Shown piece by piece: positions 1 through 64,000 of a stretch of 64,000 nucleotides of DNA (its first letter is position 1; every line of letters begins with the position of its first letter). The notes under the pieces were generated by a model. The model was not told where the DNA came from. It did no database searches and worked only from the letters and a program-made list of their open reading frames with translations. The stretch covers positions 62,001 through 126,000 of the forward strand of contig NZ_JARNTW010000011.1 of the NCBI RefSeq assembly GCF_029433105.1, read 5' to 3'. Source of the DNA: Runella sp. MFBS21 (GTDB lineage: Bacteria; Bacteroidota; Bacteroidia; Cytophagales; Spirosomataceae). A program made the position numbers and the translations under genes.

Positions 1-2
1 AT

Positions 3-416
3 ATGGTCAACAATCAGCGCGTTCATGATCTTATTCTGGCTTTTTACAAAAAGAATTTACCTATTGGAGCCATTTGCTATGGCGTAGCACCTTTGGTTTT
101 TGCACGTGATTTCAATGAGCGTATTTCTATCATCAAAGGCAAACACGTAACAGGCCACTGTATCGAATACGATTATCATGATGGTACGGGCTTCTTGAAT
201 ACCGACCTCAACATGGGGCCGCCGCCGTATTGTTTGGAATATATCCTAGCTGATGCGGTAGGACCAGACGGGCAATTCCACGGAAACTTTGGCAAAGCGA
301 CTTCTGTCATTGTGGACTATCCTTTTATTACGGCGCGCTCACTTCAGTGTTCTTTTGAGTTTGGCGAACAGTTTGTAAATGTCCTTGATAACGGAATGAA
401 AAGATATGGGTGGTAA
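3..416 (+). CDS. DJ-1/PfpI family protein, 5' end cut by window
   Basis: This is the C-terminal part of a class I glutamine-amidotransferase-like (DJ-1/PfpI) protein. The nucleophile-elbow motif GAICYG is visible, with the Cys at codon 25 of the fragment. The rest aligns by eye with the complete paralogue at 8108-8863: both share AVGP(D/N)G, a YPFITARS/DHPFVTALS stretch and an FG(E/D)xxVxVL end. By that comparison about 110 N-terminal residues lie before the window, so the apparent Met at position 3 is probably internal. The family includes chaperones, glyoxalase III/deglycase enzymes and isonitrile hydratases; the exact reaction cannot be read here. The stop codon overlaps the next gene by 11 bp, which suggests translational coupling. 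Confidence 0.85.
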   Translation: MVNNQRVHDLILAFYKKNLPIGAICYGVAPLVFARDFNERISIIKGKHVTGHCIEYDYHDGTGFLNTDLNMGPPPYCLEYILADAVGPDGQFHGNFGKATSVIVDYPFITARSLQCSFEFGEQFVNVLDNGMKRYGW

Positions 417-2112
417 AACTGGTAATCAGAAAATTATTGAGCAGTTTTTGGCCGATGGTATGGATTTCATGTTTGGGAATCCGGGTACGGTAGAACAAGG
501 TTTCTTGGATGCCGTAGCTGAGTACCCCGACATGAAATACATCCTGACTTTGCAAGAAAGTATTGCAGTGATGATAGCCGACGGCTACGCTCGCCATACC
601 CAACGTCCCACTTTGGTACAGTTGCACAGTTCTCCCGGTATTGGAAATGCCGTAGGAGCTCTCTATCAAGCCAAAAGAGGCCATGCGCCGTTGGTGGTGA
701 TTGGCTCCGATGCTGGCACCCAATACATGAATATGGATTCGCAAATGGCTAACGATTTGGTGGCGATGATGGAGCCTGTTACCAAATTTTCGACGGTAGC
801 CCTTTCTTCTAAATCGCTTCTTCGTACCCTTCGTAAAGCCATCAAAATCGCAGCTACTCCTCCTATGGGACCTGTGTATGTGTGCTTACCGATGGATATT
901 TTGGATGAAATCAATGAGGAGACAGTTTTTCCGACTTGTATTCCATCTACCAAGGTACTACCCGACCCAAGTTTGATTTCGGAAGCAGCCCAAACGCTAC
1001 TTTCAGCCCAAACACCCATGATTTTTATCGGAGATGGGGTGGCCTATTCGGATGCGATTCCTGAGCTCACAAAAGTAGCCGAACTCGTTGGAGCCGAAAT
1101 ATACGGGGTAGATTTTGGGGATGTCATCATCGACACTACTCATCCCCTCTACCAAGGCACGACTGGACACATGTTTGGGTCTTATAGTCATCCTATCACG
1201 AGCAAAGGAGATGTTAATTTCATTGTGGGTACTTACATGATGCCTGAGGTATTTCCCGAAGAAGGGGATATCTACGCTCCCGGTGCAAAAGTGATTCATT
1301 TTGACCTCAATAGTTATGAAATCGCTAAAAATCACCGAGTTGATTTAGGTGTTGTATGCGACCCTAAGCTGTCTCTCCAAGCCCTTGCCGATCAACTAGA
1401 AGCAACCATGAGCGACAAATTTAGGGAAGCCGCTGCCACAAGAACTCAAAAAATTGGCGAAGCGAAAGCCGCCAAACTAGCAGCTGAATTGGCAAAAGAC
1501 CAAGCCCAAAAAGGGAAATCGCCTTTGCAAATGTCACAGTTTGCCGAAATTTTGGCTCAAAAACTTCCCGCAGATGCCATCATTTTTGATGAAGCTTTGA
1601 CGAGCTCTCCGGCTATCACTCGCTATATTCCGCCACGTGTTCCGGGCAATTATTTCGTAACAAGAGGTGGTTCTTTGGGAATTGGTTTTCCAGGTGCTAT
1701 CGGTGCCAAACTCTCTCAACCCAACAAAACCGTGATTGGCTTTTCGGGAGATGGAGGAAGTATGTACACCATCCAAACTCTGTGGTCGGCAGTGAGGCAT
1801 AAAGCAGGTGCCAAGTTTGTGGTTTGTAACAACGGTTCCTACAAACTACTACAGCTCAACATCGATGTATATTGGAAAGAACGCAACATCGACAAGCACC
1901 CTTATCCCCTACCCTTTGACTTATCTTATCCCGCTATCAGATTCGACATTTTGGCACAGTCGATGGGAGTCAAAGCCGTCAGAGTCGAAAAAGAAGAGGA
2001 AATTTTGCCGGCTATTGAGCAAATGCTCGCCGACGACGAACCGTTCTTGATTGATTTGGTACTAGAAGGAGATTACAAACCCGACTGGGTCAAGACCAAT
2101 TGCTCTCAGTAA
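406..2112 (+). CDS. ThDP-dependent enzyme, benzoylformate decarboxylase-like
   Basis: This 568-residue protein has the three-domain ThDP enzyme layout of acetolactate synthase and benzoylformate decarboxylase. The N-terminal PYR domain carries NPGTVEQGF (about 25-33), the cofactor-activating Glu51 in LQESIAVMIADGYA, and His74 in LHSSPGIGNAVGAL, which matches the active-site His70 region of benzoylformate decarboxylase. The C-terminal ThDP/Mg motif runs from GDG (448-450) to NN (475-476). A 2-oxo acid decarboxylase or carboligase role is likely; the substrate is unknown. The Ser26 position of benzoylformate decarboxylase appears to be Thr28, and its second catalytic His is not obvious. The start overlaps the preceding DJ-1 gene. 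Confidence 0.85.
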   Translation: MGGKTGNQKIIEQFLADGMDFMFGNPGTVEQGFLDAVAEYPDMKYILTLQESIAVMIADGYARHTQRPTLVQLHSSPGIGNAVGALYQAKRGHAPLVVIGSDAGTQYMNMDSQMANDLVAMMEPVTKFSTVALSSKSLLRTLRKAIKIAATPPMGPVYVCLPMDILDEINEETVFPTCIPSTKVLPDPSLISEAAQTLLSAQTPMIFIGDGVAYSDAIPELTKVAELVGAEIYGVDFGDVIIDTTHPLYQGTTGHMFGSYSHPITSKGDVNFIVGTYMMPEVFPEEGDIYAPGAKVIHFDLNSYEIAKNHRVDLGVVCDPKLSLQALADQLEATMSDKFREAAATRTQKIGEAKAAKLAAELAKDQAQKGKSPLQMSQFAEILAQKLPADAIIFDEALTSSPAITRYIPPRVPGNYFVTRGGSLGIGFPGAIGAKLSQPNKTVIGFSGDGGSMYTIQTLWSAVRHKAGAKFVVCNNGSYKLLQLNIDVYWKERNIDKHPYPLPFDLSYPAIRFDILAQSMGVKAVRVEKEEEILPAIEQMLADDEPFLIDLVLEGDYKPDWVKTNCSQ

Positions 2113-2118
2113 ATCGGT

Positions 2119-2145
2119 AAGTGCTAAACCTATTTTTTAGCACTT
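2119..2145 (+). terminator. 10-bp perfect hairpin after the ThDP gene
   Basis: The arms AAGTGCTAAA and TTTAGCACTT surround a 7-nt loop, seven bases after the ThDP enzyme stop codon. No long U-tract follows, so it could be a weak terminator, an attenuator or an mRNA-stabilising hairpin inside the operon. A second small inverted repeat (GGCAGC at 2150, GCTGCC at 2172) lies just downstream. This is the largest gap (109 bp) in the first 30 kb. Confidence 0.5.
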
Positions 2146-2221
2146 CATAGGCAGCAGAAAATCATTCAAAAGCTGCCATTTATATCAATTTTTTTACTCA
2201 ACATTCAACGAAAAAACTTAT

Positions 2222-2647
2222 ATGCTCACCAAAGAATCTATCGAAACACTTGCTGCTGTTTGGTACAGAAAATTAGATGTCCATGCTCCAATGGTCGAAC
2301 TTCTCCCTCTTCTCATCGACGACGGTCTTGAGATGGTTTTCCCTGAAGCAACTGTCTATGGACATGCGGGTTTTGAAGGATGGTTTCAGAGAGTTATTCG
2401 CATATTTTTTGACGAAGTACACACTCTCAAACTCGTAGAACCTACCATCACCGACGATACTGCAGTGGTAAAAGTGGTGGTAAAATGGGAAGCAAGTGTA
2501 TGGAATGCACCCGATGCTTATAGCAAGCGTATCACCTTGGATGCCTACCAAACTTGGGAAGTAAAAGCTGGCCCCGATGATACAGCTTTGATTACCAAAT
2601 ACACCGTAGATGACCTAAAATACTACGAAGGCTCGGCTACACTCTAA
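2222..2647 (+). CDS. NTF2/SnoaL-like small protein
   Basis: This 141-residue protein has the pattern of the NTF2-like alpha+beta cone fold: an N-terminal helix pair, a VYGHAGFEGWF turn, then beta strands ending in LITKYTVDDLKYY. It has no signal peptide. Members act as small isomerases, cyclases, dehydratases or ligand-binding proteins, and no catalytic pair can be assigned here. It is one of three such proteins in this gene block (also 3551-3943 and 7727-8065), each placed between enzyme genes, which suggests they serve the same pathway. The fold call is fairly sure; the function is unknown. Confidence 0.7.
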   Translation: MLTKESIETLAAVWYRKLDVHAPMVELLPLLIDDGLEMVFPEATVYGHAGFEGWFQRVIRIFFDEVHTLKLVEPTITDDTAVVKVVVKWEASVWNAPDAYSKRITLDAYQTWEVKAGPDDTALITKYTVDDLKYYEGSATL

Positions 2648-2680
2648 CAAACAAATAATCTCCCTAAACCCAGCCCGATC

Positions 2681-3520
2681 ATGTCTTTTAATTTTATCAA
2701 TATCAAAAAGATTGAGAATGAGGCATTTACCATTCATTGTGTTCAGGCACCTGAAGACGGTGAAATGGTAAATGCACAAATCATTGAAACACCCAATAAG
2801 CTTTTGCTTATTGACACGCTTCAACTGAAACCTCATGCGGATGAATTGCGGCTTTATATTGATAGCCTCAACAAACCTTTGGATAAAATTTTGATTTCCC
2901 ATCATCACCCTGACCATTGGTTTGGGGCAGCTTCCTTTGAGGGCTATCCTATCAGTGCCTTTCCAGAAGTGATTGGAATCATCAATGCGTTGGCAGATTA
3001 TTTGTTGGGCTATCACCGGAGCCTTCACCCCGAAACCCCCGATGTCATTCCTTCTAATAAAGTATTGCCTACTATACCATTGGAAGAAGGCGCCATAGAT
3101 TTTGACGGAATTACCATCAATCTCCAGAAAGTTTACGAAACGGAGTGCCCTGTCAATTTGGTAGTTGAGATTCCTGACCATAAAATCCTGTTGGCTCAAG
3201 ACCTTGTCTACAACAAAGCCTACCCCTACTTTGGAGAACGTACCCAAGCAGGCGAATATGGCTTCGACAACTGGATTGCAGTGCTTGAATCTTTTGAAGC
3301 CAAAGGATATGAGCATATTTTACCTGGCCACGGCGACCCTACCGACCTCTCTATTATTCCCACTATGAGTGGGTATTTGAATTTTGCCAAAGCCAAAGTC
3401 AATGAAGGGCTACGCGGCGAAGATCTCATCAATAGCATCAAAGCAGAATACCCTGGCTATGGTCTGGAGCTTACGCTTCACATGTCCAATTATATGTTGT
3501 TTGTTTTTCAAAATCAATAA
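2681..3520 (+). CDS. MBL-fold metallo-hydrolase
   Basis: This 279-residue cytoplasmic protein has the metallo-beta-lactamase fold. The metal motif HxHxDH is SHHHPDHW (His74, His76, Asp78, His79). A further His site is in the ILPGHGDPTD segment, and the Asp ligand is probably in LLAQDLVYN. This is the layout of glyoxalase II-like and other hydrolytic MBL enzymes. It sits 33 bp after one NTF2-like gene and 30 bp before another, in a block that also encodes DJ-1, VOC and ThDP proteins. A thioester or lactone hydrolase role is plausible but inferred; the substrate is not known. Confidence 0.85.
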   Translation: MSFNFINIKKIENEAFTIHCVQAPEDGEMVNAQIIETPNKLLLIDTLQLKPHADELRLYIDSLNKPLDKILISHHHPDHWFGAASFEGYPISAFPEVIGIINALADYLLGYHRSLHPETPDVIPSNKVLPTIPLEEGAIDFDGITINLQKVYETECPVNLVVEIPDHKILLAQDLVYNKAYPYFGERTQAGEYGFDNWIAVLESFEAKGYEHILPGHGDPTDLSIIPTMSGYLNFAKAKVNEGLRGEDLINSIKAEYPGYGLELTLHMSNYMLFVFQNQ

Positions 3521-3550
3521 GTTAACCACAAACTCAACGGAATCTAACAC

Positions 3551-3943
3551 ATGAAAAACGTACCCGATACCAAACTAGGGAATATGTATCGCGAACATAT
3601 TCAATTCATTTTGGACAAAAATATTGAAGCTTTATTGGACCAATATACCGATGATGCTCTGCTCATCAGTAGCTTCATGAAAACACCGATTATCTACAAA
3701 GGTCGCGACCAAATCCGCGAGCATATGCAGGGGATTTTGGGTATCGATGGTCTAGAGTCTGACATTGTTTTTTGGGCAGAAACCGAAGACCCCGAAACCC
3801 TCATGATTACCGAACAAATCACCATGACTACCAAAGACGGTGTAAGTCAGATGCGCTTTGCTGATAGTTGGGTATTGCGCAATGGGCAGATTGCCATTCA
3901 CTTTGCAGGTATGGTGCAGCACCCCGACGGCTCTCTCGCCTAA
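3551..3943 (+). CDS. NTF2/SnoaL-like small protein
   Basis: This 130-residue protein has a clear SnoaL/DUF4440-type pattern: an N-terminal helix, LDQYTDDALLISS, a KGRDQIREHMQGIL helix, then strands ending in LRNGQIAIHFAGMV. It is the second of three NTF2-fold proteins in the block. It lies between the MBL hydrolase and the molybdoenzyme with gaps of 30 and 44 bp, so it is almost certainly in the same transcript. It may be a small isomerase, dehydratase or binding protein. No specific substrate can be inferred. Confidence 0.75.
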   Translation: MKNVPDTKLGNMYREHIQFILDKNIEALLDQYTDDALLISSFMKTPIIYKGRDQIREHMQGILGIDGLESDIVFWAETEDPETLMITEQITMTTKDGVSQMRFADSWVLRNGQIAIHFAGMVQHPDGSLA

Positions 3944-3987
3944 TTATATTTTCAAACTTTCCAATAAGAGTATAATTGCTCAAAAAC

Positions 3988-6855
3988 ATGGATTTAAAAG
4001 TAAAAATAAACGGAAAAGAATATGCTAGCGATGTAGAACCACGCGCACTTCTGGTAGATTTTTTACGGGATTCAGCTCATCTAACGGGAACGAAAGTAGG
4101 TTGTAACTCAGGAAACTGTGGGGTTTGTACGGTATTGGTCAATGGCAAAGCGACCAAAAGTTGCCAGCTACTTGCCATAGAAGCCGAAGGGAGTGATATT
4201 ACGACTATCGAAGGTCTTGCCCAAAACGGTGAACTACACCCCCTTCAAAAGGCTTTTTGGGAAAATCACGCCGTTCAGAATGGTTTCTCTACCCCTGGTA
4301 CGATTATGTCGGCGGTAGAGTTGTTGAGCCAAAACCCCGCCCCTAGTGATGCCGATATTAAACAATGGCTTCAGGGTAACCTCAGCCGCGAAACGGGCTA
4401 TCAGCAAGTAGTGGAGTCTATCAAAGCTGCTGCTGCCGAGCTCAGAGGCGAAACTTCTACCAATGAGCAAGCACCTCCCACGTCTTATATTGGGCAATCT
4501 CCCAAAACCCGCAAAACCAAAGAGCTTATCACAGGCGACGCCCAGTTTATCGCGGATATGTCGCTTCCCAATATGCTCCATGCAGCCATTTTACAAAGTC
4601 CTCATGGTCATGCCAATATTTTGAGCATCGATACTTCTGAGGCCGAAGCCATGCCGGGTGTGGTAAGGATTTTTACCTGGAAAGACACCCAGCAAGTAAT
4701 GCCCATGCCGGTGATTTGGATTCCTCCTTTCACCGAAAGTCATTTCTTGCCCCACCCTTCAGGAATTGTACCGGGCTCGCATTCGGTTTTTGCCAAAGAC
4801 CGAGTTCGGTTTGTGGGGGATCAATTGGCCGCCGTCGTGGCCGAAACCCGCCAACAAGCTTACGATGCCCTCGACAAAATCAAGGTAGAATACGAGGCAC
4901 TTCCGGTGATCTTGGATGCCGAAGAAGCCGTAAAAGACGGGGCACCTCAACTGCACGAGACCGCCCCCAACAATATCATGATTCATACAGTTTTTGGGGA
5001 CAAAGACGCTACTCAAACTGCCATCGACGAGTCGGAAGTAGTAGTAGAGCAGCGAATCTACAACCAACGACTTATGCACAATACGCTGGAAGTGAGAGGG
5101 GTACTTGCTCAACACGATCCCGCCACCAATCAGCACACTATCTGGACTAATACCCAAATCCCCTATCCGCATCGATTACTGATTTCGTTGTATGTATTGG
5201 GAATTCCATATAATAAGCTGCGAGTAATTGTACCTTACATAGGAGAAAGTAATGGCTGTAAAGGCAATCTTTACCCCGATACCCCTCTTGTACTGTGGAT
5301 GGCACGCGAACTAGGTCGCCCCGTGAAATGGGTAGATACTCGCGCTGGTTTTTCTCGCAATACAGCCCAATCAAGAGACCAAATCCAGCATATCAAAATC
5401 GCTGGAACCAAAGACGGAAAAATCTCTGCTCTAAGCTGCAAGGCATATAGCAACGTGGGAGCTTATCCTGTGATCAATGCGCCTGGGCAGCCACTCGCCT
5501 TGATTGGAAGAAGTATCACGGGAGCGTATGCGATTCCGCACGCTTCTTACGAAATCAACGTAGTCTATACCAACAAAGTCCCCACGGCTCCTATGAGAGG
5601 CTCAGGAAGGGCCGAGGCCATCTTCTTGATAGAAAGAGCTATCGAGCGTTTTGCCAGAGAGATTGGGAAGGATTCGGCCGAAGTAAGACGTATCAACATG
5701 GTTAAAAGCGACCAATTCCCGTTTGAAAATGGTTTGGGATGGACTTATGATTCTGGCAACTATGAACAAAACTTAGACATAGCCCTCGAAAAGGCAGGTT
5801 ATGCCAACCTCTCCCAAATGAAAGCAGATGCACTCCAACGCAACAAACTTCTAGGACTGGGGATAGGTTCGTATGTAGCCGTAGCAGGCGTTGGAAATTC
5901 GGCCAAAATGGGCGGTGAAGGTTTGATGAGTGGTACCTGGGGAAGTGCTTACATTCATATTGCTCCTTCAGGCGAGGTAGCTATCACTACGGGAGCGCAG
6001 CCTCACGGTCAAGGACAAGATACGACGTTTGCGCAGATTGCGGCCCAAGAGCTACAAATTCCAATGGACTACGTAACTATCCAGCACTCTGATACGGATT
6101 TGCCGCTGTATTATGGTCAAGCAAGCTACGGAAGCCGGTCTTTGAGTGTGGAAGGGGTGACTGTCCAAAAAGCTTGCCAAATGGTGATTCAGAAAGCCCG
6201 CGAATACGCCGCTTATCTGTTTAAGATGCCACTTGATCTGATTGAATACAAAGAAGGAAAAGTAATTGGAATTCCTGCTCCCGAACAAGCCGTCATGACG
6301 CTCCAACAGGTAGCACTGATGCTATGGTTTGGATGGGATTTGCCAGAAGGTATGTCGCCAGGCTTAGAGGCAACGGCTTATTTTGACCCCAAAAACTTCA
6401 ACTTTCCTTTTGGAACTCACATAGCCATAGTGGAAGTAGATAAAGACACTTGTGCTGTTGAATTGGTCAATTACATCGCCGTCGATGATTTTGGGGTAGT
6501 CATCAACCCCGAAGTGGTACGTAGCCAAACGCATGGCAATATTTTGCTAGGAATAAGCCAAGCTTTGTCAGAGGAAGCACGCTATTCTCCCGAAACAGGC
6601 CAAGTATTGACCGATGATTTTGATACTTATTCGATTGCACGTTCGAGCTGGATTCCTCATTTGGAACTTCACCGAACCGTCACGCCTTCTCCTTCCAATC
6701 CATTGGGAGTAAAGGGCGTAGGCGACGTAAGCAATCCTCCGGTGGCCCCTGCGGTAGTCAATGCCATATGCGATGCATTAGCTGACTATGGAGTCAAGCA
6801 CATAGATATGCCCGTGACCCCTGAGAAGATTTGGCAAGCCATTTATTCTACCTAA
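3988..6855 (+). CDS. Xanthine dehydrogenase-family protein: Fe-S and molybdopterin domains fused, cluster II cysteines lost
   Basis: A plant-type [2Fe-2S] domain (about 1-75; Cys39, 44, 47 and 59 all present) is followed by the second Fe-S domain (about 76-150) and a molybdopterin large subunit (about 165-956). The second domain keeps its frame (NGFSTPGTIM and GNLSRETGY), but its four expected cysteines are Asn98, Ser101, Ser133 and Glu135, so that cluster cannot form in the usual way. In the large subunit the usual GGGFG-type cofactor loop reads IGESNGCK (418-425), and the catalytic Glu of the GVGE motif is Asp913 (GVGD). GQGQDTTFAQIAAQEL is normal. The ATG at 3988 is preferred to an upstream TTG at 3976. 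The FAD subunit follows 19 bp downstream. It is either a repurposed oxidoreductase or an inactive homologue. Confidence 0.88.
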   Translation: MDLKVKINGKEYASDVEPRALLVDFLRDSAHLTGTKVGCNSGNCGVCTVLVNGKATKSCQLLAIEAEGSDITTIEGLAQNGELHPLQKAFWENHAVQNGFSTPGTIMSAVELLSQNPAPSDADIKQWLQGNLSRETGYQQVVESIKAAAAELRGETSTNEQAPPTSYIGQSPKTRKTKELITGDAQFIADMSLPNMLHAAILQSPHGHANILSIDTSEAEAMPGVVRIFTWKDTQQVMPMPVIWIPPFTESHFLPHPSGIVPGSHSVFAKDRVRFVGDQLAAVVAETRQQAYDALDKIKVEYEALPVILDAEEAVKDGAPQLHETAPNNIMIHTVFGDKDATQTAIDESEVVVEQRIYNQRLMHNTLEVRGVLAQHDPATNQHTIWTNTQIPYPHRLLISLYVLGIPYNKLRVIVPYIGESNGCKGNLYPDTPLVLWMARELGRPVKWVDTRAGFSRNTAQSRDQIQHIKIAGTKDGKISALSCKAYSNVGAYPVINAPGQPLALIGRSITGAYAIPHASYEINVVYTNKVPTAPMRGSGRAEAIFLIERAIERFAREIGKDSAEVRRINMVKSDQFPFENGLGWTYDSGNYEQNLDIALEKAGYANLSQMKADALQRNKLLGLGIGSYVAVAGVGNSAKMGGEGLMSGTWGSAYIHIAPSGEVAITTGAQPHGQGQDTTFAQIAAQELQIPMDYVTIQHSDTDLPLYYGQASYGSRSLSVEGVTVQKACQMVIQKAREYAAYLFKMPLDLIEYKEGKVIGIPAPEQAVMTLQQVALMLWFGWDLPEGMSPGLEATAYFDPKNFNFPFGTHIAIVEVDKDTCAVELVNYIAVDDFGVVINPEVVRSQTHGNILLGISQALSEEARYSPETGQVLTDDFDTYSIARSSWIPHLELHRTVTPSPSNPLGVKGVGDVSNPPVAPAVVNAICDALADYGVKHIDMPVTPEKIWQAIYST

Positions 6856-6874
6856 CCTTTTTGATTCAATCATC

Positions 6875-7714
6875 ATGACTATCAATCCGTTTGAATACGC
6901 CGCGCCGTCTACTTTAGACGAAGTATTCAAACTCATCCAGCAAAACGGCTCGCAAGTACTGGTGGGAGACCAGGCTTTTGTAAGCCAACTGAAAAAAGGC
7001 CTCCTCAGCCCCAAAGCAGTCATTAGCCTCAAAAATATTCCAGAATTGGATAAAGTTGTGCAAGAACAAAACACCCTCGTGATTGGGACGACGACCACTT
7101 ACGCCGATTTAATCAAAAATCCAGCTTTGGGTGCTTATCCTGCTCTAGGTCAAGCTTTGGCCGCTATTGGAGACCCTCATGCCATCAACAATAGTACCAT
7201 TGGTGGCGCTTTTTATTATGGCGGAGCTTTGCACGGGCACGTATTGGCGGCCCTGATGACTCTCGACGCCGAGCTTCTTATTGTGGATGCTACCCAAGAG
7301 CGTATTACTCCTATTACCACTTTTTATCAGGAAGGCGGAGTCAAAAACCTCGCACAAGGCGAACTTATCCGAGAGGTACATATCCCTGCGCCTACGGGTG
7401 CTTCTTCTTACGAAAACATGAGTTTTCTGGGAGGAGGTCGTACGATTTGTGGCGTTGCTGTGGCTCTTGACAAAACCGACGGACTAGTGTCTCACGCCCG
7501 TGTTACCTTGTCGGGTTGTATTGCGATTCCTGTAAGGCTCGAAGAAGTCGAAAAAGCACTCCTAGGTGCTCCCGTTAGTTCTAATGATGTAGAAAACGCC
7601 CTCGAAAAACTCGAAGCAGAAGCGCTCACCTTCCAAAACGAGCCCGCTGTTCATGAAGCTTATCTTCTGCATCTTATTAAAGTATTACTCAAAAAATCAA
7701 TTATGAAGCTCTAA
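6875..7714 (+). CDS. FAD-binding subunit of xanthine dehydrogenase-family enzyme (CoxM-like)
   Basis: This 279-residue protein matches the medium, FAD-binding subunit of molybdenum hydroxylases. It begins with FEYAAPSTLDEVFKL and has LVGDQAFVSQLKKGLLSPKAVISLKNI in place of the usual LAGGQSLIPxMKxR segment. Then follow STIGGAFYYGG (the TIGG flavin motif) and a C-terminal domain with FLGGGRTICGVAVAL. In the family it passes electrons from the Fe-S clusters to NAD or another acceptor. It starts 19 bp after the Fe-S/molybdopterin fusion and is surely its partner. Keeping this subunit while the partner has lost cluster II is unexpected. The first FAD motif is also divergent (GDQAF). Confidence 0.85.
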   Translation: MTINPFEYAAPSTLDEVFKLIQQNGSQVLVGDQAFVSQLKKGLLSPKAVISLKNIPELDKVVQEQNTLVIGTTTTYADLIKNPALGAYPALGQALAAIGDPHAINNSTIGGAFYYGGALHGHVLAALMTLDAELLIVDATQERITPITTFYQEGGVKNLAQGELIREVHIPAPTGASSYENMSFLGGGRTICGVAVALDKTDGLVSHARVTLSGCIAIPVRLEEVEKALLGAPVSSNDVENALEKLEAEALTFQNEPAVHEAYLLHLIKVLLKKSIMKL

Positions 7715-7726
7715 AAATAGATCACT

Positions 7727-8065
7727 ATGACTAACCAAGAATTTTATGAAAACCATTTAAAACTGCTCGCAGACAACGACGTAAATGTACTTGTGGAGCA
7801 TGATTATCATGATGATGCCGAGATGATTCTGCATGTGGCCGATGAGCCGATTCATTTGAAAGGTAAAGAAGCTCTTCTCCAGCAACTTGGCGATTATCTC
7901 AAATACATTTATCGGGGGTTTATTTCTACCGAAAAGTTGGCGATTACCGACGATAGTATCTTTTTGGAAGCCACTATCAATACCACCAATGGTCCTTCCA
8001 AAGTATATGACGCCCTCTATATGAAAGACGGCAAAATATTCCGTCACTATTCAGGACTCAAATAA
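7727..8065 (+). CDS. NTF2/SnoaL-like small protein
   Basis: This 112-residue protein is the third NTF2-fold member in the block. The pattern is an N-terminal helix ending in LVEHDYHDDAEM, then LHVADEPIHLKGKEALLQQL, then strands ending in MKDGKIFRHYSGL. The gap to the FAD subunit is 12 bp, and 42 bp separate it from the next DJ-1 gene. Its function is unknown; the fold suggests small-molecule binding, or an isomerase or dehydratase. Confidence 0.72.
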   Translation: MTNQEFYENHLKLLADNDVNVLVEHDYHDDAEMILHVADEPIHLKGKEALLQQLGDYLKYIYRGFISTEKLAITDDSIFLEATINTTNGPSKVYDALYMKDGKIFRHYSGLK

Positions 8066-8107
8066 ACTCTAAACATACAACCTTTAATAGATTAAAAATA
8101 AAGCATC

Positions 8108-8863
8108 ATGAGCAAGAAAGTTTTGATTTTAGCATCGAACGTTGGTCTTTGGGCCGAAGAATTGCAAGCCCCTTGGGATGCCCTCAAAAAAGCTGGTTTT
8201 GACTTGACTCTTGCCACACCAAAGGGGATTACTCCTCTCCCGATGGTTTTGAGTATGGACAAAGATTTTATTGACCCTATGCAAAACTACAACGTCAACC
8301 CTGCCGAAGTAGTAGACCGTTGCAATGAAATCCTTGACACAGGCGAGTGGGATAACCCCCTCAAAATCGAAGATGCCGTCATGTCAGACTATGATGCACT
8401 TGTGCTTGTGGGAGGCCCAGGCTCTGCTCTTGATATTGTGGGAAATCCTTTTGTGCATCAACTTTGCGTGGCTGCTTATGAGCAAGGAAAAATCCTTGGA
8501 GCACTATGCTACGCCGTCGGTGCTTTTGTATGGGCCCGCGAAAGTGATACCCTTCACCGCAGTATCATCTATGGTAATAAAGTCGTAGCTCACCCCCGCG
8601 AATGGGACTTCACAGGTATGATGAACTATCCTTTGGTAAGAGCCAACGAAGCCAACCCTGGCACCGACATCGTGACGCAGGGCTTTGCCTTCCCACTTTT
8701 GGTGATTGTAGAAGACGCCGTAGGTCCTAATGGCCGGGTATATTCTGACCCTACTGCCAACCGCCAAAAACCACAAGTACATTATGATCATCCGTTCGTT
8801 ACGGCGCTTTCGGTAGAATCATCGATTGCTTTTGGCGACAAACTAGTGGAAGTTCTTTCCTAA
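8108..8863 (+). CDS. DJ-1/PfpI family protein
   Basis: This is a complete 251-residue DJ-1/PfpI superfamily protein. The Rossmann-like core starts with KKVLILASNVGLWAEELQAPW, and the nucleophile elbow is GALCYAVGA with Cys134. DALVLVGGPGS precedes the elbow. The insertion with EAVVDRCNEILDTG resembles the longer Hsp31/glyoxalase III-type members, although the Cys-His-Glu triad cannot be proved by eye. It is closely related to the partial protein at the window start. Chaperone, deglycase or glyoxalase III activity is the family expectation; the location suggests a role with the ThDP, VOC and MBL enzymes. Confidence 0.85.
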   Translation: MSKKVLILASNVGLWAEELQAPWDALKKAGFDLTLATPKGITPLPMVLSMDKDFIDPMQNYNVNPAEVVDRCNEILDTGEWDNPLKIEDAVMSDYDALVLVGGPGSALDIVGNPFVHQLCVAAYEQGKILGALCYAVGAFVWARESDTLHRSIIYGNKVVAHPREWDFTGMMNYPLVRANEANPGTDIVTQGFAFPLLVIVEDAVGPNGRVYSDPTANRQKPQVHYDHPFVTALSVESSIAFGDKLVEVLS

Positions 8864-8881
8864 TCTAACTTTCTGTACCTT

Positions 8882-9454
8882 ATGAAACTCAAAGGGAAAA
8901 AAATCGGAATCTTGTTTGAGGCCGATTATTACGAAAACGAAATATTTTATTACCAATACAGATTTCCTGAAGAGGGTGCAGAGGTTCATTTCTTGACTCG
9001 CTTGTGGGGACAGCCCAAAATCACTTTTCATGGTCATGAGCACAAAGTGCCGATGGATTGCTGGGAAAGTTTTGAAAACATGAGCGATGAAGAATTGAAG
9101 AGCTACTCGGCTATTATCGTTCCTTCGGGCATGGTTTCGGATCGGTTGAGATACACCGAAGATGTAGAAAAAATCCCCCCAGCTACTGAGTTTTTGAAAA
9201 GGGTATTTGCCGAACCTACCATCTTAAAAGGAATCATCTGTCATGGCTTGTGGCTAGTAGCACCTGCTACCGAACTAGTCAAAGGGCGCCATTTGGTTTG
9301 TCACAACAACCTCATTGGTGATGCTAAAGCCTACGGAGCTATCTATACCAACGAAGATGTAGTCGTAGATGGCGACTTGGTAACGGGACGCTCGGGAGGA
9401 CATGCGCACTTTTTTGCAAAAAAAATCATCGAAATCCTTTCAGAAAAAGCCTAA
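8882..9454 (+). CDS. DJ-1/PfpI family protein (short form)
   Basis: This 190-residue DJ-1/PfpI protein has GKKIGILFEADYYENE at the N-terminus, with an acidic residue at the place of the DJ-1 Glu18. SAIIVPSGMVSDRLR comes next, and the nucleophile elbow is GIICHGLW with Cys120 followed by His121. The GRSGGHAHFF end is typical of the PfpI/YhbO group. It starts 18 bp after the 251-residue paralogue. Three members of one superfamily in 9 kb, each with the nucleophilic Cys, implies successive steps or related substrates. The exact reaction is unknown. Confidence 0.85.
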   Translation: MKLKGKKIGILFEADYYENEIFYYQYRFPEEGAEVHFLTRLWGQPKITFHGHEHKVPMDCWESFENMSDEELKSYSAIIVPSGMVSDRLRYTEDVEKIPPATEFLKRVFAEPTILKGIICHGLWLVAPATELVKGRHLVCHNNLIGDAKAYGAIYTNEDVVVDGDLVTGRSGGHAHFFAKKIIEILSEKA

Positions 9455-9468
9455 ACCTACGCTCACTC

Positions 9469-9894
9469 ATGATTCAAACCTCTTTTTTTCACGTAGCTGT
9501 CACGGTCAAAGATCTAAGTGCTTTTGAAAGCTTTTATTCAAAATATTTTGGTTTCCAAAGAGCTCGTACCATTTCGCTGGGAGAAGGTAAAGAACTTGTT
9601 TTCTTGAAAGACGCCGGCAATTTCTATTTTGAAGTATTCCCGCCTGATGAAGAAAGACCCATCCCCCTTGCCGAAGGAGATGGCCCTCATTATCAAGGAA
9701 TTCGTCATTTAGCATTTTCGGTGGAAGATGTGGATGCCAAACTCGCCGAAATGGGTTCAGATGCAGTAATCACGCTAGGGCCGTTGACCTTCGATGACTT
9801 TATCCCTGGCTGGAAAACGGCTTGGGTAAAAGACCCTGAAGGTAATATCATCGAAATCACGCAAGGATACGTGGACGAAGCTAGCCAATCATAA
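9469..9894 (+). CDS. VOC family protein (glyoxalase/dioxygenase fold)
   Basis: This 141-residue VOC protein has two beta-alpha-beta-beta-beta modules. FFHVAVTVKDLSAFESFYSKYFGF supplies the first metal-ligand His, and a Glu near FYFEVFPPDEE may be another. IRHLAFSVEDVDAKLAEMG supplies the second His, and KDPEGNIIEITQ supplies the terminal Glu. These four positions fit the metal site of glyoxalase I, dioxygenases and epimerases. It lies 14 bp after a DJ-1 gene. Together with the DJ-1 and MBL proteins it suggests 2-oxoaldehyde or enol chemistry, which is an inference from context. Confidence 0.85.
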   Translation: MIQTSFFHVAVTVKDLSAFESFYSKYFGFQRARTISLGEGKELVFLKDAGNFYFEVFPPDEERPIPLAEGDGPHYQGIRHLAFSVEDVDAKLAEMGSDAVITLGPLTFDDFIPGWKTAWVKDPEGNIIEITQGYVDEASQS

Positions 9895-9929
9895 TCGTTC
9901 TTTATTTAAACTTCTAACATACTCAATTC

Positions 9930-11756
9930 ATGAAACTCGATTTTACATTTTCAGATACCCTTGCGGGCTATGTTCTGGAATATAATACCGCCGAAAAATG
10001 GTACACCGTCGAAACATCTGATAAGCGTGTTTTCAAAGTAAATTTACTTCCTTCTACGTATGCTCGTACCTTCCGCAACTTAGATGAATCTTACCAAGAT
10101 GCTTCGGGTGTCATGCATGATTTACTTGCAAAACCGGGGCAATTTGTGTTTTCTTATGGTACTTTCTATCCACCAGTTGAGGGGGGAGATTATGTATTTG
10201 AGGTACAATGGATAATTTTCCCTAGTACTGCCCCACTTGAATACCGCCACGAAGCCCAAGATTGGTGGATTAATCAAATCTCATCGATTGCTTCTAGCTA
10301 CCTCAAATGGCAGTTTAACTATCCCCAAGAAGAAATCAATTACAAAAACTACCGAACCATGCTACACCTAGCAGGCTCGAAAAAAGGGGATTATTTGCAA
10401 GAAACCGATACCATCTCTCGTATGGTGTATGGTTTTGCATCGGCGTACATGATTACGGGAAATGAGGCATTTTTGGAAGGTGCCGAACTCGGAACCGAAT
10501 ACCTCCGCGACCACATGCGTTTTTATGACCAAGACGCTGATTTGGTATATTGGTATCATGGCGTAAAAGTACAAGGACAAAAAGAAACCAAATTGCTCAC
10601 TTCGGAGTTTGGCGATGATTGGGATTCGTTGCCGATGTATGAGCAAATCTACGCTTTAGCTGGCCCTACGCAGACCTACCGCCTCACTGGAGACCCGCGC
10701 ATCATGTGGGATATCGAAAAAACCATCGAACTCTTTGAAAAATACTTCAAAGACAACGAGCAAGAAGGCTACTTCTCTCACATCGATCCTATTACCCTCG
10801 ACCCTCGCGCGGAGTCGTTGGCTCACAATCGCGCCCGCAAAAACTGGAACTCCGTAGGTGACCACGCCCCTGCTTATCTTATCAACTTGTATTTGGCAAC
10901 AGGCGAGAAAAAATACGCTGATTTCTTGGAATATACTTTCGATACCATCACTAAGTATTTCCCTGATTATGAAAATAGCCCATTTGTTCAAGAAAAATTC
11001 TTCGAAGATTGGAGCAAAGACCAAACTTGGGGATGGCAACAAAACCGCGCCGTAGTAGGTCACAACCTCAAAATCGCTTGGAACTTGATGCGGATGCAAT
11101 CATTAGTTGCCAAAGATTCTTATTTAGAATTTGCTAAAAAAATTGCCTCTTTGATGCCAGCCGCAGGTTCTGACCAGCAACGCGGCGGATGGTATGATGT
11201 AGTAGAACGCGAAACCCTTACCAATGGCCGTCATCAATTTGTATGGCATGACCGCAAAGCATGGTGGCAGCAAGAGCAGGCGATTTTGGCCTACATGATT
11301 TTGCATGGTATCCTCAAAGACGAAGACTATCTCAAATATGCCCGTGAGTCAGCAGCCTTCTATAATGCATTCTTCCTAGATACCGACGACGGCGGCGTTT
11401 ACTTCAACGTCTTTGGCAATGGTATGCCTTATCTCTTGGGTACAGAACGCTTCAAAGGAAGCCACTCTATGAGTGCTTACCACAGCACAGAGCTTTGCTT
11501 CTTGTCGGCAGTATACACCAACTTGCTGATTACCAAGCAGCCTACTTATTTCTATTTCAAACCATATCCCAACGGTTTCAAAGACAACAAACTCTTTGTA
11601 TCGCCAGATATTCTCCCCGCAGGTAGTGTATATATCAGCGAATGCTATATCAACGATGAGCCATACACTGATTTTGACGCCAATGCTTTGACCGTGACGC
11701 TTCCTCAAACCGACGAGCGTGTACGCGTAAAAGTTCTTTTGACTCCTGTTCAGTAA
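9930..11756 (+). CDS. (alpha/alpha)6-barrel protein, N-acylglucosamine 2-epimerase/six-hairpin type
   Basis: This 608-residue cytoplasmic protein has a short N-terminal beta domain (about 1-95). A helical-repeat region (about 100-520) follows with repeated hairpins such as SRMVYGFASAYMITG, TYRLTGDPRIMWDIEKTIELFEKYF and APAYLINLYLATGEKKY. A small C-terminal beta domain ends the protein. The pattern fits the AGE/six-hairpin glycosidase superfamily, which includes sugar epimerases and glycoside hydrolases. Acidic and aromatic residues line the barrel (WHDRKAWWQQEQ), but no catalytic pair is assigned. It is longer than a typical 400-residue epimerase. A glycogen debranching enzyme lies two genes downstream, so it may act on a sugar. 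Confidence 0.65.
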   Translation: MKLDFTFSDTLAGYVLEYNTAEKWYTVETSDKRVFKVNLLPSTYARTFRNLDESYQDASGVMHDLLAKPGQFVFSYGTFYPPVEGGDYVFEVQWIIFPSTAPLEYRHEAQDWWINQISSIASSYLKWQFNYPQEEINYKNYRTMLHLAGSKKGDYLQETDTISRMVYGFASAYMITGNEAFLEGAELGTEYLRDHMRFYDQDADLVYWYHGVKVQGQKETKLLTSEFGDDWDSLPMYEQIYALAGPTQTYRLTGDPRIMWDIEKTIELFEKYFKDNEQEGYFSHIDPITLDPRAESLAHNRARKNWNSVGDHAPAYLINLYLATGEKKYADFLEYTFDTITKYFPDYENSPFVQEKFFEDWSKDQTWGWQQNRAVVGHNLKIAWNLMRMQSLVAKDSYLEFAKKIASLMPAAGSDQQRGGWYDVVERETLTNGRHQFVWHDRKAWWQQEQAILAYMILHGILKDEDYLKYARESAAFYNAFFLDTDDGGVYFNVFGNGMPYLLGTERFKGSHSMSAYHSTELCFLSAVYTNLLITKQPTYFYFKPYPNGFKDNKLFVSPDILPAGSVYISECYINDEPYTDFDANALTVTLPQTDERVRVKVLLTPVQ

Positions 11757-11777
11757 ACCTTCTTATTCATAAACGAC

Positions 11778-12116
11778 ATGAAAATAGCCGAAAATATAGT
11801 TGAGAGCATTGCTGTCATTGAGGTAGAAGGTAATATCGACAGCAAAACCGCACCCGAATTTGAGAAAGCGGCCATCAACGCTATCAAAGGACAAGGGCAA
11901 GTCATCATCGACTTAAGTAAAGTTGAATTTCTTTCCAGTGCTGGTTTGCGGGTATTACTGATGATTTATCGCCAAATCAAAGCCCAAAACGGCAAAGTGG
12001 TCTTGGTGGGAGTATCAGAAGAAATTCAAGACGTAATGTCTAATACTGGTTTTATTAACTTCTTCATTATCGTAGCTACTATAGAAGAAGGAATAGAATC
12101 GCTAAAACAAGGCTAA
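11778..12116 (+). CDS. STAS-domain anti-sigma factor antagonist
   Basis: This 112-residue single STAS domain resembles RsbV/SpoIIAA. The phosphorylation segment is VIIDLSKVEFLSSAGLRVLL, with Ser53 and Ser54 before AGLR. In partner switching the unphosphorylated form binds the RsbW-type kinase and releases the kinase's other partner. The kinase is encoded at 14655, a second STAS protein at 14275 and a PP2C phosphatase at 29240, all on this strand. It ends only 4 bp before the glgX start. That coupling hints that this antagonist is made together with the debranching enzyme. Confidence 0.9.
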   Translation: MKIAENIVESIAVIEVEGNIDSKTAPEFEKAAINAIKGQGQVIIDLSKVEFLSSAGLRVLLMIYRQIKAQNGKVVLVGVSEEIQDVMSNTGFINFFIIVATIEEGIESLKQG

Positions 12117-12120
12117 AAAT

Positions 12121-14238
12121 ATGGCAGATATTCGGATTGATTATTACCCCACTCATGAGCATGAGGGTATCAAATTCAGACGGGGGCGTCCACTTCCATT
12201 TGGGGCTACTATGGTCCCAAATGGAGTCAACTTTAGTGTGTATTCAAGTGCTGCAATCTCTTGTACTTTGGTACTTTTTGAGAGAGGTGAAGCCCAACCT
12301 TATGCCGAAATTCCATTTCCTGACGAATTCAGAATCGGGGATGTTTTTTGCATGACGGTCTTCGACCTTGATTATGAAAGACTTGAATATGGCTATCGTA
12401 TGGATGGTCCTTTTATTCCAGAACAAGGCTACCGATTCGACAAAAACATCATCTTGAGTGATCCTTATTCTAAGGTACTTGGAGGGCGTGATACTTGGCG
12501 AGCCGAACCCAACTGGGACAACATCTATCCTTATCGCTCTCGACTTGCGTTTGAGGATTTTGACTGGGAAAACGACCACCCTCTCGAAACCCCCATTGAA
12601 GATTTGTCTATCTACGAAATGCACGTTAGGGGCTTTACGAGTCACCCTTCTGCCGACATCAAAAACGGCGGTACTTTTAGCGGTATTCGTAGCAAGATTC
12701 CCTACCTTAAATCATTGGGTATCAACTGTATCGAATTGATGCCCATTTATGAGTTTGACGAATGGGAAAACAGCCGCGTCAATCCCGAAAATGGCGAAAT
12801 GCTCGTCAACTATTGGGGCTATAGCACCGTAAACTTTTTCTCGCCTAAAGCAGGATATGCTGCTACTGGGAAGTTTGGGATGCAGGTCGATGAGCTCAAA
12901 ACCCTCATCAAAGAACTCCACAAGCACGGAATCGAAGTATTTCTAGATGTAGTGTTCAATCACACTGCCGAAGGAGATCACCGAGGTCACACGATTTCTT
13001 TTAGGGGTATCGACAACAAGACCTACTATATGCTTACGCCAGAAGGGTATTATTTCAACTTCTCTGGTACGGGCAATACCCTCAACTGCAACCACCCTGT
13101 GGTACGAAATATGGTACTTGACTGCCTACGTTATTGGGCTTCCGAATACCACATCGACGGGTTCAGGTTTGACTTGGCCGCCATCTTAGGACGTGCCCAA
13201 GATGGTAGTCCATTGAGCAATCCTCCTTTGCTGGAATCTCTGGCCTACGACCCTGTATTGGCCAAATGTAAATTGGTAGCTGAAGCTTGGGATGCGGGTG
13301 GATTGTACCAAGTAGGGTCATTCCCTGCCTATGGTCGGTGGGCCGAATGGAACGGAAAATACCGCGATGCCGTTCGCCGCTTCTTAAAAGGAGATACTGG
13401 CCTTGTGGGCGAAATCTCCCAACGTATCCAAGGCTCCCCTGATTTGTATTCGTCAAGAGGGCCTACCGCAAGTATCAACTTTGTGGCTTGTCATGACGGG
13501 TTTACGTTGCATGATATGTTTGCTTATAATGACAAACATAACGAAGCCAATGGCGAAAACAACAACGACGGAGCCAACGACAACAACTCTTGGAACAGCG
13601 GATGGGAAGGCCCAACCGACGACGCAGCCATCAATTTTCTTCGTCATAAGCAAATCAAAAATGCCTTAACGATTTTGATGGTAAGCCAAGGTACACCCAT
13701 GATTTTGATGGGAGATGAAATGGGGCATACCCAACGAGGCAACAATAATACCTACTGTCAAGACACCGAATGGAACTGGCTCAATTGGGACTTGCTCAAC
13801 TCCAACGCTGATTTGTTTCGGTATGCTCAGTTGATTTTGCGTTTCCGCCGTGCTCACCCCGTGTTGCGTAGTGCTACCCACTTCCGTCATTACGATTATG
13901 TAGGTAGCGGGCTACCAGATATTAGCTTCCACGGTACCCATGCTTGGCGTCCCGACTGGTCGGAGTCCAGCCGGACATTAGGCTTCATGCTTTGTGGCAA
14001 TCACGCCAAAGGAGGTACTATCACCGACGACACTATTTATGTAGCAATGAATATGTATTGGGAACCGCTGCATTTTGAGCTGCCGGTTTTGGAAGGCGGC
14101 GCCAAGTGGCACGTTTTTGCCAATACTGACATGAGCAATTCTCAGGACATCCACGCCATTGGCGAAGAACCTATCCTAGAAGACCAATCCTCTTTCTTTG
14201 TAGGTTCACGATCGGTGGTAGTGCTAGTGGCCAAATAA
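12121..14238 (+). CDS. glgX: Glycogen debranching enzyme GlgX
   Basis: This 705-residue GH13 enzyme has the GlgX/isoamylase layout. An N-terminal CBM48-like domain carries GRPLPFGATMVPNGVNFSVYS, followed by the (beta/alpha)8 barrel and a C-terminal beta domain. Conserved blocks are DVVFNHT, GFRFDLAA (nucleophile Asp351), AEAWDAG (acid/base Glu388) and ACHDGFTLHD (Asp459, transition-state stabiliser). The length is normal (about 650-720). It cleaves alpha-1,6 branches of phosphorylase-trimmed glycogen. The unusual point is its position between two STAS antagonist genes, rather than with glycogen genes such as glgP or glgB, none of which are in this window. Confidence 0.93.
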   Translation: MADIRIDYYPTHEHEGIKFRRGRPLPFGATMVPNGVNFSVYSSAAISCTLVLFERGEAQPYAEIPFPDEFRIGDVFCMTVFDLDYERLEYGYRMDGPFIPEQGYRFDKNIILSDPYSKVLGGRDTWRAEPNWDNIYPYRSRLAFEDFDWENDHPLETPIEDLSIYEMHVRGFTSHPSADIKNGGTFSGIRSKIPYLKSLGINCIELMPIYEFDEWENSRVNPENGEMLVNYWGYSTVNFFSPKAGYAATGKFGMQVDELKTLIKELHKHGIEVFLDVVFNHTAEGDHRGHTISFRGIDNKTYYMLTPEGYYFNFSGTGNTLNCNHPVVRNMVLDCLRYWASEYHIDGFRFDLAAILGRAQDGSPLSNPPLLESLAYDPVLAKCKLVAEAWDAGGLYQVGSFPAYGRWAEWNGKYRDAVRRFLKGDTGLVGEISQRIQGSPDLYSSRGPTASINFVACHDGFTLHDMFAYNDKHNEANGENNNDGANDNNSWNSGWEGPTDDAAINFLRHKQIKNALTILMVSQGTPMILMGDEMGHTQRGNNNTYCQDTEWNWLNWDLLNSNADLFRYAQLILRFRRAHPVLRSATHFRHYDYVGSGLPDISFHGTHAWRPDWSESSRTLGFMLCGNHAKGGTITDDTIYVAMNMYWEPLHFELPVLEGGAKWHVFANTDMSNSQDIHAIGEEPILEDQSSFFVGSRSVVVLVAK

Positions 14239-14274
14239 ACTCTTTCTTTCTCAACCAAAAAATTCTCTCATATC

Positions 14275-14595
14275 ATGGATTTTACAATAACCTCTGAAGT
14301 AGTCGACAAAGTAGCTAAGCTCACTTTATCGGGCGAGCTAGATTCTTTATCAGCTCGGGTTTTTCAAAAAGAAATCGAAAAAGTGGCGCTCGAATCCCCC
14401 ACTGAACTCGTTTTGGATATGGAAAACCTCGCTTTTATGTCATCGGCAGGGCTACGGGTGTTGATTTTCTCAAAACAAAAAATCGGGGTAGGTCTTACGA
14501 TTTATGTAGTGAAGCCACAGGAGTCTATCGTAGATACACTCGAAAAGACAGGTCTACACCACAGCGTAAACATCGTGGATCAATATCCTGCTTAA
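14275..14595 (+). CDS. STAS-domain anti-sigma factor antagonist
   Basis: This is a second single-domain STAS protein of 106 residues. The segment LVLDMENLAFMSSAGLRVLI contains Ser56 and Ser57 before AGLR, so the site that an RsbW-type kinase phosphorylates is kept. It differs clearly in sequence from the STAS protein at 11778, so the two may compete for the same kinase or answer different signals. It lies 59 bp before the kinase gene, the usual order of rsbV-rsbW pairs, so it is the more likely direct partner. Confidence 0.9.
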   Translation: MDFTITSEVVDKVAKLTLSGELDSLSARVFQKEIEKVALESPTELVLDMENLAFMSSAGLRVLIFSKQKIGVGLTIYVVKPQESIVDTLEKTGLHHSVNIVDQYPA

Positions 14596-14654
14596 ATAGA
14601 GCAAAAGCAGCATAAACCTTTCCAAACTCAGGTACGAAATTTGTCTTTACGCAA

Positions 14655-15080
14655 ATGGAATTAAAAACCTTTCCCGCCCATGTTGACTCTCTTGACCCTC
14701 TACGGCAATACGTCAAAGAAATATCCCAACAAGCGGGATTAGACAAAAAAGCCACGTACAATTTGATATTGGCCATCGACGAAATCGCCACCAATATCAT
14801 CTTATACGGCTACCAAAACGCTGGTTTGGAGGGCATCATTGATGTAAAAACGGAGGTAGCCGACAATCAACTCAAAGTAATCTTTGAAGATGATGCGGCT
14901 CCCTTCGACCCTACGACTCGCGAATTGCCCGACCAAGAGGATTTTGATCTGCCCCTTGACGAACGGCCCATTGGAGGGCTAGGTATCTATCTCACTATCA
15001 ATGGAGTAAGTGAGTTTAAGTACGAGTATTCCAACAATCGAAATCGAAATATCTTTATTGTTGACATCAAAAGCCCCTAG
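14655..15080 (+). CDS. RsbW-like anti-sigma factor / serine kinase (HATPase)
   Basis: This 141-residue GHKL ATPase is of the RsbW/SpoIIAB type. The N-box is LAIDEIATNIILYGY, the G1 box is EDDAAPFDP (the usual form is DDGxPFDP) and the G2 box is RPIGGLGIYL. In the family it phosphorylates the STAS antagonist on Ser and sequesters a sigma factor or another target. Two antagonists precede it and a PP2C phosphatase lies downstream, but no sigma factor is seen in the window. The target is therefore encoded elsewhere or is not a sigma factor. The G1 glycine is replaced by Asp-Ala, a modest divergence. Confidence 0.9.
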   Translation: MELKTFPAHVDSLDPLRQYVKEISQQAGLDKKATYNLILAIDEIATNIILYGYQNAGLEGIIDVKTEVADNQLKVIFEDDAAPFDPTTRELPDQEDFDLPLDERPIGGLGIYLTINGVSEFKYEYSNNRNRNIFIVDIKSP

Positions 15081-15111
15081 TAACAAGGGCCAATGACCGT
15101 TTTTTTGAAAT

Positions 15112-18100
15112 ATGACCACCCACCGACCTTATGCCAACCCTTTTCCTGGATTAAGAAGCTTTGACTCAAAAGATGCAAGTCTATTTTTTGGGAGAGAAAG
15201 CCACGTCAAAAAATTACGGGATAAACTCAGCGCATCAAGGTTTTTGGCAATCATTGGATCTTCGGGAAGTGGGAAGTCGTCGCTTATCAAAGCAGGGCTT
15301 ATTCCCTCTTTAGAAAAATCGCCGCTCGACCTTACCCCTGAGCAAGGATGGCATATTTTATTGCTAAAGCCAGGAGGAGAACCTATCAAAAATCTCATTG
15401 GAGTTATCAGTGAATACTTCAACAGATTTAATATTGGTGGTTCTTCTCCTGATATTGTCAACAATCTCGAATCTTTGATTTTCAATGATTCCGATGGTAT
15501 CAATCGCGTTTTTCAGCTGCTTGCTGGAAAAAATATCCTATTTGTCATCGACCAGTTTGAAGAGGTGTTTAGGTATCGTCAAAAGGAGGCCACCATTCAA
15601 ACCGACCGCGACGAAACCATCCTTTTCATTGAGTTTTTGGTTCGGATTCTTAATCAGCGCAGTTTGCCTATTTATGTGGCTCTGACGATGCGCTCCGATT
15701 ATTTGGATTATTGTACCAACTACAACGGTCTTACCGAAGCCATCAATCGTGGGTATTATCTTTTACCAAAGATGAACCACGCCGAAATTGTGCTAGCTAT
15801 TAGTGGGCCGCTTGATACGGTCGGCGTCAATATCTCCCCCGACCTCATTGAAAGGCTCCTTAAAGATATTGGCAACAAGACCGATCAATTGCCCGTACTT
15901 CAGCACGCACTTATGCGTACTTGGGATCACTGGCAAACCGTCAAAACCCACCAACAAAGCATTGATGAGTCTGATTATGAGGCCATTGGTACCATGTCAG
16001 ATGCGCTTTCTCTACATGCCGAACAAATTTATGAGGATATTTTCGATGCCAAACGAAAAGCAGTCACCGAAAAGCTATTCAAAGCACTTATTACGCTTGG
16101 AGCGGGCGATGCTGGCGTAGTCACCCCTACGACTTTGGCCAATGTCAAAAAAATAACCGCTGCTCCTGAATTTTTACTGCTCGATGTCATTGATAGATTA
16201 CGAGAAGTAGGTACTTCTTTTTTATCTCCTTCCTATTCCACTCCACTAGCCGACAATTCGGTCATTGACTTGACCCACGAGCGCATCACTTATCTGTGGA
16301 AACGCCTCAAAATGTGGGTAGAAGAAGAAACTGAATCGGCAAAGCTTTATAAAAAATTGAGTTTTTCGGCGGAGCAATATCAACAAGGAAAAACGGGGCT
16401 TTGGGTCAATCCCGAACTCCAAATAGGGCTAAAATGGCTCAAAGAAAATCGCCCTACCAAAGAATGGGCCACTCGCTATGACCCTTATTTTGAACGAGCT
16501 ATCAACTACCTTGAATACAGTCGTAATCAATATGATTTTGAGGTTCAGAACAAAGAAACTCGACACAAGAAGGAAGTCAAGCGGACCCGACAATTTGCCC
16601 TCATCTTAGGGCTAGGCTCTTTGCTTTCACTACTATTTTTGATTGTTTCTATTATTCTCAGAAACCAAGCCCAGCAAAGTGAAAAAGAATCTTTAGAAAA
16701 AGAAAAAATAGCTCTCTCTGAACAGAAAAAAGCCGAAATACAGAAAAGAGAGGCTATTTCTCAAAAAAGAATAGCTCAACAACAAGAGGAAATTGCTGAA
16801 GCTCAAAAACAACTTACCGAGGAGCAAAAACTCATCGCCGTAACCGAGCAAAGAAAAGCTGAATTTCAAAGACAAGAGGCCATCCAAGCCCAAAAAGTGG
16901 CTACCCAACAACGCATCAGTGCCGAAAGTGCCAAACGCGACGCCGAAAGCCAACGTACAAGAGCCGTCATAGCTCAAGGTGAAGCCGAAAAACGCAAAGA
17001 CGAAGCCGAAAAAGCCAGAAAAGACGCCGAAACACAAAGGAAGTTTGCCGACGAAGCTCGCAAGGATGCAGAAAATCAAAAAGTGAAGGCCATTGCTCGT
17101 TCAATCGCCATCCAAGCCACCCAAATGCCCGACAACGCCCAAGACGGTCTTCCCGCTTTGCTGGCCCTCCATGCTTATGACCTCAACCTAAAAAGTGGTG
17201 GCGAAAAAAATAATCCTGACATTTTCAATGCCTTAGCTAAAGCTGCAGGCTCAAGTTCTAAGTTGATTTTGCGTCGGCACAGTGATGTAGTAAGGTCAGT
17301 GGCTATTAAAAACGATATTGTGGGTACTCAATTTGTTTCAGTAAGCGACGATGCCACTGCCAAAGTTTGGGATTTTAATACGTCCCAACCTCAGCTTCTC
17401 AAAACCCTCAGCCGAGGGGCAAAAACCAATGAAAGCTTCCGCACAGTGATTTTCAACGGAAACAAAATTATTGTAGGAGGTGCTCAAGGTTCTATCGTCA
17501 GTTGGAATCTAGACCAACCTACCCCTACTCCAACCGTAATAAAGGCCCACCGTAGTCCTATTCAATCGCTATTGCTTAGCCAAGACCTAACTAAGCTCAT
17601 CTCTATCAGTGGAGATGGCAACATCCGTACTTGGAATATCAAGCCTAATGGTCTTGATTCTTTGGTGAATGTCAAAACCAATATCGACATTTTTTGTGCG
17701 CAGCTGAGTCCAGATGGCAAAAAATTGCTATGCGGGTCTAAAGGAAAAGTAGCTGCTTTTGCCCTTGAGAATCTTAAAGCAGCACCCGATTTTTTTGCAT
17801 TCAATGGCATGGCGCCTCGTGTCACGGCCCTTGCTTTCAACCCTAGCGGTCGCAAGCTAATGACAGGAAATAGCAACGGAGGACTTTATTTATGGAGTTA
17901 TGAAAACGATAAAATCGTCGAATATTCAGGTACATCTGTAGTAGGGAGGCACAATTCAATCGTCAGCGACATTGTGTTTTCGTCCGACGGCAACCTAGTT
18001 GCTACGAGCAGCTACGACTGGTCGGTACATCTTTTCAATTTTGACGAAATCAGTCGTCAGCAGCAACCTATCATCATCAATGACTTTAACAACTGGGTCA

Positions 18101-18297
18101 CTGGGATTCGGTTCACCATAGATAGCAAAAAACTAATTGCCTACGGCGCCGACCGCACCGTACGCGTATGGGATATCAACATCAACGACCTCTACAAAGA
18201 GGTAACTAAAAAAATAACCCGAGACATGACCGTGGAAGAGTGGAACAAGTACGTGGGAAAAGACGTCGAATTCAACAAAATCTCGGCCCATAAGTAA
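15112..18297 (+). CDS. nSTAND NTPase with transmembrane helix, coiled coil and WD40 repeats
   Basis: This 1061-residue protein starts with a novel-STAND type 1 NTPase module: NPFPGLRSF, P-loop GSSGSGKSS with Lys55, and Walker B FVIDQFEEVFR around Asp147. A winged-helix-like region continues to about 430. A single transmembrane helix lies at about 495-517, followed by a Lys/Glu/Gln-rich coiled coil (about 518-665) and WD40 repeats (about 720-1040; repeats end in TAKVWDF, IRTWNI, VRVWDI). STAND proteins are signal-gated assembly switches. It starts 31 bp after the RsbW-like kinase, so it may be a membrane scaffold or sensor for the circuit. A role in immunity, as for other nSTANDs, is possible but less supported by the neighbours. 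Confidence 0.9.
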   Translation: MTTHRPYANPFPGLRSFDSKDASLFFGRESHVKKLRDKLSASRFLAIIGSSGSGKSSLIKAGLIPSLEKSPLDLTPEQGWHILLLKPGGEPIKNLIGVISEYFNRFNIGGSSPDIVNNLESLIFNDSDGINRVFQLLAGKNILFVIDQFEEVFRYRQKEATIQTDRDETILFIEFLVRILNQRSLPIYVALTMRSDYLDYCTNYNGLTEAINRGYYLLPKMNHAEIVLAISGPLDTVGVNISPDLIERLLKDIGNKTDQLPVLQHALMRTWDHWQTVKTHQQSIDESDYEAIGTMSDALSLHAEQIYEDIFDAKRKAVTEKLFKALITLGAGDAGVVTPTTLANVKKITAAPEFLLLDVIDRLREVGTSFLSPSYSTPLADNSVIDLTHERITYLWKRLKMWVEEETESAKLYKKLSFSAEQYQQGKTGLWVNPELQIGLKWLKENRPTKEWATRYDPYFERAINYLEYSRNQYDFEVQNKETRHKKEVKRTRQFALILGLGSLLSLLFLIVSIILRNQAQQSEKESLEKEKIALSEQKKAEIQKREAISQKRIAQQQEEIAEAQKQLTEEQKLIAVTEQRKAEFQRQEAIQAQKVATQQRISAESAKRDAESQRTRAVIAQGEAEKRKDEAEKARKDAETQRKFADEARKDAENQKVKAIARSIAIQATQMPDNAQDGLPALLALHAYDLNLKSGGEKNNPDIFNALAKAAGSSSKLILRRHSDVVRSVAIKNDIVGTQFVSVSDDATAKVWDFNTSQPQLLKTLSRGAKTNESFRTVIFNGNKIIVGGAQGSIVSWNLDQPTPTPTVIKAHRSPIQSLLLSQDLTKLISISGDGNIRTWNIKPNGLDSLVNVKTNIDIFCAQLSPDGKKLLCGSKGKVAAFALENLKAAPDFFAFNGMAPRVTALAFNPSGRKLMTGNSNGGLYLWSYENDKIVEYSGTSVVGRHNSIVSDIVFSSDGNLVATSSYDWSVHLFNFDEISRQQQPIIINDFNNWVTGIRFTIDSKKLIAYGADRTVRVWDININDLYKEVTKKITRDMTVEEWNKYVGKDVEFNKISAHK

Positions 18298-18315
18298 TGA
18301 TTTGTTTTATTGAAA

Positions 18316-20931
18316 ATGACCTGTGATATGGGAAAAAATTTACGTTTTTATGCGATAATAATGGGGGTAATGGCACTGAGCTTACAGGTTGGAAGAATAT
18401 ACGGACAATCATGCGAGGAGTCAGTGGATATTCCTGATGCCGAAAAAAAATTCACCACTGGAAATTTTGATGAAGTTTTCTCGATTCTTTTACCCTGTTT
18501 GAAAACCGGCTATTCGCCCAATGCCAAAGTACAAGCTTATAAAATTTTGGCTATGACATACCTGGCTCTCGACTCTACGCAGCAAGCGAGTCGGTCGATA
18601 CAGAATTTGTTGGCTATCAACCCCAGTTTTGTCCCTGATTTTGCGTCTTCACCCCAATTTAAAGAGCTTTTTCAATACGTAAAAGACTCCCAAGAACGCA
18701 TCATTCAAATTACGTCGGTGTCCAAGCGCGCCGAAAATGTCTTGAAAGTACCCGCCACCGTGACCGTGATTACCGACAAAGATATCATCAAGCGAGGGTA
18801 TCAAAATCTCGAACAAGTACTACACGACCTCTCAGGATTTGATATCGCCAAAGGCAACGGCCCCGGCTACTCCAATTTCTACGGTCGAGGATATCGCTCT
18901 ACTTCCAACGACCGCATGCTCATGCTAATCGATGGTATTGAAGAAAATGACTTGGCCTCCGACAATATCCCTATTTCGCGTCAATACCCTTTGTCAGACA
19001 TCGAACGCATTGAAGTAGTGTATGGTCCTGCTGCTACTATGTATGGCAACAATGCTTTTGTGGGTGTCATTAACATTATCACCAAAAAATACGCCGAAAT
19101 CATCGATGCCAACAATAAAGTTGAGGTAAAAGGACAAAGCAGGTACGGCACTTGGAACAGTCGCTACCTTGACGCCACAGTCGCTACCAAAACCAAAGAC
19201 GTGGCGATTTCGGTATCAGGAAGGTTTTTTGAATCAAATGAAATGAACCTCTCCCAATACCCTGAGTGGAATTATGGCACCCGTGAAGTAAGCGACTATG
19301 CAAGCCATTTGAATCGTACGGGTACCGCTGCTCAAACCTACGCCGCTAGTACACAGCTTCTTACCAAATACCCCAACTCTGACTTATATACGGTCGAATA
19401 TGCCAACAACGCCATCAGTGCTATCAAACTTACTCCCAAAGGACAACAAAAAGCGGCCGAGCTTGACAATCAGCTTTTCAACGGAAACGCTTATAACCAG
19501 CCTGTTTCTTTCAACGACTTTTCGAGGGATTGGTACATCAAAGGCAAAATGGAATTTAAAGAATTTACCATTCTTACTTCCTCTTGGCGAACCGACGAAG
19601 GAGCCGCCCCTTGGTATACCAACCAAACCCGCCTCAGCACCCGCAATCTCTCACGGTGGATTACTTTGTACCGCAGTCTAGCCGGTATTTATAATAAAGT
19701 GCTAAGCGAAAAATTTCAGATTGTTATTTTAAGTTCTTATCGCTTACATGAAATTGACGGCGGTACCAATCTTGCTTCTTATCGGAGCTATTACAACAAT
19801 CGCCTCGGTATCGCTGACTTAGCAGCGGGTACTACGCCTACTTACTCTACTGTTTATTATTATCGAGGGTCAAATCAATTCCGCAACGAACTGCGGGCTT
19901 TGTGGAGTCCTTTGCCTACGCTCGACATCAACAGTGGCGTAGAGTACCGAAACAGTATCATTCAAGGGAATTATATTACTTCCGCGACTCCTAATCCCGA
20001 CGACATTGGCTTCCCAGCTGATACCCTTCGGGGAGGCAACAATTTCCGTGCTCTTGATTTGGGAATTTATACCCAGGCCACTTATCGTTATTCTCCGTCT
20101 TTAAATTTAGTAGCGGGTTTGCGCCTTGACAACAATCGCGTCCGTAAAAGCGGAGGATATGGCGTAGTCGTAAACCCCCGTTTGTCAGTGATTTATAGTA
20201 AGGGAAACTTTATTTTCAAAGGCATTTATGCCGAAGCTTTCAAGGATGCCTCTTATTTACAAAAATACGGAACCACCTCCGATCGGCGGCTCAACAACCC
20301 CACCCTTCAGCCCGAAAAAGTGCGAAACATGGAGTTTAGTGTTTATTATAAAATATCCAAAGAAGCCAATATCAACATTGCCGCTTATCGCGCCAATTAT
20401 AGCAATGCTGTAGGACTCGTGACGGTCGTGCTCGAAAATGGCACTCGCACCAATCAATTCCAGGGGATTGGTCGGCAACGCATTTGGGGCATACAAGCCG
20501 AAGCCAATTACCAAACCGAAAAGCTCAACATCTGGAGCAATTTTACCTATACCAATCCTACTGATTTGGCATCGGGGCTTAGAGTCAGCGACATTGCCAA
20601 TTTTTCTTTCAATATAGGTGCCAACTATCAGCTCAACAAAAGCTGGCATTTCAACCTTACCTCTCACTACGTAAGCGCGCGTAAGTCTGGTGCTGGTACT
20701 TCAGGAAGCCGCAACCCTATTCAATCGTTTGATCCTTATCTGGTGCTAGACGGCGTTGTGACTTATCACAACCTCTTTAAGGGCGTATCGGTACAAGCGA
20801 CCGTCAACAACCTCTTGGACAAAGAATATTTTGTACCCGGCATCAGAGAGGCCGATAACATCGTAGGTGCATCCAGGTTTCCACAAGAACATCGAAATTT
20901 TTCAATTGGTATTTTATTCGACATTAAATGA
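18316..20931 (+). CDS. TonB-dependent receptor with N-terminal TPR-like domain
   Basis: The protein has a signal peptide (ending near VGRIYGQ) and a short TPR-like segment (AEKKFTTGNFDEVFSILLPCL ... AINPSF). The TonB plug follows: ITSVSKRAENVLKVPATVTVIT, FYGRGYRS, MLIDGI, and IERIEVVYGPAATMYGNNAFVGVINIIT. A 22-strand barrel continues to the end. It should sit in the outer membrane and import, or sense, a ligand. The TPR-like segment in place of a carboxypeptidase-like domain is unusual and could contact periplasmic partners. ATG at 18316 or 18328 is preferred to a TTG at 18310. Its stop overlaps the following acetyltransferase gene. Confidence 0.9.
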   Translation: MTCDMGKNLRFYAIIMGVMALSLQVGRIYGQSCEESVDIPDAEKKFTTGNFDEVFSILLPCLKTGYSPNAKVQAYKILAMTYLALDSTQQASRSIQNLLAINPSFVPDFASSPQFKELFQYVKDSQERIIQITSVSKRAENVLKVPATVTVITDKDIIKRGYQNLEQVLHDLSGFDIAKGNGPGYSNFYGRGYRSTSNDRMLMLIDGIEENDLASDNIPISRQYPLSDIERIEVVYGPAATMYGNNAFVGVINIITKKYAEIIDANNKVEVKGQSRYGTWNSRYLDATVATKTKDVAISVSGRFFESNEMNLSQYPEWNYGTREVSDYASHLNRTGTAAQTYAASTQLLTKYPNSDLYTVEYANNAISAIKLTPKGQQKAAELDNQLFNGNAYNQPVSFNDFSRDWYIKGKMEFKEFTILTSSWRTDEGAAPWYTNQTRLSTRNLSRWITLYRSLAGIYNKVLSEKFQIVILSSYRLHEIDGGTNLASYRSYYNNRLGIADLAAGTTPTYSTVYYYRGSNQFRNELRALWSPLPTLDINSGVEYRNSIIQGNYITSATPNPDDIGFPADTLRGGNNFRALDLGIYTQATYRYSPSLNLVAGLRLDNNRVRKSGGYGVVVNPRLSVIYSKGNFIFKGIYAEAFKDASYLQKYGTTSDRRLNNPTLQPEKVRNMEFSVYYKISKEANINIAAYRANYSNAVGLVTVVLENGTRTNQFQGIGRQRIWGIQAEANYQTEKLNIWSNFTYTNPTDLASGLRVSDIANFSFNIGANYQLNKSWHFNLTSHYVSARKSGAGTSGSRNPIQSFDPYLVLDGVVTYHNLFKGVSVQATVNNLLDKEYFVPGIREADNIVGASRFPQEHRNFSIGILFDIK

Positions 20932-21518
20932 ATATGAATGCTTTACCCAACGTGATGGAACTAATGGTGATGGAAAACAACAAAACAATCCCCCTTCCTA
21001 ACGGATTTGAGCTTCATGAAGGGCATTTTCCTGAACGACTAGAAGAAATAGGCCGATTCAGAATCAAAGCTTGGCGTCATGAAAACGGAATCAGTTCCAG
21101 TTTTTTTTCACAAGATGCGTGGATTGATAGCATTGACAATCAAGCCATTCATTGGATTATTACCCAAAACAACACCATCGTGGCAGCTGCTCGGTTGAGT
21201 TTTCATGATGATTTAGAGGATGTTCCTTATAATGATTTTTTGCATCCAGAGCACGGGCTATTGTTTGATCACCCTCCTATTGCGTCTATCAATCGGCTGG
21301 TAGTCGATCCCGCTTTTCGCGGAAGAGGCTTTGCCAAAATCCTCGACCAAGAACGTATCAAAGTAGCAACACAATACGGCTCAAAAGTAATGATTGCTTT
21401 TCCTCAATTATCGCGTTTGGAGTCGTTACAAAGACTAGGATTTTCGTTGATTTCGCAACTAAGAAACATCCCCGAAATGCCCGAGCGTCCCTTTTTCTTA
21501 ATGAAATTAGACTTATAA
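20928..21518 (+). CDS. GNAT family N-acetyltransferase
   Basis: This 196-residue GNAT-fold protein has the acetyl-CoA motif A segment INRLVVDPAFRGRGFAKILDQERI, in which RGRGFA is the pyrophosphate-binding loop. RLSFHDDLEDVPYNDF before it and LQRLGFSLISQ after it fit motifs D and B. The start codon overlaps the TonB-receptor stop (ATGA), so it is translationally coupled. It may modify a protein or small molecule of the signalling block; the substrate is unknown. The N-terminal 25 residues before the conserved core could reflect an earlier-than-real start. Confidence 0.8.
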   Translation: MNMNALPNVMELMVMENNKTIPLPNGFELHEGHFPERLEEIGRFRIKAWRHENGISSSFFSQDAWIDSIDNQAIHWIITQNNTIVAAARLSFHDDLEDVPYNDFLHPEHGLLFDHPPIASINRLVVDPAFRGRGFAKILDQERIKVATQYGSKVMIAFPQLSRLESLQRLGFSLISQLRNIPEMPERPFFLMKLDL

Positions 21519-21531
21519 AACCTCTTTTTTA

Positions 21532-24438
21532 ATGTTCAAAAGAAAAGCGATATATGGTATTCTCAACTTGAAGGCAGGAGATCTCTCTATGGTCTTACCT
21601 TTCATGCGTTATTCTTTTTTTATGGGAGTATCGGTCGCCATCTTTTATACGGCGAGTATGTCGTTGTTTATCAATAGTTTTGATCGCACCATGCTCCCTA
21701 AAGTATACATCGCAAGTGGTATCATTGTGTATGCGTTGGGGTTTATTGTTGCCAAAATTCAAGAGAAAGTATACTTTTCTAAATTGGCTCTGGGACTTAT
21801 TGTCTTTCTGATTGTATCGGTAGTGGGGTTATTAGTTCTGCATTTCTTGACGGGTAGTAAATGGGTGTACTTTCTTCTATTTCTTTGGAATCGGGTTTTT
21901 GTTTTTGTCAACGGAATTGCCTTCTGGGCCATTGTTTCGCGGATTTTCAATCTACAGCAAGCCAAGCGCCTCATTAGCTTTATCACCACTGGCGATGTGT
22001 TTTCGTCGATTATAAGTTATTTATCAATTCCGTTGTTATTACAATTTATCGATACCAATCAACTTCTGTATATTTCTGTCATTGTACTGATAGTATGCTT
22101 GGTAGTGATGGTATCAATTGGTAAAAAATATGAGCCTGAGCTTGCCATCATTGCCCGGGCACCTTCCAAAAACGAACGCAAAACACTCCGCTATTTTTTT
22201 GAATCTCCTTACTATACAGCCATCTTTTTGCTTGCGCTGATGCCGGTGGTAGGTTTGTTTTATGTGGAGTTTATGTTTGCAGTAGAGTCCAAAAATGTGT
22301 TTCCCAACAAAGAAAGTTTAACCAGTTTTCTAGGATTCTTTTTTGGACTGTGCGCTATTATTGAGCTACTCATCAAGACTTTTTTGTACGGAAGAGTCAT
22401 CGAAAAATACGGCCTCAAACTCGGCCTTATCATTCTACCCTTGGCACTTACCGTATTTTTTGTATTTGCGGCGTTATATGGGTCTTTTTATGGCAACAAC
22501 TACGTCTTTTTTGCCTTTGTAGCAATGGCTCGTTTTTTTATGAGCACCTTCCGTAAATCTATCAATGACCCCTCTTTTCAACTTTTATTTCAACCTATTG
22601 TCCCTGACGAACGCATCGAGCTACAAAGTCGGATCGAAGGCGGCCCCAAAGCAATGGGCAATATAGTGGCGGGAGTTTTGTTGATGGCGCTTACCTATTT
22701 TTCTTTTGTAGACAGTGTTTATTTGTCTTATTTCTTCGTTTTGGTGCTTTTGGGCTGGTTGTCAATCTCTTTCAAGACCCAAAACCTCTATCGCAATGTG
22801 CTAAAAAACTTGCTCATGGATGTCAACAAGTTTAAAAAAGCCTATCAAAAGCACAAAATATCGATACTTTCATCACCTCATTTTAGCAAAATCACAGAAA
22901 TAAACCAGCGCTATGACTTTGAGAAAGTAATTCGATTAGCTACCTCTCCTCGCTCTGAAGAAAGATTGAAATCGGTGTATTTGTTAGAAAAATCAGGACG
23001 CTATTTTGCTTACAAACACCTCGAAACGCTGCTACAAGACCCCAACACTCAAGTAAGGCAAGCGGCCATATTGGCCGCAGGCAATATCAAAAAAAGTGAA
23101 CTTTGGCCTTATTTGTTCAACAACTTACCTTCAAAATATTTCGCCAAATCAACCTCTTTGGCTTTAGCTCGTATTGGGGAGCCGGTGATTGGCGAACTTG
23201 AGCGTTATTTTAATCGTGTTGAAAACGATAAAGTTACACAGCTAACCATCATTGGTATTTTTGAAAAAATCATCAGCCCTGCTTCTTTGCGGATTTTGCG
23301 GGCCAAAATCAACCACCCTGACCCTCAGATAAGAGACCGGGTATATGAAGCCCTCAAAAACCTAAACCACCGCGCCACTTCTCTCGAACGCCCCCATATC
23401 AATGCCGAAATCGACGAAAGAGCAGCCTTGATTGTTTGGCTCCTTGCAGCCCGAAGAGATATTTCTACCCAAAAAGACCTCATCAAACTACGGAAAGCCA
23501 TCTCGGCCGAAAACCGCCAAATGGTGCCAAAGCTTTTTACGCTCCTTGATATTCTCAACGGTGAGCAGGGTTTTGAACTCATCAAAGAACTATACGACAA
23601 CAAAGGAGAAGATACCAAGGGCTTTTTGCAGGAGGTTTTCAATATGTCACTTACCGAAGATTTGAGGGTAAAATTGGTACCTATTTTTGAGGATACTCCG
23701 CTCAACGAAAAATTGCAGAAATGCCAAGCCAATTATCCTCAACAAAACTTGACGGTAGAAGAGCGTATTCTGGATATTATCAATAAAGATTTCTCTCAAA
23801 TCTCTAAATCGCTCAAGGCCATCGCCATCCAGCATTTACTAAGATTTCCAGAGTCAGATCATAGATATATACTCATTGCTTGTGCCAATTCAGACGCGGT
23901 GATTGTGGCCGAATCAGCCCTATATGTGTTGTATCAACTTTATCCCGAATCATTTGCAGAGTTTAAAGAAACAGCACTTTTACATGAAGCAGAAAGCTCG
24001 GTGTTGTTATGTGAAAAAATTGAAAAAGGGCTAAAAAAAGACGAGTTATTGGTCTATAAGCTCTCTCATATTAGACCATTAGAGCTTTTTGAAAACATCC
24101 CAAGTGACGAATTGCTCACGATTGCCAATCAGCGAGTCAGTCTTCATCTTAACGAAGGCGAGATTATATTTATGCAACCTTATTGTAGCGATGGCTTGCC
24201 TTGCGTGTTGGTCAGAAGGGGCGAAATCGAGCTTCATGAATCAGACGGTACGCATCTATTGCTCAGCAAAGACGACTATTGGTATCGGTCCCCTGTGCCC
24301 CCTCCTCATAGTTTGCTGCATTCGATAAAGGCCCTCAAAGCCACTGAGCTTATTTTATTGGATCCGTATTTAGTATATAATCTAATTGCCCAAGATGAAA
24401 TAGAAAAAAGTAGCATTCTTATTCATGAAGGCGAATAA
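21532..24438 (+). CDS. MFS/nucleotide-translocase-like transporter fused to HEAT repeats and a cyclic-nucleotide-binding-like domain
   Basis: This 968-residue protein has about 12 membrane helices in residues 1-425, of MFS or ATP/ADP-translocase-like appearance. A soluble helical-repeat region (about 460-810) follows, with HEAT units such as RLKSVYLLEKSGRYFAYKHL and DPNTQVRQAAILAAGNI. A C-terminal domain (about 850-960) begins FENIPSDELLTIANQRV and continues with LNEGEIIFMQ, typical of cNMP-binding beta barrels. The phosphate-binding cassette is not clear, so a ligand is uncertain. Such fusions suggest a transporter turned into a sensor. The start lies 13 bp after the GNAT, and the end overlaps the next kinase gene. 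Confidence 0.82.
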   Translation: MFKRKAIYGILNLKAGDLSMVLPFMRYSFFMGVSVAIFYTASMSLFINSFDRTMLPKVYIASGIIVYALGFIVAKIQEKVYFSKLALGLIVFLIVSVVGLLVLHFLTGSKWVYFLLFLWNRVFVFVNGIAFWAIVSRIFNLQQAKRLISFITTGDVFSSIISYLSIPLLLQFIDTNQLLYISVIVLIVCLVVMVSIGKKYEPELAIIARAPSKNERKTLRYFFESPYYTAIFLLALMPVVGLFYVEFMFAVESKNVFPNKESLTSFLGFFFGLCAIIELLIKTFLYGRVIEKYGLKLGLIILPLALTVFFVFAALYGSFYGNNYVFFAFVAMARFFMSTFRKSINDPSFQLLFQPIVPDERIELQSRIEGGPKAMGNIVAGVLLMALTYFSFVDSVYLSYFFVLVLLGWLSISFKTQNLYRNVLKNLLMDVNKFKKAYQKHKISILSSPHFSKITEINQRYDFEKVIRLATSPRSEERLKSVYLLEKSGRYFAYKHLETLLQDPNTQVRQAAILAAGNIKKSELWPYLFNNLPSKYFAKSTSLALARIGEPVIGELERYFNRVENDKVTQLTIIGIFEKIISPASLRILRAKINHPDPQIRDRVYEALKNLNHRATSLERPHINAEIDERAALIVWLLAARRDISTQKDLIKLRKAISAENRQMVPKLFTLLDILNGEQGFELIKELYDNKGEDTKGFLQEVFNMSLTEDLRVKLVPIFEDTPLNEKLQKCQANYPQQNLTVEERILDIINKDFSQISKSLKAIAIQHLLRFPESDHRYILIACANSDAVIVAESALYVLYQLYPESFAEFKETALLHEAESSVLLCEKIEKGLKKDELLVYKLSHIRPLELFENIPSDELLTIANQRVSLHLNEGEIIFMQPYCSDGLPCVLVRRGEIELHESDGTHLLLSKDDYWYRSPVPPPHSLLHSIKALKATELILLDPYLVYNLIAQDEIEKSSILIHEGE

Positions 24439-27400
24439 TATGACTCTTGTATCAATGAAAAACACTATATCAATTACCCATAGCTCTTATGTACCTTCTT
24501 GGCCTTCCTTGATTTTGAAGGTGTGGGGAGTGGTATGTCTGATGATATGGGTAACAAGTATCAATGCTCAAGTCAACGACAACACTACTGAGAAAGGAAT
24601 TCCGCTCAGCAGATTGTTTATTCCTAAAGAATACAATGCTCACGGCCAAAACTTTGCGATTGCCCAAGACACGCGCGGCTTGATGTATTTTGGAAACTTT
24701 GCAGGAGTGCTAGAATACGACGGAGTAACATGGCGTACGATTCCTACCCAAAATATCACAAAAGTATCGGCCTTACACGTGAGCAAATTTGGAAGAGTTT
24801 TTGTGGGAGCATTGGGCGAATTTGGTTATCTCAAACCCGATAGCCTCGGTACCTTATATTTCGAAAGTTTGAGCAAAGATGTCAAAACAAATTTCGGGGC
24901 TATTATCAATATTTTTCAAACCAATGAAGGTATCTATTTTATCTCCCAACGACACATTTTTTTGCTAACACCCAAAGGGTTAAAAGAGTTTAAGGTCAAT
25001 GGCACGATTATGTCGTCGTTTTATGCCAACGAAAAAATCATTGTATTGCTTAAAGACAGTGGTCCACAATTTATCGAAGGGCAAAGTCTCATTCCTATTT
25101 CCAAGGCTCCCTCCACTCCTACCCTCTTTGACTTAACGGCTGTTTTTCCAATAAGCAACAATGAGTTTTTGTTGCTCACAAGTAGTCAAGGCTTGTTCAA
25201 ACTCACAAACAACACTATTCAAGTATTTGATTGTGAAGCCAATAAGTACCTTACCTCCAATCAAACATCAGCGGGTACCGTACTCGACAATGGAGATTTG
25301 GCCATTAGCACACTCAACCAAGGAGTTTTGGAAGTATCGCCTCAAGGACAAATCAAAAACCGAATCAAAGACAATGATTACCTCCAAGACCTTCAGGTAA
25401 ACGCCATGTTTTCGGACCGTGACGGCATGCTTTGGCTTGCCCTCAACAATGGGATTGTGCAAATTGAGATAGCTTCGCCTATCGAAAGATTCAATGAGTT
25501 TAGTAATTTGAAAGGCGAAGTGAAGGCTATCAGTCGCTACAATGGCCGCTTATATGTGGGTACGCTCAATGGTCTTTTTTCTGTAAATGGATTTTTGGTC
25601 AACAATATAGCAGGAATCAACGCAAGCTGCTTCGGATTGGCTAAGTCGTCAACAGGACTGTGGATTGCGACAAACAAAGGCTTATTGAAATTGGTCGGTA
25701 ATAATTCTGTTCAGCAAATCACTCCCTTTTATTCCCTTTGTGTCTATACTTCTCAATCTAATCCTAACCACGTATTTGTAGGACAACAAAACGGTCTAGG
25801 GATGATTACGACTTCGGGCAAAGGTCAAAGCTACAAACTCGTTCCGCAAATAACGGAACAAATCATGAACATCACGGAAGACGAAAACGGCAATCTATGG
25901 CTTGAAACCCTCACCGAAGGGCTTATCAAATTCAATGTAGCTTCCAATCAGGTTAAGAAATATACTACCCAAGAGGGCCTATCTGTGATGGTCAACAACC
26001 GCGTCGTAGCTACTTCCAAAGGACTCATCGCTTACAATCAAAAAGGCGTCTTTAGATACAATCCTACCAAAGATGTCTTTGAATCCTTTAATTTATTCCA
26101 GACCAAAAACTCATCCGCAGCTTATTGGAATGGCATCATCGTAGAAGATCAAGCCAAAAACCTCTGGACCACTCGTGGTGATGAAAAAGTAATTACACTT
26201 TATCAAAAACTTGACCAACCAACCAAACCTTACCAAGAAATTGCTACGCCTTTCTTACCCCTGGCTGAGACTTCTTTTGGAGTGATTTATCCTGATGTCA
26301 ATCAAGTAGTTTGGTTTGGAGGAGCCGAAGGACTCATCAAATTTGACCTCAAAACAAGCCGCGATTACAATCGTGAGTATGCCTCGTTGATTCGTAAAAT
26401 CAGCAAAGGAAATCAGATTCTTTACAATGGATACCCTACCGATACTATCGCCAAACAAAATAACATGGCTGTGCGTAGGATTGAATTGGACTATCAAGAC
26501 AACAACATTCTTTTCGAATTTGCGGCACCGAGTTTTCATGCCAACGAAATCTTGGAATTTCAGTACTATCTCGAAAATTTTGATCAAGCATGGTCAGAAT
26601 GGACTACCCAATCTCAAAAAGAATATACCAACCTCCCACCGGGCAATTATCAGTTTAAGGTCAAAGCGCGTAATATTTATGGTATCGAAAGCGAAGAAAC
26701 TGTTGTTCTGTTTAGGGTACTTACGCCTTTGTATCTCCAATGGTGGGCTATCTTACTGTACGGTATTCTGATTGGCACGGCCATTTATTTTTCGGTGAGA
26801 TGGCGATTGAGAGTGCTTGAAAGAGAAAAGCTAGAGCTAGAGAATCTTATCCAAGAGCGTACAGAAGAGGTAGTTAGCCAAAAAGTAGAACTAGAAAAAC
26901 AGTCGGATGAACTTACCAATAAAAATGACCAACTCGAAAAGATAGACATTATTGTACAGGCCATCAATACTGAAATCAATTTTGGCAATTTGTTTCAAAC
27001 GGTTTTGACCCGCCTCAAAGTGATTCGCAACATGGACTGCGCCAGTGCGTTGATTTATGACAAAGACACCAACGGCTATCGTTTCAAGGCACTTTATGGA
27101 TTCAGTGAGTTATCACTTTTAGGAGCCGTACAATTGACTCCCGAACAAGCCGAAAAACGCTACTTAGACGAAGCTATCGAGGTATATGAAGATATCTATT
27201 TCAAAAACGATATCAAATACGATAAGCTCAACAATATGATTGACCAACTCGTCACTCCCAAGTCAATGATTACGATTGTTATCAAAGTTGACAATCACAT
27301 TGAAGGTTTTATCACGCTCGAAAACTGCGCCCGTGCTAGCGCTTTTGACCAGCGAGATTTCAATATGATCAAAAACCTCAAGGAGCACCTTATTGCGGCT

Positions 27401-28264
27401 TATATCAAAACCCGTTTGTTGGAAAACCTTGAAAAAACCCTGAGCAATCTCAAAGAAACCCAAGAAGAACTCATTCGTCAAGAGCGCTTGGCATCGGTTG
27501 GGCAGCTTACCAAAGGAATTGTGGACCGCATTTTGAATCCTCTCAACTACATTAACAACTTCTCGGAATCGTCTAAGTTGCTCATCGACGAGTTCCAAGA
27601 GCTTATTGATAAATACCAAGCAGAATTGTCAGACGATTTAAAAGATGATGCCTATGACTTATTAGATGTACTCAAAAGCAGTATTTCAAAAATATACGAC
27701 CACGGCAGCAGCACCACACGTATCGTCAAAGACATGCAAAAGCTTCTGAAAGAAAAATCGAGAGACTTTTTTGAAACAGACCTTAACAATTTTGTGGAAA
27801 ATCGCGCCAAAGCTGTTTACCAAGAATTCAAAAATACCAACAAGGATTTCAACGGGCAGCTTCTCATACATTTGGATAAACAACCTGCCAAAACCAACAT
27901 TTTACCTCCCGAATTGGGCGATGTCATCACTAGCCTTGTAGACAATGCCCTGTATACCCTCGCGGAGAAAAGCAAACTAAATAAGGGTTTTGAACCTCTG
28001 GTGACTATCACTACCGAAGTAGCATCAGAGGAAGTAGCACTCAAAATTAAAGATAATGGGAAAGGTATTCCAAAAAGGGATTTAGCCCTACTATTTAGCC
28101 CCTTTTTCACTACCAAACCTACCTCAAAAGGTACAGGTCTGGGATTATTTATGAGTAAAGACATTATAGAATTGCACAAAGGGAAAATTAGTATCAATTC
28201 AAAAGAAGGTGAGTTTACGGAGGTAGTGATTGTATTACCTACCGTAAAATCGTCTTCTTTATAA
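24425..28264 (+). CDS. Hybrid propeller-type sensor kinase lacking the phosphoacceptor His
   Basis: This 1279-residue protein has a signal anchor and a two-component-regulator propeller (about 60-680; repeats such as GMLWLALNNGIVQIE and NGRLYVGTLNGLF). A Y_Y_Y domain follows (about 690-760, NLPPGNYQFKVKARNIYG), then a membrane helix (about 770-790), a coiled coil and a GAF-like domain (about 850-1000). The H-box region reads LTKGIVDRILNPLNYINNF, where the normal HE is replaced by Asp1034-Arg. The ATPase part is intact: LVDNALYTL, DNGKGIP, GTGLGLF. It may bind ATP but cannot use the standard His. A start at 24440, just after the upstream stop, is also possible. The intact kinase gene follows 12 bp later. 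Confidence 0.88.
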   Translation: MKANNMTLVSMKNTISITHSSYVPSWPSLILKVWGVVCLMIWVTSINAQVNDNTTEKGIPLSRLFIPKEYNAHGQNFAIAQDTRGLMYFGNFAGVLEYDGVTWRTIPTQNITKVSALHVSKFGRVFVGALGEFGYLKPDSLGTLYFESLSKDVKTNFGAIINIFQTNEGIYFISQRHIFLLTPKGLKEFKVNGTIMSSFYANEKIIVLLKDSGPQFIEGQSLIPISKAPSTPTLFDLTAVFPISNNEFLLLTSSQGLFKLTNNTIQVFDCEANKYLTSNQTSAGTVLDNGDLAISTLNQGVLEVSPQGQIKNRIKDNDYLQDLQVNAMFSDRDGMLWLALNNGIVQIEIASPIERFNEFSNLKGEVKAISRYNGRLYVGTLNGLFSVNGFLVNNIAGINASCFGLAKSSTGLWIATNKGLLKLVGNNSVQQITPFYSLCVYTSQSNPNHVFVGQQNGLGMITTSGKGQSYKLVPQITEQIMNITEDENGNLWLETLTEGLIKFNVASNQVKKYTTQEGLSVMVNNRVVATSKGLIAYNQKGVFRYNPTKDVFESFNLFQTKNSSAAYWNGIIVEDQAKNLWTTRGDEKVITLYQKLDQPTKPYQEIATPFLPLAETSFGVIYPDVNQVVWFGGAEGLIKFDLKTSRDYNREYASLIRKISKGNQILYNGYPTDTIAKQNNMAVRRIELDYQDNNILFEFAAPSFHANEILEFQYYLENFDQAWSEWTTQSQKEYTNLPPGNYQFKVKARNIYGIESEETVVLFRVLTPLYLQWWAILLYGILIGTAIYFSVRWRLRVLEREKLELENLIQERTEEVVSQKVELEKQSDELTNKNDQLEKIDIIVQAINTEINFGNLFQTVLTRLKVIRNMDCASALIYDKDTNGYRFKALYGFSELSLLGAVQLTPEQAEKRYLDEAIEVYEDIYFKNDIKYDKLNNMIDQLVTPKSMITIVIKVDNHIEGFITLENCARASAFDQRDFNMIKNLKEHLIAAYIKTRLLENLEKTLSNLKETQEELIRQERLASVGQLTKGIVDRILNPLNYINNFSESSKLLIDEFQELIDKYQAELSDDLKDDAYDLLDVLKSSISKIYDHGSSTTRIVKDMQKLLKEKSRDFFETDLNNFVENRAKAVYQEFKNTNKDFNGQLLIHLDKQPAKTNILPPELGDVITSLVDNALYTLAEKSKLNKGFEPLVTITTEVASEEVALKIKDNGKGIPKRDLALLFSPFFTTKPTSKGTGLGLFMSKDIIELHKGKISINSKEGEFTEVVIVLPTVKSSSL

Positions 28265-28275
28265 TCAATGTTAAC

Positions 28276-29175
28276 ATGGAAAAAGCGAATCAATCGAGTG
28301 AAGCTCCACCAAACACTGCTTTTCTTCCAAAAGAGCAACAACACGCCCATGAAGATGATGAAACGTTTAAAGAACGTTTTGTACAACTTAATAAGCTAGC
28401 CGAAATCGGTCAGCTTACCGCAGGGATCATGCACGAAATCCAAAACCCACTCAATTTCATCAACAATTTTTCCAAATTATCGGTTGATTTGGTTCATGAG
28501 ATGAAAGAGATTTTCGACAAAAAACAAGACACACCTCTCACGGAAGAAGAAGAAGACTTACTTTTTTTGCTAGACAAGCTGGTCGGAATCAACGTCAAAA
28601 TCAGTGAAAATGGAGGGCGTATCACGCGTATTATTCAAAGTATGCTCGCCCAGACCCGTACCGAAAACCAAAGTGCAAAATTTGAACCCGTAGATTTGAA
28701 TCAATTGCTGGAAGAGTTTACCAAACTCGCTTATCAAGGAGTACGTGGTGAAGACAAGGCTTTCAATGTATCGTTTGTGTTTCAGTTTGACCCAAGCGTA
28801 GGCAAAGTCAAACTAGCTGCCACGGAGATAAGTCGTGTAGTACTCAATCTGGTCAACAACGCTTGCTATGCCCTCAACGAAAAACGTAAAGGAGAAGGCG
28901 CAGGATTTGCTCCTCAAATTTCGGTAAGCTCGACGCGCCTCGCCCAGACTGTCCAAGTCAAAATCAAAGACAATGGCAACGGAATACCTGATTCTATCAA
29001 AGAAAAAGTATTTTCGCCTTTTTTTACTACCAAACCCGTCGGCAAAGGCTCAGGGTTAGGATTGGCATTGAGTCGAGATATTATTACGATTATGCACAAA
29101 GGACAGTTGGAAGTGGTATCAGAAGAAGGTAAGTTTACAGAATTTACGATTCAGATACCCCTAGATTTATCTTAA
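28276..29175 (+). CDS. Sensor histidine kinase (soluble, HisKA + HATPase)
   Basis: This 299-residue kinase core has no membrane segment. The H-box is LTAGIMHEIQNPLNFINNF with phosphoacceptor His53. The ATPase boxes are VLNLVNNACYAL (N), IKDNGNGIP (G1), SPFFTTKPVGKGSGLGLAL (F/G2). It resembles the C-terminal kinase part of the preceding propeller protein, but keeps the His that protein lacks. A simple reading is that the two act together: the membrane protein senses the signal and this protein is phosphorylated. The REC-PP2C protein 65 bp downstream is the natural phosphoacceptor. Confidence 0.92.
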   Translation: MEKANQSSEAPPNTAFLPKEQQHAHEDDETFKERFVQLNKLAEIGQLTAGIMHEIQNPLNFINNFSKLSVDLVHEMKEIFDKKQDTPLTEEEEDLLFLLDKLVGINVKISENGGRITRIIQSMLAQTRTENQSAKFEPVDLNQLLEEFTKLAYQGVRGEDKAFNVSFVFQFDPSVGKVKLAATEISRVVLNLVNNACYALNEKRKGEGAGFAPQISVSSTRLAQTVQVKIKDNGNGIPDSIKEKVFSPFFTTKPVGKGSGLGLALSRDIITIMHKGQLEVVSEEGKFTEFTIQIPLDLS

Positions 29176-29239
29176 ACCAAACCTCAAGAATTCTTGTTAC
29201 TCTCATTCCTAAGAAAAACTCATTAAAAATTACTAAGAC

Positions 29240-30415
29240 ATGGCTATCAAGATACTCAGTATGGACGACGAATTGGATATGGAAATGCTGATTCAAACCC
29301 GATTCAGAAAACAAATCCGAGAAAGAAGATATGAGTTTATTTTTGCCCACAATGGCATCGAAGCTCTCGAAGTTTTGGAGCAACACACCGATATTGATAT
29401 AGTGCTGTCGGATATCAACATGCCCGAGATGGACGGCCTGACTTTTTTGACAAGACTCAACACTATCAACAATCCACGAGTGAAGGCAGTCATGGTTTCA
29501 GCTCACGGCGATATGGACAACATCCGCAAAGCCATGAACCTCGGGGCTTTTGATTTTATAACGAAACCCATCAATTTTGAGGATTTAGATATCACCATTG
29601 ATAAAACCGTAGGGCATATCGAAATGCTCATTCAGCATCAAAAAGAACGCGACCAACTGGTCTCAATTCAAAATGATTTGCTGATTGCTCGCGAAATTCA
29701 GCAGGCAATGTTACCAAAGATTTTTCCGCCCTTCCCTCATCGCAAAGATTTTGATTTGCACGGATTTCTTGAACCTGCCAAGTCTGTGGGAGGAGATTTG
29801 TTTGACTTTTTTATGATGGACGAAAACCATCTTTTCTTCATCATCGGGGATGTGTCCGACAAAGGAGTTCCGGCTTGTATGTTTATGGCCATTACCAAGG
29901 CTATTTTCAAAACCCACTTTCTTCACAGCAGTTTTGAGAATATCGCCGAAGAAGTAAGACAAGTAAACGCGTTTTTGTCGGAAGACAATGACTCTTTTAT
30001 GTTTGTGACTGCTTTTGTGGGAGTACTTGACCTCACGACGGGCGTCGTCGAATATGTAGATGCAGGTCATGAGCCTCCGCTTATTTTGCGCAAAGACGGT
30101 ACTGTAGAAGTCGTCAAGAAAAAAACCGGAATGGCCTTAGGAATAGATCCTACCTACGACTATCATACCCAAGTTCTCACGCTTCAGCCCGGAGATACCT
30201 TGTTTACTTATACCGACGGAGTAACAGATGCCAACAACGAAGCCGGAGATCGATTTGGGATGAAAAAAGTAGAAGAATTAGTAGCCTCTATTGGTCCGAA
30301 TAATACTCCTAAAGAAATCAACACTACGGTAAAGGCCACCTTAAAAGAGTTTATTGGAACCCATTATCAGTTTGATGATATTACGACGCTTACCCTCCAA
30401 TATTATGGCAATTAA
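29240..30415 (+). CDS. Response regulator with PP2C (SpoIIE/RsbU-type) phosphatase output
   Basis: This 391-residue protein has an N-terminal receiver with the acidic pair in LSMDDE and phosphorylated Asp58 in VLSDINMPEMDG. A linker leads to a SpoIIE-type PP2C domain (about 150-390) with metal motifs SVGGDLFDFF, IGDVSDKGVPA, YVDAGHEPPL and FTYTDGVTDA. By family it dephosphorylates the Ser of a STAS antagonist when activated by its receiver. Its expected substrates are the two STAS proteins at 11778 and 14275, and its expected kinases are the two preceding genes. It is the last gene of the block, before a strong terminator. Confidence 0.92.
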   Translation: MAIKILSMDDELDMEMLIQTRFRKQIRERRYEFIFAHNGIEALEVLEQHTDIDIVLSDINMPEMDGLTFLTRLNTINNPRVKAVMVSAHGDMDNIRKAMNLGAFDFITKPINFEDLDITIDKTVGHIEMLIQHQKERDQLVSIQNDLLIAREIQQAMLPKIFPPFPHRKDFDLHGFLEPAKSVGGDLFDFFMMDENHLFFIIGDVSDKGVPACMFMAITKAIFKTHFLHSSFENIAEEVRQVNAFLSEDNDSFMFVTAFVGVLDLTTGVVEYVDAGHEPPLILRKDGTVEVVKKKTGMALGIDPTYDYHTQVLTLQPGDTLFTYTDGVTDANNEAGDRFGMKKVEELVASIGPNNTPKEINTTVKATLKEFIGTHYQFDDITTLTLQYYGN

Positions 30416-30473
30416 GGTGGAGCCGTTATTTTACCCTAATTGACACGCTACCACAATTCATACTTAGCAGTAC

Positions 30474-30508
30474 AAAAGAGCAATTGCCTTCTTGGCAGTT
30501 GCTCTTTT
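30474..30508 (+). terminator. Strong intrinsic terminator ending the 30-kb gene block
   Basis: The 15-bp arms AAAAGAGCAATTGCC and GGCAGTTGCTCTTTT pair with one G-U and enclose a 5-nt loop. The A-rich left side and U-rich right side make it usable in both directions. It lies 58 bp after the REC-PP2C stop codon. Confidence 0.85.
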
Positions 30509-30775
30509 ACTTATAAGGCTAATTGACCATTAAATAACTCTCTACCAAATTTTGGTTTTGATGAAACCATTCAAGAATTATTTCCATTATTTCAAAAAGA
30601 TGTTGTTACTTGTATTGAGTTTGTGTTTTAACAAACTTTGATGACTCAACCCTTAATGCAAAATAACCTAACCCTAAAAAATATCTAATCTAGGCAAATT
30701 ACACCTTGCCTATTAGATGTTGGTGTTTTATATATGACAAGTGTATAAAATCCAAGGGCAAACCTCAACGCACCT
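30509..30775. promoter_or_regulatory. AT-rich gap holding the promoter of the LytTR/TPR-kinase pair
   Basis: No gene is seen between the terminator and the LytTR regulator. A small inverted repeat surrounds the TAATCTAGGCAAATTACACCT region near 30690-30720. No clear TAnnTTTG element is visible, so the promoter is inferred only from gene layout. Confidence 0.35.
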
Positions 30776-31525
30776 ATGGATAACATACAAATTTTGATTG
30801 TTGAAGATGACCCTATCATTGGTACAGATTTAGAAGACCGCCTTACCGAAATGGGCTACCAAGTGATAGGTCTGTTTGAAAGTGGCGAAGAAGCTTATCA
30901 AAAAGTAAAAGATAGTTCCCCAGATTTGATTATTATGGATGTACAGCTATCAGGACAATGGGACGGTATCGAAACCGTACAACAAATCTTTACACTCATA
31001 GAAGTTCCTGTTATATTTTTGACTAGTAATACCGACGAGTCTACCTTTTCAAAAGCAAAAAATACATTTCCTGCGGCTTTTTTGGCAAAACCCTATCGAG
31101 GACGAGACCTGAAATATGCCATCGAACTAGCCCTAAAACAGTTTTCTGACGTTAATACCTCTTGTCCTTTCTCCCAAAACCAAGCCCCCTCTAAACCAAA
31201 TGGTCTCAACGACCGTATCTTTGTTAAAGTCAAAGACCGGATGGAGCCTTTGTTTTATGAAGACATTTTGTGGGTAGAAGCCGACGATTACTACTGTAAA
31301 GTTTATACCAAAACCCAAGAAATTCAAATATCTCAAACGCTCGGTAAATTCAGTGAAGCGCTTGCCAATTTTCCAGAATTTTTGCGAGTACATCGTTCAT
31401 ATATCATCAACCTTAAGCAAGTCGACCAGATTGGCGATGCCCATCTTTACATTGGAAAACAGAGCATTCCAGTTAGCAAATCCATCAAAGAAGAAATAAT
31501 GAGTCGTCTACGGAAGATAAGCTAA
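30776..31525 (+). CDS. LytTR family response regulator
   Basis: This 249-residue regulator has a receiver domain (about 1-120; acidic EDD, phosphorylated Asp55 in LIIMDVQLSG, and the Lys in FLAKPY). A LytTR DNA-binding domain follows (about 145-245), with RIFVKVKDRMEPLFYEDILWVEADDYYCKVY read in parts, and FLRVHRSYIINLKQV. LytTR proteins bind direct repeats in front of target promoters. The TPR-containing kinase gene starts 8 bp downstream and is its cognate partner. It is a separate transcription unit from the large block upstream. Confidence 0.93.
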   Translation: MDNIQILIVEDDPIIGTDLEDRLTEMGYQVIGLFESGEEAYQKVKDSSPDLIIMDVQLSGQWDGIETVQQIFTLIEVPVIFLTSNTDESTFSKAKNTFPAAFLAKPYRGRDLKYAIELALKQFSDVNTSCPFSQNQAPSKPNGLNDRIFVKVKDRMEPLFYEDILWVEADDYYCKVYTKTQEIQISQTLGKFSEALANFPEFLRVHRSYIINLKQVDQIGDAHLYIGKQSIPVSKSIKEEIMSRLRKIS

Positions 31526-31533
31526 GCCCCCTT

Positions 31534-33417
31534 ATGAAAAAATACATACTACCAGTCTTATTGGTGTTTTTGTTTTTTCGAGGCTACTGTCAAAAAGCTT
31601 CTGGGAGATTGAATAATAAAATGCAAGGGTACTCAGCCAATGATACCCTCAAAATAAGACGTTTTTATAATTTAGCACAAGAACAAAACAATCACGACTT
31701 TAAGAAAGTAAAAGACTTTTTACACCAATCTTATGCTCTAGCCAAAAGTGCCCAAGCCGAAACCTGGATACCTGAGCTCGAAATGAATCTTGGACGCGTC
31801 TGCGCAAATCTGAGCATGCCAGATTCGGCCTTGTATTATTTTCATCTCTCATTGGATGGTTTTGAAAAACAAAACAACCAAAAATCCATCGCCTATGTAT
31901 ACAGCAAAATCCGCTGGGTTTACAATTACCTAGGAGATTTTGAAAAGGCACTGGTCTATGCTTTCAAAGCACTCGAAATCTATCAAAAACTCAATGATAC
32001 TGTCGGCATCGCAAGTTCAAACAGCGATATCTCGGTTATTTTTTATTCACAACAAAAATTTGAGGATGCTATCAAATACGCCGAAAAAGCATATGAGATT
32101 CAGAAAAAAAATCGCCGACTTGAAGATTTAGCCTATACAGCTCAGGCTTTGGGCGATGCGTGGCTCCAATTGGGCAACTATCCCAAGGCCCTTGAATATC
32201 AAAATGAAGGCCTTACACTCCGCCGTCGCTTGGCTTCTCAAATCGATATTGCTCTTTCGCTCAATAGCCGAGCCAATGTCTACAAATACCAAAAACGCTA
32301 CCAAGAAGCCTTAGAAGACTACCGCGAAAGTCTCAATATCGCCCGAAAAGCCAGTTTTACGAGCTTGGTACTGTCGTGTCTTGGCAATATTGGGCATGTT
32401 TATAACCTCACCCAAAACTATGCTGCCGCCCTCCCCTATCATTTGGAAAACCAACGCCTCATTGACCAGACGCAGCAACTCGACAAGGCTGTCGAAAACT
32501 ATCAACTCCTTGCCGACGCCTATGCGGGCTTGACTAAATATGACTCTGCATACTATTATCAACGACTCACTACCACCACTAGTCAAGAGCTACTTAATGA
32601 GCAAAACACGCTTCAAATGTCGAAGCTGAAAACGCAATTTGAAACAAAACAAAAAGAAGATAAAATCCTTCTCCAAGAAAAACAACTTGCCGAAGAACGT
32701 TTAAAACTCTGGGCTTTAGGCTTTTTTTTGATAGTAGCCATCATCGCAGGGATACTTTTGTTTCGCTTGATTCGTATTTTACGCAAACGAAACGAAGAAA
32801 AAGAGTTTTTAATTAAAGAAATTCATCACCGCGTTCGCAACAATCTGCAAGTATTGTCGAGTCTTTTGCATCTACAATCACGCTATATCAAAGATGAAGC
32901 TGCTCTCGATGCCGTCAAAGAAGGGCAAAACCGCGTGGATGCAATGGGGCTTATTCACCAAAAACTCTATATGGGTGATAACCTCGCCGCTGTGGATATG
33001 TCAGATTATTTACAACATCTAGGCGAATCCCTTCTGGATTCTTTTGGTCTTGGCGATACTCATCGGGTGATAATCCAATACCAGCTTCAACCTATTCATT
33101 TGGATGTGGATAGTGCTATTCCACTTGGATTGATAGTAAATGAACTTGTTACGAATTCACTTAAATATGCTTTCCCTAACAATCGCTCTGGCATAGTCGA
33201 GATAGCTCTTTGGGAAGAATCTACCAAAAAACTTTGCCTTCAAATTACGGACAATGGCGTCGGAAAATCCAATGCTTTACAGTTTAGTTCGGGCACCTCA
33301 TTTGGTCTCAATTTGGTAAAGATTTTGAGTAAAAAACTAAAAGGCAAGCATAAAATTATCGAGGCGGAGTTTGGCTATGGGACTTTACTTGAATTCGAAA
33401 ACTATAAGTTAGTATAA
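31534..33417 (+). CDS. TPR-containing sensor kinase (HisKA_2 type)
   Basis: This 627-residue membrane kinase has a signal peptide ending near GYCQ and TPR units (about 60-350; for example YPKALEYQNEGLTLRRRL). A coiled coil leads to one membrane helix (about 390-412, ALGFFLIVAIIAGILLF), followed by a HisKA_2 kinase. The H-box is IKEIHHRVRNNLQVLSSLL with His431-His432. The ATPase region includes LIVNELVTNSLKYAF, ITDNGVGK and SFGLNLVKIL. The TPR part is periplasmic by topology. It is paired with the LytTR regulator 8 bp upstream, a common Bacteroidota arrangement. Confidence 0.92.
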   Translation: MKKYILPVLLVFLFFRGYCQKASGRLNNKMQGYSANDTLKIRRFYNLAQEQNNHDFKKVKDFLHQSYALAKSAQAETWIPELEMNLGRVCANLSMPDSALYYFHLSLDGFEKQNNQKSIAYVYSKIRWVYNYLGDFEKALVYAFKALEIYQKLNDTVGIASSNSDISVIFYSQQKFEDAIKYAEKAYEIQKKNRRLEDLAYTAQALGDAWLQLGNYPKALEYQNEGLTLRRRLASQIDIALSLNSRANVYKYQKRYQEALEDYRESLNIARKASFTSLVLSCLGNIGHVYNLTQNYAAALPYHLENQRLIDQTQQLDKAVENYQLLADAYAGLTKYDSAYYYQRLTTTTSQELLNEQNTLQMSKLKTQFETKQKEDKILLQEKQLAEERLKLWALGFFLIVAIIAGILLFRLIRILRKRNEEKEFLIKEIHHRVRNNLQVLSSLLHLQSRYIKDEAALDAVKEGQNRVDAMGLIHQKLYMGDNLAAVDMSDYLQHLGESLLDSFGLGDTHRVIIQYQLQPIHLDVDSAIPLGLIVNELVTNSLKYAFPNNRSGIVEIALWEESTKKLCLQITDNGVGKSNALQFSSGTSFGLNLVKILSKKLKGKHKIIEAEFGYGTLLEFENYKLV

Positions 33418-33460
33418 ATTCAAACATTATCATAAACTAATTGATAATCTGACATTTATA

Positions 33461-33487
33461 CCATAAGTCCCAAAATGGGATTTATGG
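33461..33487. promoter_or_regulatory. parS-like palindrome, copy 1
   Basis: The arms CATAAGTCCCA and TGGGATTTATG are separated by AAA, with one mismatched pair and an extra C-G pair outside. The same site recurs at 33871-33903 and, inverted, at 34343-34367. There is no U-tract, which argues against a plain terminator. Confidence 0.6.
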
Positions 33488-33609
33488 TTTTTACTCCTTA
33501 GTTTAGACTAATCCTCCCTACTTTGAGACCTCAAAATTCTCTACATCTTAGGTTCTTTTTTCCAGTTATTCGTTTTATTTAAGCATAAAACTATGCTAGA
33601 TACGAAGAT

Positions 33610-33659
33610 AAAATCAACCTATTTTTACACATCTGAACATGCAAAAATAGGTTGATTTT
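33610..33659. terminator. 17-bp perfect inverted repeat between convergent genes
   Basis: The arms AAAATCAACCTATTTTT and AAAAATAGGTTGATTTT are perfect, with a 16-nt loop. With A-rich and T-rich flanks it could terminate transcription from both sides. Placed between two parS-like palindromes, it could also be part of the centromere. Confidence 0.55.
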
Positions 33660-33870
33660 GCTATTTAAAATGTGCATATGAAAATATTACGCAAACCCTG
33701 ATTCCGAAAGTGTTTTCGATCAAATATTTACGCTAAAACTTGATATTAGACTGGCACGTATCCTTAATAAGTGTACGAACGTAAGTAGAGAATGGAAATC
33801 CAAGTTTCTGGGCCTTAATTCACTATTTTTTTAAAATTTTTCAAATTAAAATACTGTATATCAATGACTT

Positions 33871-33903
33871 ATATCATAAGTCCCAAAATGGGATTTATGA
33901 TAT
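33871..33903. promoter_or_regulatory. parS-like palindrome, copy 2 (extended arms)
   Basis: This has the same core as copy 1 with longer arms: ATATCATAAGTCCCA and TGGGATTTATGATAT around AAA, 15 bp each with one mismatch. It ends 36 bp from the parB stop codon. Confidence 0.62.
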
Positions 33904-33938
33904 TGATTTTTTAAAACTTACTGATGAAAAGAGGTTGA

Positions 33939-34850
33939 TCACAACAACCCTTTAAGCTTAGTAGCAATTTCAATGAGCTTGTCTAAATCTTTGGGGCTGG
34001 GAGTAGGATTTGAGTTTAAAACTTTATCTGTAATTTTAGAAAGTTGTTTTTTAGTGCTCTCGAAAGAGCCTTTGGCTTTGATATTCGCTAAAATAGTATC
34101 TTCTTTGGGAGAGAGCAAACTACTGAGTACCTCTGTAGACGCTATAAGTTCATTCTGTTCGACTTTTGCCAGTTTTTGAATATCTGACTTACCCATTTTC
34201 ATTTCGCCGCTTAAAACGGCGTTTTTGAGGTTATTGTCGAGTTTGTCTAAGCCAGTCGCAAACTCAGCATCTCTCAAAATCGTATTACGGCCTACGTTGT
34301 ATTCTTTGGCCAATTTTTCGGAAGTAGAAAGAGAGTCTTTATCATAATTCCCATTTTGGGACTTATGCTCATTGCGGTCATATCTGCCCCTGTCTGTTTT
34401 TTCTAAATTGTATCTCAATCCTCTAAAATAAGAAGTTTGTTGAGGAGTCAGGTTACGACGACCAAGTTGTAAATCAATCATGTAGTCTTTCACTTCTTTG
34501 ATGGAGTGAAAACTCATAACCTGCACGTTGAAATGAATGTTTCTCTTGCTACAAATCTGATAACGGTTGTGTCCATCTACCAATACATATGCAGGAGCAG
34601 TAGGGGAGAGGCTGCTGGAATCGATTTCACCTTGGGTAGTTTCCCATAGAAGTAGCGCATCTTTACACCCGTTTTTAAGAATGTTTTGTTCCAGTTGGTC
34701 ATATTCTTCGAGAGTGGGAGAGGGGATAAAAGTCCGTAACTCTTCCAAAACCACGATGTTTTGTTTGATTTGTTCAGAACTAATGTAGCTGTTGTTGAGT
34801 GCCTGTTTGGTTTTTTCGCCAATGGCGTTTTTGATGTTTAGCTTGGCCAT
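33939..34850 (-). CDS. parB: ParB-family partition protein
   Basis: This 303-residue protein has an N-terminal ParB/Srx domain with LVDGHNRYQIC where chromosomal ParBs have GERRxRA. A central HTH region follows: STSEKLAKEYNVGRNTILRDAEFATGLDKL. The C-terminus is Lys-rich and probably mediates dimerisation. The ParA gene lies 10 bp upstream in the same operon. ParB proteins bind parS and load the segregation complex. Three copies of a palindrome lie at or in this gene, and one (34343-34367) encodes the HKSQNGNYDK segment. A decayed second copy of this gene is at 52900-53375. Confidence 0.9.
   Translation of the reverse strand: MAKLNIKNAIGEKTKQALNNSYISSEQIKQNIVVLEELRTFIPSPTLEEYDQLEQNILKNGCKDALLLWETTQGEIDSSSLSPTAPAYVLVDGHNRYQICSKRNIHFNVQVMSFHSIKEVKDYMIDLQLGRRNLTPQQTSYFRGLRYNLEKTDRGRYDRNEHKSQNGNYDKDSLSTSEKLAKEYNVGRNTILRDAEFATGLDKLDNNLKNAVLSGEMKMGKSDIQKLAKVEQNELIASTEVLSSLLSPKEDTILANIKAKGSFESTKKQLSKITDKVLNSNPTPSPKDLDKLIEIATKLKGLL
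34343..34367. promoter_or_regulatory. parS-like palindrome, copy 3, inside parB
   Basis: Read on the minus strand, this matches copies 1 and 2 with one base different (GGAATTATG in place of GGATTTATG at the right arm). It lies in frame within parB and encodes HKSQNGNY. parS sites inside or beside par genes are known in several replicons. Confidence 0.6.
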
Positions 34851-34860
34851 GCGAGCGAGG

Positions 34861-35817
34861 TTATTTTACGATTTGAAGATAGTCAATGAATTCATTGCAG
34901 AAGTCACGGTAATTTTTGGCAGCTTCTGAGTTGTCCGAGAATTTAGCAATGGATTTCTGCACAATCTGAGACTTTTGAAAATCTACAAGGTGTTTTATTT
35001 CAGTTTTAAATACGCGAATAGGTACGTTTTCTTTGACATTTTCTTTGATGCCATCGTGTACGCTGTTTTTCTTGACCATCGTAAACACAATGCCATCTAC
35101 TTTTAGGTCGGCATTGAGGTTGGTTTTGACTTCCATAACCCGTTGTAAAAGCGAATTAAGGCCCTTTACAGCCGACATCTCAGGTAATAACGTAATGAGA
35201 CAGCTATTGGAGGCATTCATGGCCGAGATGGTCAGTTTATTGAGCGAGGGCGGGCAATCGATGAGTACATAGTCAAACTGAGTCAGTAGCGGTTGGAGTT
35301 TGTTCTTGAGACGTAAATCACCACCTACACTCAAGATAAGCTGTATTTCGGCATCGGCTAGTTCAATATCCGATGGTGAGAGAGAAAGGTTATCTGATAT
35401 TTCGACGATTGGTAGAGGTGTGTGGTGATTGAGTAAAGCATGAGCTACTTGACTTTCGGGACTATCGACGCCAAGAATTTGGCTTAGATTGCCCTGTGGA
35501 TCTAAGTCAACCAGCAGTACTCTAAATCCACGACGAGCCAAGGCTTCTCCTAACGATGAGGTAGTGGTAGTTTTGCCAACACCTCCTTTGTGGTTGATGA
35601 TAGAGATAACCCTTGCTTTTTCGTAGAGAGAATCAGAATAGCCATATTTGGTGAGTATTGGATAAAGAGCTATCAAATGCTTCTCAGCGAGGTTACGAGT
35701 ACCTGTTAGGGCTTGGGCGATAGTTCCTTTGGGAATACTTGCCTCTTTTTCCAATGCTGTGATAGTGAGAGCTGGGTTGTGCTTTAGAAAGTTAAGAACC
35801 TCTTTTTGGCTTATCAT
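34861..35817 (-). CDS. parA: ParA-family partition ATPase with N-terminal HTH
   Basis: This 318-residue ParA has the deviant Walker A KGGVGKTT at 77-84, the A' motif LLVDLDPQGNLS and Walker B DYVLIDCPPSL. The N-terminal 65 residues form an HTH-like region (TITALEKEASIPKGTIAQALTG), as in type Ia plasmid ParAs that repress their own operon. It is the first gene of the parAB operon. Inverted repeats that could serve as its operator lie directly upstream at 35827-35889. It moves or positions plasmid copies through ATP-dependent DNA binding. Confidence 0.94.
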   Translation of the reverse strand: MISQKEVLNFLKHNPALTITALEKEASIPKGTIAQALTGTRNLAEKHLIALYPILTKYGYSDSLYEKARVISIINHKGGVGKTTTTSSLGEALARRGFRVLLVDLDPQGNLSQILGVDSPESQVAHALLNHHTPLPIVEISDNLSLSPSDIELADAEIQLILSVGGDLRLKNKLQPLLTQFDYVLIDCPPSLNKLTISAMNASNSCLITLLPEMSAVKGLNSLLQRVMEVKTNLNADLKVDGIVFTMVKKNSVHDGIKENVKENVPIRVFKTEIKHLVDFQKSQIVQKSIAKFSDNSEAAKNYRDFCNEFIDYLQIVK

Positions 35818-35826
35818 GGATTAAAG

Positions 35827-35889
35827 AAGTGATTGTCGCTATTTTTTTACAAATTTAATTTTTTTGTAGAAAACTTATGACAATCACTT
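35827..35889. promoter_or_regulatory. Inverted repeat around the parA promoter, candidate ParA operator
   Basis: The perfect 11-bp arms AAGTGATTGTC (35827-35837) and GACAATCACTT (35879-35889) flank a very AT-rich stretch that contains a nested TACAAA/TTTGTA pair. It starts 10 bp upstream of the parA start codon. The N-terminal HTH of ParA fits autoregulation here. Confidence 0.5.
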
Positions 35890-35907
35890 AAAAAAAGATT
35901 CGTTGCT

Positions 35908-35942
35908 CAAAATTATCCCAACTTAGTATGAGGATAATTTTG
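35908..35942. other. 11-bp perfect hairpin upstream of parA
   Basis: The arms CAAAATTATCC and GGATAATTTTG enclose a 13-nt loop. A second hairpin, GACGCC/GGCGTC at 35965-35986 around a T-run, follows. They may isolate parA from the origin or be structural elements of the origin. Confidence 0.4.
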
Positions 35943-36181
35943 AATAATAACTATATTTTTAGTTGACGCCTTCTTTTTTTGGCGTCGAATCATCTTTTTT
36001 GATTTTGATTTGATTTTTGATTTTCTACGATTTTGGAACGAGTTCGGACTAAAAAGAACCCCCTATTTAGCCCCATTGATTTTGATTTAAAAATTGTCAT
36101 ATTTTTATTGAAGAATTGATGATTTACAATATTGATGATTTAAGGGGCTTGTAAGTTACTGAATAATAGTTGGTTACAGGG

Positions 36182-36352
36182 TCTAATTCTGTCAAAATGT
36201 AGTCTAATTCTGTCAAAATGTAGTCGAACTCTGTCAGAATGTAGTCGAACTCTGTCAAAATGTAGTCGAACTCTGTCAAAATGTAGTAGCTAATTCTGTC
36301 AAAATGTAGTCAAACTCTGTCAAAATGTAGTCAAACTCTGTCTTTAAATATG
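36182..36352 (+). repeat. Iteron array (TCTGTCAAAATGTAGT, about 21-bp period)
   Basis: Core units begin at 36188, 36209, 36230, 36251, 36272, 36295 and 36316, with a degenerate unit at 36337. The spacing is 21 bp apart from one step of 23. The linker alternates between TCTAAT, TCGAAC and TCAAAC. Two more single copies lie at 36576-36591 and 36797-36812. These are the expected binding sites of the Rep_3 initiator encoded at 36897. Confidence 0.88.
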
Positions 36353-36354
36353 TC

Positions 36355-36379
36355 TGACAGAATTTATTGACAGAATTTA
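36355..36379 (-). repeat. Two inverted half-iterons
   Basis: Two direct copies of TGACAGAATTTA (36355-36366 and 36368-36379) read as the reverse complement of the iteron core. They lie directly after the iteron array. Confidence 0.6.
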
Positions 36380-36826
36380 ATATTACCCTAATTTTGAAGG
36401 AACGATAGTGGTTAAGTATTTGCAATTTTTTGGACGAAAAAACTATTTTTTAAGATAGAAAATATATCCTAAAAAGAAATGATTAAAATTTTGAAACAAA
36501 ATTTAAGATACCAAACCACTTTGAAAAAACATAACAAGTAGATAATGAGCGAAAAAGGCGAGGAAAAGGCTTAATTCTGTCAAAATGTAGTCGAAAATAA
36601 AATATATGCTTGCGTAAATGCTTTATTTTCAGTAGTTTATGTGGTTGTTAATATGTTTGAATTCTCATTATTAGAGATTTTGCTTCTTAAAAATGAAAAG
36701 AAAGAACAAAGATTCTATTAAAACCAAGCAATTAAGAAAAATTTGGATGTAATACTTTGTTTATAATGTGCTGAATTTCAGTGTATTGTGCGTAATTCTG
36801 TCAAAATGTAGCAAAACAATCACAAA

Positions 36827-36854
36827 TTCTGACAATCTCATTGTATTGACAGAA
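36827..36854. promoter_or_regulatory. Candidate rep operator (inverted half-iterons)
   Basis: TTCTGACAAT and ATTGACAGAA form a 10-bp inverted repeat with one mismatch and an 8-bp spacer. It ends 42 bp before the rep start codon. In iteron plasmids, dimeric Rep binds such half-iteron palindromes and represses its own gene. Confidence 0.55.
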
Positions 36855-36896
36855 AAGATAGCTACCTTAGCTAGTCCAAACCTAATTGCAGTTTGA

Positions 36897-37841
36897 ATGA
36901 TAAAGCTCAGACACTTTAATCGCCAGCCCAACGGAGTAATCATGAGTCGACAGAATTTTTCACTGTTGGAGAAGCGAGTTTTTTATATAGTAATGAATCA
37001 AATCACAGAAGCCGATGCGGAGTTGCGTCAAAACAAGTACTTCCGAATTCCAGCCAAACTGATTACAAACAATTATCGACAGATATTAGCAATGACGCAG
37101 TCACTGATGAGAAATTGTCAGATTTGGCTCCGCAATGACGAAGAAAAAGAGTTTAGTGCCTATAATGTATTCTCATCGGCAAAATATAGTGCTAAAGAAG
37201 GAGTGTTTGAAATCGGGGTTTCGTACGAAGTCTTGCCGCATATCGCCAAAATCAAAAGTGGCTACACCGAATACGAACTCGCTATTGCATTGTCGCTCAA
37301 TAAGACCTATTCACAAAGATTGTACGAAATCTTGTCACGTTGGAAAAATTTTAACGGAGGTGCTTGGTCAGAGATTTCGGTAGATGATTTGCGCGAATTG
37401 ATTTCGGCTACCGAAGAAACCTACGATGATTTTGGTCAGTTTAAAAGACGTGTCTTAGATCCAAGTCAGGAAGAGATTTCGGCCAAGACAGATTTATCAT
37501 TTACCTACCAAATACATAAGACAGGTCGTAAGGTGACTCACATTTCATTTATCATCAATACGCAAGAGTCGAAAGCATTGGCCGAGCTACAAGAAATACG
37601 TGAGGAACTCGGTAAAATGAACATGGATGACCGCTGGAAATATTTCCAAGAACGCCTTCAAGCTTATGATTTTTCTAGATTGCAGCAGAGCAAAATTATA
37701 CAAAACGAAGACCTAGCCAACTTGTTTATCAACGCCGATATGGAGATACAAGCTGGCAAACGCACACCCAATAACCCAACGGCCTACATGGCAGTTATTT
37801 TAGGGTTCAGTGAAAGTAGCAAGACAAAAAAAAGCAAGTAA
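36897..37841 (+). CDS. Plasmid replication initiator, Rep_3/RepB family
   Basis: This 314-residue initiator has two winged-helix domains typical of Rep_3: NFSLLEKRVFYIVMNQI at the start of the first and LSLNKTYSQRLYEILSRWKNF, DDLRELI and GQFKRRVLDP in the second. It binds iterons as a monomer to open the origin and, as a dimer, shuts off its own promoter. The iterons and a palindromic operator lie directly upstream. An internal start at 36942 (MSRQNFS) is possible. This gene, together with parAB, shows that the window belongs to an extrachromosomal element or an integrated plasmid. Confidence 0.93.
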   Translation: MIKLRHFNRQPNGVIMSRQNFSLLEKRVFYIVMNQITEADAELRQNKYFRIPAKLITNNYRQILAMTQSLMRNCQIWLRNDEEKEFSAYNVFSSAKYSAKEGVFEIGVSYEVLPHIAKIKSGYTEYELAIALSLNKTYSQRLYEILSRWKNFNGGAWSEISVDDLRELISATEETYDDFGQFKRRVLDPSQEEISAKTDLSFTYQIHKTGRKVTHISFIINTQESKALAELQEIREELGKMNMDDRWKYFQERLQAYDFSRLQQSKIIQNEDLANLFINADMEIQAGKRTPNNPTAYMAVILGFSESSKTKKSK

Positions 37842-37860
37842 ATACCGCAATTTTCGGGTT

Positions 37861-37889
37861 TTGACGGGGCTTCGTACTCACTACTTTTG
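37861..37889 (+). promoter_or_regulatory. Bacteroidota-type promoter of the Ada-like gene
   Basis: TTG at 37861-37863 and TACTTTTG at 37882-37889 are separated by 18 bp. They match the TTG / TAnnTTTG consensus of this phylum. The start codon follows at 37911. Confidence 0.6.
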
Positions 37890-37910
37890 TAGAAGAATCA
37901 ACCAAAAATT

Positions 37911-38765
37911 GTGATGACAACTCAAGACCCAATTACCTACAAAAAAATTGAGGAAGCGATTGCGTATATCCAACGGAGTTTTCGACAACAGCCTAGTTTA
38001 GAGGCGATTGCAGAAGAGGTGCATTTGAGCCCTTTTCATTTTCAAAGATTGTTTAGCGAATGGGCGGGAATAAGTCCGAAGAAATTTTTACAATACCTGA
38101 GCATAGAACATGCCAAACAATTGTTGTATCACTCCCAAACTTCTCTCTCTGAAGTGGCATACGAAACGGGCTTGTCGGGCACGGGGCGTCTTTACGATTT
38201 GTTTGTAAATATTGAGGGTATGACACCCGGCGAATACAAAAATGGAGGCGAAAATCTCACAATCAATTATAGTTATGCCCAAACTCCTTTTGGTAATATT
38301 ATGGTAGCATCGACCCCTAAAGGAGTATGTTATATGGCTTTTGATGATGAAGCAAACAATGCTTTTGACGCCCTCCAATTGGCATTCCCCAAAGCTACCT
38401 ATCGGTCTATTCTTGACCAACACCAACAAAATGCTTTATTGATTTTCCAAGAAGATTGGCAGCAACTTCCTCAAATCAAATTGCATTTAAAAGGTACTGA
38501 TTTTCAGCTTAAAGTATGGGAAGCGCTTCTCAAAATTCCTAAAGGAAAATTGACAACCTATGGAAACATAGCACAGCAGATTGAAAAACCATCCGCAGCT
38601 AGAGCGGTAGGCTCAGCTATTGGCGACAATCCCGTAGCCTTTCTTATACCATGTCATCGCGTAATACAGTCAAATGGTATCTTAGGACAATACCATTGGG
38701 GAAGTCCTAGAAAGGCCGCTATCATAGGCTGGGAAGCAGCGAAGATTGAGGGGGTAATTTGCTGA
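37911..38765 (+). CDS. Ada-like AraC-HTH / methylated-DNA cysteine methyltransferase
   Basis: This 284-residue protein has an N-terminal AraC-type double HTH (about 10-105, AIAEEVHLSPFHFQRLFSEWAGISPKKFLQ). A C-terminal O6-alkylguanine-DNA alkyltransferase follows, with the alkyl-acceptor Cys248 in IPCHRVI. It transfers alkyl groups from O6-alkylguanine to itself. It lacks the N-terminal zinc domain that in E. coli Ada senses phosphotriester damage, so methylation-driven activation of that kind is not possible. It has its own promoter and sits next to the plasmid rep gene. Its gene-regulatory role is uncertain. Confidence 0.93.
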   Translation: MMTTQDPITYKKIEEAIAYIQRSFRQQPSLEAIAEEVHLSPFHFQRLFSEWAGISPKKFLQYLSIEHAKQLLYHSQTSLSEVAYETGLSGTGRLYDLFVNIEGMTPGEYKNGGENLTINYSYAQTPFGNIMVASTPKGVCYMAFDDEANNAFDALQLAFPKATYRSILDQHQQNALLIFQEDWQQLPQIKLHLKGTDFQLKVWEALLKIPKGKLTTYGNIAQQIEKPSAARAVGSAIGDNPVAFLIPCHRVIQSNGILGQYHWGSPRKAAIIGWEAAKIEGVIC

Positions 38766-38872
38766 TTTACAATTGAAAATAATTTTTGATTTGAAATTTG
38801 TTTATTCCAAAAACTGACAACAATCAGTTTTTGAATGTGCTAAATGTTACAAAAAGCCTTCGTATTAGCCTC

Positions 38873-38880
38873 TACTTTTG
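38873..38880 (+). promoter_or_regulatory. -7 element TACTTTTG upstream of MBL-rhodanese gene
   Basis: The TAnnTTTG match lies 38 bp before the ATG at 38919 and inside any reading that begins at 38844. This supports 38919 as the true start. The -33 element is weak. Confidence 0.5.
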
Positions 38881-38918
38881 CTTCATCGAAAAAGAACAAA
38901 AACCAAACAAATACAACG

Positions 38919-40340
38919 ATGAAAGTAGAGCAAATTTATACTGGATGTTTGGCCGAAGCGGCCTATTATATTGAATCAGAAGGTGAGGCTGCGGTGATTG
39001 ACCCTCTTCGTGATACCAAGCCATTTATCGAAAAAGCCAAAAACGACGGTGCTCACATCAAATATGTTTTTGAAACTCATTTTCACGCTGATTTTGTATC
39101 AGGACATTTAGACTTATCCAATCAAACAGGTGCTTCGATTGTATTTGGTCCATTGGCAAAACCGGCATATCCGGCCCTAATTGCCGAAGATAATCAGGAG
39201 TTTCAGTTAGGAAAAATAAAAATCAGGGCCCTTCATACGCCGGGTCATACCATGGAATCTACCTGTTTTTTGTTGATTGATGAAGAAGGCAAAGAAATGG
39301 CCATTTTTACCGGCGATACTTTGTTTATTGGAGACGTAGGACGCCCAGATTTGGCGCAACATGTAGTGAGTGATTTGACCCAAGAAAAACTGGCGGGGCA
39401 TTTGTATGAATCACTCCATAATAAAATAATGCCCTTGTCTAATGATCTCATCGTATATCCTGGCCATGGAGCGGGTAGTGCTTGTGGCAAAAAAATGAGT
39501 AAGGAAACCACGGATACGCTCGGAAATCAGAAATTATTCAACTATGCTCTTAATCCCACTCTTACCAAAGAAGCATTCATCAAAGAGATATTGACGGGGC
39601 TTGTTGCGCCACCAAGCTATTTTCCCCAAAATGTACTGATGAATATCAAAGGTTATGAAAGTCTGGAAGAGGTAATGAAAAGAGGTACTCAAGCGCTGAC
39701 GCCAGCCGCTTTTGAAGCAGCGGCCAACGAAACGGAAGCTCTTATTTTGGATGTAAGAGAGGCACAAATATTTGCCAAGGGATTTGTACCCAATTCCATT
39801 AATATTGGACTTGACGGCCAATTTGCATCTTGGGTGGGTACATTGATAGCTGATATTGGGCAGCCTATTCTTTTAGTGACTGAGCAAGGACGAGAGCAAG
39901 AAGCCATAACCCGCTTGGCAAGAGTCGGATATGACAATTGTATTGGGTATTTGGAAGGAGGCTTTGAGGCATGGAAAGAAGCACAAAAAGAGATAGATGA
40001 GGTCGCTACTATTTCGGCCGATCATTTTGCCGATTTCTACCTGAAACAACCTTCTACTCCGGTTTTTGATGTGAGAAAGAAAAGCGAATATGACTCCGAG
40101 CATGTGATTGGGGTTGAGAACTTACCGTTAGATTTTTTGAATGAAAATATGGCTCGTCTCCTTCCCACCACCACCACTTATATTCACTGTGCAGGAGGCT
40201 ACCGTTCGATGATTGCGATTTCTATTCTGAAAGCCCGTGGTTTTCAAAACCTCGTTGACGTAGAAGGAGGTTTTGCGGCTCTCAAGGCCACCCACAAATT
40301 ACCCCTCACCGAATACGTTTGCCCTAGTACTTTGTTGTAA
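38919..40340 (+). CDS. MBL-fold hydrolase fused to two rhodanese domains
   Basis: The protein is 473 residues from the preferred ATG (KVEQIYTGCLAEAAYYI follows). The MBL domain (about 1-230) has THFHADFVSGH and PGHGAGSACGK. The fold and fusion match persulfide dioxygenase/BlhA-like proteins of sulfur metabolism. Rhodanese 1 (about 255-350) lacks a catalytic Cys at the loop, where LLVTEQGREQE stands. Rhodanese 2 (about 370-465) has it in YIHCAGGYRS. The pair of one inactive and one active rhodanese is common in the family. It probably handles glutathione or protein persulfides in the cytoplasm. A terminator follows at once. Confidence 0.88.
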   Translation: MKVEQIYTGCLAEAAYYIESEGEAAVIDPLRDTKPFIEKAKNDGAHIKYVFETHFHADFVSGHLDLSNQTGASIVFGPLAKPAYPALIAEDNQEFQLGKIKIRALHTPGHTMESTCFLLIDEEGKEMAIFTGDTLFIGDVGRPDLAQHVVSDLTQEKLAGHLYESLHNKIMPLSNDLIVYPGHGAGSACGKKMSKETTDTLGNQKLFNYALNPTLTKEAFIKEILTGLVAPPSYFPQNVLMNIKGYESLEEVMKRGTQALTPAAFEAAANETEALILDVREAQIFAKGFVPNSINIGLDGQFASWVGTLIADIGQPILLVTEQGREQEAITRLARVGYDNCIGYLEGGFEAWKEAQKEIDEVATISADHFADFYLKQPSTPVFDVRKKSEYDSEHVIGVENLPLDFLNENMARLLPTTTTYIHCAGGYRSMIAISILKARGFQNLVDVEGGFAALKATHKLPLTEYVCPSTLL

Positions 40341-40350
40341 AAAAATCTAA

Positions 40351-40386
40351 AAAAGCCTTGCTTCCTAAAATGGGAGCAGGGCTTTT
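40351..40386 (+). terminator. Intrinsic terminator after the MBL-rhodanese gene
   Basis: The 15-bp arms AAAAGCCTTGCTTCC and GGGAGCAGGGCTTTT pair with two G-U and enclose a 6-nt loop. The 5' side is A-rich and the 3' side ends in TTTT. Confidence 0.8.
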
Positions 40387-40399
40387 AGAAAATATACAA

Positions 40400-40433
40400 A
40401 TCCTACCCTAAAACCACAGTTGTGGGGTAGGAT
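40400..40433 (-). terminator. Hairpin over the 3' end of the small secreted protein gene
   Basis: The arms ATCCTACCC and GGGTAGGAT enclose 16 nt that contain the nested pair CCAC/GTGG. On the minus strand a T-rich stretch follows. The hairpin includes the stop codon of the gene. Confidence 0.5.
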
Positions 40434-40771
40434 GAATAAAATGTTCTTATGAATATAGTTTTTGTAATGCACTCTTTTTCAGTGCTGATATATAAAAAAT
40501 AAACACCATCATTGAGCTCTTTAAGGTTTAATTTTTGGACAAAATGAGAATTACCTCGTTTTATGAAACCTCGGTGTAATATCTTATTTTTTTCATCCAT
40601 AAGTCGTACTTCTAGATAGTGTTCAGTGGGTTTTTCGACGCCAATCCATAGCTGAGAACGATGATTGGCGGTTATTTGGGCTTTTAATTGGGTATTGTCT
40701 TTTTCTTCTGTAGGTATTGCATGAGTGTAAAAAGACACGCTTGCCACTAGGGCGAGAAAAAAGGATTTCAT
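40403..40771 (-). CDS. Small secreted protein, function unknown
   Basis: This 122-residue protein has an N-terminal signal peptide (KSFFLALVASVSFYTHA) and a mature part rich in beta strands. Its C-terminal half (LKELNDGVYFLYISTEKECITKTIFI) resembles the beta-sandwich of C-terminal sorting or DUF3244-like domains, where a GxYFLxI strand is typical. There is no catalytic motif. It is convergent with the MBL-rhodanese gene. It is a single-gene unit as far as can be seen, with a 212-bp gap upstream. Confidence 0.65.
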   Translation of the reverse strand: MKSFFLALVASVSFYTHAIPTEEKDNTQLKAQITANHRSQLWIGVEKPTEHYLEVRLMDEKNKILHRGFIKRGNSHFVQKLNLKELNDGVYFLYISTEKECITKTIFIRTFYSSYPTTVVLG

Positions 40772-40917
40772 GGTTGAGAATTTGTTTAAAATGGCTGTGT
40801 TTGGTTGTAGTCATTATCAATGACTCCCCAAAAGTAAAGGACGCATAAATAATGGCTATTTGCTTTTGACCCAAGTGTAAAAAATGAGCCTTGAAGTGTC
40901 AGAATAGAATGCTCACA

Positions 40918-40970
40918 AAAACACAAACCGATGACAGGAGACACTCACTCCTGTCATCGGTTTGTGTTTT
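40918..40970 (-). terminator. 23-bp perfect hairpin terminator of the Gfo/Idh operon
   Basis: Two perfect 23-bp arms (40918-40940 and 40948-40970) enclose a 7-nt loop. The left arm starts AAAACACAAACCGATG and the right arm is its complement. It lies 14 bp beyond the stop codon of the minus-strand Gfo/Idh gene and ends in T on that strand. Confidence 0.85.
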
Positions 40971-40983
40971 GATTCACTAAAAC

Positions 40984-42303
40984 CTAAATCTTAATTCCCC
41001 AAGTACTGTTCATTTCCCGTCCGAGAAGAGCATTTGCCTCTTTGTCGTTTTTAAAAGTTTCCTTTTTAGGATTCCATTGTAGAGGGCGCTTAAGTTGATA
41101 GGCGATGTTCCCGATGTTGCAAACGGAGGCCGTACGATGCCCAATCTCAACATCGCAAATAGGCTTACTACGTTTGCGCATGGCATCAAAAAAGTCTTTA
41201 TAATGGTTTTCACTTTTATAGACATGCTTCTCATTTTCTCCGATTACTTTATCTTTCAGCGATGCAGGAGTAGTTTCGAGTTTTTTTCTTTGTACTCTGA
41301 TTTCTCCTTCACTTCCTGTAAACAAGATGGCGTTGCTCCAATCCCATTTTTCGTGGGTCATGGTGATGCCATTGCCGTAGCGATAAGTTAAGAAAGGATG
41401 GTCTTTGCCATCGGGTGCAATGACTTCTACCGGCCCGCTATCGTCCATATCCAAAGCCCATTGTACAATATCAAACATATGTGCACCCCAATCGGTGACC
41501 ATGCCACCGCCGAATTCTTTGTAATTGCGCCAATTTGGAAACACGTCTTTAGAAGTAGGAGGAGCCAACTCTGAGTTGAAAGCTACGGGCAAATTAGGCC
41601 CCAGCCAAGCATTCCAGTCCAAGCCATCGGGAATCGGCTCGGCGGGTAGGTTGTAGGCTAGTGGAGGAGGGCCGACGTTTACTTTGATGCTTTTGATTTC
41701 GCCGATATAGCCGTTGCGAATCAGCTCGGCCGTTTGGCGAAATTCGGGCCATGAGCGTTGCATACTTCCTGTTTGAAATACTCGTTTGTGTTTACGAGCG
41801 GCTTCTACCATTGCTCTTCCTTCTTTAACAGTCAGAGAAAGAGGCTTTTCGCAATAAATATCCTTCCCTGCTTCAGCAGCTCTGACGGCCATGGCAGCGT
41901 GCCAATGGTCGGGGGTAGCAATCACCACCGCATCTACGTCTTTGCGCGCAAGCAATTCCCGAAAATCATTGTAAACTGGAATCTCGGAATAAGAACCTTG
42001 GCCGGTATTTTTTTCATAATATGCCTTGATTCGATCTAAAGTAAGTTGAGCTTTGGCTTTATATACTTCGCTGAGAGCTACAATGCGGGCTTCTCCCGTG
42101 CTCAAAAACGAATTGGTAAGACTGCGCCCTTGCTTGCCGGTTCCGATAAAACCCAAAGAAATCATATCGCTAGGGGCTAAGTATTTGGAGCCGTCGGGGC
42201 GTTTGCCACCCAACACAAATCGAGGTACAATCATGATACCCGCCAAAGCCGAAGAGGCTTTTCCAACAAATTGACGGCGATTTAGGGTGTTTTCTTTTTT
42301 CAT
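40984..42303 (-). CDS. Gfo/Idh/MocA family oxidoreductase, exported
   Basis: This 439-residue protein has a Tat-like leader (NRRQFVGKASSALAGIMIVP). A NAD(P)-binding Rossmann domain follows with GFIGTGKQGRS, VVIATPDHWHA and the catalytic Lys region in EKPLSLTVKEGR. The C-terminal domain is of the Gfo/Idh/MocA type and includes DWGAHMFDIVQWALDMD. Such Tat-exported members in Bacteroidota act on sugars or sugar acids and are often glycosidase-like. It lies 78 bp after the alginate-lyase-like gene in the same direction, so both probably work on the same polysaccharide. The 23-bp hairpin ends the unit. Confidence 0.9.
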   Translation of the reverse strand: MKKENTLNRRQFVGKASSALAGIMIVPRFVLGGKRPDGSKYLAPSDMISLGFIGTGKQGRSLTNSFLSTGEARIVALSEVYKAKAQLTLDRIKAYYEKNTGQGSYSEIPVYNDFRELLARKDVDAVVIATPDHWHAAMAVRAAEAGKDIYCEKPLSLTVKEGRAMVEAARKHKRVFQTGSMQRSWPEFRQTAELIRNGYIGEIKSIKVNVGPPPLAYNLPAEPIPDGLDWNAWLGPNLPVAFNSELAPPTSKDVFPNWRNYKEFGGGMVTDWGAHMFDIVQWALDMDDSGPVEVIAPDGKDHPFLTYRYGNGITMTHEKWDWSNAILFTGSEGEIRVQRKKLETTPASLKDKVIGENEKHVYKSENHYKDFFDAMRKRSKPICDVEIGHRTASVCNIGNIAYQLKRPLQWNPKKETFKNDKEANALLGREMNSTWGIKI

Positions 42304-42380
42304 ATAACAAATTGTAGATTAAAGGAGTCAAAAATAAATGCTATAATAGAAGATAAAGAGTTGTGATTTAGGGGTTTATG

Positions 42381-43463
42381 TTACTTATATCCATTGAGTT
42401 GAACTTTCATTAAAGTAGGAAATACCCAAGCAAAATGATGCGTAGTATTGATAATAGGCTGAACCGCTGTGACGTATGTAGTGTACCGTTGATCTTGGTA
42501 AATATCAGCCATTGAAGCAAGCAGCAGCCCAGGCCAGTTTTCGGGAGAACCAGGACGCGGATTTTCAAACCATTTCCATTCTTGGGGATTCAAATTATAA
42601 TAGTAAAGATAGTCGAGGGCATTTTTGAGAGAACGGTTGTCTTGGCTTAAAAAGAAAAGATTTTCGCCCGTTGCATTATAAGCCATCCAACAAGCTGCCG
42701 TAATAGGTGCCAACGAAAAGTAAGTGTACCAAATCCCGTTGGCTCCACGGCGGGTCTCTTCGGGCATGCTGCCATCGGGGGCTATTTTATGGAAAAGGTC
42801 GCTTTTGATAAGGCGGATATTTTCGGCGATTTCGGCTGTGTTATCCAAAAAATAAGCACAAAGAATAGAGCCAAATCGTCCCCAATCTGCCCAGTTGTTT
42901 TTACGATTTCTGATTTCATTGCAAGCCTTTAGATAAACACCCTTGACCCATTTTTTAAACACTAGCCGTTCATCATCTTTCCATCCTTGATAAGACATCA
43001 ATAATTCGCCTGCCATCACCATGCCACTCCCCGCATATGACATCACCAAGCTTCCGTCGGCTTCCGAATATTGAGTGTTTAGTTCGGCCCAGTTTTTGAG
43101 GATAGAACGAGATTTCTCGGCGTATTTGGCTTGTCCGCTCAATTGATATGCTAACGCACAAGCATAGGCATCAAAAGAATCTGAGTTAAGGCTTTTGGAA
43201 TTTTTACGGTGCATTTCGGCATTGACATAATACCCCGGTACGCTAAAATCAGCCAAGGCATGGATTGGATGTGCAAAGGCAGAATCGGCATAGGCAATTA
43301 GCTGCCTATAAGCATCATAGTAAGGTTGGCGTTGAGATTGTATTTGAGCTTTTACAAACGTAAGTTGCGCTTTGGGATGCATCCCCCCAGGGTGCTCAAG
43401 TGCATTGCCTATCAGCGATGTGCAGACTATAGTCAAAAACAGAAGAATAGCTTTGAGATTCAT
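42381..43463 (-). CDS. Alginate lyase family protein
   Basis: The 360-residue protein has a signal peptide (NLKAILLFLTIVCTSLIGNA). The alpha/alpha-barrel pattern is that of the AlgL-type alginate lyase family (Pfam Alginate_lyase): PYYDAYRQLIAYADS, FDAYACALAYQLSGQAKYAEKS, RNRKNNWADWGRF and PDGSMPEETRRGANGIWY. The NNW segment fits the substrate-binding Asn region. It would depolymerise a uronate polysaccharide in the periplasm. Met codons at 43478 and 43469 are alternative starts. The partner Gfo/Idh gene lies downstream. Confidence 0.82.
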   Translation of the reverse strand: MNLKAILLFLTIVCTSLIGNALEHPGGMHPKAQLTFVKAQIQSQRQPYYDAYRQLIAYADSAFAHPIHALADFSVPGYYVNAEMHRKNSKSLNSDSFDAYACALAYQLSGQAKYAEKSRSILKNWAELNTQYSEADGSLVMSYAGSGMVMAGELLMSYQGWKDDERLVFKKWVKGVYLKACNEIRNRKNNWADWGRFGSILCAYFLDNTAEIAENIRLIKSDLFHKIAPDGSMPEETRRGANGIWYTYFSLAPITAACWMAYNATGENLFFLSQDNRSLKNALDYLYYYNLNPQEWKWFENPRPGSPENWPGLLLASMADIYQDQRYTTYVTAVQPIINTTHHFAWVFPTLMKVQLNGYK

Positions 43464-43521
43464 AGCCATAAAAGCCACATCTCAAAGCGATATAACTGAA
43501 AATAAAGGGTTATTTTGGGAA

Positions 43522-43670
43522 TTGACATCCTCCCACGTCTAAAGACTGCGAGACTCCTTTAATTGGCTTCTCATGCCCGACAGGGAGAATTGGAGTATAT
43601 CTTTGTTGTATTCACGTTTCGCAACTGCGAAGTACCACAACAGGAACATACCGCACGATTTTCTATGAGT
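43522..43670 (-). mobile_element. Likely IS200/IS605 right-end scar with tnpB 3' remnant
   Basis: On the minus strand this piece reads as a Cys-containing tail (ENRAVCSCCG ... NSPCRA, then stop). A GC-rich stem-loop-like stretch follows and ends in GTGGGAGGATGTCAA, a form typical of the right end of TnpB elements. There is no tnpA and no body of tnpB. The call rests on similarity to remembered element ends, so it is tentative. Confidence 0.42.
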
Positions 43671-43802
43671 CAAACAAGGGAGTATATATAATTTTTGTCA
43701 TATTTTTTGCCCTGCTTGGCTAAAAAAAATAAGCCTAACCAACCTGTTTTTCATGGTATTGAAGATGGTAAATTTATTAATAATTACCTACGATAAAATG
43801 GA

Positions 43803-43830
43803 ACCTTATCTTAACTAAGGTATATCTTTG
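43803..43830 (+). promoter_or_regulatory. Integrase promoter and inverted repeat
   Basis: ACCTTA (43803-43808) and TAAGGT (43816-43821) form an inverted repeat with a 7-nt spacer. It abuts a -7 element TATCTTTG at 43823-43830. It could be an operator or a recombinase core site. The start codon is at 43854. Confidence 0.42.
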
Positions 43831-43853
43831 TTTTTATTATATTTTTATCCAAA

Positions 43854-44813
43854 ATGGAAAAGCAAACACCGATTATCCCTGTATATAATAAGGTAGATAT
43901 TTCAGAGCCACTTGCCAACAAAGTAGCTGCTTACGCTCGTAAAGGCTTGGAAGGAGCGGCTAATACAAAACGAGCCTATCAAAGCGATCTTAAGTATTAC
44001 CGAAGTTGGTGTGCTGAAAATGGCCAAGTTGAAACGCCCGCTTCAGCTACTACATTGGCAGCATACGTCACACATCTGGCGGATACGCATAAATGGGCGA
44101 GTATCAATCGAAAATTATCAGCTATTCGTAAACTTCATGAGTTGAATAATCTTGATCTACCGACTAAAGACAGGGCTTTTCGGGTAGTGATGGAAGGTAT
44201 CAAGCGAACGAATGGCGTGCGTCAGAAACAAGCTCCTGCGTTTAAGATGAAAGAACTTAAAAATATTCTACGAGGAATTGAAACTACGACCAATGGAGGT
44301 CTACGTGATAAGTGCTTGATTTTGTTGGGATTTGCTGGGGCTTATCGACGCTCGGAGCTGGTGAGTCTGAATATTGAAGACGTACATTTTAGCGAGGAGG
44401 GAGCGATTATCTCTTTATCCAAAAGCAAAACCAATCAGTATGGGGAAGCAGAAGAAAAAGCTTTTTTCTTTAGTCCTGAAGCCGACTTTTGTCCTATCCG
44501 AACTTTAAAAAATTGGATAAGTCGTTTGGAAAAAGTCACTGGCCCCTTATTTATGAGAGTGCGTAAAGGTGATAAAATTACGGACGAACGTTTAAATGAT
44601 ATGACTGTTTATGAGATAGTTAAGAAATACTTCGGGGAGCGCTATTCGGCCCACTCGTTGAGAGCTTCTTTCATAACTATAGCCAAAATCAACGGAGCGG
44701 ATGATTCGGAAATTATGCGACAATCCAAACACAAAACGAGTTTGATGATTCAACGATACACCCGAATCGAAGACATCAAGGAGCACAATGCTGCTACTAA
44801 ATTAGGACTTTGA
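43854..44813 (+). CDS. Tyrosine recombinase / site-specific integrase
   Basis: This 319-residue protein has an N-terminal SAM-like core-binding domain (about 25-115, NTKRAYQSDLKYYRSWCAENG). A catalytic domain follows with Arg in GAYRRSELVSL, HSLRASFI, a His in the SKHKTS segment and Tyr in IQRYTRI. All main catalytic residues of the family are present, so it is probably active. It may resolve plasmid multimers or move an element; the neighbours do not say which. The gene stands alone, has its own promoter and is flanked by an IS-like scar upstream and a nested hairpin downstream. Confidence 0.92.
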   Translation: MEKQTPIIPVYNKVDISEPLANKVAAYARKGLEGAANTKRAYQSDLKYYRSWCAENGQVETPASATTLAAYVTHLADTHKWASINRKLSAIRKLHELNNLDLPTKDRAFRVVMEGIKRTNGVRQKQAPAFKMKELKNILRGIETTTNGGLRDKCLILLGFAGAYRRSELVSLNIEDVHFSEEGAIISLSKSKTNQYGEAEEKAFFFSPEADFCPIRTLKNWISRLEKVTGPLFMRVRKGDKITDERLNDMTVYEIVKKYFGERYSAHSLRASFITIAKINGADDSEIMRQSKHKTSLMIQRYTRIEDIKEHNAATKLGL

Positions 44814-44873
44814 AAGCGCCTGAGAATTGAATATTCTGGAACGATCCAGATTAGTTTTTTACTAAGGCGCTTT
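44813..44873. terminator. Nested hairpin between convergent integrase and FGE genes
   Basis: Outer arms AAAGCGCCT (44813-44821) and AGGCGCTTT (44865-44873) overlap the ends of both genes. Inside lies TCTGGA-ACGA-TCCAGA (44835-44850), followed by TTAGTTTTTT. The inner hairpin with its T-run is a normal terminator for the integrase. The outer stem could make it bidirectional. Confidence 0.65.
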
Positions 44874-45956
44874 TTGATCACTTACACAGCGAAATCCCAG
44901 GTTATCTGCCCCACTGCTTATTTCTCCTTTTCCTCGACTTCCTGCTTTGTATCTTACACAATACTGATCACTACATAAAAATGACCCTCCTCTTTGTACG
45001 CGCTTCACAGCTCCCGGTTCGTCGGGGTCATAACTATCCGCCGGCCCTTGGGGGTTGGCTGAAGAGCTATTTCGATAATAATCCGGACGATAGTAATCGT
45101 TGCACCATTCCCATACATTTCCTTCCATATCGTAGAGACCTAAACGATTGGCAGGAAATGTTTTAACAGGGGAGGCATTGGCAAATCCGTCTTCTTGCAA
45201 ATTTTTGTGAGGGAAATCTCCCTGATAAATATTAGCCACCCATTTGCCTTTGGGTTTGAGTTCCTCTCCCCAGTAATACATCCGTTGGGACTGCCCTGCA
45301 CGAGCGGCAAATTCCCACTCAGCCTCCGTAGGAAGGCGCTTGCCCGCCCACTTTGCATAAGCTAGCGCGTCTTCATAACAAACGTGTACTACGGGAAAAT
45401 TCTCTCGACCCTTTAGTACACTCCCAGGCCCAAATGGATGCTGCCAGTTAGCCCCTACTACATACTTCCACCATTGCAAGGGATTTTGGAGAGAAACCGA
45501 CGTTGACGGAGGACTAAATACTGCTGACCCAGGTAATAATTGATTAGTTGGCACTCCAGGGAAATCTTTAGGATCTAGGGCACGCTCCGCCACTGTTTTA
45601 TAACCAGTGGCTTTTACAAACTTCGCAAATTGAGCGTTGGTTACTTCATGTTCGTCCATCCAAAAACCCTTAATACTGACCTCGTGTATGGGCCGAGAGT
45701 CTTCGAATTCATCTGACCCCATCAGAAATTTCCCCCCCGCAATCCAAACCATCCCTTCCAAACTTCCTTTTCCTTGGTGTATACTGTCAGTAAGGTCATT
45801 AGTCGAAGCCTTGGTAGCTGTTCTTGAAGGCATTCCATGAGATACACAAGCAGCAATGCTATCTGCTTTTGCTTTTTCAGATTGGGATGTAGAACTACAC
45901 GACCAACTGAGAATAGCTACTATGCAGCTGTACCAATACAGCACTTTTTTAGTCAT
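44862..45956 (-). CDS. Formylglycine-generating enzyme (sulfatase-modifying factor), lipoprotein
   Basis: This 364-residue protein has a lipoprotein signal (CIVAILSWSC) and an FGE-sulfatase domain that begins GMVWIAGGKFLMGSDEF. The two active-site cysteines are present in RGGSFLCSDQYCVRYKAGSR, and NLGFRCVSD closes the fold. True FGEs oxidise the sulfatase Cys to formylglycine, while many Bacteroidota homologues lack these cysteines. The cognate CSPSR sulfatase gene lies 18 bp upstream in the same operon. Export as a lipoprotein suggests that maturation happens outside the cytoplasm, though this is inferred. Confidence 0.92.
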   Translation of the reverse strand: MTKKVLYWYSCIVAILSWSCSSTSQSEKAKADSIAACVSHGMPSRTATKASTNDLTDSIHQGKGSLEGMVWIAGGKFLMGSDEFEDSRPIHEVSIKGFWMDEHEVTNAQFAKFVKATGYKTVAERALDPKDFPGVPTNQLLPGSAVFSPPSTSVSLQNPLQWWKYVVGANWQHPFGPGSVLKGRENFPVVHVCYEDALAYAKWAGKRLPTEAEWEFAARAGQSQRMYYWGEELKPKGKWVANIYQGDFPHKNLQEDGFANASPVKTFPANRLGLYDMEGNVWEWCNDYYRPDYYRNSSSANPQGPADSYDPDEPGAVKRVQRGGSFLCSDQYCVRYKAGSRGKGEISSGADNLGFRCVSDQKAP

Positions 45957-45974
45957 CGAATATTATATTTTATA

Positions 45975-47495
45975 TTATTTTTCTAAATACACAGGAAATT
46001 CGGCTGCTTTGGTTCCCTTTTTATTCCGTAAATCATTTTTTCCTCCTCGGTCTTCATAAAAGGGAATCATCATACCATTTGTTTCCTGTAAAATTCCAAA
46101 CAACTCTTTGTTGAGTTTTTTTACTGTGGGTAGATGCTCTTTTTGGTTGACCAAATTATTCATTTCATGAGGGTCTTCCTGCAAGTCATAGAGCTCATCC
46201 GTATCCCAAATACCATGATAATGAATGTATTTATAACGGTCGGTCCGTAAAGCGTGCATGGTTGGGGTTTGGGGGAAATTGCGTTCCCAATAATATTCAT
46301 ACAAGAGTCCTGTACGCCAAGGCTGCGTTTGTCCTTTCAGAAAAGGTAAAAAGCTTTTTCCATCCATATAGCCCGGGGATTTCAAGCCAGCTACTTCCAA
46401 AAAGGTAGGTGCTATGTCAATATTAGCTACTACTTCTTTCACTACCGTTCCGGGCTTAATCAAATCAGGGCAATGTGCGAGCATAGGTACGCGCATGGAG
46501 GTTTCGTAGGCTGTACGTTTATCAATAAGCCCATGCTCCCCAAACATGAATCCATTGTCGCCCATGTAAACCACAAGTGTTGACTCCAACAACCCTTCTT
46601 TTTCTAAGTACTCCAATACACGTCCTACAGAATTATCCACTCCAAGAAGAGTCTCAGAATAACGTTTGTAATATTCGCCAATATCCAATTGGCTATGGTA
46701 AGGGTATTCGACGCCATGCCAAGAGTTACGCTGATTTTGAAGCCACATAGGGGCATCTTTTTGGCTATCAATTGCCATACTTACCGGTGGTTTGAAAGTA
46801 TGGTCTTTGAAGCGGTCTTTATCACGCTGGGCTGGGATAAAATCAGCATGTACTCCTTTGTGAGAAAGATACAGCATGAAGGGTTTATCTTTTTTGCGAT
46901 TTTGGAGAAACTCCATTGCGTAATCGGTAAGCTCATCTGTGATATAGCCTTTTTGTGCTACCTTTTTACCGTTGACGTTGAAGCCATTTTTTTCGGGTAA
47001 ATAAGAGCCTTGCCCCTTAAAAGAAACCCAATAATTAAAGCCACGTTGGGGATCGTCAAATTCCCCTCCCATATGCCATTTTCCTATCATGGCGGTCTGA
47101 TAACCTACTTTTTGAAGATACTGAGCATAAAAAACTAGGTCTTTCGAAACAGGGTTGTTGTTGTCAACCACGCGGTGCTTATGGGCATATAAACCCGTCA
47201 AAATCGAGGCTCTCGAAGGCGAACACAAAGCTGTTGTAACAAAAGCATTGGGTAAATAAGCGCCGTTTTTGGCAAGACGGTCAAGATTGGGAGTTTGGAC
47301 AAATGTCTGGGTATTTAGAAAACCCAAGGCATCAAACCGATGATCGTCAGTAAGGACAAAAATGATATTTCGAGGACGTGAATTGGGGATTTTGGTCAAG
47401 GTGAGCGCTCCGTTTGGTTGGCGTACCACCGCTTGTTGGGCTACACAACTACCGCCCAGAATAATCCCTAAAAGTATAAAAAATCGAATTTTCAT
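45975..47495 (-). CDS. Cys-type sulfatase, exported
   Basis: This 506-residue sulfatase has a signal peptide (ILLGIILGGSCVAQQ, probably a lipoprotein or Sec leader). The N-terminal metal site is FVLTDDHRFDALG and the modified residue lies in TTALCSPSRASILTG. GKWHMGGEFDDP, YMGDNGFMFGEHGLIDK and the C-terminal LYDLQEDPHEMNNL are also typical. It hydrolyses sulfate esters, probably on a polysaccharide or sugar. The adjacent FGE with both catalytic Cys makes this a self-contained sulfatase unit. It sits in an operon with two PQQ dehydrogenases and an isomerase. Confidence 0.95.
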   Translation of the reverse strand: MKIRFFILLGIILGGSCVAQQAVVRQPNGALTLTKIPNSRPRNIIFVLTDDHRFDALGFLNTQTFVQTPNLDRLAKNGAYLPNAFVTTALCSPSRASILTGLYAHKHRVVDNNNPVSKDLVFYAQYLQKVGYQTAMIGKWHMGGEFDDPQRGFNYWVSFKGQGSYLPEKNGFNVNGKKVAQKGYITDELTDYAMEFLQNRKKDKPFMLYLSHKGVHADFIPAQRDKDRFKDHTFKPPVSMAIDSQKDAPMWLQNQRNSWHGVEYPYHSQLDIGEYYKRYSETLLGVDNSVGRVLEYLEKEGLLESTLVVYMGDNGFMFGEHGLIDKRTAYETSMRVPMLAHCPDLIKPGTVVKEVVANIDIAPTFLEVAGLKSPGYMDGKSFLPFLKGQTQPWRTGLLYEYYWERNFPQTPTMHALRTDRYKYIHYHGIWDTDELYDLQEDPHEMNNLVNQKEHLPTVKKLNKELFGILQETNGMMIPFYEDRGGKNDLRNKKGTKAAEFPVYLEK

Positions 47496-47543
47496 ATCAT
47501 TAGTTTTAAAGTATTCTATCAGTGAGGTTTTATTCCCTATTTT

Positions 47544-49646
47544 TTAGGGCAAAGCAAAGGCTATTACTTGATTTCCTTTGTTGGTACCCAATTTGGCTCC
47601 TCCACAAGCGATTACTACGTACTGGCGACCATTAACTTGATAAGTACTTGGCGTAGCAAAACCCGCAGCAGGTAGTTGATATTCCCATAGCAATTTGCCA
47701 TTTCGTGTGTTGTAAGCTCTAAATTTAGCATCACGGGTAGCAGCAATAAACAACAGTCCCCCCGCCGTAACCACCGGGCCACCGTAGTTTTCACTACCTG
47801 TTTGAGGTATTCCTTTGGCTTTTAGTTCGGGATACTCACCAAATACATTTTTCCAAACGTATTCACCCGTATTGAGATTGATGGCGTTTAAGGTACCCCA
47901 AGGTGGAGCAATGGCCGGATATCCTTGGCTATCTAAAAATTTATTGTAGCCAGTTGTTTTGTAGGGGATGACTGGATTTTTGGTTTTGTTATTGATGGTA
48001 CCGGTCGCCTCCTGTTTTTCATCCCCAAACAAGAATGCCACCAGAGCCGCTTTTTCTTCAGGTTTCAACGTCGTAAATCCAGGCATCATTCCTTTTCCAT
48101 TGCTCACAATGTTTTTGACATAATCACGACTTTGTCTCAACTGAATATCAACCAAAGAAGGATACCCACTTTTGGTATTACCTTTACGCTCAGGCCCGTG
48201 GCAGGCCGAACAATACAAAGTGTATGTTTTGGCTCCTTCACTCAGGTGCGCCAATTCACTTTGTTTTGGAGTATCGACCATCGTCAACACCCACGCCATT
48301 TCATTGGAATTAACGTACATGATGCCATTGGGGTCAACGGCAGCTCCTCCCCACTCTGCCCCTCCGTCATAGCCCGGAAAAATCAGCGTACCTTGTTTAC
48401 TAGGAGGAGCCATGTACCCTTTTTTAAGGCTTTTAAAGACCGTAACCAACGAGTCATGATCTTTACTGTAAGGGTTTAAATCTTTTTCGGTCAACGATTG
48501 CCGCGCAAATGCCGCTGGTTTAGCGGGTTGGGGCTGAGTAGGCCAAGTGGATTCCCCTGGTAACTTACTTTGTTCTACGGCAACATCTTTGATCGGGAAA
48601 AGCGATTTTCCTGTCAATCTATCAAATACCAACACATGTCCCGATTTTGTTGTTTGGGCCACTGCATCCACGCGTTTTCCATTGTGAGTGACCGTTATTA
48701 AATTAGGTGGAGAAGGAAAATCTCTATCCCATACATCATGATGAACAAATTGATAATGCCAGAGTCGTTTGCCTGTGCGAGCATCAAGGGCAAGCAGACA
48801 ATTAGCAAAGAGATTTTTTCCCTTACGATTGCCGCCATAAAAATCAAACGCTGCCGAGCCTGTTGGCACAAACAAGATGCCCCGTTGACGATCTACGGCC
48901 ATACCAGCCCAGTTGTTGGCTCCGCCAACATCTGTATTTTTCCAGGTGTTTTTAGGCCAAGTATCATAGCCATATTCTCCCGGTTGCGGTATTGTATGGA
49001 ATACCCAAACCAACTTACCTGTTTGGATATCAAATGCCTGTACATGCCCCGGTGCCGCGTCAGCTCCTTCTGATAGTCGCATAGGCATGATAATAAGGTT
49101 TCCAAAAACGGTACCTGGGGTATTAGAAATGACAAATTTTTCCTTAGCTGATTCTCCCAAACCTGTACGTAGGCTTATACGCCCTGCTTCACCAAAACTA
49201 TCAATGGGTTGTCCTGTGGTAGCATTTAAGGCATATAACCAATGTCCCGAAGTAAACAAAATACGTTCGTCACCTTGCTGATTTGTCCAATAAGTTACCC
49301 CTCTACTTGTACTTACTCCCGACTTAAAAGGGGCACCAAATCGCCATATCTCTTGCCCGGTAGCAGCATCCAAAGCAAATACCTGCAAAGCAGAAGAAAT
49401 ACCGTACAATTTACCCTTCACAATGATGGGATTCATCTGCATCTGCCCTGTATCGGGCGCAGCGTACGACCAAGCGACTTCAAGCTGGGTTATATTGTTG
49501 GTATCAATTTGACTTAATAAAGAATAATGATTGCGGTCGGGACCGCCCAAGTAATCATCCCAATCGACGTTGGTTTTCTCATCAAAACGTGGATAGAAGG
49601 CTACCAATACTGCAATAATGAGCAAAAATGGAAAGATACGAAACAT
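47544..49646 (-). CDS. PQQ-dependent dehydrogenase with internal cytochrome c domain (copy 2)
   Basis: This 700-residue exported protein has an N-terminal membrane segment (FPFLLIIAVLVAFYP). An eight-bladed quinoprotein propeller follows, with DWDDYLGGPDRNHYS, GQEIWRF, GKLVWVFHT, GKRLWHYQFVHHDVWDRDFP and GGPVVTAGGLLFIAATRD. A cytochrome c domain with heme motif CSACHG (residues about 472-477) is inserted between blades. The family oxidises sugars or alcohols in the periplasm and passes electrons to the respiratory chain. It lies 48 bp from a paralogue. No PQQ biosynthesis genes are in the window, so the cofactor comes from elsewhere or from outside. Confidence 0.92.
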   Translation of the reverse strand: MFRIFPFLLIIAVLVAFYPRFDEKTNVDWDDYLGGPDRNHYSLLSQIDTNNITQLEVAWSYAAPDTGQMQMNPIIVKGKLYGISSALQVFALDAATGQEIWRFGAPFKSGVSTSRGVTYWTNQQGDERILFTSGHWLYALNATTGQPIDSFGEAGRISLRTGLGESAKEKFVISNTPGTVFGNLIIMPMRLSEGADAAPGHVQAFDIQTGKLVWVFHTIPQPGEYGYDTWPKNTWKNTDVGGANNWAGMAVDRQRGILFVPTGSAAFDFYGGNRKGKNLFANCLLALDARTGKRLWHYQFVHHDVWDRDFPSPPNLITVTHNGKRVDAVAQTTKSGHVLVFDRLTGKSLFPIKDVAVEQSKLPGESTWPTQPQPAKPAAFARQSLTEKDLNPYSKDHDSLVTVFKSLKKGYMAPPSKQGTLIFPGYDGGAEWGGAAVDPNGIMYVNSNEMAWVLTMVDTPKQSELAHLSEGAKTYTLYCSACHGPERKGNTKSGYPSLVDIQLRQSRDYVKNIVSNGKGMMPGFTTLKPEEKAALVAFLFGDEKQEATGTINNKTKNPVIPYKTTGYNKFLDSQGYPAIAPPWGTLNAINLNTGEYVWKNVFGEYPELKAKGIPQTGSENYGGPVVTAGGLLFIAATRDAKFRAYNTRNGKLLWEYQLPAAGFATPSTYQVNGRQYVVIACGGAKLGTNKGNQVIAFALP

Positions 49647-49694
49647 ACAAATATTTATTTAAGCACGCGTGTCCCTATTTCAGAAGGTAATTTT

Positions 49695-51809
49695 TTAATT
49701 TTCTAAACAAAATGCCACGTATTTGTCGCCCGATTTGGTTTTGAGTTTTCCACCTCCACAGGCAATCACAATGTATTGTTTATTATTCACAACATAAGTA
49801 CTAGGCGAAGCATATCCTCCTGCTGGCAAGGTATATTCCCATATGATTTTACCGGTTTCTTTGTCAAAAGCGCGAATTTTTTCATCGCGACTTGCCGCAA
49901 TGAAAATCAATCCACTTGCCGTCACGAGGGGTCCTCCATAGTTGTCGGTACCAGTAGGTGCAATTCCTTTTTTTGTAAGTTCGGGATACTCGCCCAACGG
50001 AACCTGCCAGCGATGTTTGCCCGTATTGAGATCAATCGCCGTGAGTGTGCCCCAAGGAGGTGTGCTAACAGGATAGCCTTCACTATCATACCACCGATTG
50101 TAACCAGTGTGTTGATAGGGAACTACGTCTTTTTGGGTGGTAACTATTTGCTTTCCAGCGGTGGTATTATTGTACAAAAACTCAATGATAGAATTACGTT
50201 CAGCAACAGAGATATGCGAAAAAGAAGGCATCATTCCACGTCCTGTCATCAATAATTTCAAGGTTTGGGCTTTTGAAAGTCGTTTGTCTAACTGTAACAA
50301 AGAAGGATATGAACCATCATGGTTTCCCTTGCGCTCTAATCCATGACAAGCCGAACAATACAATCGATAAGGGTTATTGGTTTGAGCTGTGTTTTTGTCT
50401 TCTTGATTTCGACGAATCAAAGTCATATGAACCGGGATTTCTTTAGCTGGCACATACAGTACACCATCGGGGTCTGCGGCGGCGCCCCCCCATTGGGCCC
50501 CTCCATCGGTACCCGGAAAAAATACCGTCATTTTTTCACTCAAAGGAATATAAGGTGTTCCTGTTTGAGCCTTACGAAGCATTAGCTTCACAGAGTCAAG
50601 ATTAGAAGCCCACGGATTGATGTCTTTCTCGGTAAATGATTGTCGGGTAAATGGTGTCGGTAATTGGGGAATTGGCTGGGTCTGACTGGGTTGTTCACCT
50701 ACTACCGCTTTTTGTGGGAAAGAGGTTTCTTTGATAGGAAAAATAGGTTCGCCCGTCACTCTATCAAACACAAACGTAAATCCCTGTTTTGTAATTTGAG
50801 CCACAACATCGATTTTTCTGGGACGACCATCGGAGCCCGTTCGAGTAATAGTCAACAAATTGGGTGGTGCTGGCGGGTCGCGATCCCAAATATCATGATG
50901 CACGAGTTGATAGTGCCAAAGTCTTTTACCAGTGGCGGCATCCAAGGCGAGTAAACAGTTTGCATATAAATTATTTCCTTTTCGGTTTGCCCCGTAAAAA
51001 TCATGGGCTGCCGAGCCGGTTGGAGCATATACGATTCCTCGTTCTCGGTCAATCGCCATTCCCATCCAATTGTTTGCTGCACCGATTCGTTGGCGCGGGT
51101 TTTCGGGCGACCAAGTTTCATAGCCGGCCTCTCCCTTTTGGGGAATGGTACGAAATGTCCACACCAATTTACCTGTTCGGGTATCATAAGCCCGAATATC
51201 TCCTAATAAGGCGGTTTCACTTTCGGAGACGCGCGTACCAGTAATTAGGAGGTTTTTATAAATTGTATTGGGGGTATTCGACACCACATAGTTATCGGCA
51301 CCTGGACGTTCAATGCCAATCTTAAGGTCTATTTTACCTTTGTCACCAAATCCCTCAACAAGTTTTCCGGAAGTGGCATCCAAGGCATAAAGCCATCTAC
51401 CTGCTCCAAAAAAAATGCGTTTATCTGCCCCTTCTCCCCAATAGGTGACTCCTCGGCTAGTGGTGCCACCATTATCCGTGAAATCAGTTTTCCAAAGTTC
51501 TTTACCCGTAGCTGCCTCTATCGCAAACGCCTGTGTATTGGCAGACACGCCATAAAGAATACCGTCAATGATAATGGGATTGCATTGCATCTGCGTACGG
51601 TTTTGGAGGGTATCAGCTCCTCCCGACGCATAGCTCCAAGCCATTTTTAGCTTTCCGACATTGTCTTTGTTGATTTGGGTCAAAGGTGAATAATGACTGC
51701 GAGCTCCATCACCATTGTATTCTGGCCAATCGATACGATTATCTAATTTTTGAAACCCCCAAGCCACACCCACCAAAACAATCAGGCAAATATTCTTTTT
51801 TGTAAACAT
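49695..51809 (-). CDS. PQQ-dependent dehydrogenase with internal cytochrome c domain (copy 1)
   Basis: This 704-residue paralogue of the preceding entry has the same order of blocks: DWPEYNGDGARSHYSPL, GKELWKTDF, GKLVWTFRTIPQKGE, LWHYQLVHHDIWDRDPP, heme site CSACHG and GGPLVTASGLIFIAASRD. A signal peptide is at the N-terminus (ICLIVLVGVAWG). The two genes are a tandem duplication with marked divergence, so they may differ in substrate. Gaps of 30 and 48 bp tie it to the isomerase gene and to copy 2. Its substrate is unknown. Confidence 0.92.
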   Translation of the reverse strand: MFTKKNICLIVLVGVAWGFQKLDNRIDWPEYNGDGARSHYSPLTQINKDNVGKLKMAWSYASGGADTLQNRTQMQCNPIIIDGILYGVSANTQAFAIEAATGKELWKTDFTDNGGTTSRGVTYWGEGADKRIFFGAGRWLYALDATSGKLVEGFGDKGKIDLKIGIERPGADNYVVSNTPNTIYKNLLITGTRVSESETALLGDIRAYDTRTGKLVWTFRTIPQKGEAGYETWSPENPRQRIGAANNWMGMAIDRERGIVYAPTGSAAHDFYGANRKGNNLYANCLLALDAATGKRLWHYQLVHHDIWDRDPPAPPNLLTITRTGSDGRPRKIDVVAQITKQGFTFVFDRVTGEPIFPIKETSFPQKAVVGEQPSQTQPIPQLPTPFTRQSFTEKDINPWASNLDSVKLMLRKAQTGTPYIPLSEKMTVFFPGTDGGAQWGGAAADPDGVLYVPAKEIPVHMTLIRRNQEDKNTAQTNNPYRLYCSACHGLERKGNHDGSYPSLLQLDKRLSKAQTLKLLMTGRGMMPSFSHISVAERNSIIEFLYNNTTAGKQIVTTQKDVVPYQHTGYNRWYDSEGYPVSTPPWGTLTAIDLNTGKHRWQVPLGEYPELTKKGIAPTGTDNYGGPLVTASGLIFIAASRDEKIRAFDKETGKIIWEYTLPAGGYASPSTYVVNNKQYIVIACGGGKLKTKSGDKYVAFCLEN

Positions 51810-51839
51810 AGAGACAGGAAATACATTTTGTGCTTTCTT

Positions 51840-52736
51840 CTAAAAATATTGCTGTATTGCTTGGGGATAATCAGCAAAAGCCAATTCAGGTTCAGGAATT
51901 TCTGGGTGCCACATTTTTTCCCATTCAAAACTGTAGTAGCCCTTATACCCTCCCGATTTGAGAGCATCAATGGCCTCTTTGAGCGGTGCTTCACCCTTTC
52001 CTACAAATGTATAAGCAGGTTTGCCATTTACCATACTTCCATCTTTGATATGGGTATGAACAATGTATTTTTTGAGCGTCTTATACACTTCAGTTGGAGA
52101 TTCTTTCGTGATTGACCACATATTGAAAATATCCCAAATGAGACCCACATTCGGGTGATTGGCTTGTTGCATAATTTGAAGCAACACATCTTTCCAAATC
52201 ACCTGACCATGCGATTCGAGCAATACTGTCACTTTTGCTTCCTTAGCATAGCGCCCCAGTTCTGATAAATTTTCGCTGATAAGATTAATGGTTTGCTCCC
52301 GGTCTTGATCTTTGGGTAAGTCATTGGGGAAAACTCGCACATACGGACACGACAACTCATGCGCAAGGTCAATGAAGCGTTTGGCTTCGTCCATGTTTTT
52401 TTGTCTCTTCGTAGTATCCATAAAATGCAGATTAGACGAAGCACCTAAATTGCATATTTTGAGTTTATTATCGGCAAAGAGTTGACGAGTTTGGGCAATG
52501 TCTGTACTAAACTCAGGGCGCTTGGGTAGATACATTTCTTTTTCTAGGCCTCTGATTTCAATGGCCTCGTATTGGGTAGCCACAGCAGTTTGGACAATTT
52601 TTGACAAAGGCCAAGTCGGGCAGCCCAAGGTTGAAAAAGCCAAGCGAGGTTTTATTTTTTTTGCAGAGACATCGAAAGACGACGCCAATGCCAGACCTAA
52701 AGAACTCTTAAGAAAATTTCTGCGGGTAGTTTGCAT
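51840..52736 (-). CDS. Sugar phosphate isomerase/epimerase-like TIM-barrel protein, Tat signal
   Basis: This 298-residue protein has a Tat-type leader (TTRRNFLKSSLGLALASSF). An AP-endonuclease-2/xylose-isomerase-like barrel follows, with VTVLLESHGQVIW, GLIWDIFNMW, VHTHIKDG and YYSFEWEKMWHPEIPEP. The Glu, Asp, His and Glu on these strands fit the usual metal ligands. It is the first gene of a five-gene minus-strand operon with two PQQ dehydrogenases, a sulfatase and an FGE. It probably converts a keto or aldose sugar in the periplasm. The exact activity cannot be inferred. Confidence 0.85.
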   Translation of the reverse strand: MQTTRRNFLKSSLGLALASSFDVSAKKIKPRLAFSTLGCPTWPLSKIVQTAVATQYEAIEIRGLEKEMYLPKRPEFSTDIAQTRQLFADNKLKICNLGASSNLHFMDTTKRQKNMDEAKRFIDLAHELSCPYVRVFPNDLPKDQDREQTINLISENLSELGRYAKEAKVTVLLESHGQVIWKDVLLQIMQQANHPNVGLIWDIFNMWSITKESPTEVYKTLKKYIVHTHIKDGSMVNGKPAYTFVGKGEAPLKEAIDALKSGGYKGYYSFEWEKMWHPEIPEPELAFADYPQAIQQYF

Positions 52737-52859
52737 TATCGAATTTGGTAAATTTTTGAGAGAATTTCATCTCATTTATCATGTTGTCTATAAAACTTAA
52801 AAAATGATTTTAATTACTGTTTTTTTATCAATTTCTTATTGGAGGCAAGGTCACGACGA

Positions 52860-52910
52860 TCAACCGATAAGCTATAAATGCAAGTTTTGTACTTATAGAT
52901 TATCGGTTGA
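52860..52910 (-). terminator. 18-bp hairpin at the end of the parB pseudogene
   Basis: Two 18-bp arms (52860-52877 and 52893-52910) with one mismatch enclose a 15-nt loop. The arms contain TCAACCGATAA and TTATCGGTTGA. The right arm covers the pseudogene stop codon, so it was most likely its terminator. Confidence 0.65.
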
Positions 52911-53375
52911 TTTTAAGGTGTTTATAGGTTTTTTTTAGTTCTTTTGTCTTTTGCATTAATTGATTGTAATCACTTCTGCTAGTCCTATTTAAAACGAGCT
53001 TAGAAATTTCTTTTTCCTTTGGGTTATCTCCTCTTCTTTACTCCCTTCAGGATACAAATATCTTCAATCGTTTTGACCTCTCCATCTTTTATATCTTCTC
53101 TTTTGGCAAGGTTCTGTATTACTGTTTTACTTAATGCGCCATCTCCTGCCAACACTCTCTGCTGCAATTCTGGAACAAGTTTAGATAAACCAGCGGCAAA
53201 ATTAGCCTCGTTTTTGATGGTTCGTTGATATTATCTTAAACTCATATGCCAATTGTTTTGACAAATCTCCTCCACTCGATTCACGGTCATATTTACTTTT
53301 CCACTTTATACCTAAGCCCAAAAGTCTTTTTTGCAAGTAGGTTAAAATGATTTAGGGGGTGATATGTTCAAAAGA
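52900..53375 (-). pseudogene. Decayed second parB
   Basis: Read on the minus strand, broken frames match the intact ParB of this window in order. NISPPKSF matches NLTPQQTSYF. Then WKSKYDRESSGGDLSKQLAYEF matches the YDR ... STSEKLAKEY part (shown here in shortened form). Then TIKNEANFAAGLSKLVPE matches TILRDAEFATGLDKLDNN, and SKTVIQNLAKREDI matches GKSDIQKLAKVEQN. A Lys-rich tail ends at a stop at 52900-52902. At least three frame changes separate the pieces. The first half of the gene is missing. The sequence is clearly diverged from the intact copy, so it comes from another plasmid type and not from a recent duplication. Confidence 0.78.
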
Positions 53376-53643
53376 AACATCTCATTTAACTCAAAAAACA
53401 ACATAAATCTGTGCTTTTATGATACCTTCCTTTTTGAGAAGGAGATTGATTTTATTATGAGCAAGCACAGATACAAAAAGCAGAGGAGTAAGCAGAAGCT
53501 CTTACAAAGAACCGTTATTTGTTCGAATAGCTTGAGGTATTTTTGGGATAGCCAATCGAGCAAACAAAGAAAATTACAGCGTCATTGTATCCAATAAACA
53601 TATTGCTTTAGTCCTAAAAATAGATAGATAATTAGGTTTTTTT

Positions 53644-53730
53644 GCTAAAAAAATTATATTTTAATCTTTGTTTTTTGTTTCAAATAAATTCACTTTTGTA
53701 TATCTCTTTTTTATAGATAAGTAAAGTAGG
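53644..53730 (+). repeat. 87-bp upstream element, copy A
   Basis: The ungapped alignment with 55388-55474 has 68 of 87 bases identical, with a 21-bp identical core at 53667-53687. It contains TTG (53668-53670), 20 bp and CACTTTTG (53691-53698), close to the phylum promoter consensus. It lies about 340 bp before the porin gene. Confidence 0.7.
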
Positions 53731-54067
53731 ATAGATAGTGATAAGAATGTTGAAGGATATGCCGCAAGTATTTTGATTTTATGTCCATAAACAACTGGTT
53801 TGAGTTTGCATTTTACGGCTAGGGGTACAGTCGCTAAGAGAAATTTGTTGCCGATTGGGCCGTGCTGTCTTCACGATAGCAGCTTGTTCGACTGATTCAT
53901 GGCACTGCCCCACATCTCTTGATTTACAAACATCTACTTTCAATAAAATATTGGGACAATGCATCCGAAAAGGATAGTTCTAATTCTTAAAAAAATTGCC
54001 TATTACTTGTCTTGTGAAGTGAAAATAACAAAAGGATGCAAACTAAATTCAATAATCTACTTAGAAT

Positions 54068-55312
54068 ATGGTAGCGGTTATTTTTTCTTTCTTTTTGTTT
54101 TTTCAAACACCCGCACAAGATTCGATAAAAAACGACATTTCAGTCAGCGTAGAAATACGTCCGCGCCTAGAATTTAAAGAAAACTATCGGCTTTCTTCGG
54201 AAGAAACATTTGACCCAACGACATTCATCAGTCAGCGCAACAGATTAAATATCAACAACGTACGCAAAAGCTTCAACCTCAGAATCTCCTTTCAGGAAAT
54301 CCATTTGTTCTTGAAAAATGGCATTGGCTCACAGGTGGGTAGTGTCAATTTTAATGAATTGTACATTGAACCAAAGGTAGGGAAGCATTTTTCGGCCATT
54401 ATCGGGCGTCAAAACTTTCAATTAGACAACGGGCGGATGTTTTCGGCCGCTCCTTGGTCACAGCAACATCGTTCGCACGAAGGCATTCGGCTTCAGTACG
54501 TTACCCGTTCGTTCCGAACCGATTTCGCTGCCTTTTTCACGCGAAATTACGGCAACCGCTTCGAGGCTAGTTATTCGCCCGTGGCTTCGCATAAGTATCA
54601 GTATTTGTTGGTTCATCAACTAAAAGGAAGCCATCATCAACTCACTTACACCCTCATCAATTCGGCAGAGCTCTTTGACAAAACCTATTTTAATGCCAAA
54701 CGCTACGCGACGGGGGGGCGACTGGAATACAACCTAAAAGGTATTTATACCACGCTCAGTGCCTTTTACCAATACGGACGAAACCAACAAAATCAGCGCG
54801 TAAGGGCCTATTATATTCAACCCGAGGTCAGCGCTACCCTTAAAAAATTTACGTTGAGGGTGGGCACTGAACTTCTGAGCGGTAATCCAGCCGATGTTAA
54901 AAGTGGCTATTCTAATTCGTACGAAATCGCCTACGGGGTTGCGTGGAAATTTATGGGTAACATGAATTTTTACGCAAAATTCCCCGCCGATGTAGCCAAC
55001 AAAGGCTTGTTTAACCCCTATCTTTTTTTGTTTTATCGCCTTAACAAAAAACTACAGTTCCGGCTCGACAGCCAATTGTTTTACAGCCAATACGCTTTGA
55101 CCAACCAAGCCCAAAAATACCTCGGATACGAAGCTGATTTTTCCGTCAATTATAAACCAACAACTTACGTTGACGTCAATTATGGACTATCGTTTTATGA
55201 CCCCACGTCCAGTACGTTGCTACTAAAAAAAATACGAAACACCACCACCACTCCCGTCTGGAGTTATTTGATGGTTTCGTTCAATCCAACGCTTTTTTCG
55301 CGAAAGAAATGA
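54068..55312 (+). CDS. Outer-membrane beta-barrel porin, alginate-export-like
   Basis: This 414-residue protein has a short signal peptide (VAVIFSFFLFFQTPAQ) and then alternating-strand barrel sequence throughout. It begins VSVEIRPRLEFKENYRL and continues FISQRNRLNINNVRKSFNLRISFQE and IIGRQNFQLDNGRMFS. The pattern fits the alginate_exp family of outer-membrane channels. It should form a diffusion channel for an anionic or small substrate. The same 87-bp element lies in front of this gene and of the susC gene downstream, which points to joint control. No dedicated enzyme gene is attached to it. Confidence 0.75.
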   Translation: MVAVIFSFFLFFQTPAQDSIKNDISVSVEIRPRLEFKENYRLSSEETFDPTTFISQRNRLNINNVRKSFNLRISFQEIHLFLKNGIGSQVGSVNFNELYIEPKVGKHFSAIIGRQNFQLDNGRMFSAAPWSQQHRSHEGIRLQYVTRSFRTDFAAFFTRNYGNRFEASYSPVASHKYQYLLVHQLKGSHHQLTYTLINSAELFDKTYFNAKRYATGGRLEYNLKGIYTTLSAFYQYGRNQQNQRVRAYYIQPEVSATLKKFTLRVGTELLSGNPADVKSGYSNSYEIAYGVAWKFMGNMNFYAKFPADVANKGLFNPYLFLFYRLNKKLQFRLDSQLFYSQYALTNQAQKYLGYEADFSVNYKPTTYVDVNYGLSFYDPTSSTLLLKKIRNTTTTPVWSYLMVSFNPTLFSRKK

Positions 55313-55387
55313 ATCACTCAAGCAATACTCTACTTATCAGACGTGCTATTTTTAGTACTATAAACAGATAGAGAAAAGGGTTGTTTT

Positions 55388-55474
55388 ACTAAAAAAAATC
55401 ATATTTATTTTTTGTTTTTTGTTTCAAATAAGCTCACATTTGCACGTCTCTTCTTCCTAGATAAAGAAAGTAGG
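55388..55474 (+). repeat. 87-bp upstream element, copy B
   Basis: Its partner is at 53644-53730 (68 of 87 identical, no gaps). The core at 55411-55431 is identical. TTG at 55412-55414, 20 bp and CACATTTG at 55435-55442 form a promoter-like pair. Confidence 0.7.
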
Positions 55475-55591
55475 CTAAAGAGCGCAATGATGTGAGTTTA
55501 TTTGTGCAAAGACTGCATTATAGGCATTTAACAATCCTTATTTAATGAGTCGAACGTGATACTTCTAAGGGAAAACCCCTGAGAAGGAGAA

Positions 55592-55599
55592 TATTTTTG
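55592..55599 (+). promoter_or_regulatory. -7 element TATTTTTG before susC
   Basis: This is a good TAnnTTTG match about 85 bp before the susC start. No clear -33 TTG lies at the right distance, so it may need an activator or an alternative sigma factor. Confidence 0.35.
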
Positions 55600-55685
55600 C
55601 ACCGTTTTTTATTTATATATAAAAAATATAGTCTAAGTATTTTAATTGCCAGTTTCGTTTTAACTCACCTAACATTTTGACAAAA

Positions 55686-58600
55686 ATGAGAAAAACAGTC
55701 TCCATACTTCTCTTGGCGTTGGCATTCTTGGGAACGTACACCCTCCACGCTCAAAACAGCGAGCCAACCATCAACGCCAAATTAAACGGGCGCATATTTG
55801 ACCAACGCACCAATGAGCCCGTCATCGGTGCAACCATTCAAATCAAAGGGACAACCAACGGTGCTTCTACCAACCAGGAAGGGGCTTTTCACCTGCAAAC
55901 AGGGCAGAAATTTCCGTTTACGCTCGTGGTTAGTTTTATCGGTTACAAATCCAAAGAAGTAAAAGTAGAATCTAGCCCCATTGTCATTGACCTCGAAGAA
56001 GACGCCAAGCAGCTTTCGGAAGTGGTCGTAACGGGCTACGGTAGTGAAAGCAAAAAAGCATTTACGGGCTCAGCCGTGAAGGTGTCGGCGGCGCAGTTAG
56101 AAAATCGACCAGCTCAAAGTCTTGACCAATTGTTAGGTGGGCAAGCGGCGGGGGTCAACATCGTCCAGCCCAGTGGCGCTTTGAACAGCACGCCCGTTTT
56201 CCGCATCCGTGGTATCAACTCCATCACCTCATCGGTTTATCCACTGATTATTGTTGACGGCGTAACCGTATTTACAGGTTCGGCGGGAGGTTCAGTTGGA
56301 AACAACCCGTTGGCCGACATTAACCCCAATGACATTGAGTCTATTGATGTCCTTAAAGATGCTTCCTCCGCAGCCATTTATGGGTCTCGGGCCGCCAACG
56401 GTGTCGTCGTCATTACCACTAAAAAAGGCAAAAAAGGCAAAACAAAAGTAACTTATGATACGTGGGTAAGCTGGAGTAAGCCTTTTAATTTGCCTCAACT
56501 ACTCAACGCCGAAGACTACGTAACCATCAAAAACGAAGCCCGTACCAATGCAGGTCTGACGCCGGGATTTGTATTAGGCAAAAACGCCGACGGCTCTACT
56601 ACCGAAACCAACTGGTACGATGTCGCTTATCAAACAGGCGTTTCGCAAAACCACACCTTGAATGTATCGGGTGCCAACGACGCGACCAGCTATTTTGTGT
56701 CGGTCAATTACACCAAACAAAACGGGATTCTAAAAACCAATACGTTTGACCGCAAAACGGCACGGGTAAACTTAGACCACAAACTGAACAAAAGCATTAC
56801 GATTGGTACCAATTTCTCTTTCACTAATTCTGTCAACGCAGGTCCTAACTCAGGTGGAATTGGCCCCAACTCCGTGGCAAGTTCTTCAGGAAATAGCGTG
56901 AATACCCAGTACATTGGGTTACAACCGTTGGCTCGTATGACGTACATTTTGCCACCGAACGTGCCCGTTTATAACGCCGACGGAACTTACAATATCAACA
57001 CGGCCAACGGCAACATCGGTTACGGCCCCAACAGCACCGCTTTGGGCGTATTTAATGCTTACAACTTGCAGACAATTCTCGACCTTGATAAGAACTCTTC
57101 GGAAAATAACACGTTGTTAGGGAGCATTTTTGCGGAGGTGGAACTTTTCAAAGACCTCAAATTCAAGACCGTATATGGTATCAATAATTTGGTGATTGAA
57201 AACAAAGAGTTTCGTAACTTACAAAGTGGCGACGGTTTTGCCACGCGAGGCACCGCATCAAACTCCAATACCACCTTTTTCCGTTCCAACTGGACCAACA
57301 CCCTTACCTACAACACTACTTTCGCGAATGTTCATAATCTAAAAGTATTGCTCGGGCACGAAGAAATCTACCGCAAAGTCGATGGCTGGGGAGCAACGCG
57401 CACGGGACTTTCCGACCCTTTCTTTACCTCGTATCAAGGCGGTTTTACCAACATCACTCCTTCTTCTACCATTCAGTCAGAAAACGGTTTGTTGTCATTC
57501 TTCAGCAGCGTCAACTACGATTACAACCGCAAATACTTAGTAAGCCTCAACTTCCGTCGGGATGGGCTATCGGCCTTGGCAGCGGGAAACAAATGGGGTA
57601 ATTTCGGAGGGGGCTCGGTTGGGTGGAACGTATCGGAAGAAAGCTTTTACCAAAACTCGCCGCTCAAAAACTACATCAACTCCTTCAAAATCAGGGCAAG
57701 TTATGGCGTAGTCGGCAACAGTAGCTTGAGCGACTATGCTTCCCTTTCCCAGTATAGTTCGAGTACCTACGCAGGCGTACCAACGTTGTTTTTTGGGCAA
57801 GCAGGAAACGCCAATTTACGGTGGGAATCGAGCAAGAAAACCGATATTGGTCTGAGTCTCGGCATTTTGAACAACCGATTTACGCTGGAAGCCGATTACT
57901 ACAAAAACACCATTAACGACCTGATTTTGAGCGCGCCACAGTCGCTTTCACAAGGAATCCCTGGCAACTCCATCGCGGCCAACGTAGGCTCGTTGTACAA
58001 CGAAGGGTTTGAATTTGCCATCAACGGTAGCATTATCAACGGCAAGAAATTTCAGTGGAATGCCAATTTTAACATTGCTACCCTCAAAAACCGCGTGACG
58101 GCCTTAGGCACGGGAGGCGACATTTACCCAACCGTCATCAGCACGTTTGGGATTCAAAACATCACCCGCGTGGGTTATTCGGCAGGTTCAATTTTTGCCG
58201 TTCCTTCGCTGGGCATCAACCCCGCCAACGGCAACCGTATCTACCTCAATGCCAACGACCAACAAGTTCAGTACGATGCCCTCAAACGTACCTTTACTAC
58301 GCTTGAAGGAACGACCGTTGCGGCCATTGACAACTACAAAGACGGGCGTATTCAGGGGCCGTCGTTACCAACTTACTACGGCGGGTTCAACAATACCTTG
58401 ACGTACGGCAACTTCGATTTGGCCATTGGGCTGATTTTCTCGGGAGGAAATAAACTCTACAACGGAACCAAAGGAACACTTTCTGACCAACGCTATTTCA
58501 ACAACGGCACGTGGATCAAAGACCGTTGGACTACCCCAGGCCAAGTCACCGATGTACCTAAGCTCGTGTGGGGCGACAGCTTCAGCGGCGGTTTCTCTTC

Positions 58601-58871
58601 GACCAACTCTGCTTTTGTTGAAGACGGCTCGTTTCTGAAACTGAAAAACATCGCCCTCAGCTATAATATACCACTCCAAAATGGCTCGTTTTCGAAGTAT
58701 GTATCGTCCATCAAAACGTACGTTCAGGCTTCCAACATCCTCACTTTCACGAAATACACTGGCTCCGACCCTGAAATTTCAATCAATGGAAACTCCGTTA
58801 ACTCTGGAAAAGACCAGAATGTACCTGTCAATGCGTCGGTCATCACGTTGGGCTTAAACGTTGGCTTCTAA
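55686..58871 (+). CDS. SusC/RagA-type TonB-linked outer-membrane transporter
   Basis: The protein is 1061 residues from the ATG at 55686, which gives a good signal peptide (RKTVSILLLALAFLGTYTLHAQ). A carboxypeptidase-like domain follows (about 30-110; GRIFDQRTNEPVIGATIQIKG). The plug has VVVTGYGS, VFRIRGINSI, PLIIVDGV and the SusC-typical DASSAAIYGSRAANGVV. A large barrel runs to the end. It imports nutrients as a complex with the SusD lipoprotein that follows 78 bp downstream. The genes after that suggest an amide or sulfonated small molecule instead of a classical glycan, since no glycosidase is present. Confidence 0.96.
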   Translation: MRKTVSILLLALAFLGTYTLHAQNSEPTINAKLNGRIFDQRTNEPVIGATIQIKGTTNGASTNQEGAFHLQTGQKFPFTLVVSFIGYKSKEVKVESSPIVIDLEEDAKQLSEVVVTGYGSESKKAFTGSAVKVSAAQLENRPAQSLDQLLGGQAAGVNIVQPSGALNSTPVFRIRGINSITSSVYPLIIVDGVTVFTGSAGGSVGNNPLADINPNDIESIDVLKDASSAAIYGSRAANGVVVITTKKGKKGKTKVTYDTWVSWSKPFNLPQLLNAEDYVTIKNEARTNAGLTPGFVLGKNADGSTTETNWYDVAYQTGVSQNHTLNVSGANDATSYFVSVNYTKQNGILKTNTFDRKTARVNLDHKLNKSITIGTNFSFTNSVNAGPNSGGIGPNSVASSSGNSVNTQYIGLQPLARMTYILPPNVPVYNADGTYNINTANGNIGYGPNSTALGVFNAYNLQTILDLDKNSSENNTLLGSIFAEVELFKDLKFKTVYGINNLVIENKEFRNLQSGDGFATRGTASNSNTTFFRSNWTNTLTYNTTFANVHNLKVLLGHEEIYRKVDGWGATRTGLSDPFFTSYQGGFTNITPSSTIQSENGLLSFFSSVNYDYNRKYLVSLNFRRDGLSALAAGNKWGNFGGGSVGWNVSEESFYQNSPLKNYINSFKIRASYGVVGNSSLSDYASLSQYSSSTYAGVPTLFFGQAGNANLRWESSKKTDIGLSLGILNNRFTLEADYYKNTINDLILSAPQSLSQGIPGNSIAANVGSLYNEGFEFAINGSIINGKKFQWNANFNIATLKNRVTALGTGGDIYPTVISTFGIQNITRVGYSAGSIFAVPSLGINPANGNRIYLNANDQQVQYDALKRTFTTLEGTTVAAIDNYKDGRIQGPSLPTYYGGFNNTLTYGNFDLAIGLIFSGGNKLYNGTKGTLSDQRYFNNGTWIKDRWTTPGQVTDVPKLVWGDSFSGGFSSTNSAFVEDGSFLKLKNIALSYNIPLQNGSFSKYVSSIKTYVQASNILTFTKYTGSDPEISINGNSVNSGKDQNVPVNASVITLGLNVGF

Positions 58872-58949
58872 TTGTTAGTCGTTCAAAATCAGTTAGTGCT
58901 AAGAACCTTTTGAGTGTTTTTTTATCACTGCTCCAAATTTTTTGAAAAA

Positions 58950-60419
58950 ATGAAAAGACAATCTTTCTATACAATCAATGTTGGTCGCTCATTTCTGGTT
59001 GCTGCGGCCCTAATCGGCTCGCTCTCAGGCTGCCGCGAAAACCTCCTAAATCCTGTCCCCGTCACTAGCATTTCGACAGACGCCGCCTACAGTACGCCTG
59101 CCAAAATTTTGGCACAGGTCAACGGCTTGTATTCACTCTTTGGGAGTCAATCCTATTTTGGAGGTCGTCATGTGGTCTTTAATGAACAACGAGGGGACGA
59201 ATTTAGCCAAAACGATGGGAACAACTCCACGGGCGCCAACGTCTGGAACCAGTCGATTACGTCTTCGGGCGATTTCGTAAATGCCGTTTGGAGTTCGGCC
59301 TACACGACCATCAACTCGGCCAATATTTTGATTGAAAACCTGAGTACGTCCACGGTATTGACCGATGATTTACGGAAAAATTACATTGCAGAAGCTAAGT
59401 TTTTAAGGGCGTTTGCTTATTTCAGTTTGGTACAAACCTACGCAAAACCTTACCTCCAAAGCAGTACAGCGGCGGCCCTGCCCCTTCGCTTAAAAGCCGA
59501 AACCTCGGGCGGAAACAACGACTTTGCGTTTAGTACCGTCGCCGAAGTATATACCCAAATTTTGAAAGACCTCAACGAGGCGGAAGCTGATTTGCCCGTG
59601 ACGTACTCTACGTCGTTGTTGGTCGCTTCGAGAGCCCACAAAGCAACGGCGATTGCCCTGAAAACACGCGTTAATTTGGTCAAAGGCGACTATGCTGCCG
59701 TGGTTACCGACGCTAAAAAACTCGTTTCGGATGCCGCTCCTTACCAGTACGTTTCGGGCACGTTGACGCATAAATTAGAAGCCAACATCGCCACTGTTTT
59801 CGGGGGTTCGTACGTTGGCAATGAAGTACTTTTGACCATTCCGTACATTAACCCGACCGAAGCACCTGGCTTACAAAGTTCGTTGTCGGCCAACTACTTA
59901 ACGCCCGTTATTTACCTAAATACGGCAGGGATTGTAGCGGATCCTGTGTTTGCCTCTGCCACCTCTACGGATGCCCGTAAAGGATTGATTTCCACCAATG
60001 CGACGGGACAAAAGCTATTGAGAAAATTTCCTAAAAACTCAGCTCCTTTTTCCGACTACGTCCCGCTCATTCGCTATGCCGAAGTATTGCTTAACTATGC
60101 CGAAGCCGCTGCCCAAACGGGTGATTTACCCACGGCCACGGCCTTGCTAAAAGCGGTGCGGAACCGTTCGGATGCGAGTTACTCCTTTACCAAAGGCATC
60201 TCAACCAAGGAAGAATTAATCGAAACGATTCTTAACGAACGTCGCATTGAATTGTTGGGAGAAGGTTTCCGAACGCCTGATTTGTTGAGAAGAGTCCAAA
60301 AACTACCCGCCAAAGTCGGTAATGCAGGCGTTGCGCCCGAAGTATTGCCGACGGCGGCCAACTACGTATGGGCTGTTCCGAGCAATGAACTGGCTTACAA
60401 CAAATTAGCCCCAAGATAA
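58950..60419 (+). CDS. SusD/RagB-type nutrient-binding lipoprotein
   Basis: The protein is 489 residues from the ATG at 58950, with a lipobox (LIGSLSGC) that would anchor it on the outer membrane. The SusD fold is visible from NYIAEAKFLRAFAYFSLVQTYAKP, the TPR-like helices and the C-terminal IRYAEVLLNYAEAAAQTG and ILNERRIELLGEGFR motifs. It caps the SusC barrel and binds the substrate. The segment LNPVPVTSISTDAAYSTP after the lipobox is typical. A start at 58914 would put a poor leader in front of the signal, so 58950 is preferred. Confidence 0.95.
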   Translation: MKRQSFYTINVGRSFLVAAALIGSLSGCRENLLNPVPVTSISTDAAYSTPAKILAQVNGLYSLFGSQSYFGGRHVVFNEQRGDEFSQNDGNNSTGANVWNQSITSSGDFVNAVWSSAYTTINSANILIENLSTSTVLTDDLRKNYIAEAKFLRAFAYFSLVQTYAKPYLQSSTAAALPLRLKAETSGGNNDFAFSTVAEVYTQILKDLNEAEADLPVTYSTSLLVASRAHKATAIALKTRVNLVKGDYAAVVTDAKKLVSDAAPYQYVSGTLTHKLEANIATVFGGSYVGNEVLLTIPYINPTEAPGLQSSLSANYLTPVIYLNTAGIVADPVFASATSTDARKGLISTNATGQKLLRKFPKNSAPFSDYVPLIRYAEVLLNYAEAAAQTGDLPTATALLKAVRNRSDASYSFTKGISTKEELIETILNERRIELLGEGFRTPDLLRRVQKLPAKVGNAGVAPEVLPTAANYVWAVPSNELAYNKLAPR

Positions 60420-60450
60420 AACCTACTCCCAAATTTCAATTGACCATTCG

Positions 60451-62157
60451 ATGAAAAAAGTCATTCTTAGTATCTCACTTTTCTGGGCAAGCACGGCGGT
60501 GTTTGCTCAGAAAACTTCCGCCGATAAGATTTTTATTAACGGTAAAATCATAACGGTGGACAACCAAAATTCCATTGCCCAAGCGGTAGCGGTGCACGAG
60601 GGTAAAATCTTGGCCGTAGGCACCACCAAAGACATTGAAAAACTGAAAGGAAAAAACACCCAAGTAGTGGATTTGGGTGGAAAAACGGTCACGCCAGGCT
60701 TTATTGATGGCCACAGCCATTTCATGAGTTTTGGCAGGGCTAATTTGGCCAACCTCAACCCACCGCCCGTTGGAAACATCCGTAAAATTGCCGACATCGT
60801 CTCTGAGTTGCAGAAATTTAAAGCCCAAAAGGGACTCAAAGACGGCGATTGGATTAGTGGGTTTGGCTACGACGTTGACCAACTGGAAGAAAAACGACAC
60901 CCGCGCAAAGAAGATTTTGACGCTGCTTTTCCCAACAACCCTGTCGTGATTACGCACGTATCTGGGCACATGTCGGTCGCCAACTCGGCTGCCTTGAAAG
61001 CAGGAAGCGTCACGTCAGAAACACCTGACCCCTCGGGGGGTGTCATTGAACGCAAAGAAAACTCCAAAGAACCAACGGGGCTGCTCCAAGAAAAAGCCCA
61101 AGGATTGGTGCGGGTCAATCTGAGCGGTTCAAGTAAGGGAACCACAGAAGAACGATTGGCCCAACTCAAAGAGCAACAGGAATACTACGCCAGTTTTGGC
61201 GTCACTACCGCCCAAGACGGAAGCAGCAGTTTTGAGTCGTTGGAGCTGCTCCGCGAAGCTTCAAAACGGGGCGAATTAGTGATTGATATTGAGGCATTAC
61301 CCTCGTATCCCATTGTTGACAAAGTCATCAATAATCCCAATTACCAGTACGGAGTGCTGAAAAACCACTTCAAAATCAACGGGTTTAAGTTCTTCTCAGA
61401 CGGTTCGCCCCAAGGAAAAACCGCTTTTTTTGGCAAAGCTTATTTGACCAAAGTACCGGGTTGCGACCATGCCGAATGCCGTGGATTTCCAGTAGTAACG
61501 CAGGAACAGTTCAACGATGCGATTATCAAAGCTTTTGCCAACAACATTCAGCCTTACGTGCACTGCAATGGCGACGCGGCGATTGACATGTATATCACAG
61601 CCGTAGAGAATGCCAATAAGGTGCTAGGCTTAACCAGCCTCGGCCGCCGCCCCGTCGTGATTCACTCGCAGTTTGTACGCCTCGACCAGCTCGATAAATA
61701 CAAAGAACTCGGTTTTTTACCTTCGCTTTTTAGCAACCACGCCTTCTTCTGGGGCGATGTGCACGAGACCAACTTAGGCTACGACCGAGCGAAATTCTTG
61801 AGTCCGTTGAAAACCGCCCAAACCAAAGGAATCATTGCGACCAATCACACCGACTTTGGCGTGACACCCATCAATCAATTGTTTTTGTTGTGGACGTCTG
61901 TCGAACGAAAATCTCGTTCGGGAAAGGTCATTGGCCCCGAAGAACGCCTTACGCCGCTTGAAGGACTGCGCGCCATTACCATCAATGGAGCTTACGAGTA
62001 TTTTGAAGAAAATACCAAAGGTTCGATTGAAAAAGGAAAATTGGCCGACTTAGTCGTGCTTTCGGACGATATTTTGACGATTGAACCCTCAAAAATCAAA
62101 GACGTGGTCGTTCTCGAAACCATTAAAGAGGGAAAAACAGTATACAAGAAAAAATAA
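60451..62157 (+). CDS. Exported amidohydrolase (YtcJ-like)
   Basis: This 568-residue protein has a signal peptide (KKVILSISLFWASTAVFAQ). The amidohydrolase-3/YtcJ pattern is DKIFINGKIITVD, TVTPGFIDGHSHF (HxH metal pair), then VHCNGDAAIDMY, VIHSQFVR and NHTDFGVTP. It ends with KGSIEKGKLADLVVLSDD. It hydrolyses amide or related C-N bonds, probably in the periplasm. It lies 31 bp after susD, and its stop overlaps the next gene by one base. Co-transcription with susCD suggests it processes the imported compound. Confidence 0.92.
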   Translation: MKKVILSISLFWASTAVFAQKTSADKIFINGKIITVDNQNSIAQAVAVHEGKILAVGTTKDIEKLKGKNTQVVDLGGKTVTPGFIDGHSHFMSFGRANLANLNPPPVGNIRKIADIVSELQKFKAQKGLKDGDWISGFGYDVDQLEEKRHPRKEDFDAAFPNNPVVITHVSGHMSVANSAALKAGSVTSETPDPSGGVIERKENSKEPTGLLQEKAQGLVRVNLSGSSKGTTEERLAQLKEQQEYYASFGVTTAQDGSSSFESLELLREASKRGELVIDIEALPSYPIVDKVINNPNYQYGVLKNHFKINGFKFFSDGSPQGKTAFFGKAYLTKVPGCDHAECRGFPVVTQEQFNDAIIKAFANNIQPYVHCNGDAAIDMYITAVENANKVLGLTSLGRRPVVIHSQFVRLDQLDKYKELGFLPSLFSNHAFFWGDVHETNLGYDRAKFLSPLKTAQTKGIIATNHTDFGVTPINQLFLLWTSVERKSRSGKVIGPEERLTPLEGLRAITINGAYEYFEENTKGSIEKGKLADLVVLSDDILTIEPSKIKDVVVLETIKEGKTVYKKK

Positions 62158-63320
62158 TGACACTTTCGAAAATAACAACGGCCGACATCCGAACCACCCA
62201 AAGAGTCGCCGAAATAGCATGGTTTAATGACATCATTGGTGGAGATACCGAATACTTAGGCATACTAGACAGCACTCGAAGAAGTAGTTTTGACCATTGT
62301 CGAGACATCACGTTGGAAGCCGAACGCCTAGGGTTTAGCAATATTTTGTACCCAACGGCTTATACCGTAGGCCAAGACGTGCTGACGGTTACGTCGGCAT
62401 TGGCCCAAGAAACAAGTCAAATCACTTTTTTGGCGGCCATTCGGACGGGCGAAATCCACCCACCCATGTTGGCAAGAGCGTTGGCTTCGCTCGATCACCA
62501 ACTGAAGGGACGCCTTATCTTAAACATCATTAATTCTGACCTTCCAGGTACGCGCGAAAATGCCGATTTTAGGTACCAACGCTGTACCGAAGTCATCGAA
62601 ATTCTGAAACAAGCTTGGACGCAGGAACGCATCCAATTTAAGGGCGAAATTTACAACTTTGATATGCCCGCCGACCCCGTGAAACCTTACCAAAACGGCG
62701 GCCCGCTGCTCTATTTTGGCGGAACTTCTGAGGGTTCGAGAGAAGTATGCGCCAAATACTGCGACGTGTTTTTGATGTGGCCAGAATCGGAAGAAGCCAT
62801 GTACGCAACCATGCAAGACATGACCGCAAGAGCGGCAAAATACGGTCGAAAAATAGATTTTGGCCTCCGAATTCACGTAGTAGCCCGCGAAACGCAAGAA
62901 GAAGCACGGGCGTATGCCAAAAAGCTGATTTCCAAATTTGATGAAAAACGCGCCGCCGAAATCCGAGCGCGGGGCGAAGACTCTCGTTCGTTAGGCGTTA
63001 TTCGACAAGATGAGTTCCGTAAAACGGCCGACGACGAGGGCTACACGGAAGAAATTCTCTGGACCCACATTGGAAAAGTCTTTTCGGGCTGCGGTAGTGG
63101 GCTGGTAGGAAGTGCCGAACAGATTGTCACTAAACTCAATCGTTACATGGACATGGGCTTCCGAGCTTTCATCTTTTCGGGTTTTCCGCTGATTGAAGAA
63201 GCCAATTACTTTGCAGAACTGGTTTTACCTCATTTGCCTAATGTTTCGTTGCCGAGGCTTTACGACAAAATCCCGACCGAAATACCCGCCACTCCCCTAA
63301 CCACCGCCGAACTGGTGTAA
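62157..63320 (+). CDS. LLM flavin-dependent monooxygenase, alkanesulfonate monooxygenase (SsuD)-like
   Basis: This 387-residue cytoplasmic protein has the luciferase-like (beta/alpha)8 fold: EIAWFNDIIGGDTEYLG, LEAERLGFSNILYPTAY, FLAAIRTGEIHPPMLARAL and GRLILNIINSD. The end, FRAFIFSGFPLIEEANYFAELVLP, is very close to the SsuD form. SsuD uses reduced FMN and oxygen to release sulfite from alkanesulfonates. No flavin reductase (SsuE) is seen next to it. Its start overlaps the amidohydrolase stop. It may let the cell take sulfur or carbon from a sulfonated amide, which is an inference. Confidence 0.87.
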   Translation: MTLSKITTADIRTTQRVAEIAWFNDIIGGDTEYLGILDSTRRSSFDHCRDITLEAERLGFSNILYPTAYTVGQDVLTVTSALAQETSQITFLAAIRTGEIHPPMLARALASLDHQLKGRLILNIINSDLPGTRENADFRYQRCTEVIEILKQAWTQERIQFKGEIYNFDMPADPVKPYQNGGPLLYFGGTSEGSREVCAKYCDVFLMWPESEEAMYATMQDMTARAAKYGRKIDFGLRIHVVARETQEEARAYAKKLISKFDEKRAAEIRARGEDSRSLGVIRQDEFRKTADDEGYTEEILWTHIGKVFSGCGSGLVGSAEQIVTKLNRYMDMGFRAFIFSGFPLIEEANYFAELVLPHLPNVSLPRLYDKIPTEIPATPLTTAELV

Positions 63321-63324
63321 GCCT

Positions 63325-64000
63325 ATGTCTCAACAAGAAGAAAAAGTTGAATTTAAACGCGAACTAGGACTCGTCGATGCGGCTTTGCTCGCTGCGAGCG
63401 GCATGATTGGCTCGGGGATATTCATCGTCAGCGCCGACGTAACCCGAAACGTCGGCTCGGCGGGTTGGCTCATTATCGTCTGGCTCATTGGCGGTTTTAT
63501 GACCCTAACGGCAGCCGTAAGTTACGGCGAACTCAGCGGAATGTACCCCAAAGCAGGGGGGCAATACGTGTATTTGAAGGAAGCTTACGGCCGTTTGGTG
63601 GCTTTTCTCTACGGTTGGAGCCTTTTTACCGTCATCCAAACGGGCACAATAGCGGCCGTTTGCGTGTCTTTTTTCAAGTTTTTGGCCTACTTTTTTCCTA
63701 TTTTCAGCGAAGATTTAGTGGCTTTTCAGCTAGGTGATTCCTTTAAAGTGTCACCTGCTCAGCTCTCTTCCATCGTTTTACTTTTTTTGTTGACGTACCT
63801 CAATACCAAAGGAGTAAAACTGGGAAAAATCGTTCAAAGTATTTTTACCAGCACCAAACTCTTGAGCTTATTGGGGCTTACGCTGTTCGGGTTTATTTAT
63901 CTCAAGCCCGACATCTGGCAGTCAAACTGGAGTGAACCTTTTCACTTGCAGCGACTTACCAAAGCAGGAAACTTTGAGCAATATGCCGATACGCCCGCGC
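63325..64000 (+). CDS. APC-family amino acid permease, 3' end cut by window
   Basis: Translation from the ATG at 63325 gives an open frame to the window end (225 codons). It begins SQQEEKVEFKRELGLVDAAL. APC signatures are GMIGSGIFI in helix 1, then GELSGMYPKAGGQYVYLKEAYG, and at least five hydrophobic helices before the cut. The family carries amino acids, polyamines or related cations across the inner membrane. The start is 4 bp after the SsuD-like stop, so it ends the visible part of the susCD operon. It may import the product of the periplasmic amidohydrolase. Confidence 0.9.
   Translation, partial: MSQQEEKVEFKRELGLVDAALLAASGMIGSGIFIVSADVTRNVGSAGWLIIVWLIGGFMTLTAAVSYGELSGMYPKAGGQYVYLKEAYGRLVAFLYGWSLFTVIQTGTIAAVCVSFFKFLAYFFPIFSEDLVAFQLGDSFKVSPAQLSSIVLLFLLTYLNTKGVKLGKIVQSIFTSTKLLSLLGLTLFGFIYLKPDIWQSNWSEPFHLQRLTKAGNFEQYADTPA

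Follow-up and report, generated by a model that had tools for sequence, protein, structure and literature searches.

A plasmid-borne alpha-glucan gene block in Runella with its own proposed partner switch

Layout and boundaries of the block

In Runella sp. MFBS21, genes for carbohydrate and carbonyl chemistry lie in one run with the kinase, STAS proteins and phosphatase of a partner switch, which raises the question of what this switch acts on. The window (the whole 64,000-nucleotide stretch analysed; contig NZ_JARNTW010000011.1, positions 62,001 to 126,000) has 23 ORFs between 3 and 30415, all on the + strand, confirming the closely spaced same-strand run of the preliminary description. The 22 gaps between the ORFs range from -14 to 64 bp, apart from the one that follows the ThDP gene, which measures 109 bp. 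The first gene, DJ-1a, is truncated by the window edge; its real start is 411 bp upstream and the full protein has 275 aa. About 85 bp before DJ-1a, upstream of the window and on the same strand, is a GT3 glycogen synthase (PF05693, 607 bits). The features are as follows.

3..416, +, DJ-1a, type 1 glutamine amidotransferase-like, C-terminal part (full protein PF17124/PF01965; homologues in other phyla)
406..2112, +, ThDP enzyme (closest solved structures are benzoylformate decarboxylases)
2222..2647, +, NTF2a, conserved small protein (no Pfam family)
2681..3520, +, metallo-beta-lactamase-fold (MBL) hydrolase, variable cassette (Pfam)
3551..3943, +, SnoaL_2/NTF2-fold protein (Pfam)
3976..6855, +, xanthine-dehydrogenase-type molybdo-enzyme, Fer2 and Mo domains (Pfam)
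6875..7714, +, molybdo-enzyme FAD subunit (Pfam)
7727..8065, +, NTF2c, small protein (no Pfam family)
8108..8863, +, DJ-1b, ThiJ-like (Pfam DJ-1)
8882..9454, +, DJ-1c, PfpI type, cross-phylum core member (Pfam DJ-1)
9469..9894, +, VOC, glyoxalase-type protein (Pfam)
9930..11756, +, AGE-family epimerase/isomerase-like enzyme (Pfam)
11778..12116, +, STAS1, RsbV-like, candidate phospho-Ser54 (Pfam)
12121..14238, +, GlgX glycogen debranching enzyme, module-specific clade (Pfam; tree)
14275..14595, +, STAS2, candidate phospho-Ser57 (Pfam)
14655..15080, +, RsbW-like GHKL serine kinase (HATPase_c_2, PF13581)
15112..18297, +, nSTAND1 NTPase with C-terminal WD40, module B (PF20703, 2.2e-84)
18310..20931, +, TonB-dependent receptor (Pfam)
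20928..21518, +, GNAT acyltransferase, weak FeeM similarity (Pfam)
21532..24438, +, NTT (ATP/ADP carrier)-HEAT protein (Pfam HEAT; carrier similarity)
24425..28264, +, HK1, propeller-Y_Y_Y sensor and ATPase domain (Pfam HATPase)
28276..29175, +, HK2, HisKA-HATPase kinase, no membrane segment, His53 (Pfam)
29240..30415, +, REC-PP2C (SpoIIE type) phosphatase, REC Asp58, four conserved Asp (Response_reg and SpoIIE, PF07228)
30475..30507, +, terminator-like hairpin, 14-bp stem
30776..33417, +, LytTR response regulator plus a TPR-HisKA_2 kinase, beyond the hairpin
34861..35817, -, replicon ParA ATPase
36897..37841, +, Rep3 plasmid replication initiator

Pfam backed most of the domain assignments made beforehand: the three DJ-1 proteins, ThDP enzyme, MBL, molybdo-enzyme subunit with its FAD subunit, VOC, AGE, GlgX, both STAS, RsbW, nSTAND1 with WD40, TonB receptor, GNAT, the two HATPase kinases and Response_reg with SpoIIE. 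Three NTF2-fold proteins had been named, of which the one at 3551-3943 passes Pfam and the other two do not. For the supposed MFS-HEAT fusion, an NTT-HEAT protein is probably the better reading: Pfam HEAT passes, MFS is below its cut-off, and there is a match to the ATP/ADP carrier 9j3j (2.9e-4). PF03219 is not matched by this protein and is passed by one of two distant homologues scanned. In many relatives, a GMC oxidoreductase is present in place of the molybdo-enzyme. The label 'carbonyl-type' misses a glycogen theme, seen in GlgX, the upstream glycogen synthase and the GlgE/GlgB/TreS genes near the Streptomyces copies of the module described below.

At the place of the single end terminator claimed earlier, after the last block gene, there is a terminator-like hairpin, which is missing from the terminator scan output, presumably because its T-run is short. 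A second hairpin at 2119-2145, suggested as a splitter of the run, was confirmed (-10.1 kcal/mol), but no T-run follows it and it is absent from the scan. A chance arrangement of the block is excluded, since its gene order recurs in other genera. The ParA and Rep3 genes lie downstream of the block, and the window belongs to a plasmid-like Runella replicon. The LytTR regulator/TPR-HisKA_2 kinase pair likewise trails the block in other Runella.

Two modules and their distribution

By gene content, DJ-1a, ThDP, DJ-1c, AGE, STAS1, GlgX, STAS2, RsbW and PP2C make up a module, A, whose members are also found together in other phyla, on plasmids of Streptomyces, Deinococcus and Nostoc. The order AGE-STAS1-GlgX-STAS2-RsbW is common to Bacteroidota, Deinococcus and Streptomyces. 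In Nostoc NIES-3756, the STAS2-RsbW-PP2C trio is ~18 kb away from AGE-STAS1-GlgX, and on the plasmids of other phyla the REC-PP2C match spans only 72-85% of the protein. Locus comparison likewise defines a module B of nSTAND-WD40, TonB receptor, GNAT, NTT-HEAT and HK1, which recurs without module A in Bacteroidota. Among 150 family genomes, AGE (E<=1e-20) was found in 27 and nSTAND (E<=1e-60) in 32, and all 27 AGE genomes also carry nSTAND, with block gene order preserved in contiguous loci. The metabolic genes and the partner switch thus belong to one conserved block, as had been claimed, and the possibility that its halves never co-occur is excluded.

The division into a metabolic and a signalling half is not supported by this comparison: STAS1, STAS2, RsbW and PP2C accompany the enzymes in the same order on Deinococcus and five Streptomyces plasmids. 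The separable part is instead module B, which five Larkinella genomes have at the locus by itself; these are the 5 of 32 nSTAND genomes without AGE, and AGE, both STAS, RsbW, module GlgX and PP2C were not found in the 40 kb around their nSTAND. In the Runella block, module B lies between RsbW and PP2C, and its insertion into the switch genes is the simplest reading.

GlgX also marks the module. At E<=1e-100, module-type GlgX (78-100% identity) is present in exactly the 27 AGE genomes of the 150, the next best GlgX having 48%, and at E<=1e-20 this genome yields no GlgX other than the block copy. In the tree, module GlgX of four phyla together with Streptomyces SAT1 is separated from housekeeping GlgX by a 100/100 branch. 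Among 72,556 plasmids, RsbW (E<=1e-12) matches 8 records; these are the same 8 that reach at least 60% among the 402 GlgX records (E<=1e-100). All 8 also carry AGE, which represents fewer independent cases since the five RsbW-bearing Streptomyces are closely related. We propose to read the block as a composite alpha-glucan/stress island that resides on a plasmid and carries its own partner switch.

The switch proteins and their candidate client

In the 33 family stretches scanned, the N-box Glu and Asn of RsbW are present in 26/26 readable sequences, the phosphosite Ser in 27/27 for STAS1 and 25/25 for STAS2, and the PP2C DDDD motif in 25/25. We take these four Asp to be the metal-binding site expected of a SpoIIE-type phosphatase. 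RsbW is the one small HATPase_c_2 protein of the block and the only stand-alone RsbW-like protein in the genome at E<=1e-5. With its RsbW-like GHKL kinase, conserved-serine STAS and SpoIIE-type PP2C, which here sits under a response-regulator domain, the block resembles the RsbU-RsbV-RsbW and SpoIIE-SpoIIAA-SpoIIAB switches of Bacillus. In contrast to these, it has two distinct STAS, one of a type fused elsewhere to a sugar enzyme, and the enzymes themselves are inside the block. Nor does this genome have a SigB/F/G client over the cut-off (TIGR02980, 0/15 matches, best 111.5 versus 234.35 bits), a cut-off strict enough to be passed by only 1 of 14 control genomes. Unlike in the stressosome (RsbR-RsbS-RsbT), Pfam finds no RsbR-type N-terminal sensor before either STAS, both being single-domain (106 and 112 aa). 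PMC8256260 gives the target of HmpU-HmpV-HmpW in Nostoc punctiforme, and of other non-canonical STAS systems, as unknown. The block shares with hmp a partner switch whose client is not known, but hmp is described there as a motility/polysaccharide locus, whereas gene order, fusion and phosphosite loss suggest a client for the block.

Among the 17 plasmid records with an AGE match covering at least 80%, a STAS gene adjoins or is fused to AGE in 14. The fusions are on four plasmids of other phyla; three have a Pfam STAS (E 6e-11 to 1.4e-10), and that of Gemmobacter is seen by tblastn only. A 100/100 branch places all four fused domains with STAS2 in a STAS tree that is otherwise mostly poorly resolved, with the Gemmobacter STAS on a very long branch. 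The phosphosite Ser is present in 16/16 STAS of RsbW-bearing plasmids compared to 1/7 of RsbW-less plasmids (the rest being 2 Thr and 4 Ala/Pro); the Gloeothece STAS retains Ser though its plasmid record has no RsbW. Collectively, gene order, fusion and phosphosite loss suggest that AGE, bound by STAS2, is the client of the switch. For the partner-switch loci themselves, AGE-STAS2 contact is an extrapolation, as the fusions occur only in RsbW-less loci, whose GlgX belongs to a different clade. Direct signal control of glycogen debranching has a precedent in Streptomyces GlgX, which as presented in PMC9530166 responds to c-di-GMP by small-molecule allostery, where we propose a protein partner switch.

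That the switch acts on the sugar enzymes and not on a sigma factor is a tentative proposal, which we rate somewhat below an even chance. A classical transcriptional switch, in which RsbW would sequester a primary, ECF or other regulator encoded elsewhere and the block would be the main target operon, seems to us rather doubtful. It would agree with the outcome in gene expression that PMC8256260 describes for most known partner switches, with a canonical-looking RsbW (PDB RsbW match, 2.3e-4) and with fourteen sigma-like matches in the genome that score below the best, down to ECF-like lengths. A sigma-70 gene lies ~11 kb upstream of the module on one Streptomyces plasmid that lacks RsbW. The SigB/F/G result argues against this reading, as does the gene table, self-described as incomplete, of the Deinococcus and Streptomyces plasmids examined, which lists no sigma gene between DJ-1a and MinD. 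STAS2-type domains, moreover, remain with AGE where RsbW is absent.

The envelope module and a proposed signal path

The nSTAND protein has one hydrophobic segment (residues 497-515), and its P-loop lysine is kept in 30/30 readable sequences of the 33 stretches. The N-terminal domain of the TonB receptor is shared with small outer membrane barrels adjoining nSTAND in other families. The NTT-HEAT protein resembles NTT-HEAT(-cNBD) fusions, for which PMC5381601 gives no known function, in that HEAT repeats follow a putative ATP/ADP-carrier-like domain; it differs in its neighbours, which are nSTAND, a TonB receptor and a kinase. Pfam matches no cNBD in it at E<=0.001. HK1 has Asp1034 in the place expected for the phospho-acceptor His, with Asp there in 30/30 readable sequences of the 33, and it also lacks the acceptor His in loci without HK2.

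RsbW is directly upstream of nSTAND in 23/23 family loci measured (gaps 2-127 bp), and a TIR-like gene occupies the same position in 22/40 non-family loci. The nSTAND NTPase could then be the client, with RsbW or its release gating or replacing the STAND effector. We consider this unlikely: the Deinococcus, Nostoc and Streptomyces loci have RsbW but not this nSTAND, Larkinella has nSTAND but not RsbW, and neither depends on the other. nSTAND1 and TIR-type domains have reportedly been described in conflict systems, and an nSTAND-based defence system with the metabolic genes as passengers would account for nSTAND1 in the block and TIR in its cousins. In contrast to STAND-TIR systems, the Pfam results for the block include no TIR, RsbW standing in its place, and no effector domain in the window nSTAND; the nSTAND partners are a receptor and a transporter, and PADLOC, on nine of the 23 block proteins, gave only two matches, both weak. 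A defence role is hardly credible on these grounds. A stress island, in which genes useful under shared conditions were gathered and transferred jointly, the modules themselves lacking any direct molecular link, would suit the plasmid location, the exchangeable oxidoreductase cassette and the patchy distribution. The constant AGE-STAS1-GlgX-STAS2-RsbW order across three groups and the strict co-retention of genes make it improbable.

The most far-reaching reading, to which we give about one chance in three, is of a horizontally mobile switch with AGE as its client via STAS2 (with module GlgX), which plasmids carry in four phyla and which has RsbW-less relatives in a fifth. A trans-envelope STAND module, inserted in Bacteroidota, would have rewired it, tying outer membrane sensing post-translationally to the use of stored glucan. 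In the proposed mechanism, an envelope signal would enter via the receptor N-domain and the WD40 domain of a one-TM nSTAND, both of which would face the periplasm. The HK1 sensor may work through HK2, a step that is a guess since HK1 lacks the acceptor His even where HK2 is absent. The signal would lead to REC phosphorylation and turn on PP2C, which would remove the phosphate from STAS1; dephosphorylated STAS1 would capture RsbW and RsbW would release STAS2. STAS2 would act as a regulatory subunit of AGE, perhaps also of GlgX, rather than as a sigma antagonist, placing a carbohydrate enzyme pair in the position of the sigma factor. The setting of the switch would govern use of stored alpha-glucan, and DJ-1, VOC, MBL and the oxidoreductases may deal with reactive carbonyls formed under stress.

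Several partner switches have an unknown target, and the comparative evidence here gives a concrete candidate client, a sugar enzyme that is fused to STAS in relatives and whose STAS has mostly lost its phosphosite where RsbW is gone. The block also places STAND NTPases in a clear envelope setting, with an outer membrane partner in which the barrel is swapped and one N-terminal domain retained. If the proposal is true, partner switching would control carbohydrate enzymes directly and spread between phyla on plasmids.

Extent and conservation of the gene block

The preliminary description of 23 tightly spaced genes on one strand was confirmed by open reading frames and gap measurement, and the domain assignments were checked against Pfam and NCBIfam. 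The block and its ends are delimited by the following features.

About 85 bp upstream of the first block gene, before the window; same strand; GT3 glycogen synthase (PF05693, 607 bits)
Start 411 bp before the window edge; + strand; first block gene (DJ-1a)
30475-30507; hairpin at the block end, 14-bp stem

A hairpin at 2119-2145, proposed earlier as a point at which the block could be split, was ruled out as an intrinsic terminator because it has no T-run. Most gene pairs have short median gaps across the family loci. Gaps above 100 bp occur between VOC and AGE (the AGE-family epimerase/isomerase-like gene) in 11 of 22 loci, between GlgX and STAS2 in 12 of 23 and between STAS2 and RsbW in 8 of 23, so that internal promoters are plausible. 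Scanning for a Bacteroidota promoter motif gave no matches in the block gaps; all matches were intragenic and the scan was not informative. Among relatives, the molybdo-enzyme (3976-7714) and a GMC oxidoreductase seem to be alternatives at the same block position.

The block contains two modules: module A (DJ-1a, ThDP, DJ-1c, AGE, STAS1, GlgX, STAS2, RsbW and PP2C) and module B (nSTAND-WD40, TonB receptor, GNAT, NTT-HEAT and the kinase HK1), which in the window lies between RsbW and PP2C. A search for the same gene order elsewhere, as the preliminary description had proposed, recovered a contiguous block in 22 of the 27 AGE-carrying genomes among 150 Spirosomataceae. In one contiguous locus (G015) the fetched stretch has none of the genes from DJ-1a to MBL, and another (G063) is without DJ-1a, ThDP, VOC and GNAT. 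The block is broken across contig ends in G002, G008, G012 and G025, and the G006 copy starts within the ThDP gene. All 27 AGE genomes fall inside the 32 that carry nSTAND; the five others are all Larkinella and hold just nSTAND-TonB-GNAT-NTT-HK1 (40 kb fetched), and in a sixth Larkinella genome (G076) the block is complete. Outside its own family the block is rare, since a search of 395 genomes of the class gave AGE at E<=1e-60 in just two, both Runella; nSTAND was found at E<=1e-100 in 19 of the 395. Named carriers among the fetched records are Dyadobacter (4 loci), Persicitalea jodogahamensis, Spirosoma terrae, Runella rosea and Mucilaginibacter galii (Sphingobacteriales), the last being the single carrier seen in another order; those of the loci that were fetched from genome contigs stop upstream of PP2C. 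No paper on this locus was among the open-licence literature matches listed. In one genome the nSTAND match (G164:C34:1170263-1173391) has one TGA in its open-frame column.

The signalling residues of RsbW, STAS, PP2C, REC and HK2 (the HisKA-HATPase kinase near the block end) and those of the P-loop are conserved across all readable family stretches. In HK1 (24425-28264), Asp replaces the phospho-acceptor His in all 30 readable stretches of 33 scanned. The idea that HK1 regains its His in loci without HK2 was rejected, since the residue is also absent from the three HK2-less loci that were read. HK1 may act as the sensor partner of HK2, though its His is missing even without HK2. Just after REC-PP2C, the SpoIIE-type phosphatase with a response-regulator domain, four genomes (G150, G164, G126 and G076) have a gene of 336-337 aa, which is bestrophin-type by Pfam in G150; in Nostoc edaphicum a bestrophin gene also lies near AGE.

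Module B and its neighbours

Judged from nSTAND loci outside the family and in Larkinella, module B is widespread in Bacteroidota without module A. Neighbours were counted at 40 non-family nSTAND loci, a set that leaves out L027, L029 and most of L153-L214. A TIR-like gene lies directly upstream of nSTAND in 22 of the 40 (of 7 sequences, Pfam confirmed TIR in 5, with 2e-15 as the best value), and RsbW holds that position in all 23 family loci measured. Directly downstream is a TonB receptor, or a homologue of a small barrel having the same N-domain as the receptor, in 29 of the 37 loci with a called neighbour; NTT-HEAT genes adjoin or lie near nSTAND in many of the 40. Clusters of TIR, nSTAND-WD40 and an outer-membrane barrel were observed in several Bacteroidota families (L141, L146-L152; G042, G046, G050 and G055), most with NTT-HEAT nearby and some then with a giant protein.

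The nSTAND protein has one hydrophobic segment (497-515), which would place the WD40 domain outside the cytoplasm, provided that the NTPase is inside. GNAT is at most a possible autoinducer-like synthase: its similarity to FeeM is weak (1.8e-4 for the copy in the window, with 5 of 7 homologues matching), and its solved-structure matches, among those listed, are other GNATs. A phage-defence reading was rejected; PADLOC matched only twice, and weakly, among nine of the 23 block proteins.

Module A on plasmids of several phyla

In a search of 72,556 plasmids AGE matched 20 records; cover reached at least 80% in 17 of them, and we read the neighbourhoods of all 17. Eight of these carry RsbW, PP2C, STAS1, STAS2 and GlgX together: Runella, Nostoc NIES-3756 (module A genes in two clusters ~18 kb apart), Deinococcus and five Streptomyces. 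The partner-switch genes thus go with the enzymes on plasmids, and the proposed division into metabolic and signalling halves does not hold. The order in Deinococcus and Streptomyces is DJ-1a, ThDP, [others], DJ-1c, [VOC], AGE, STAS1, GlgX, STAS2, RsbW, PP2C and MinD/ParA, the Deinococcus RsbW being an unannotated gene detected by tblastn. RsbW and PP2C are neighbours there and are parted by module B in the composite block. The RsbW query alone (E<=1e-12) matched exactly the eight full-set plasmid records, and of 402 plasmid records with GlgX at E<=1e-100, the eight with at least 60% identity are the same eight. The other nine AGE plasmids have AGE with varying DJ-1, ThDP and a different type of GlgX.

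In the 150 family genomes, GlgX matches of at least 78% occur in only the 27 AGE genomes, two contig-cut copies included, and no other GlgX copy exceeds 48% (E<=1e-100). The block GlgX is the single GlgX of the window genome at E<=1e-20, and six block-less Runella genomes have none at E<=1e-100. In a GlgX tree, a fully supported branch separates the module copies of Bacteroidota, Nostoc, Deinococcus and Streptomyces from housekeeping and fusion-type GlgX, with a program warning of long branches meeting at that branch; the Streptomyces SAT1 protein, itself on a long branch, groups with module GlgX.

The window itself lies on a plasmid-like replicon, with two replicon genes a few kb past the block.

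34861-35817; ParA
36897-37841; Rep3 initiator

The window contig is 234,597 bp and its ends do not overlap. The Runella rosea plasmid NZ_CP030852.1 carries a close relative's copy of the block. Another Runella copy (G012) is on a contig that is apparently circular, given its 127 identical end bases, and that encodes homologues of the R. rosea plasmid's Rep (88%) and ParA (99%). In other genera the block may also be part of contigs several megabases long (G145:C1 and G150:C1). The stretch of the window that separates the TPR kinase gene from ParA has a long inverted repeat with a hairpin on either side, the two hairpins being near-identical and having the common core ATAAGTCCCAAAATGGGATTTAT (33460-33488, 33612-33657 and 33871-33903); this is possibly a partition or replication site.

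A candidate client of the partner switch

No SigB/F/G-type sigma factor of the window genome passed the family cut-off, a strict one since 13 of 14 control genomes also fall short of it; there were 15 weaker matches, the best scoring 111.5 of 234.35 bits. The genome has four HATPase_c_2 matches, of which the block RsbW alone is small and stand-alone.

AGE proteins of Gemmobacter, Nostoc C052, Gloeothece and Nostoc edaphicum have ~100-150 extra C-terminal residues. Pfam called STAS in three of the four extensions (E 6e-11 to 1.4e-10), and the Gemmobacter extension is assigned from a 23% tblastn match. Gloeocapsopsis AGE (L296:16992-18875) stops just within a STAS-like extension and so resembles a truncated fusion. 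In a STAS tree, STAS1 proteins from four phyla form one group (100/100), and the fused domains and the STAS of RsbW-less Streptomyces fall with STAS2, where branching is mostly unresolved. The STAS site is Ser in 16 of 16 cases on RsbW-bearing plasmids. On the seven RsbW-less records with STAS it is Thr, Thr, Ser, Ala, Pro, Ala and Ala, the last two, which were read by eye from the alignment, sharing a single protein accession; three of these seven have histidine-kinase-like neighbours and no RsbW.

In these sequences, STAS2 stays with AGE where the switch is absent, its phosphosite then mostly not being Ser. Mainly for this reason, and from the fusion and co-variation, we infer that AGE may occupy the sigma-factor position of the switch as its client. 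A sigma-free partner switch with a sugar enzyme as client is the best reading, held tentatively at a probability of about 0.4.

Genes of the GlgE, GlgB, TreS or maltokinase type are additional neighbours of the Streptomyces copies, so that a role in alpha-glucan or trehalose metabolism fits module A. In one article, desiccation raises GlgX expression (PMC12029717); neither anti-sigma nor DJ-1 occurs as a word in it. The locus is real, conserved and unusual, and is a composite of two modules, one of them common to several phyla on plasmids.
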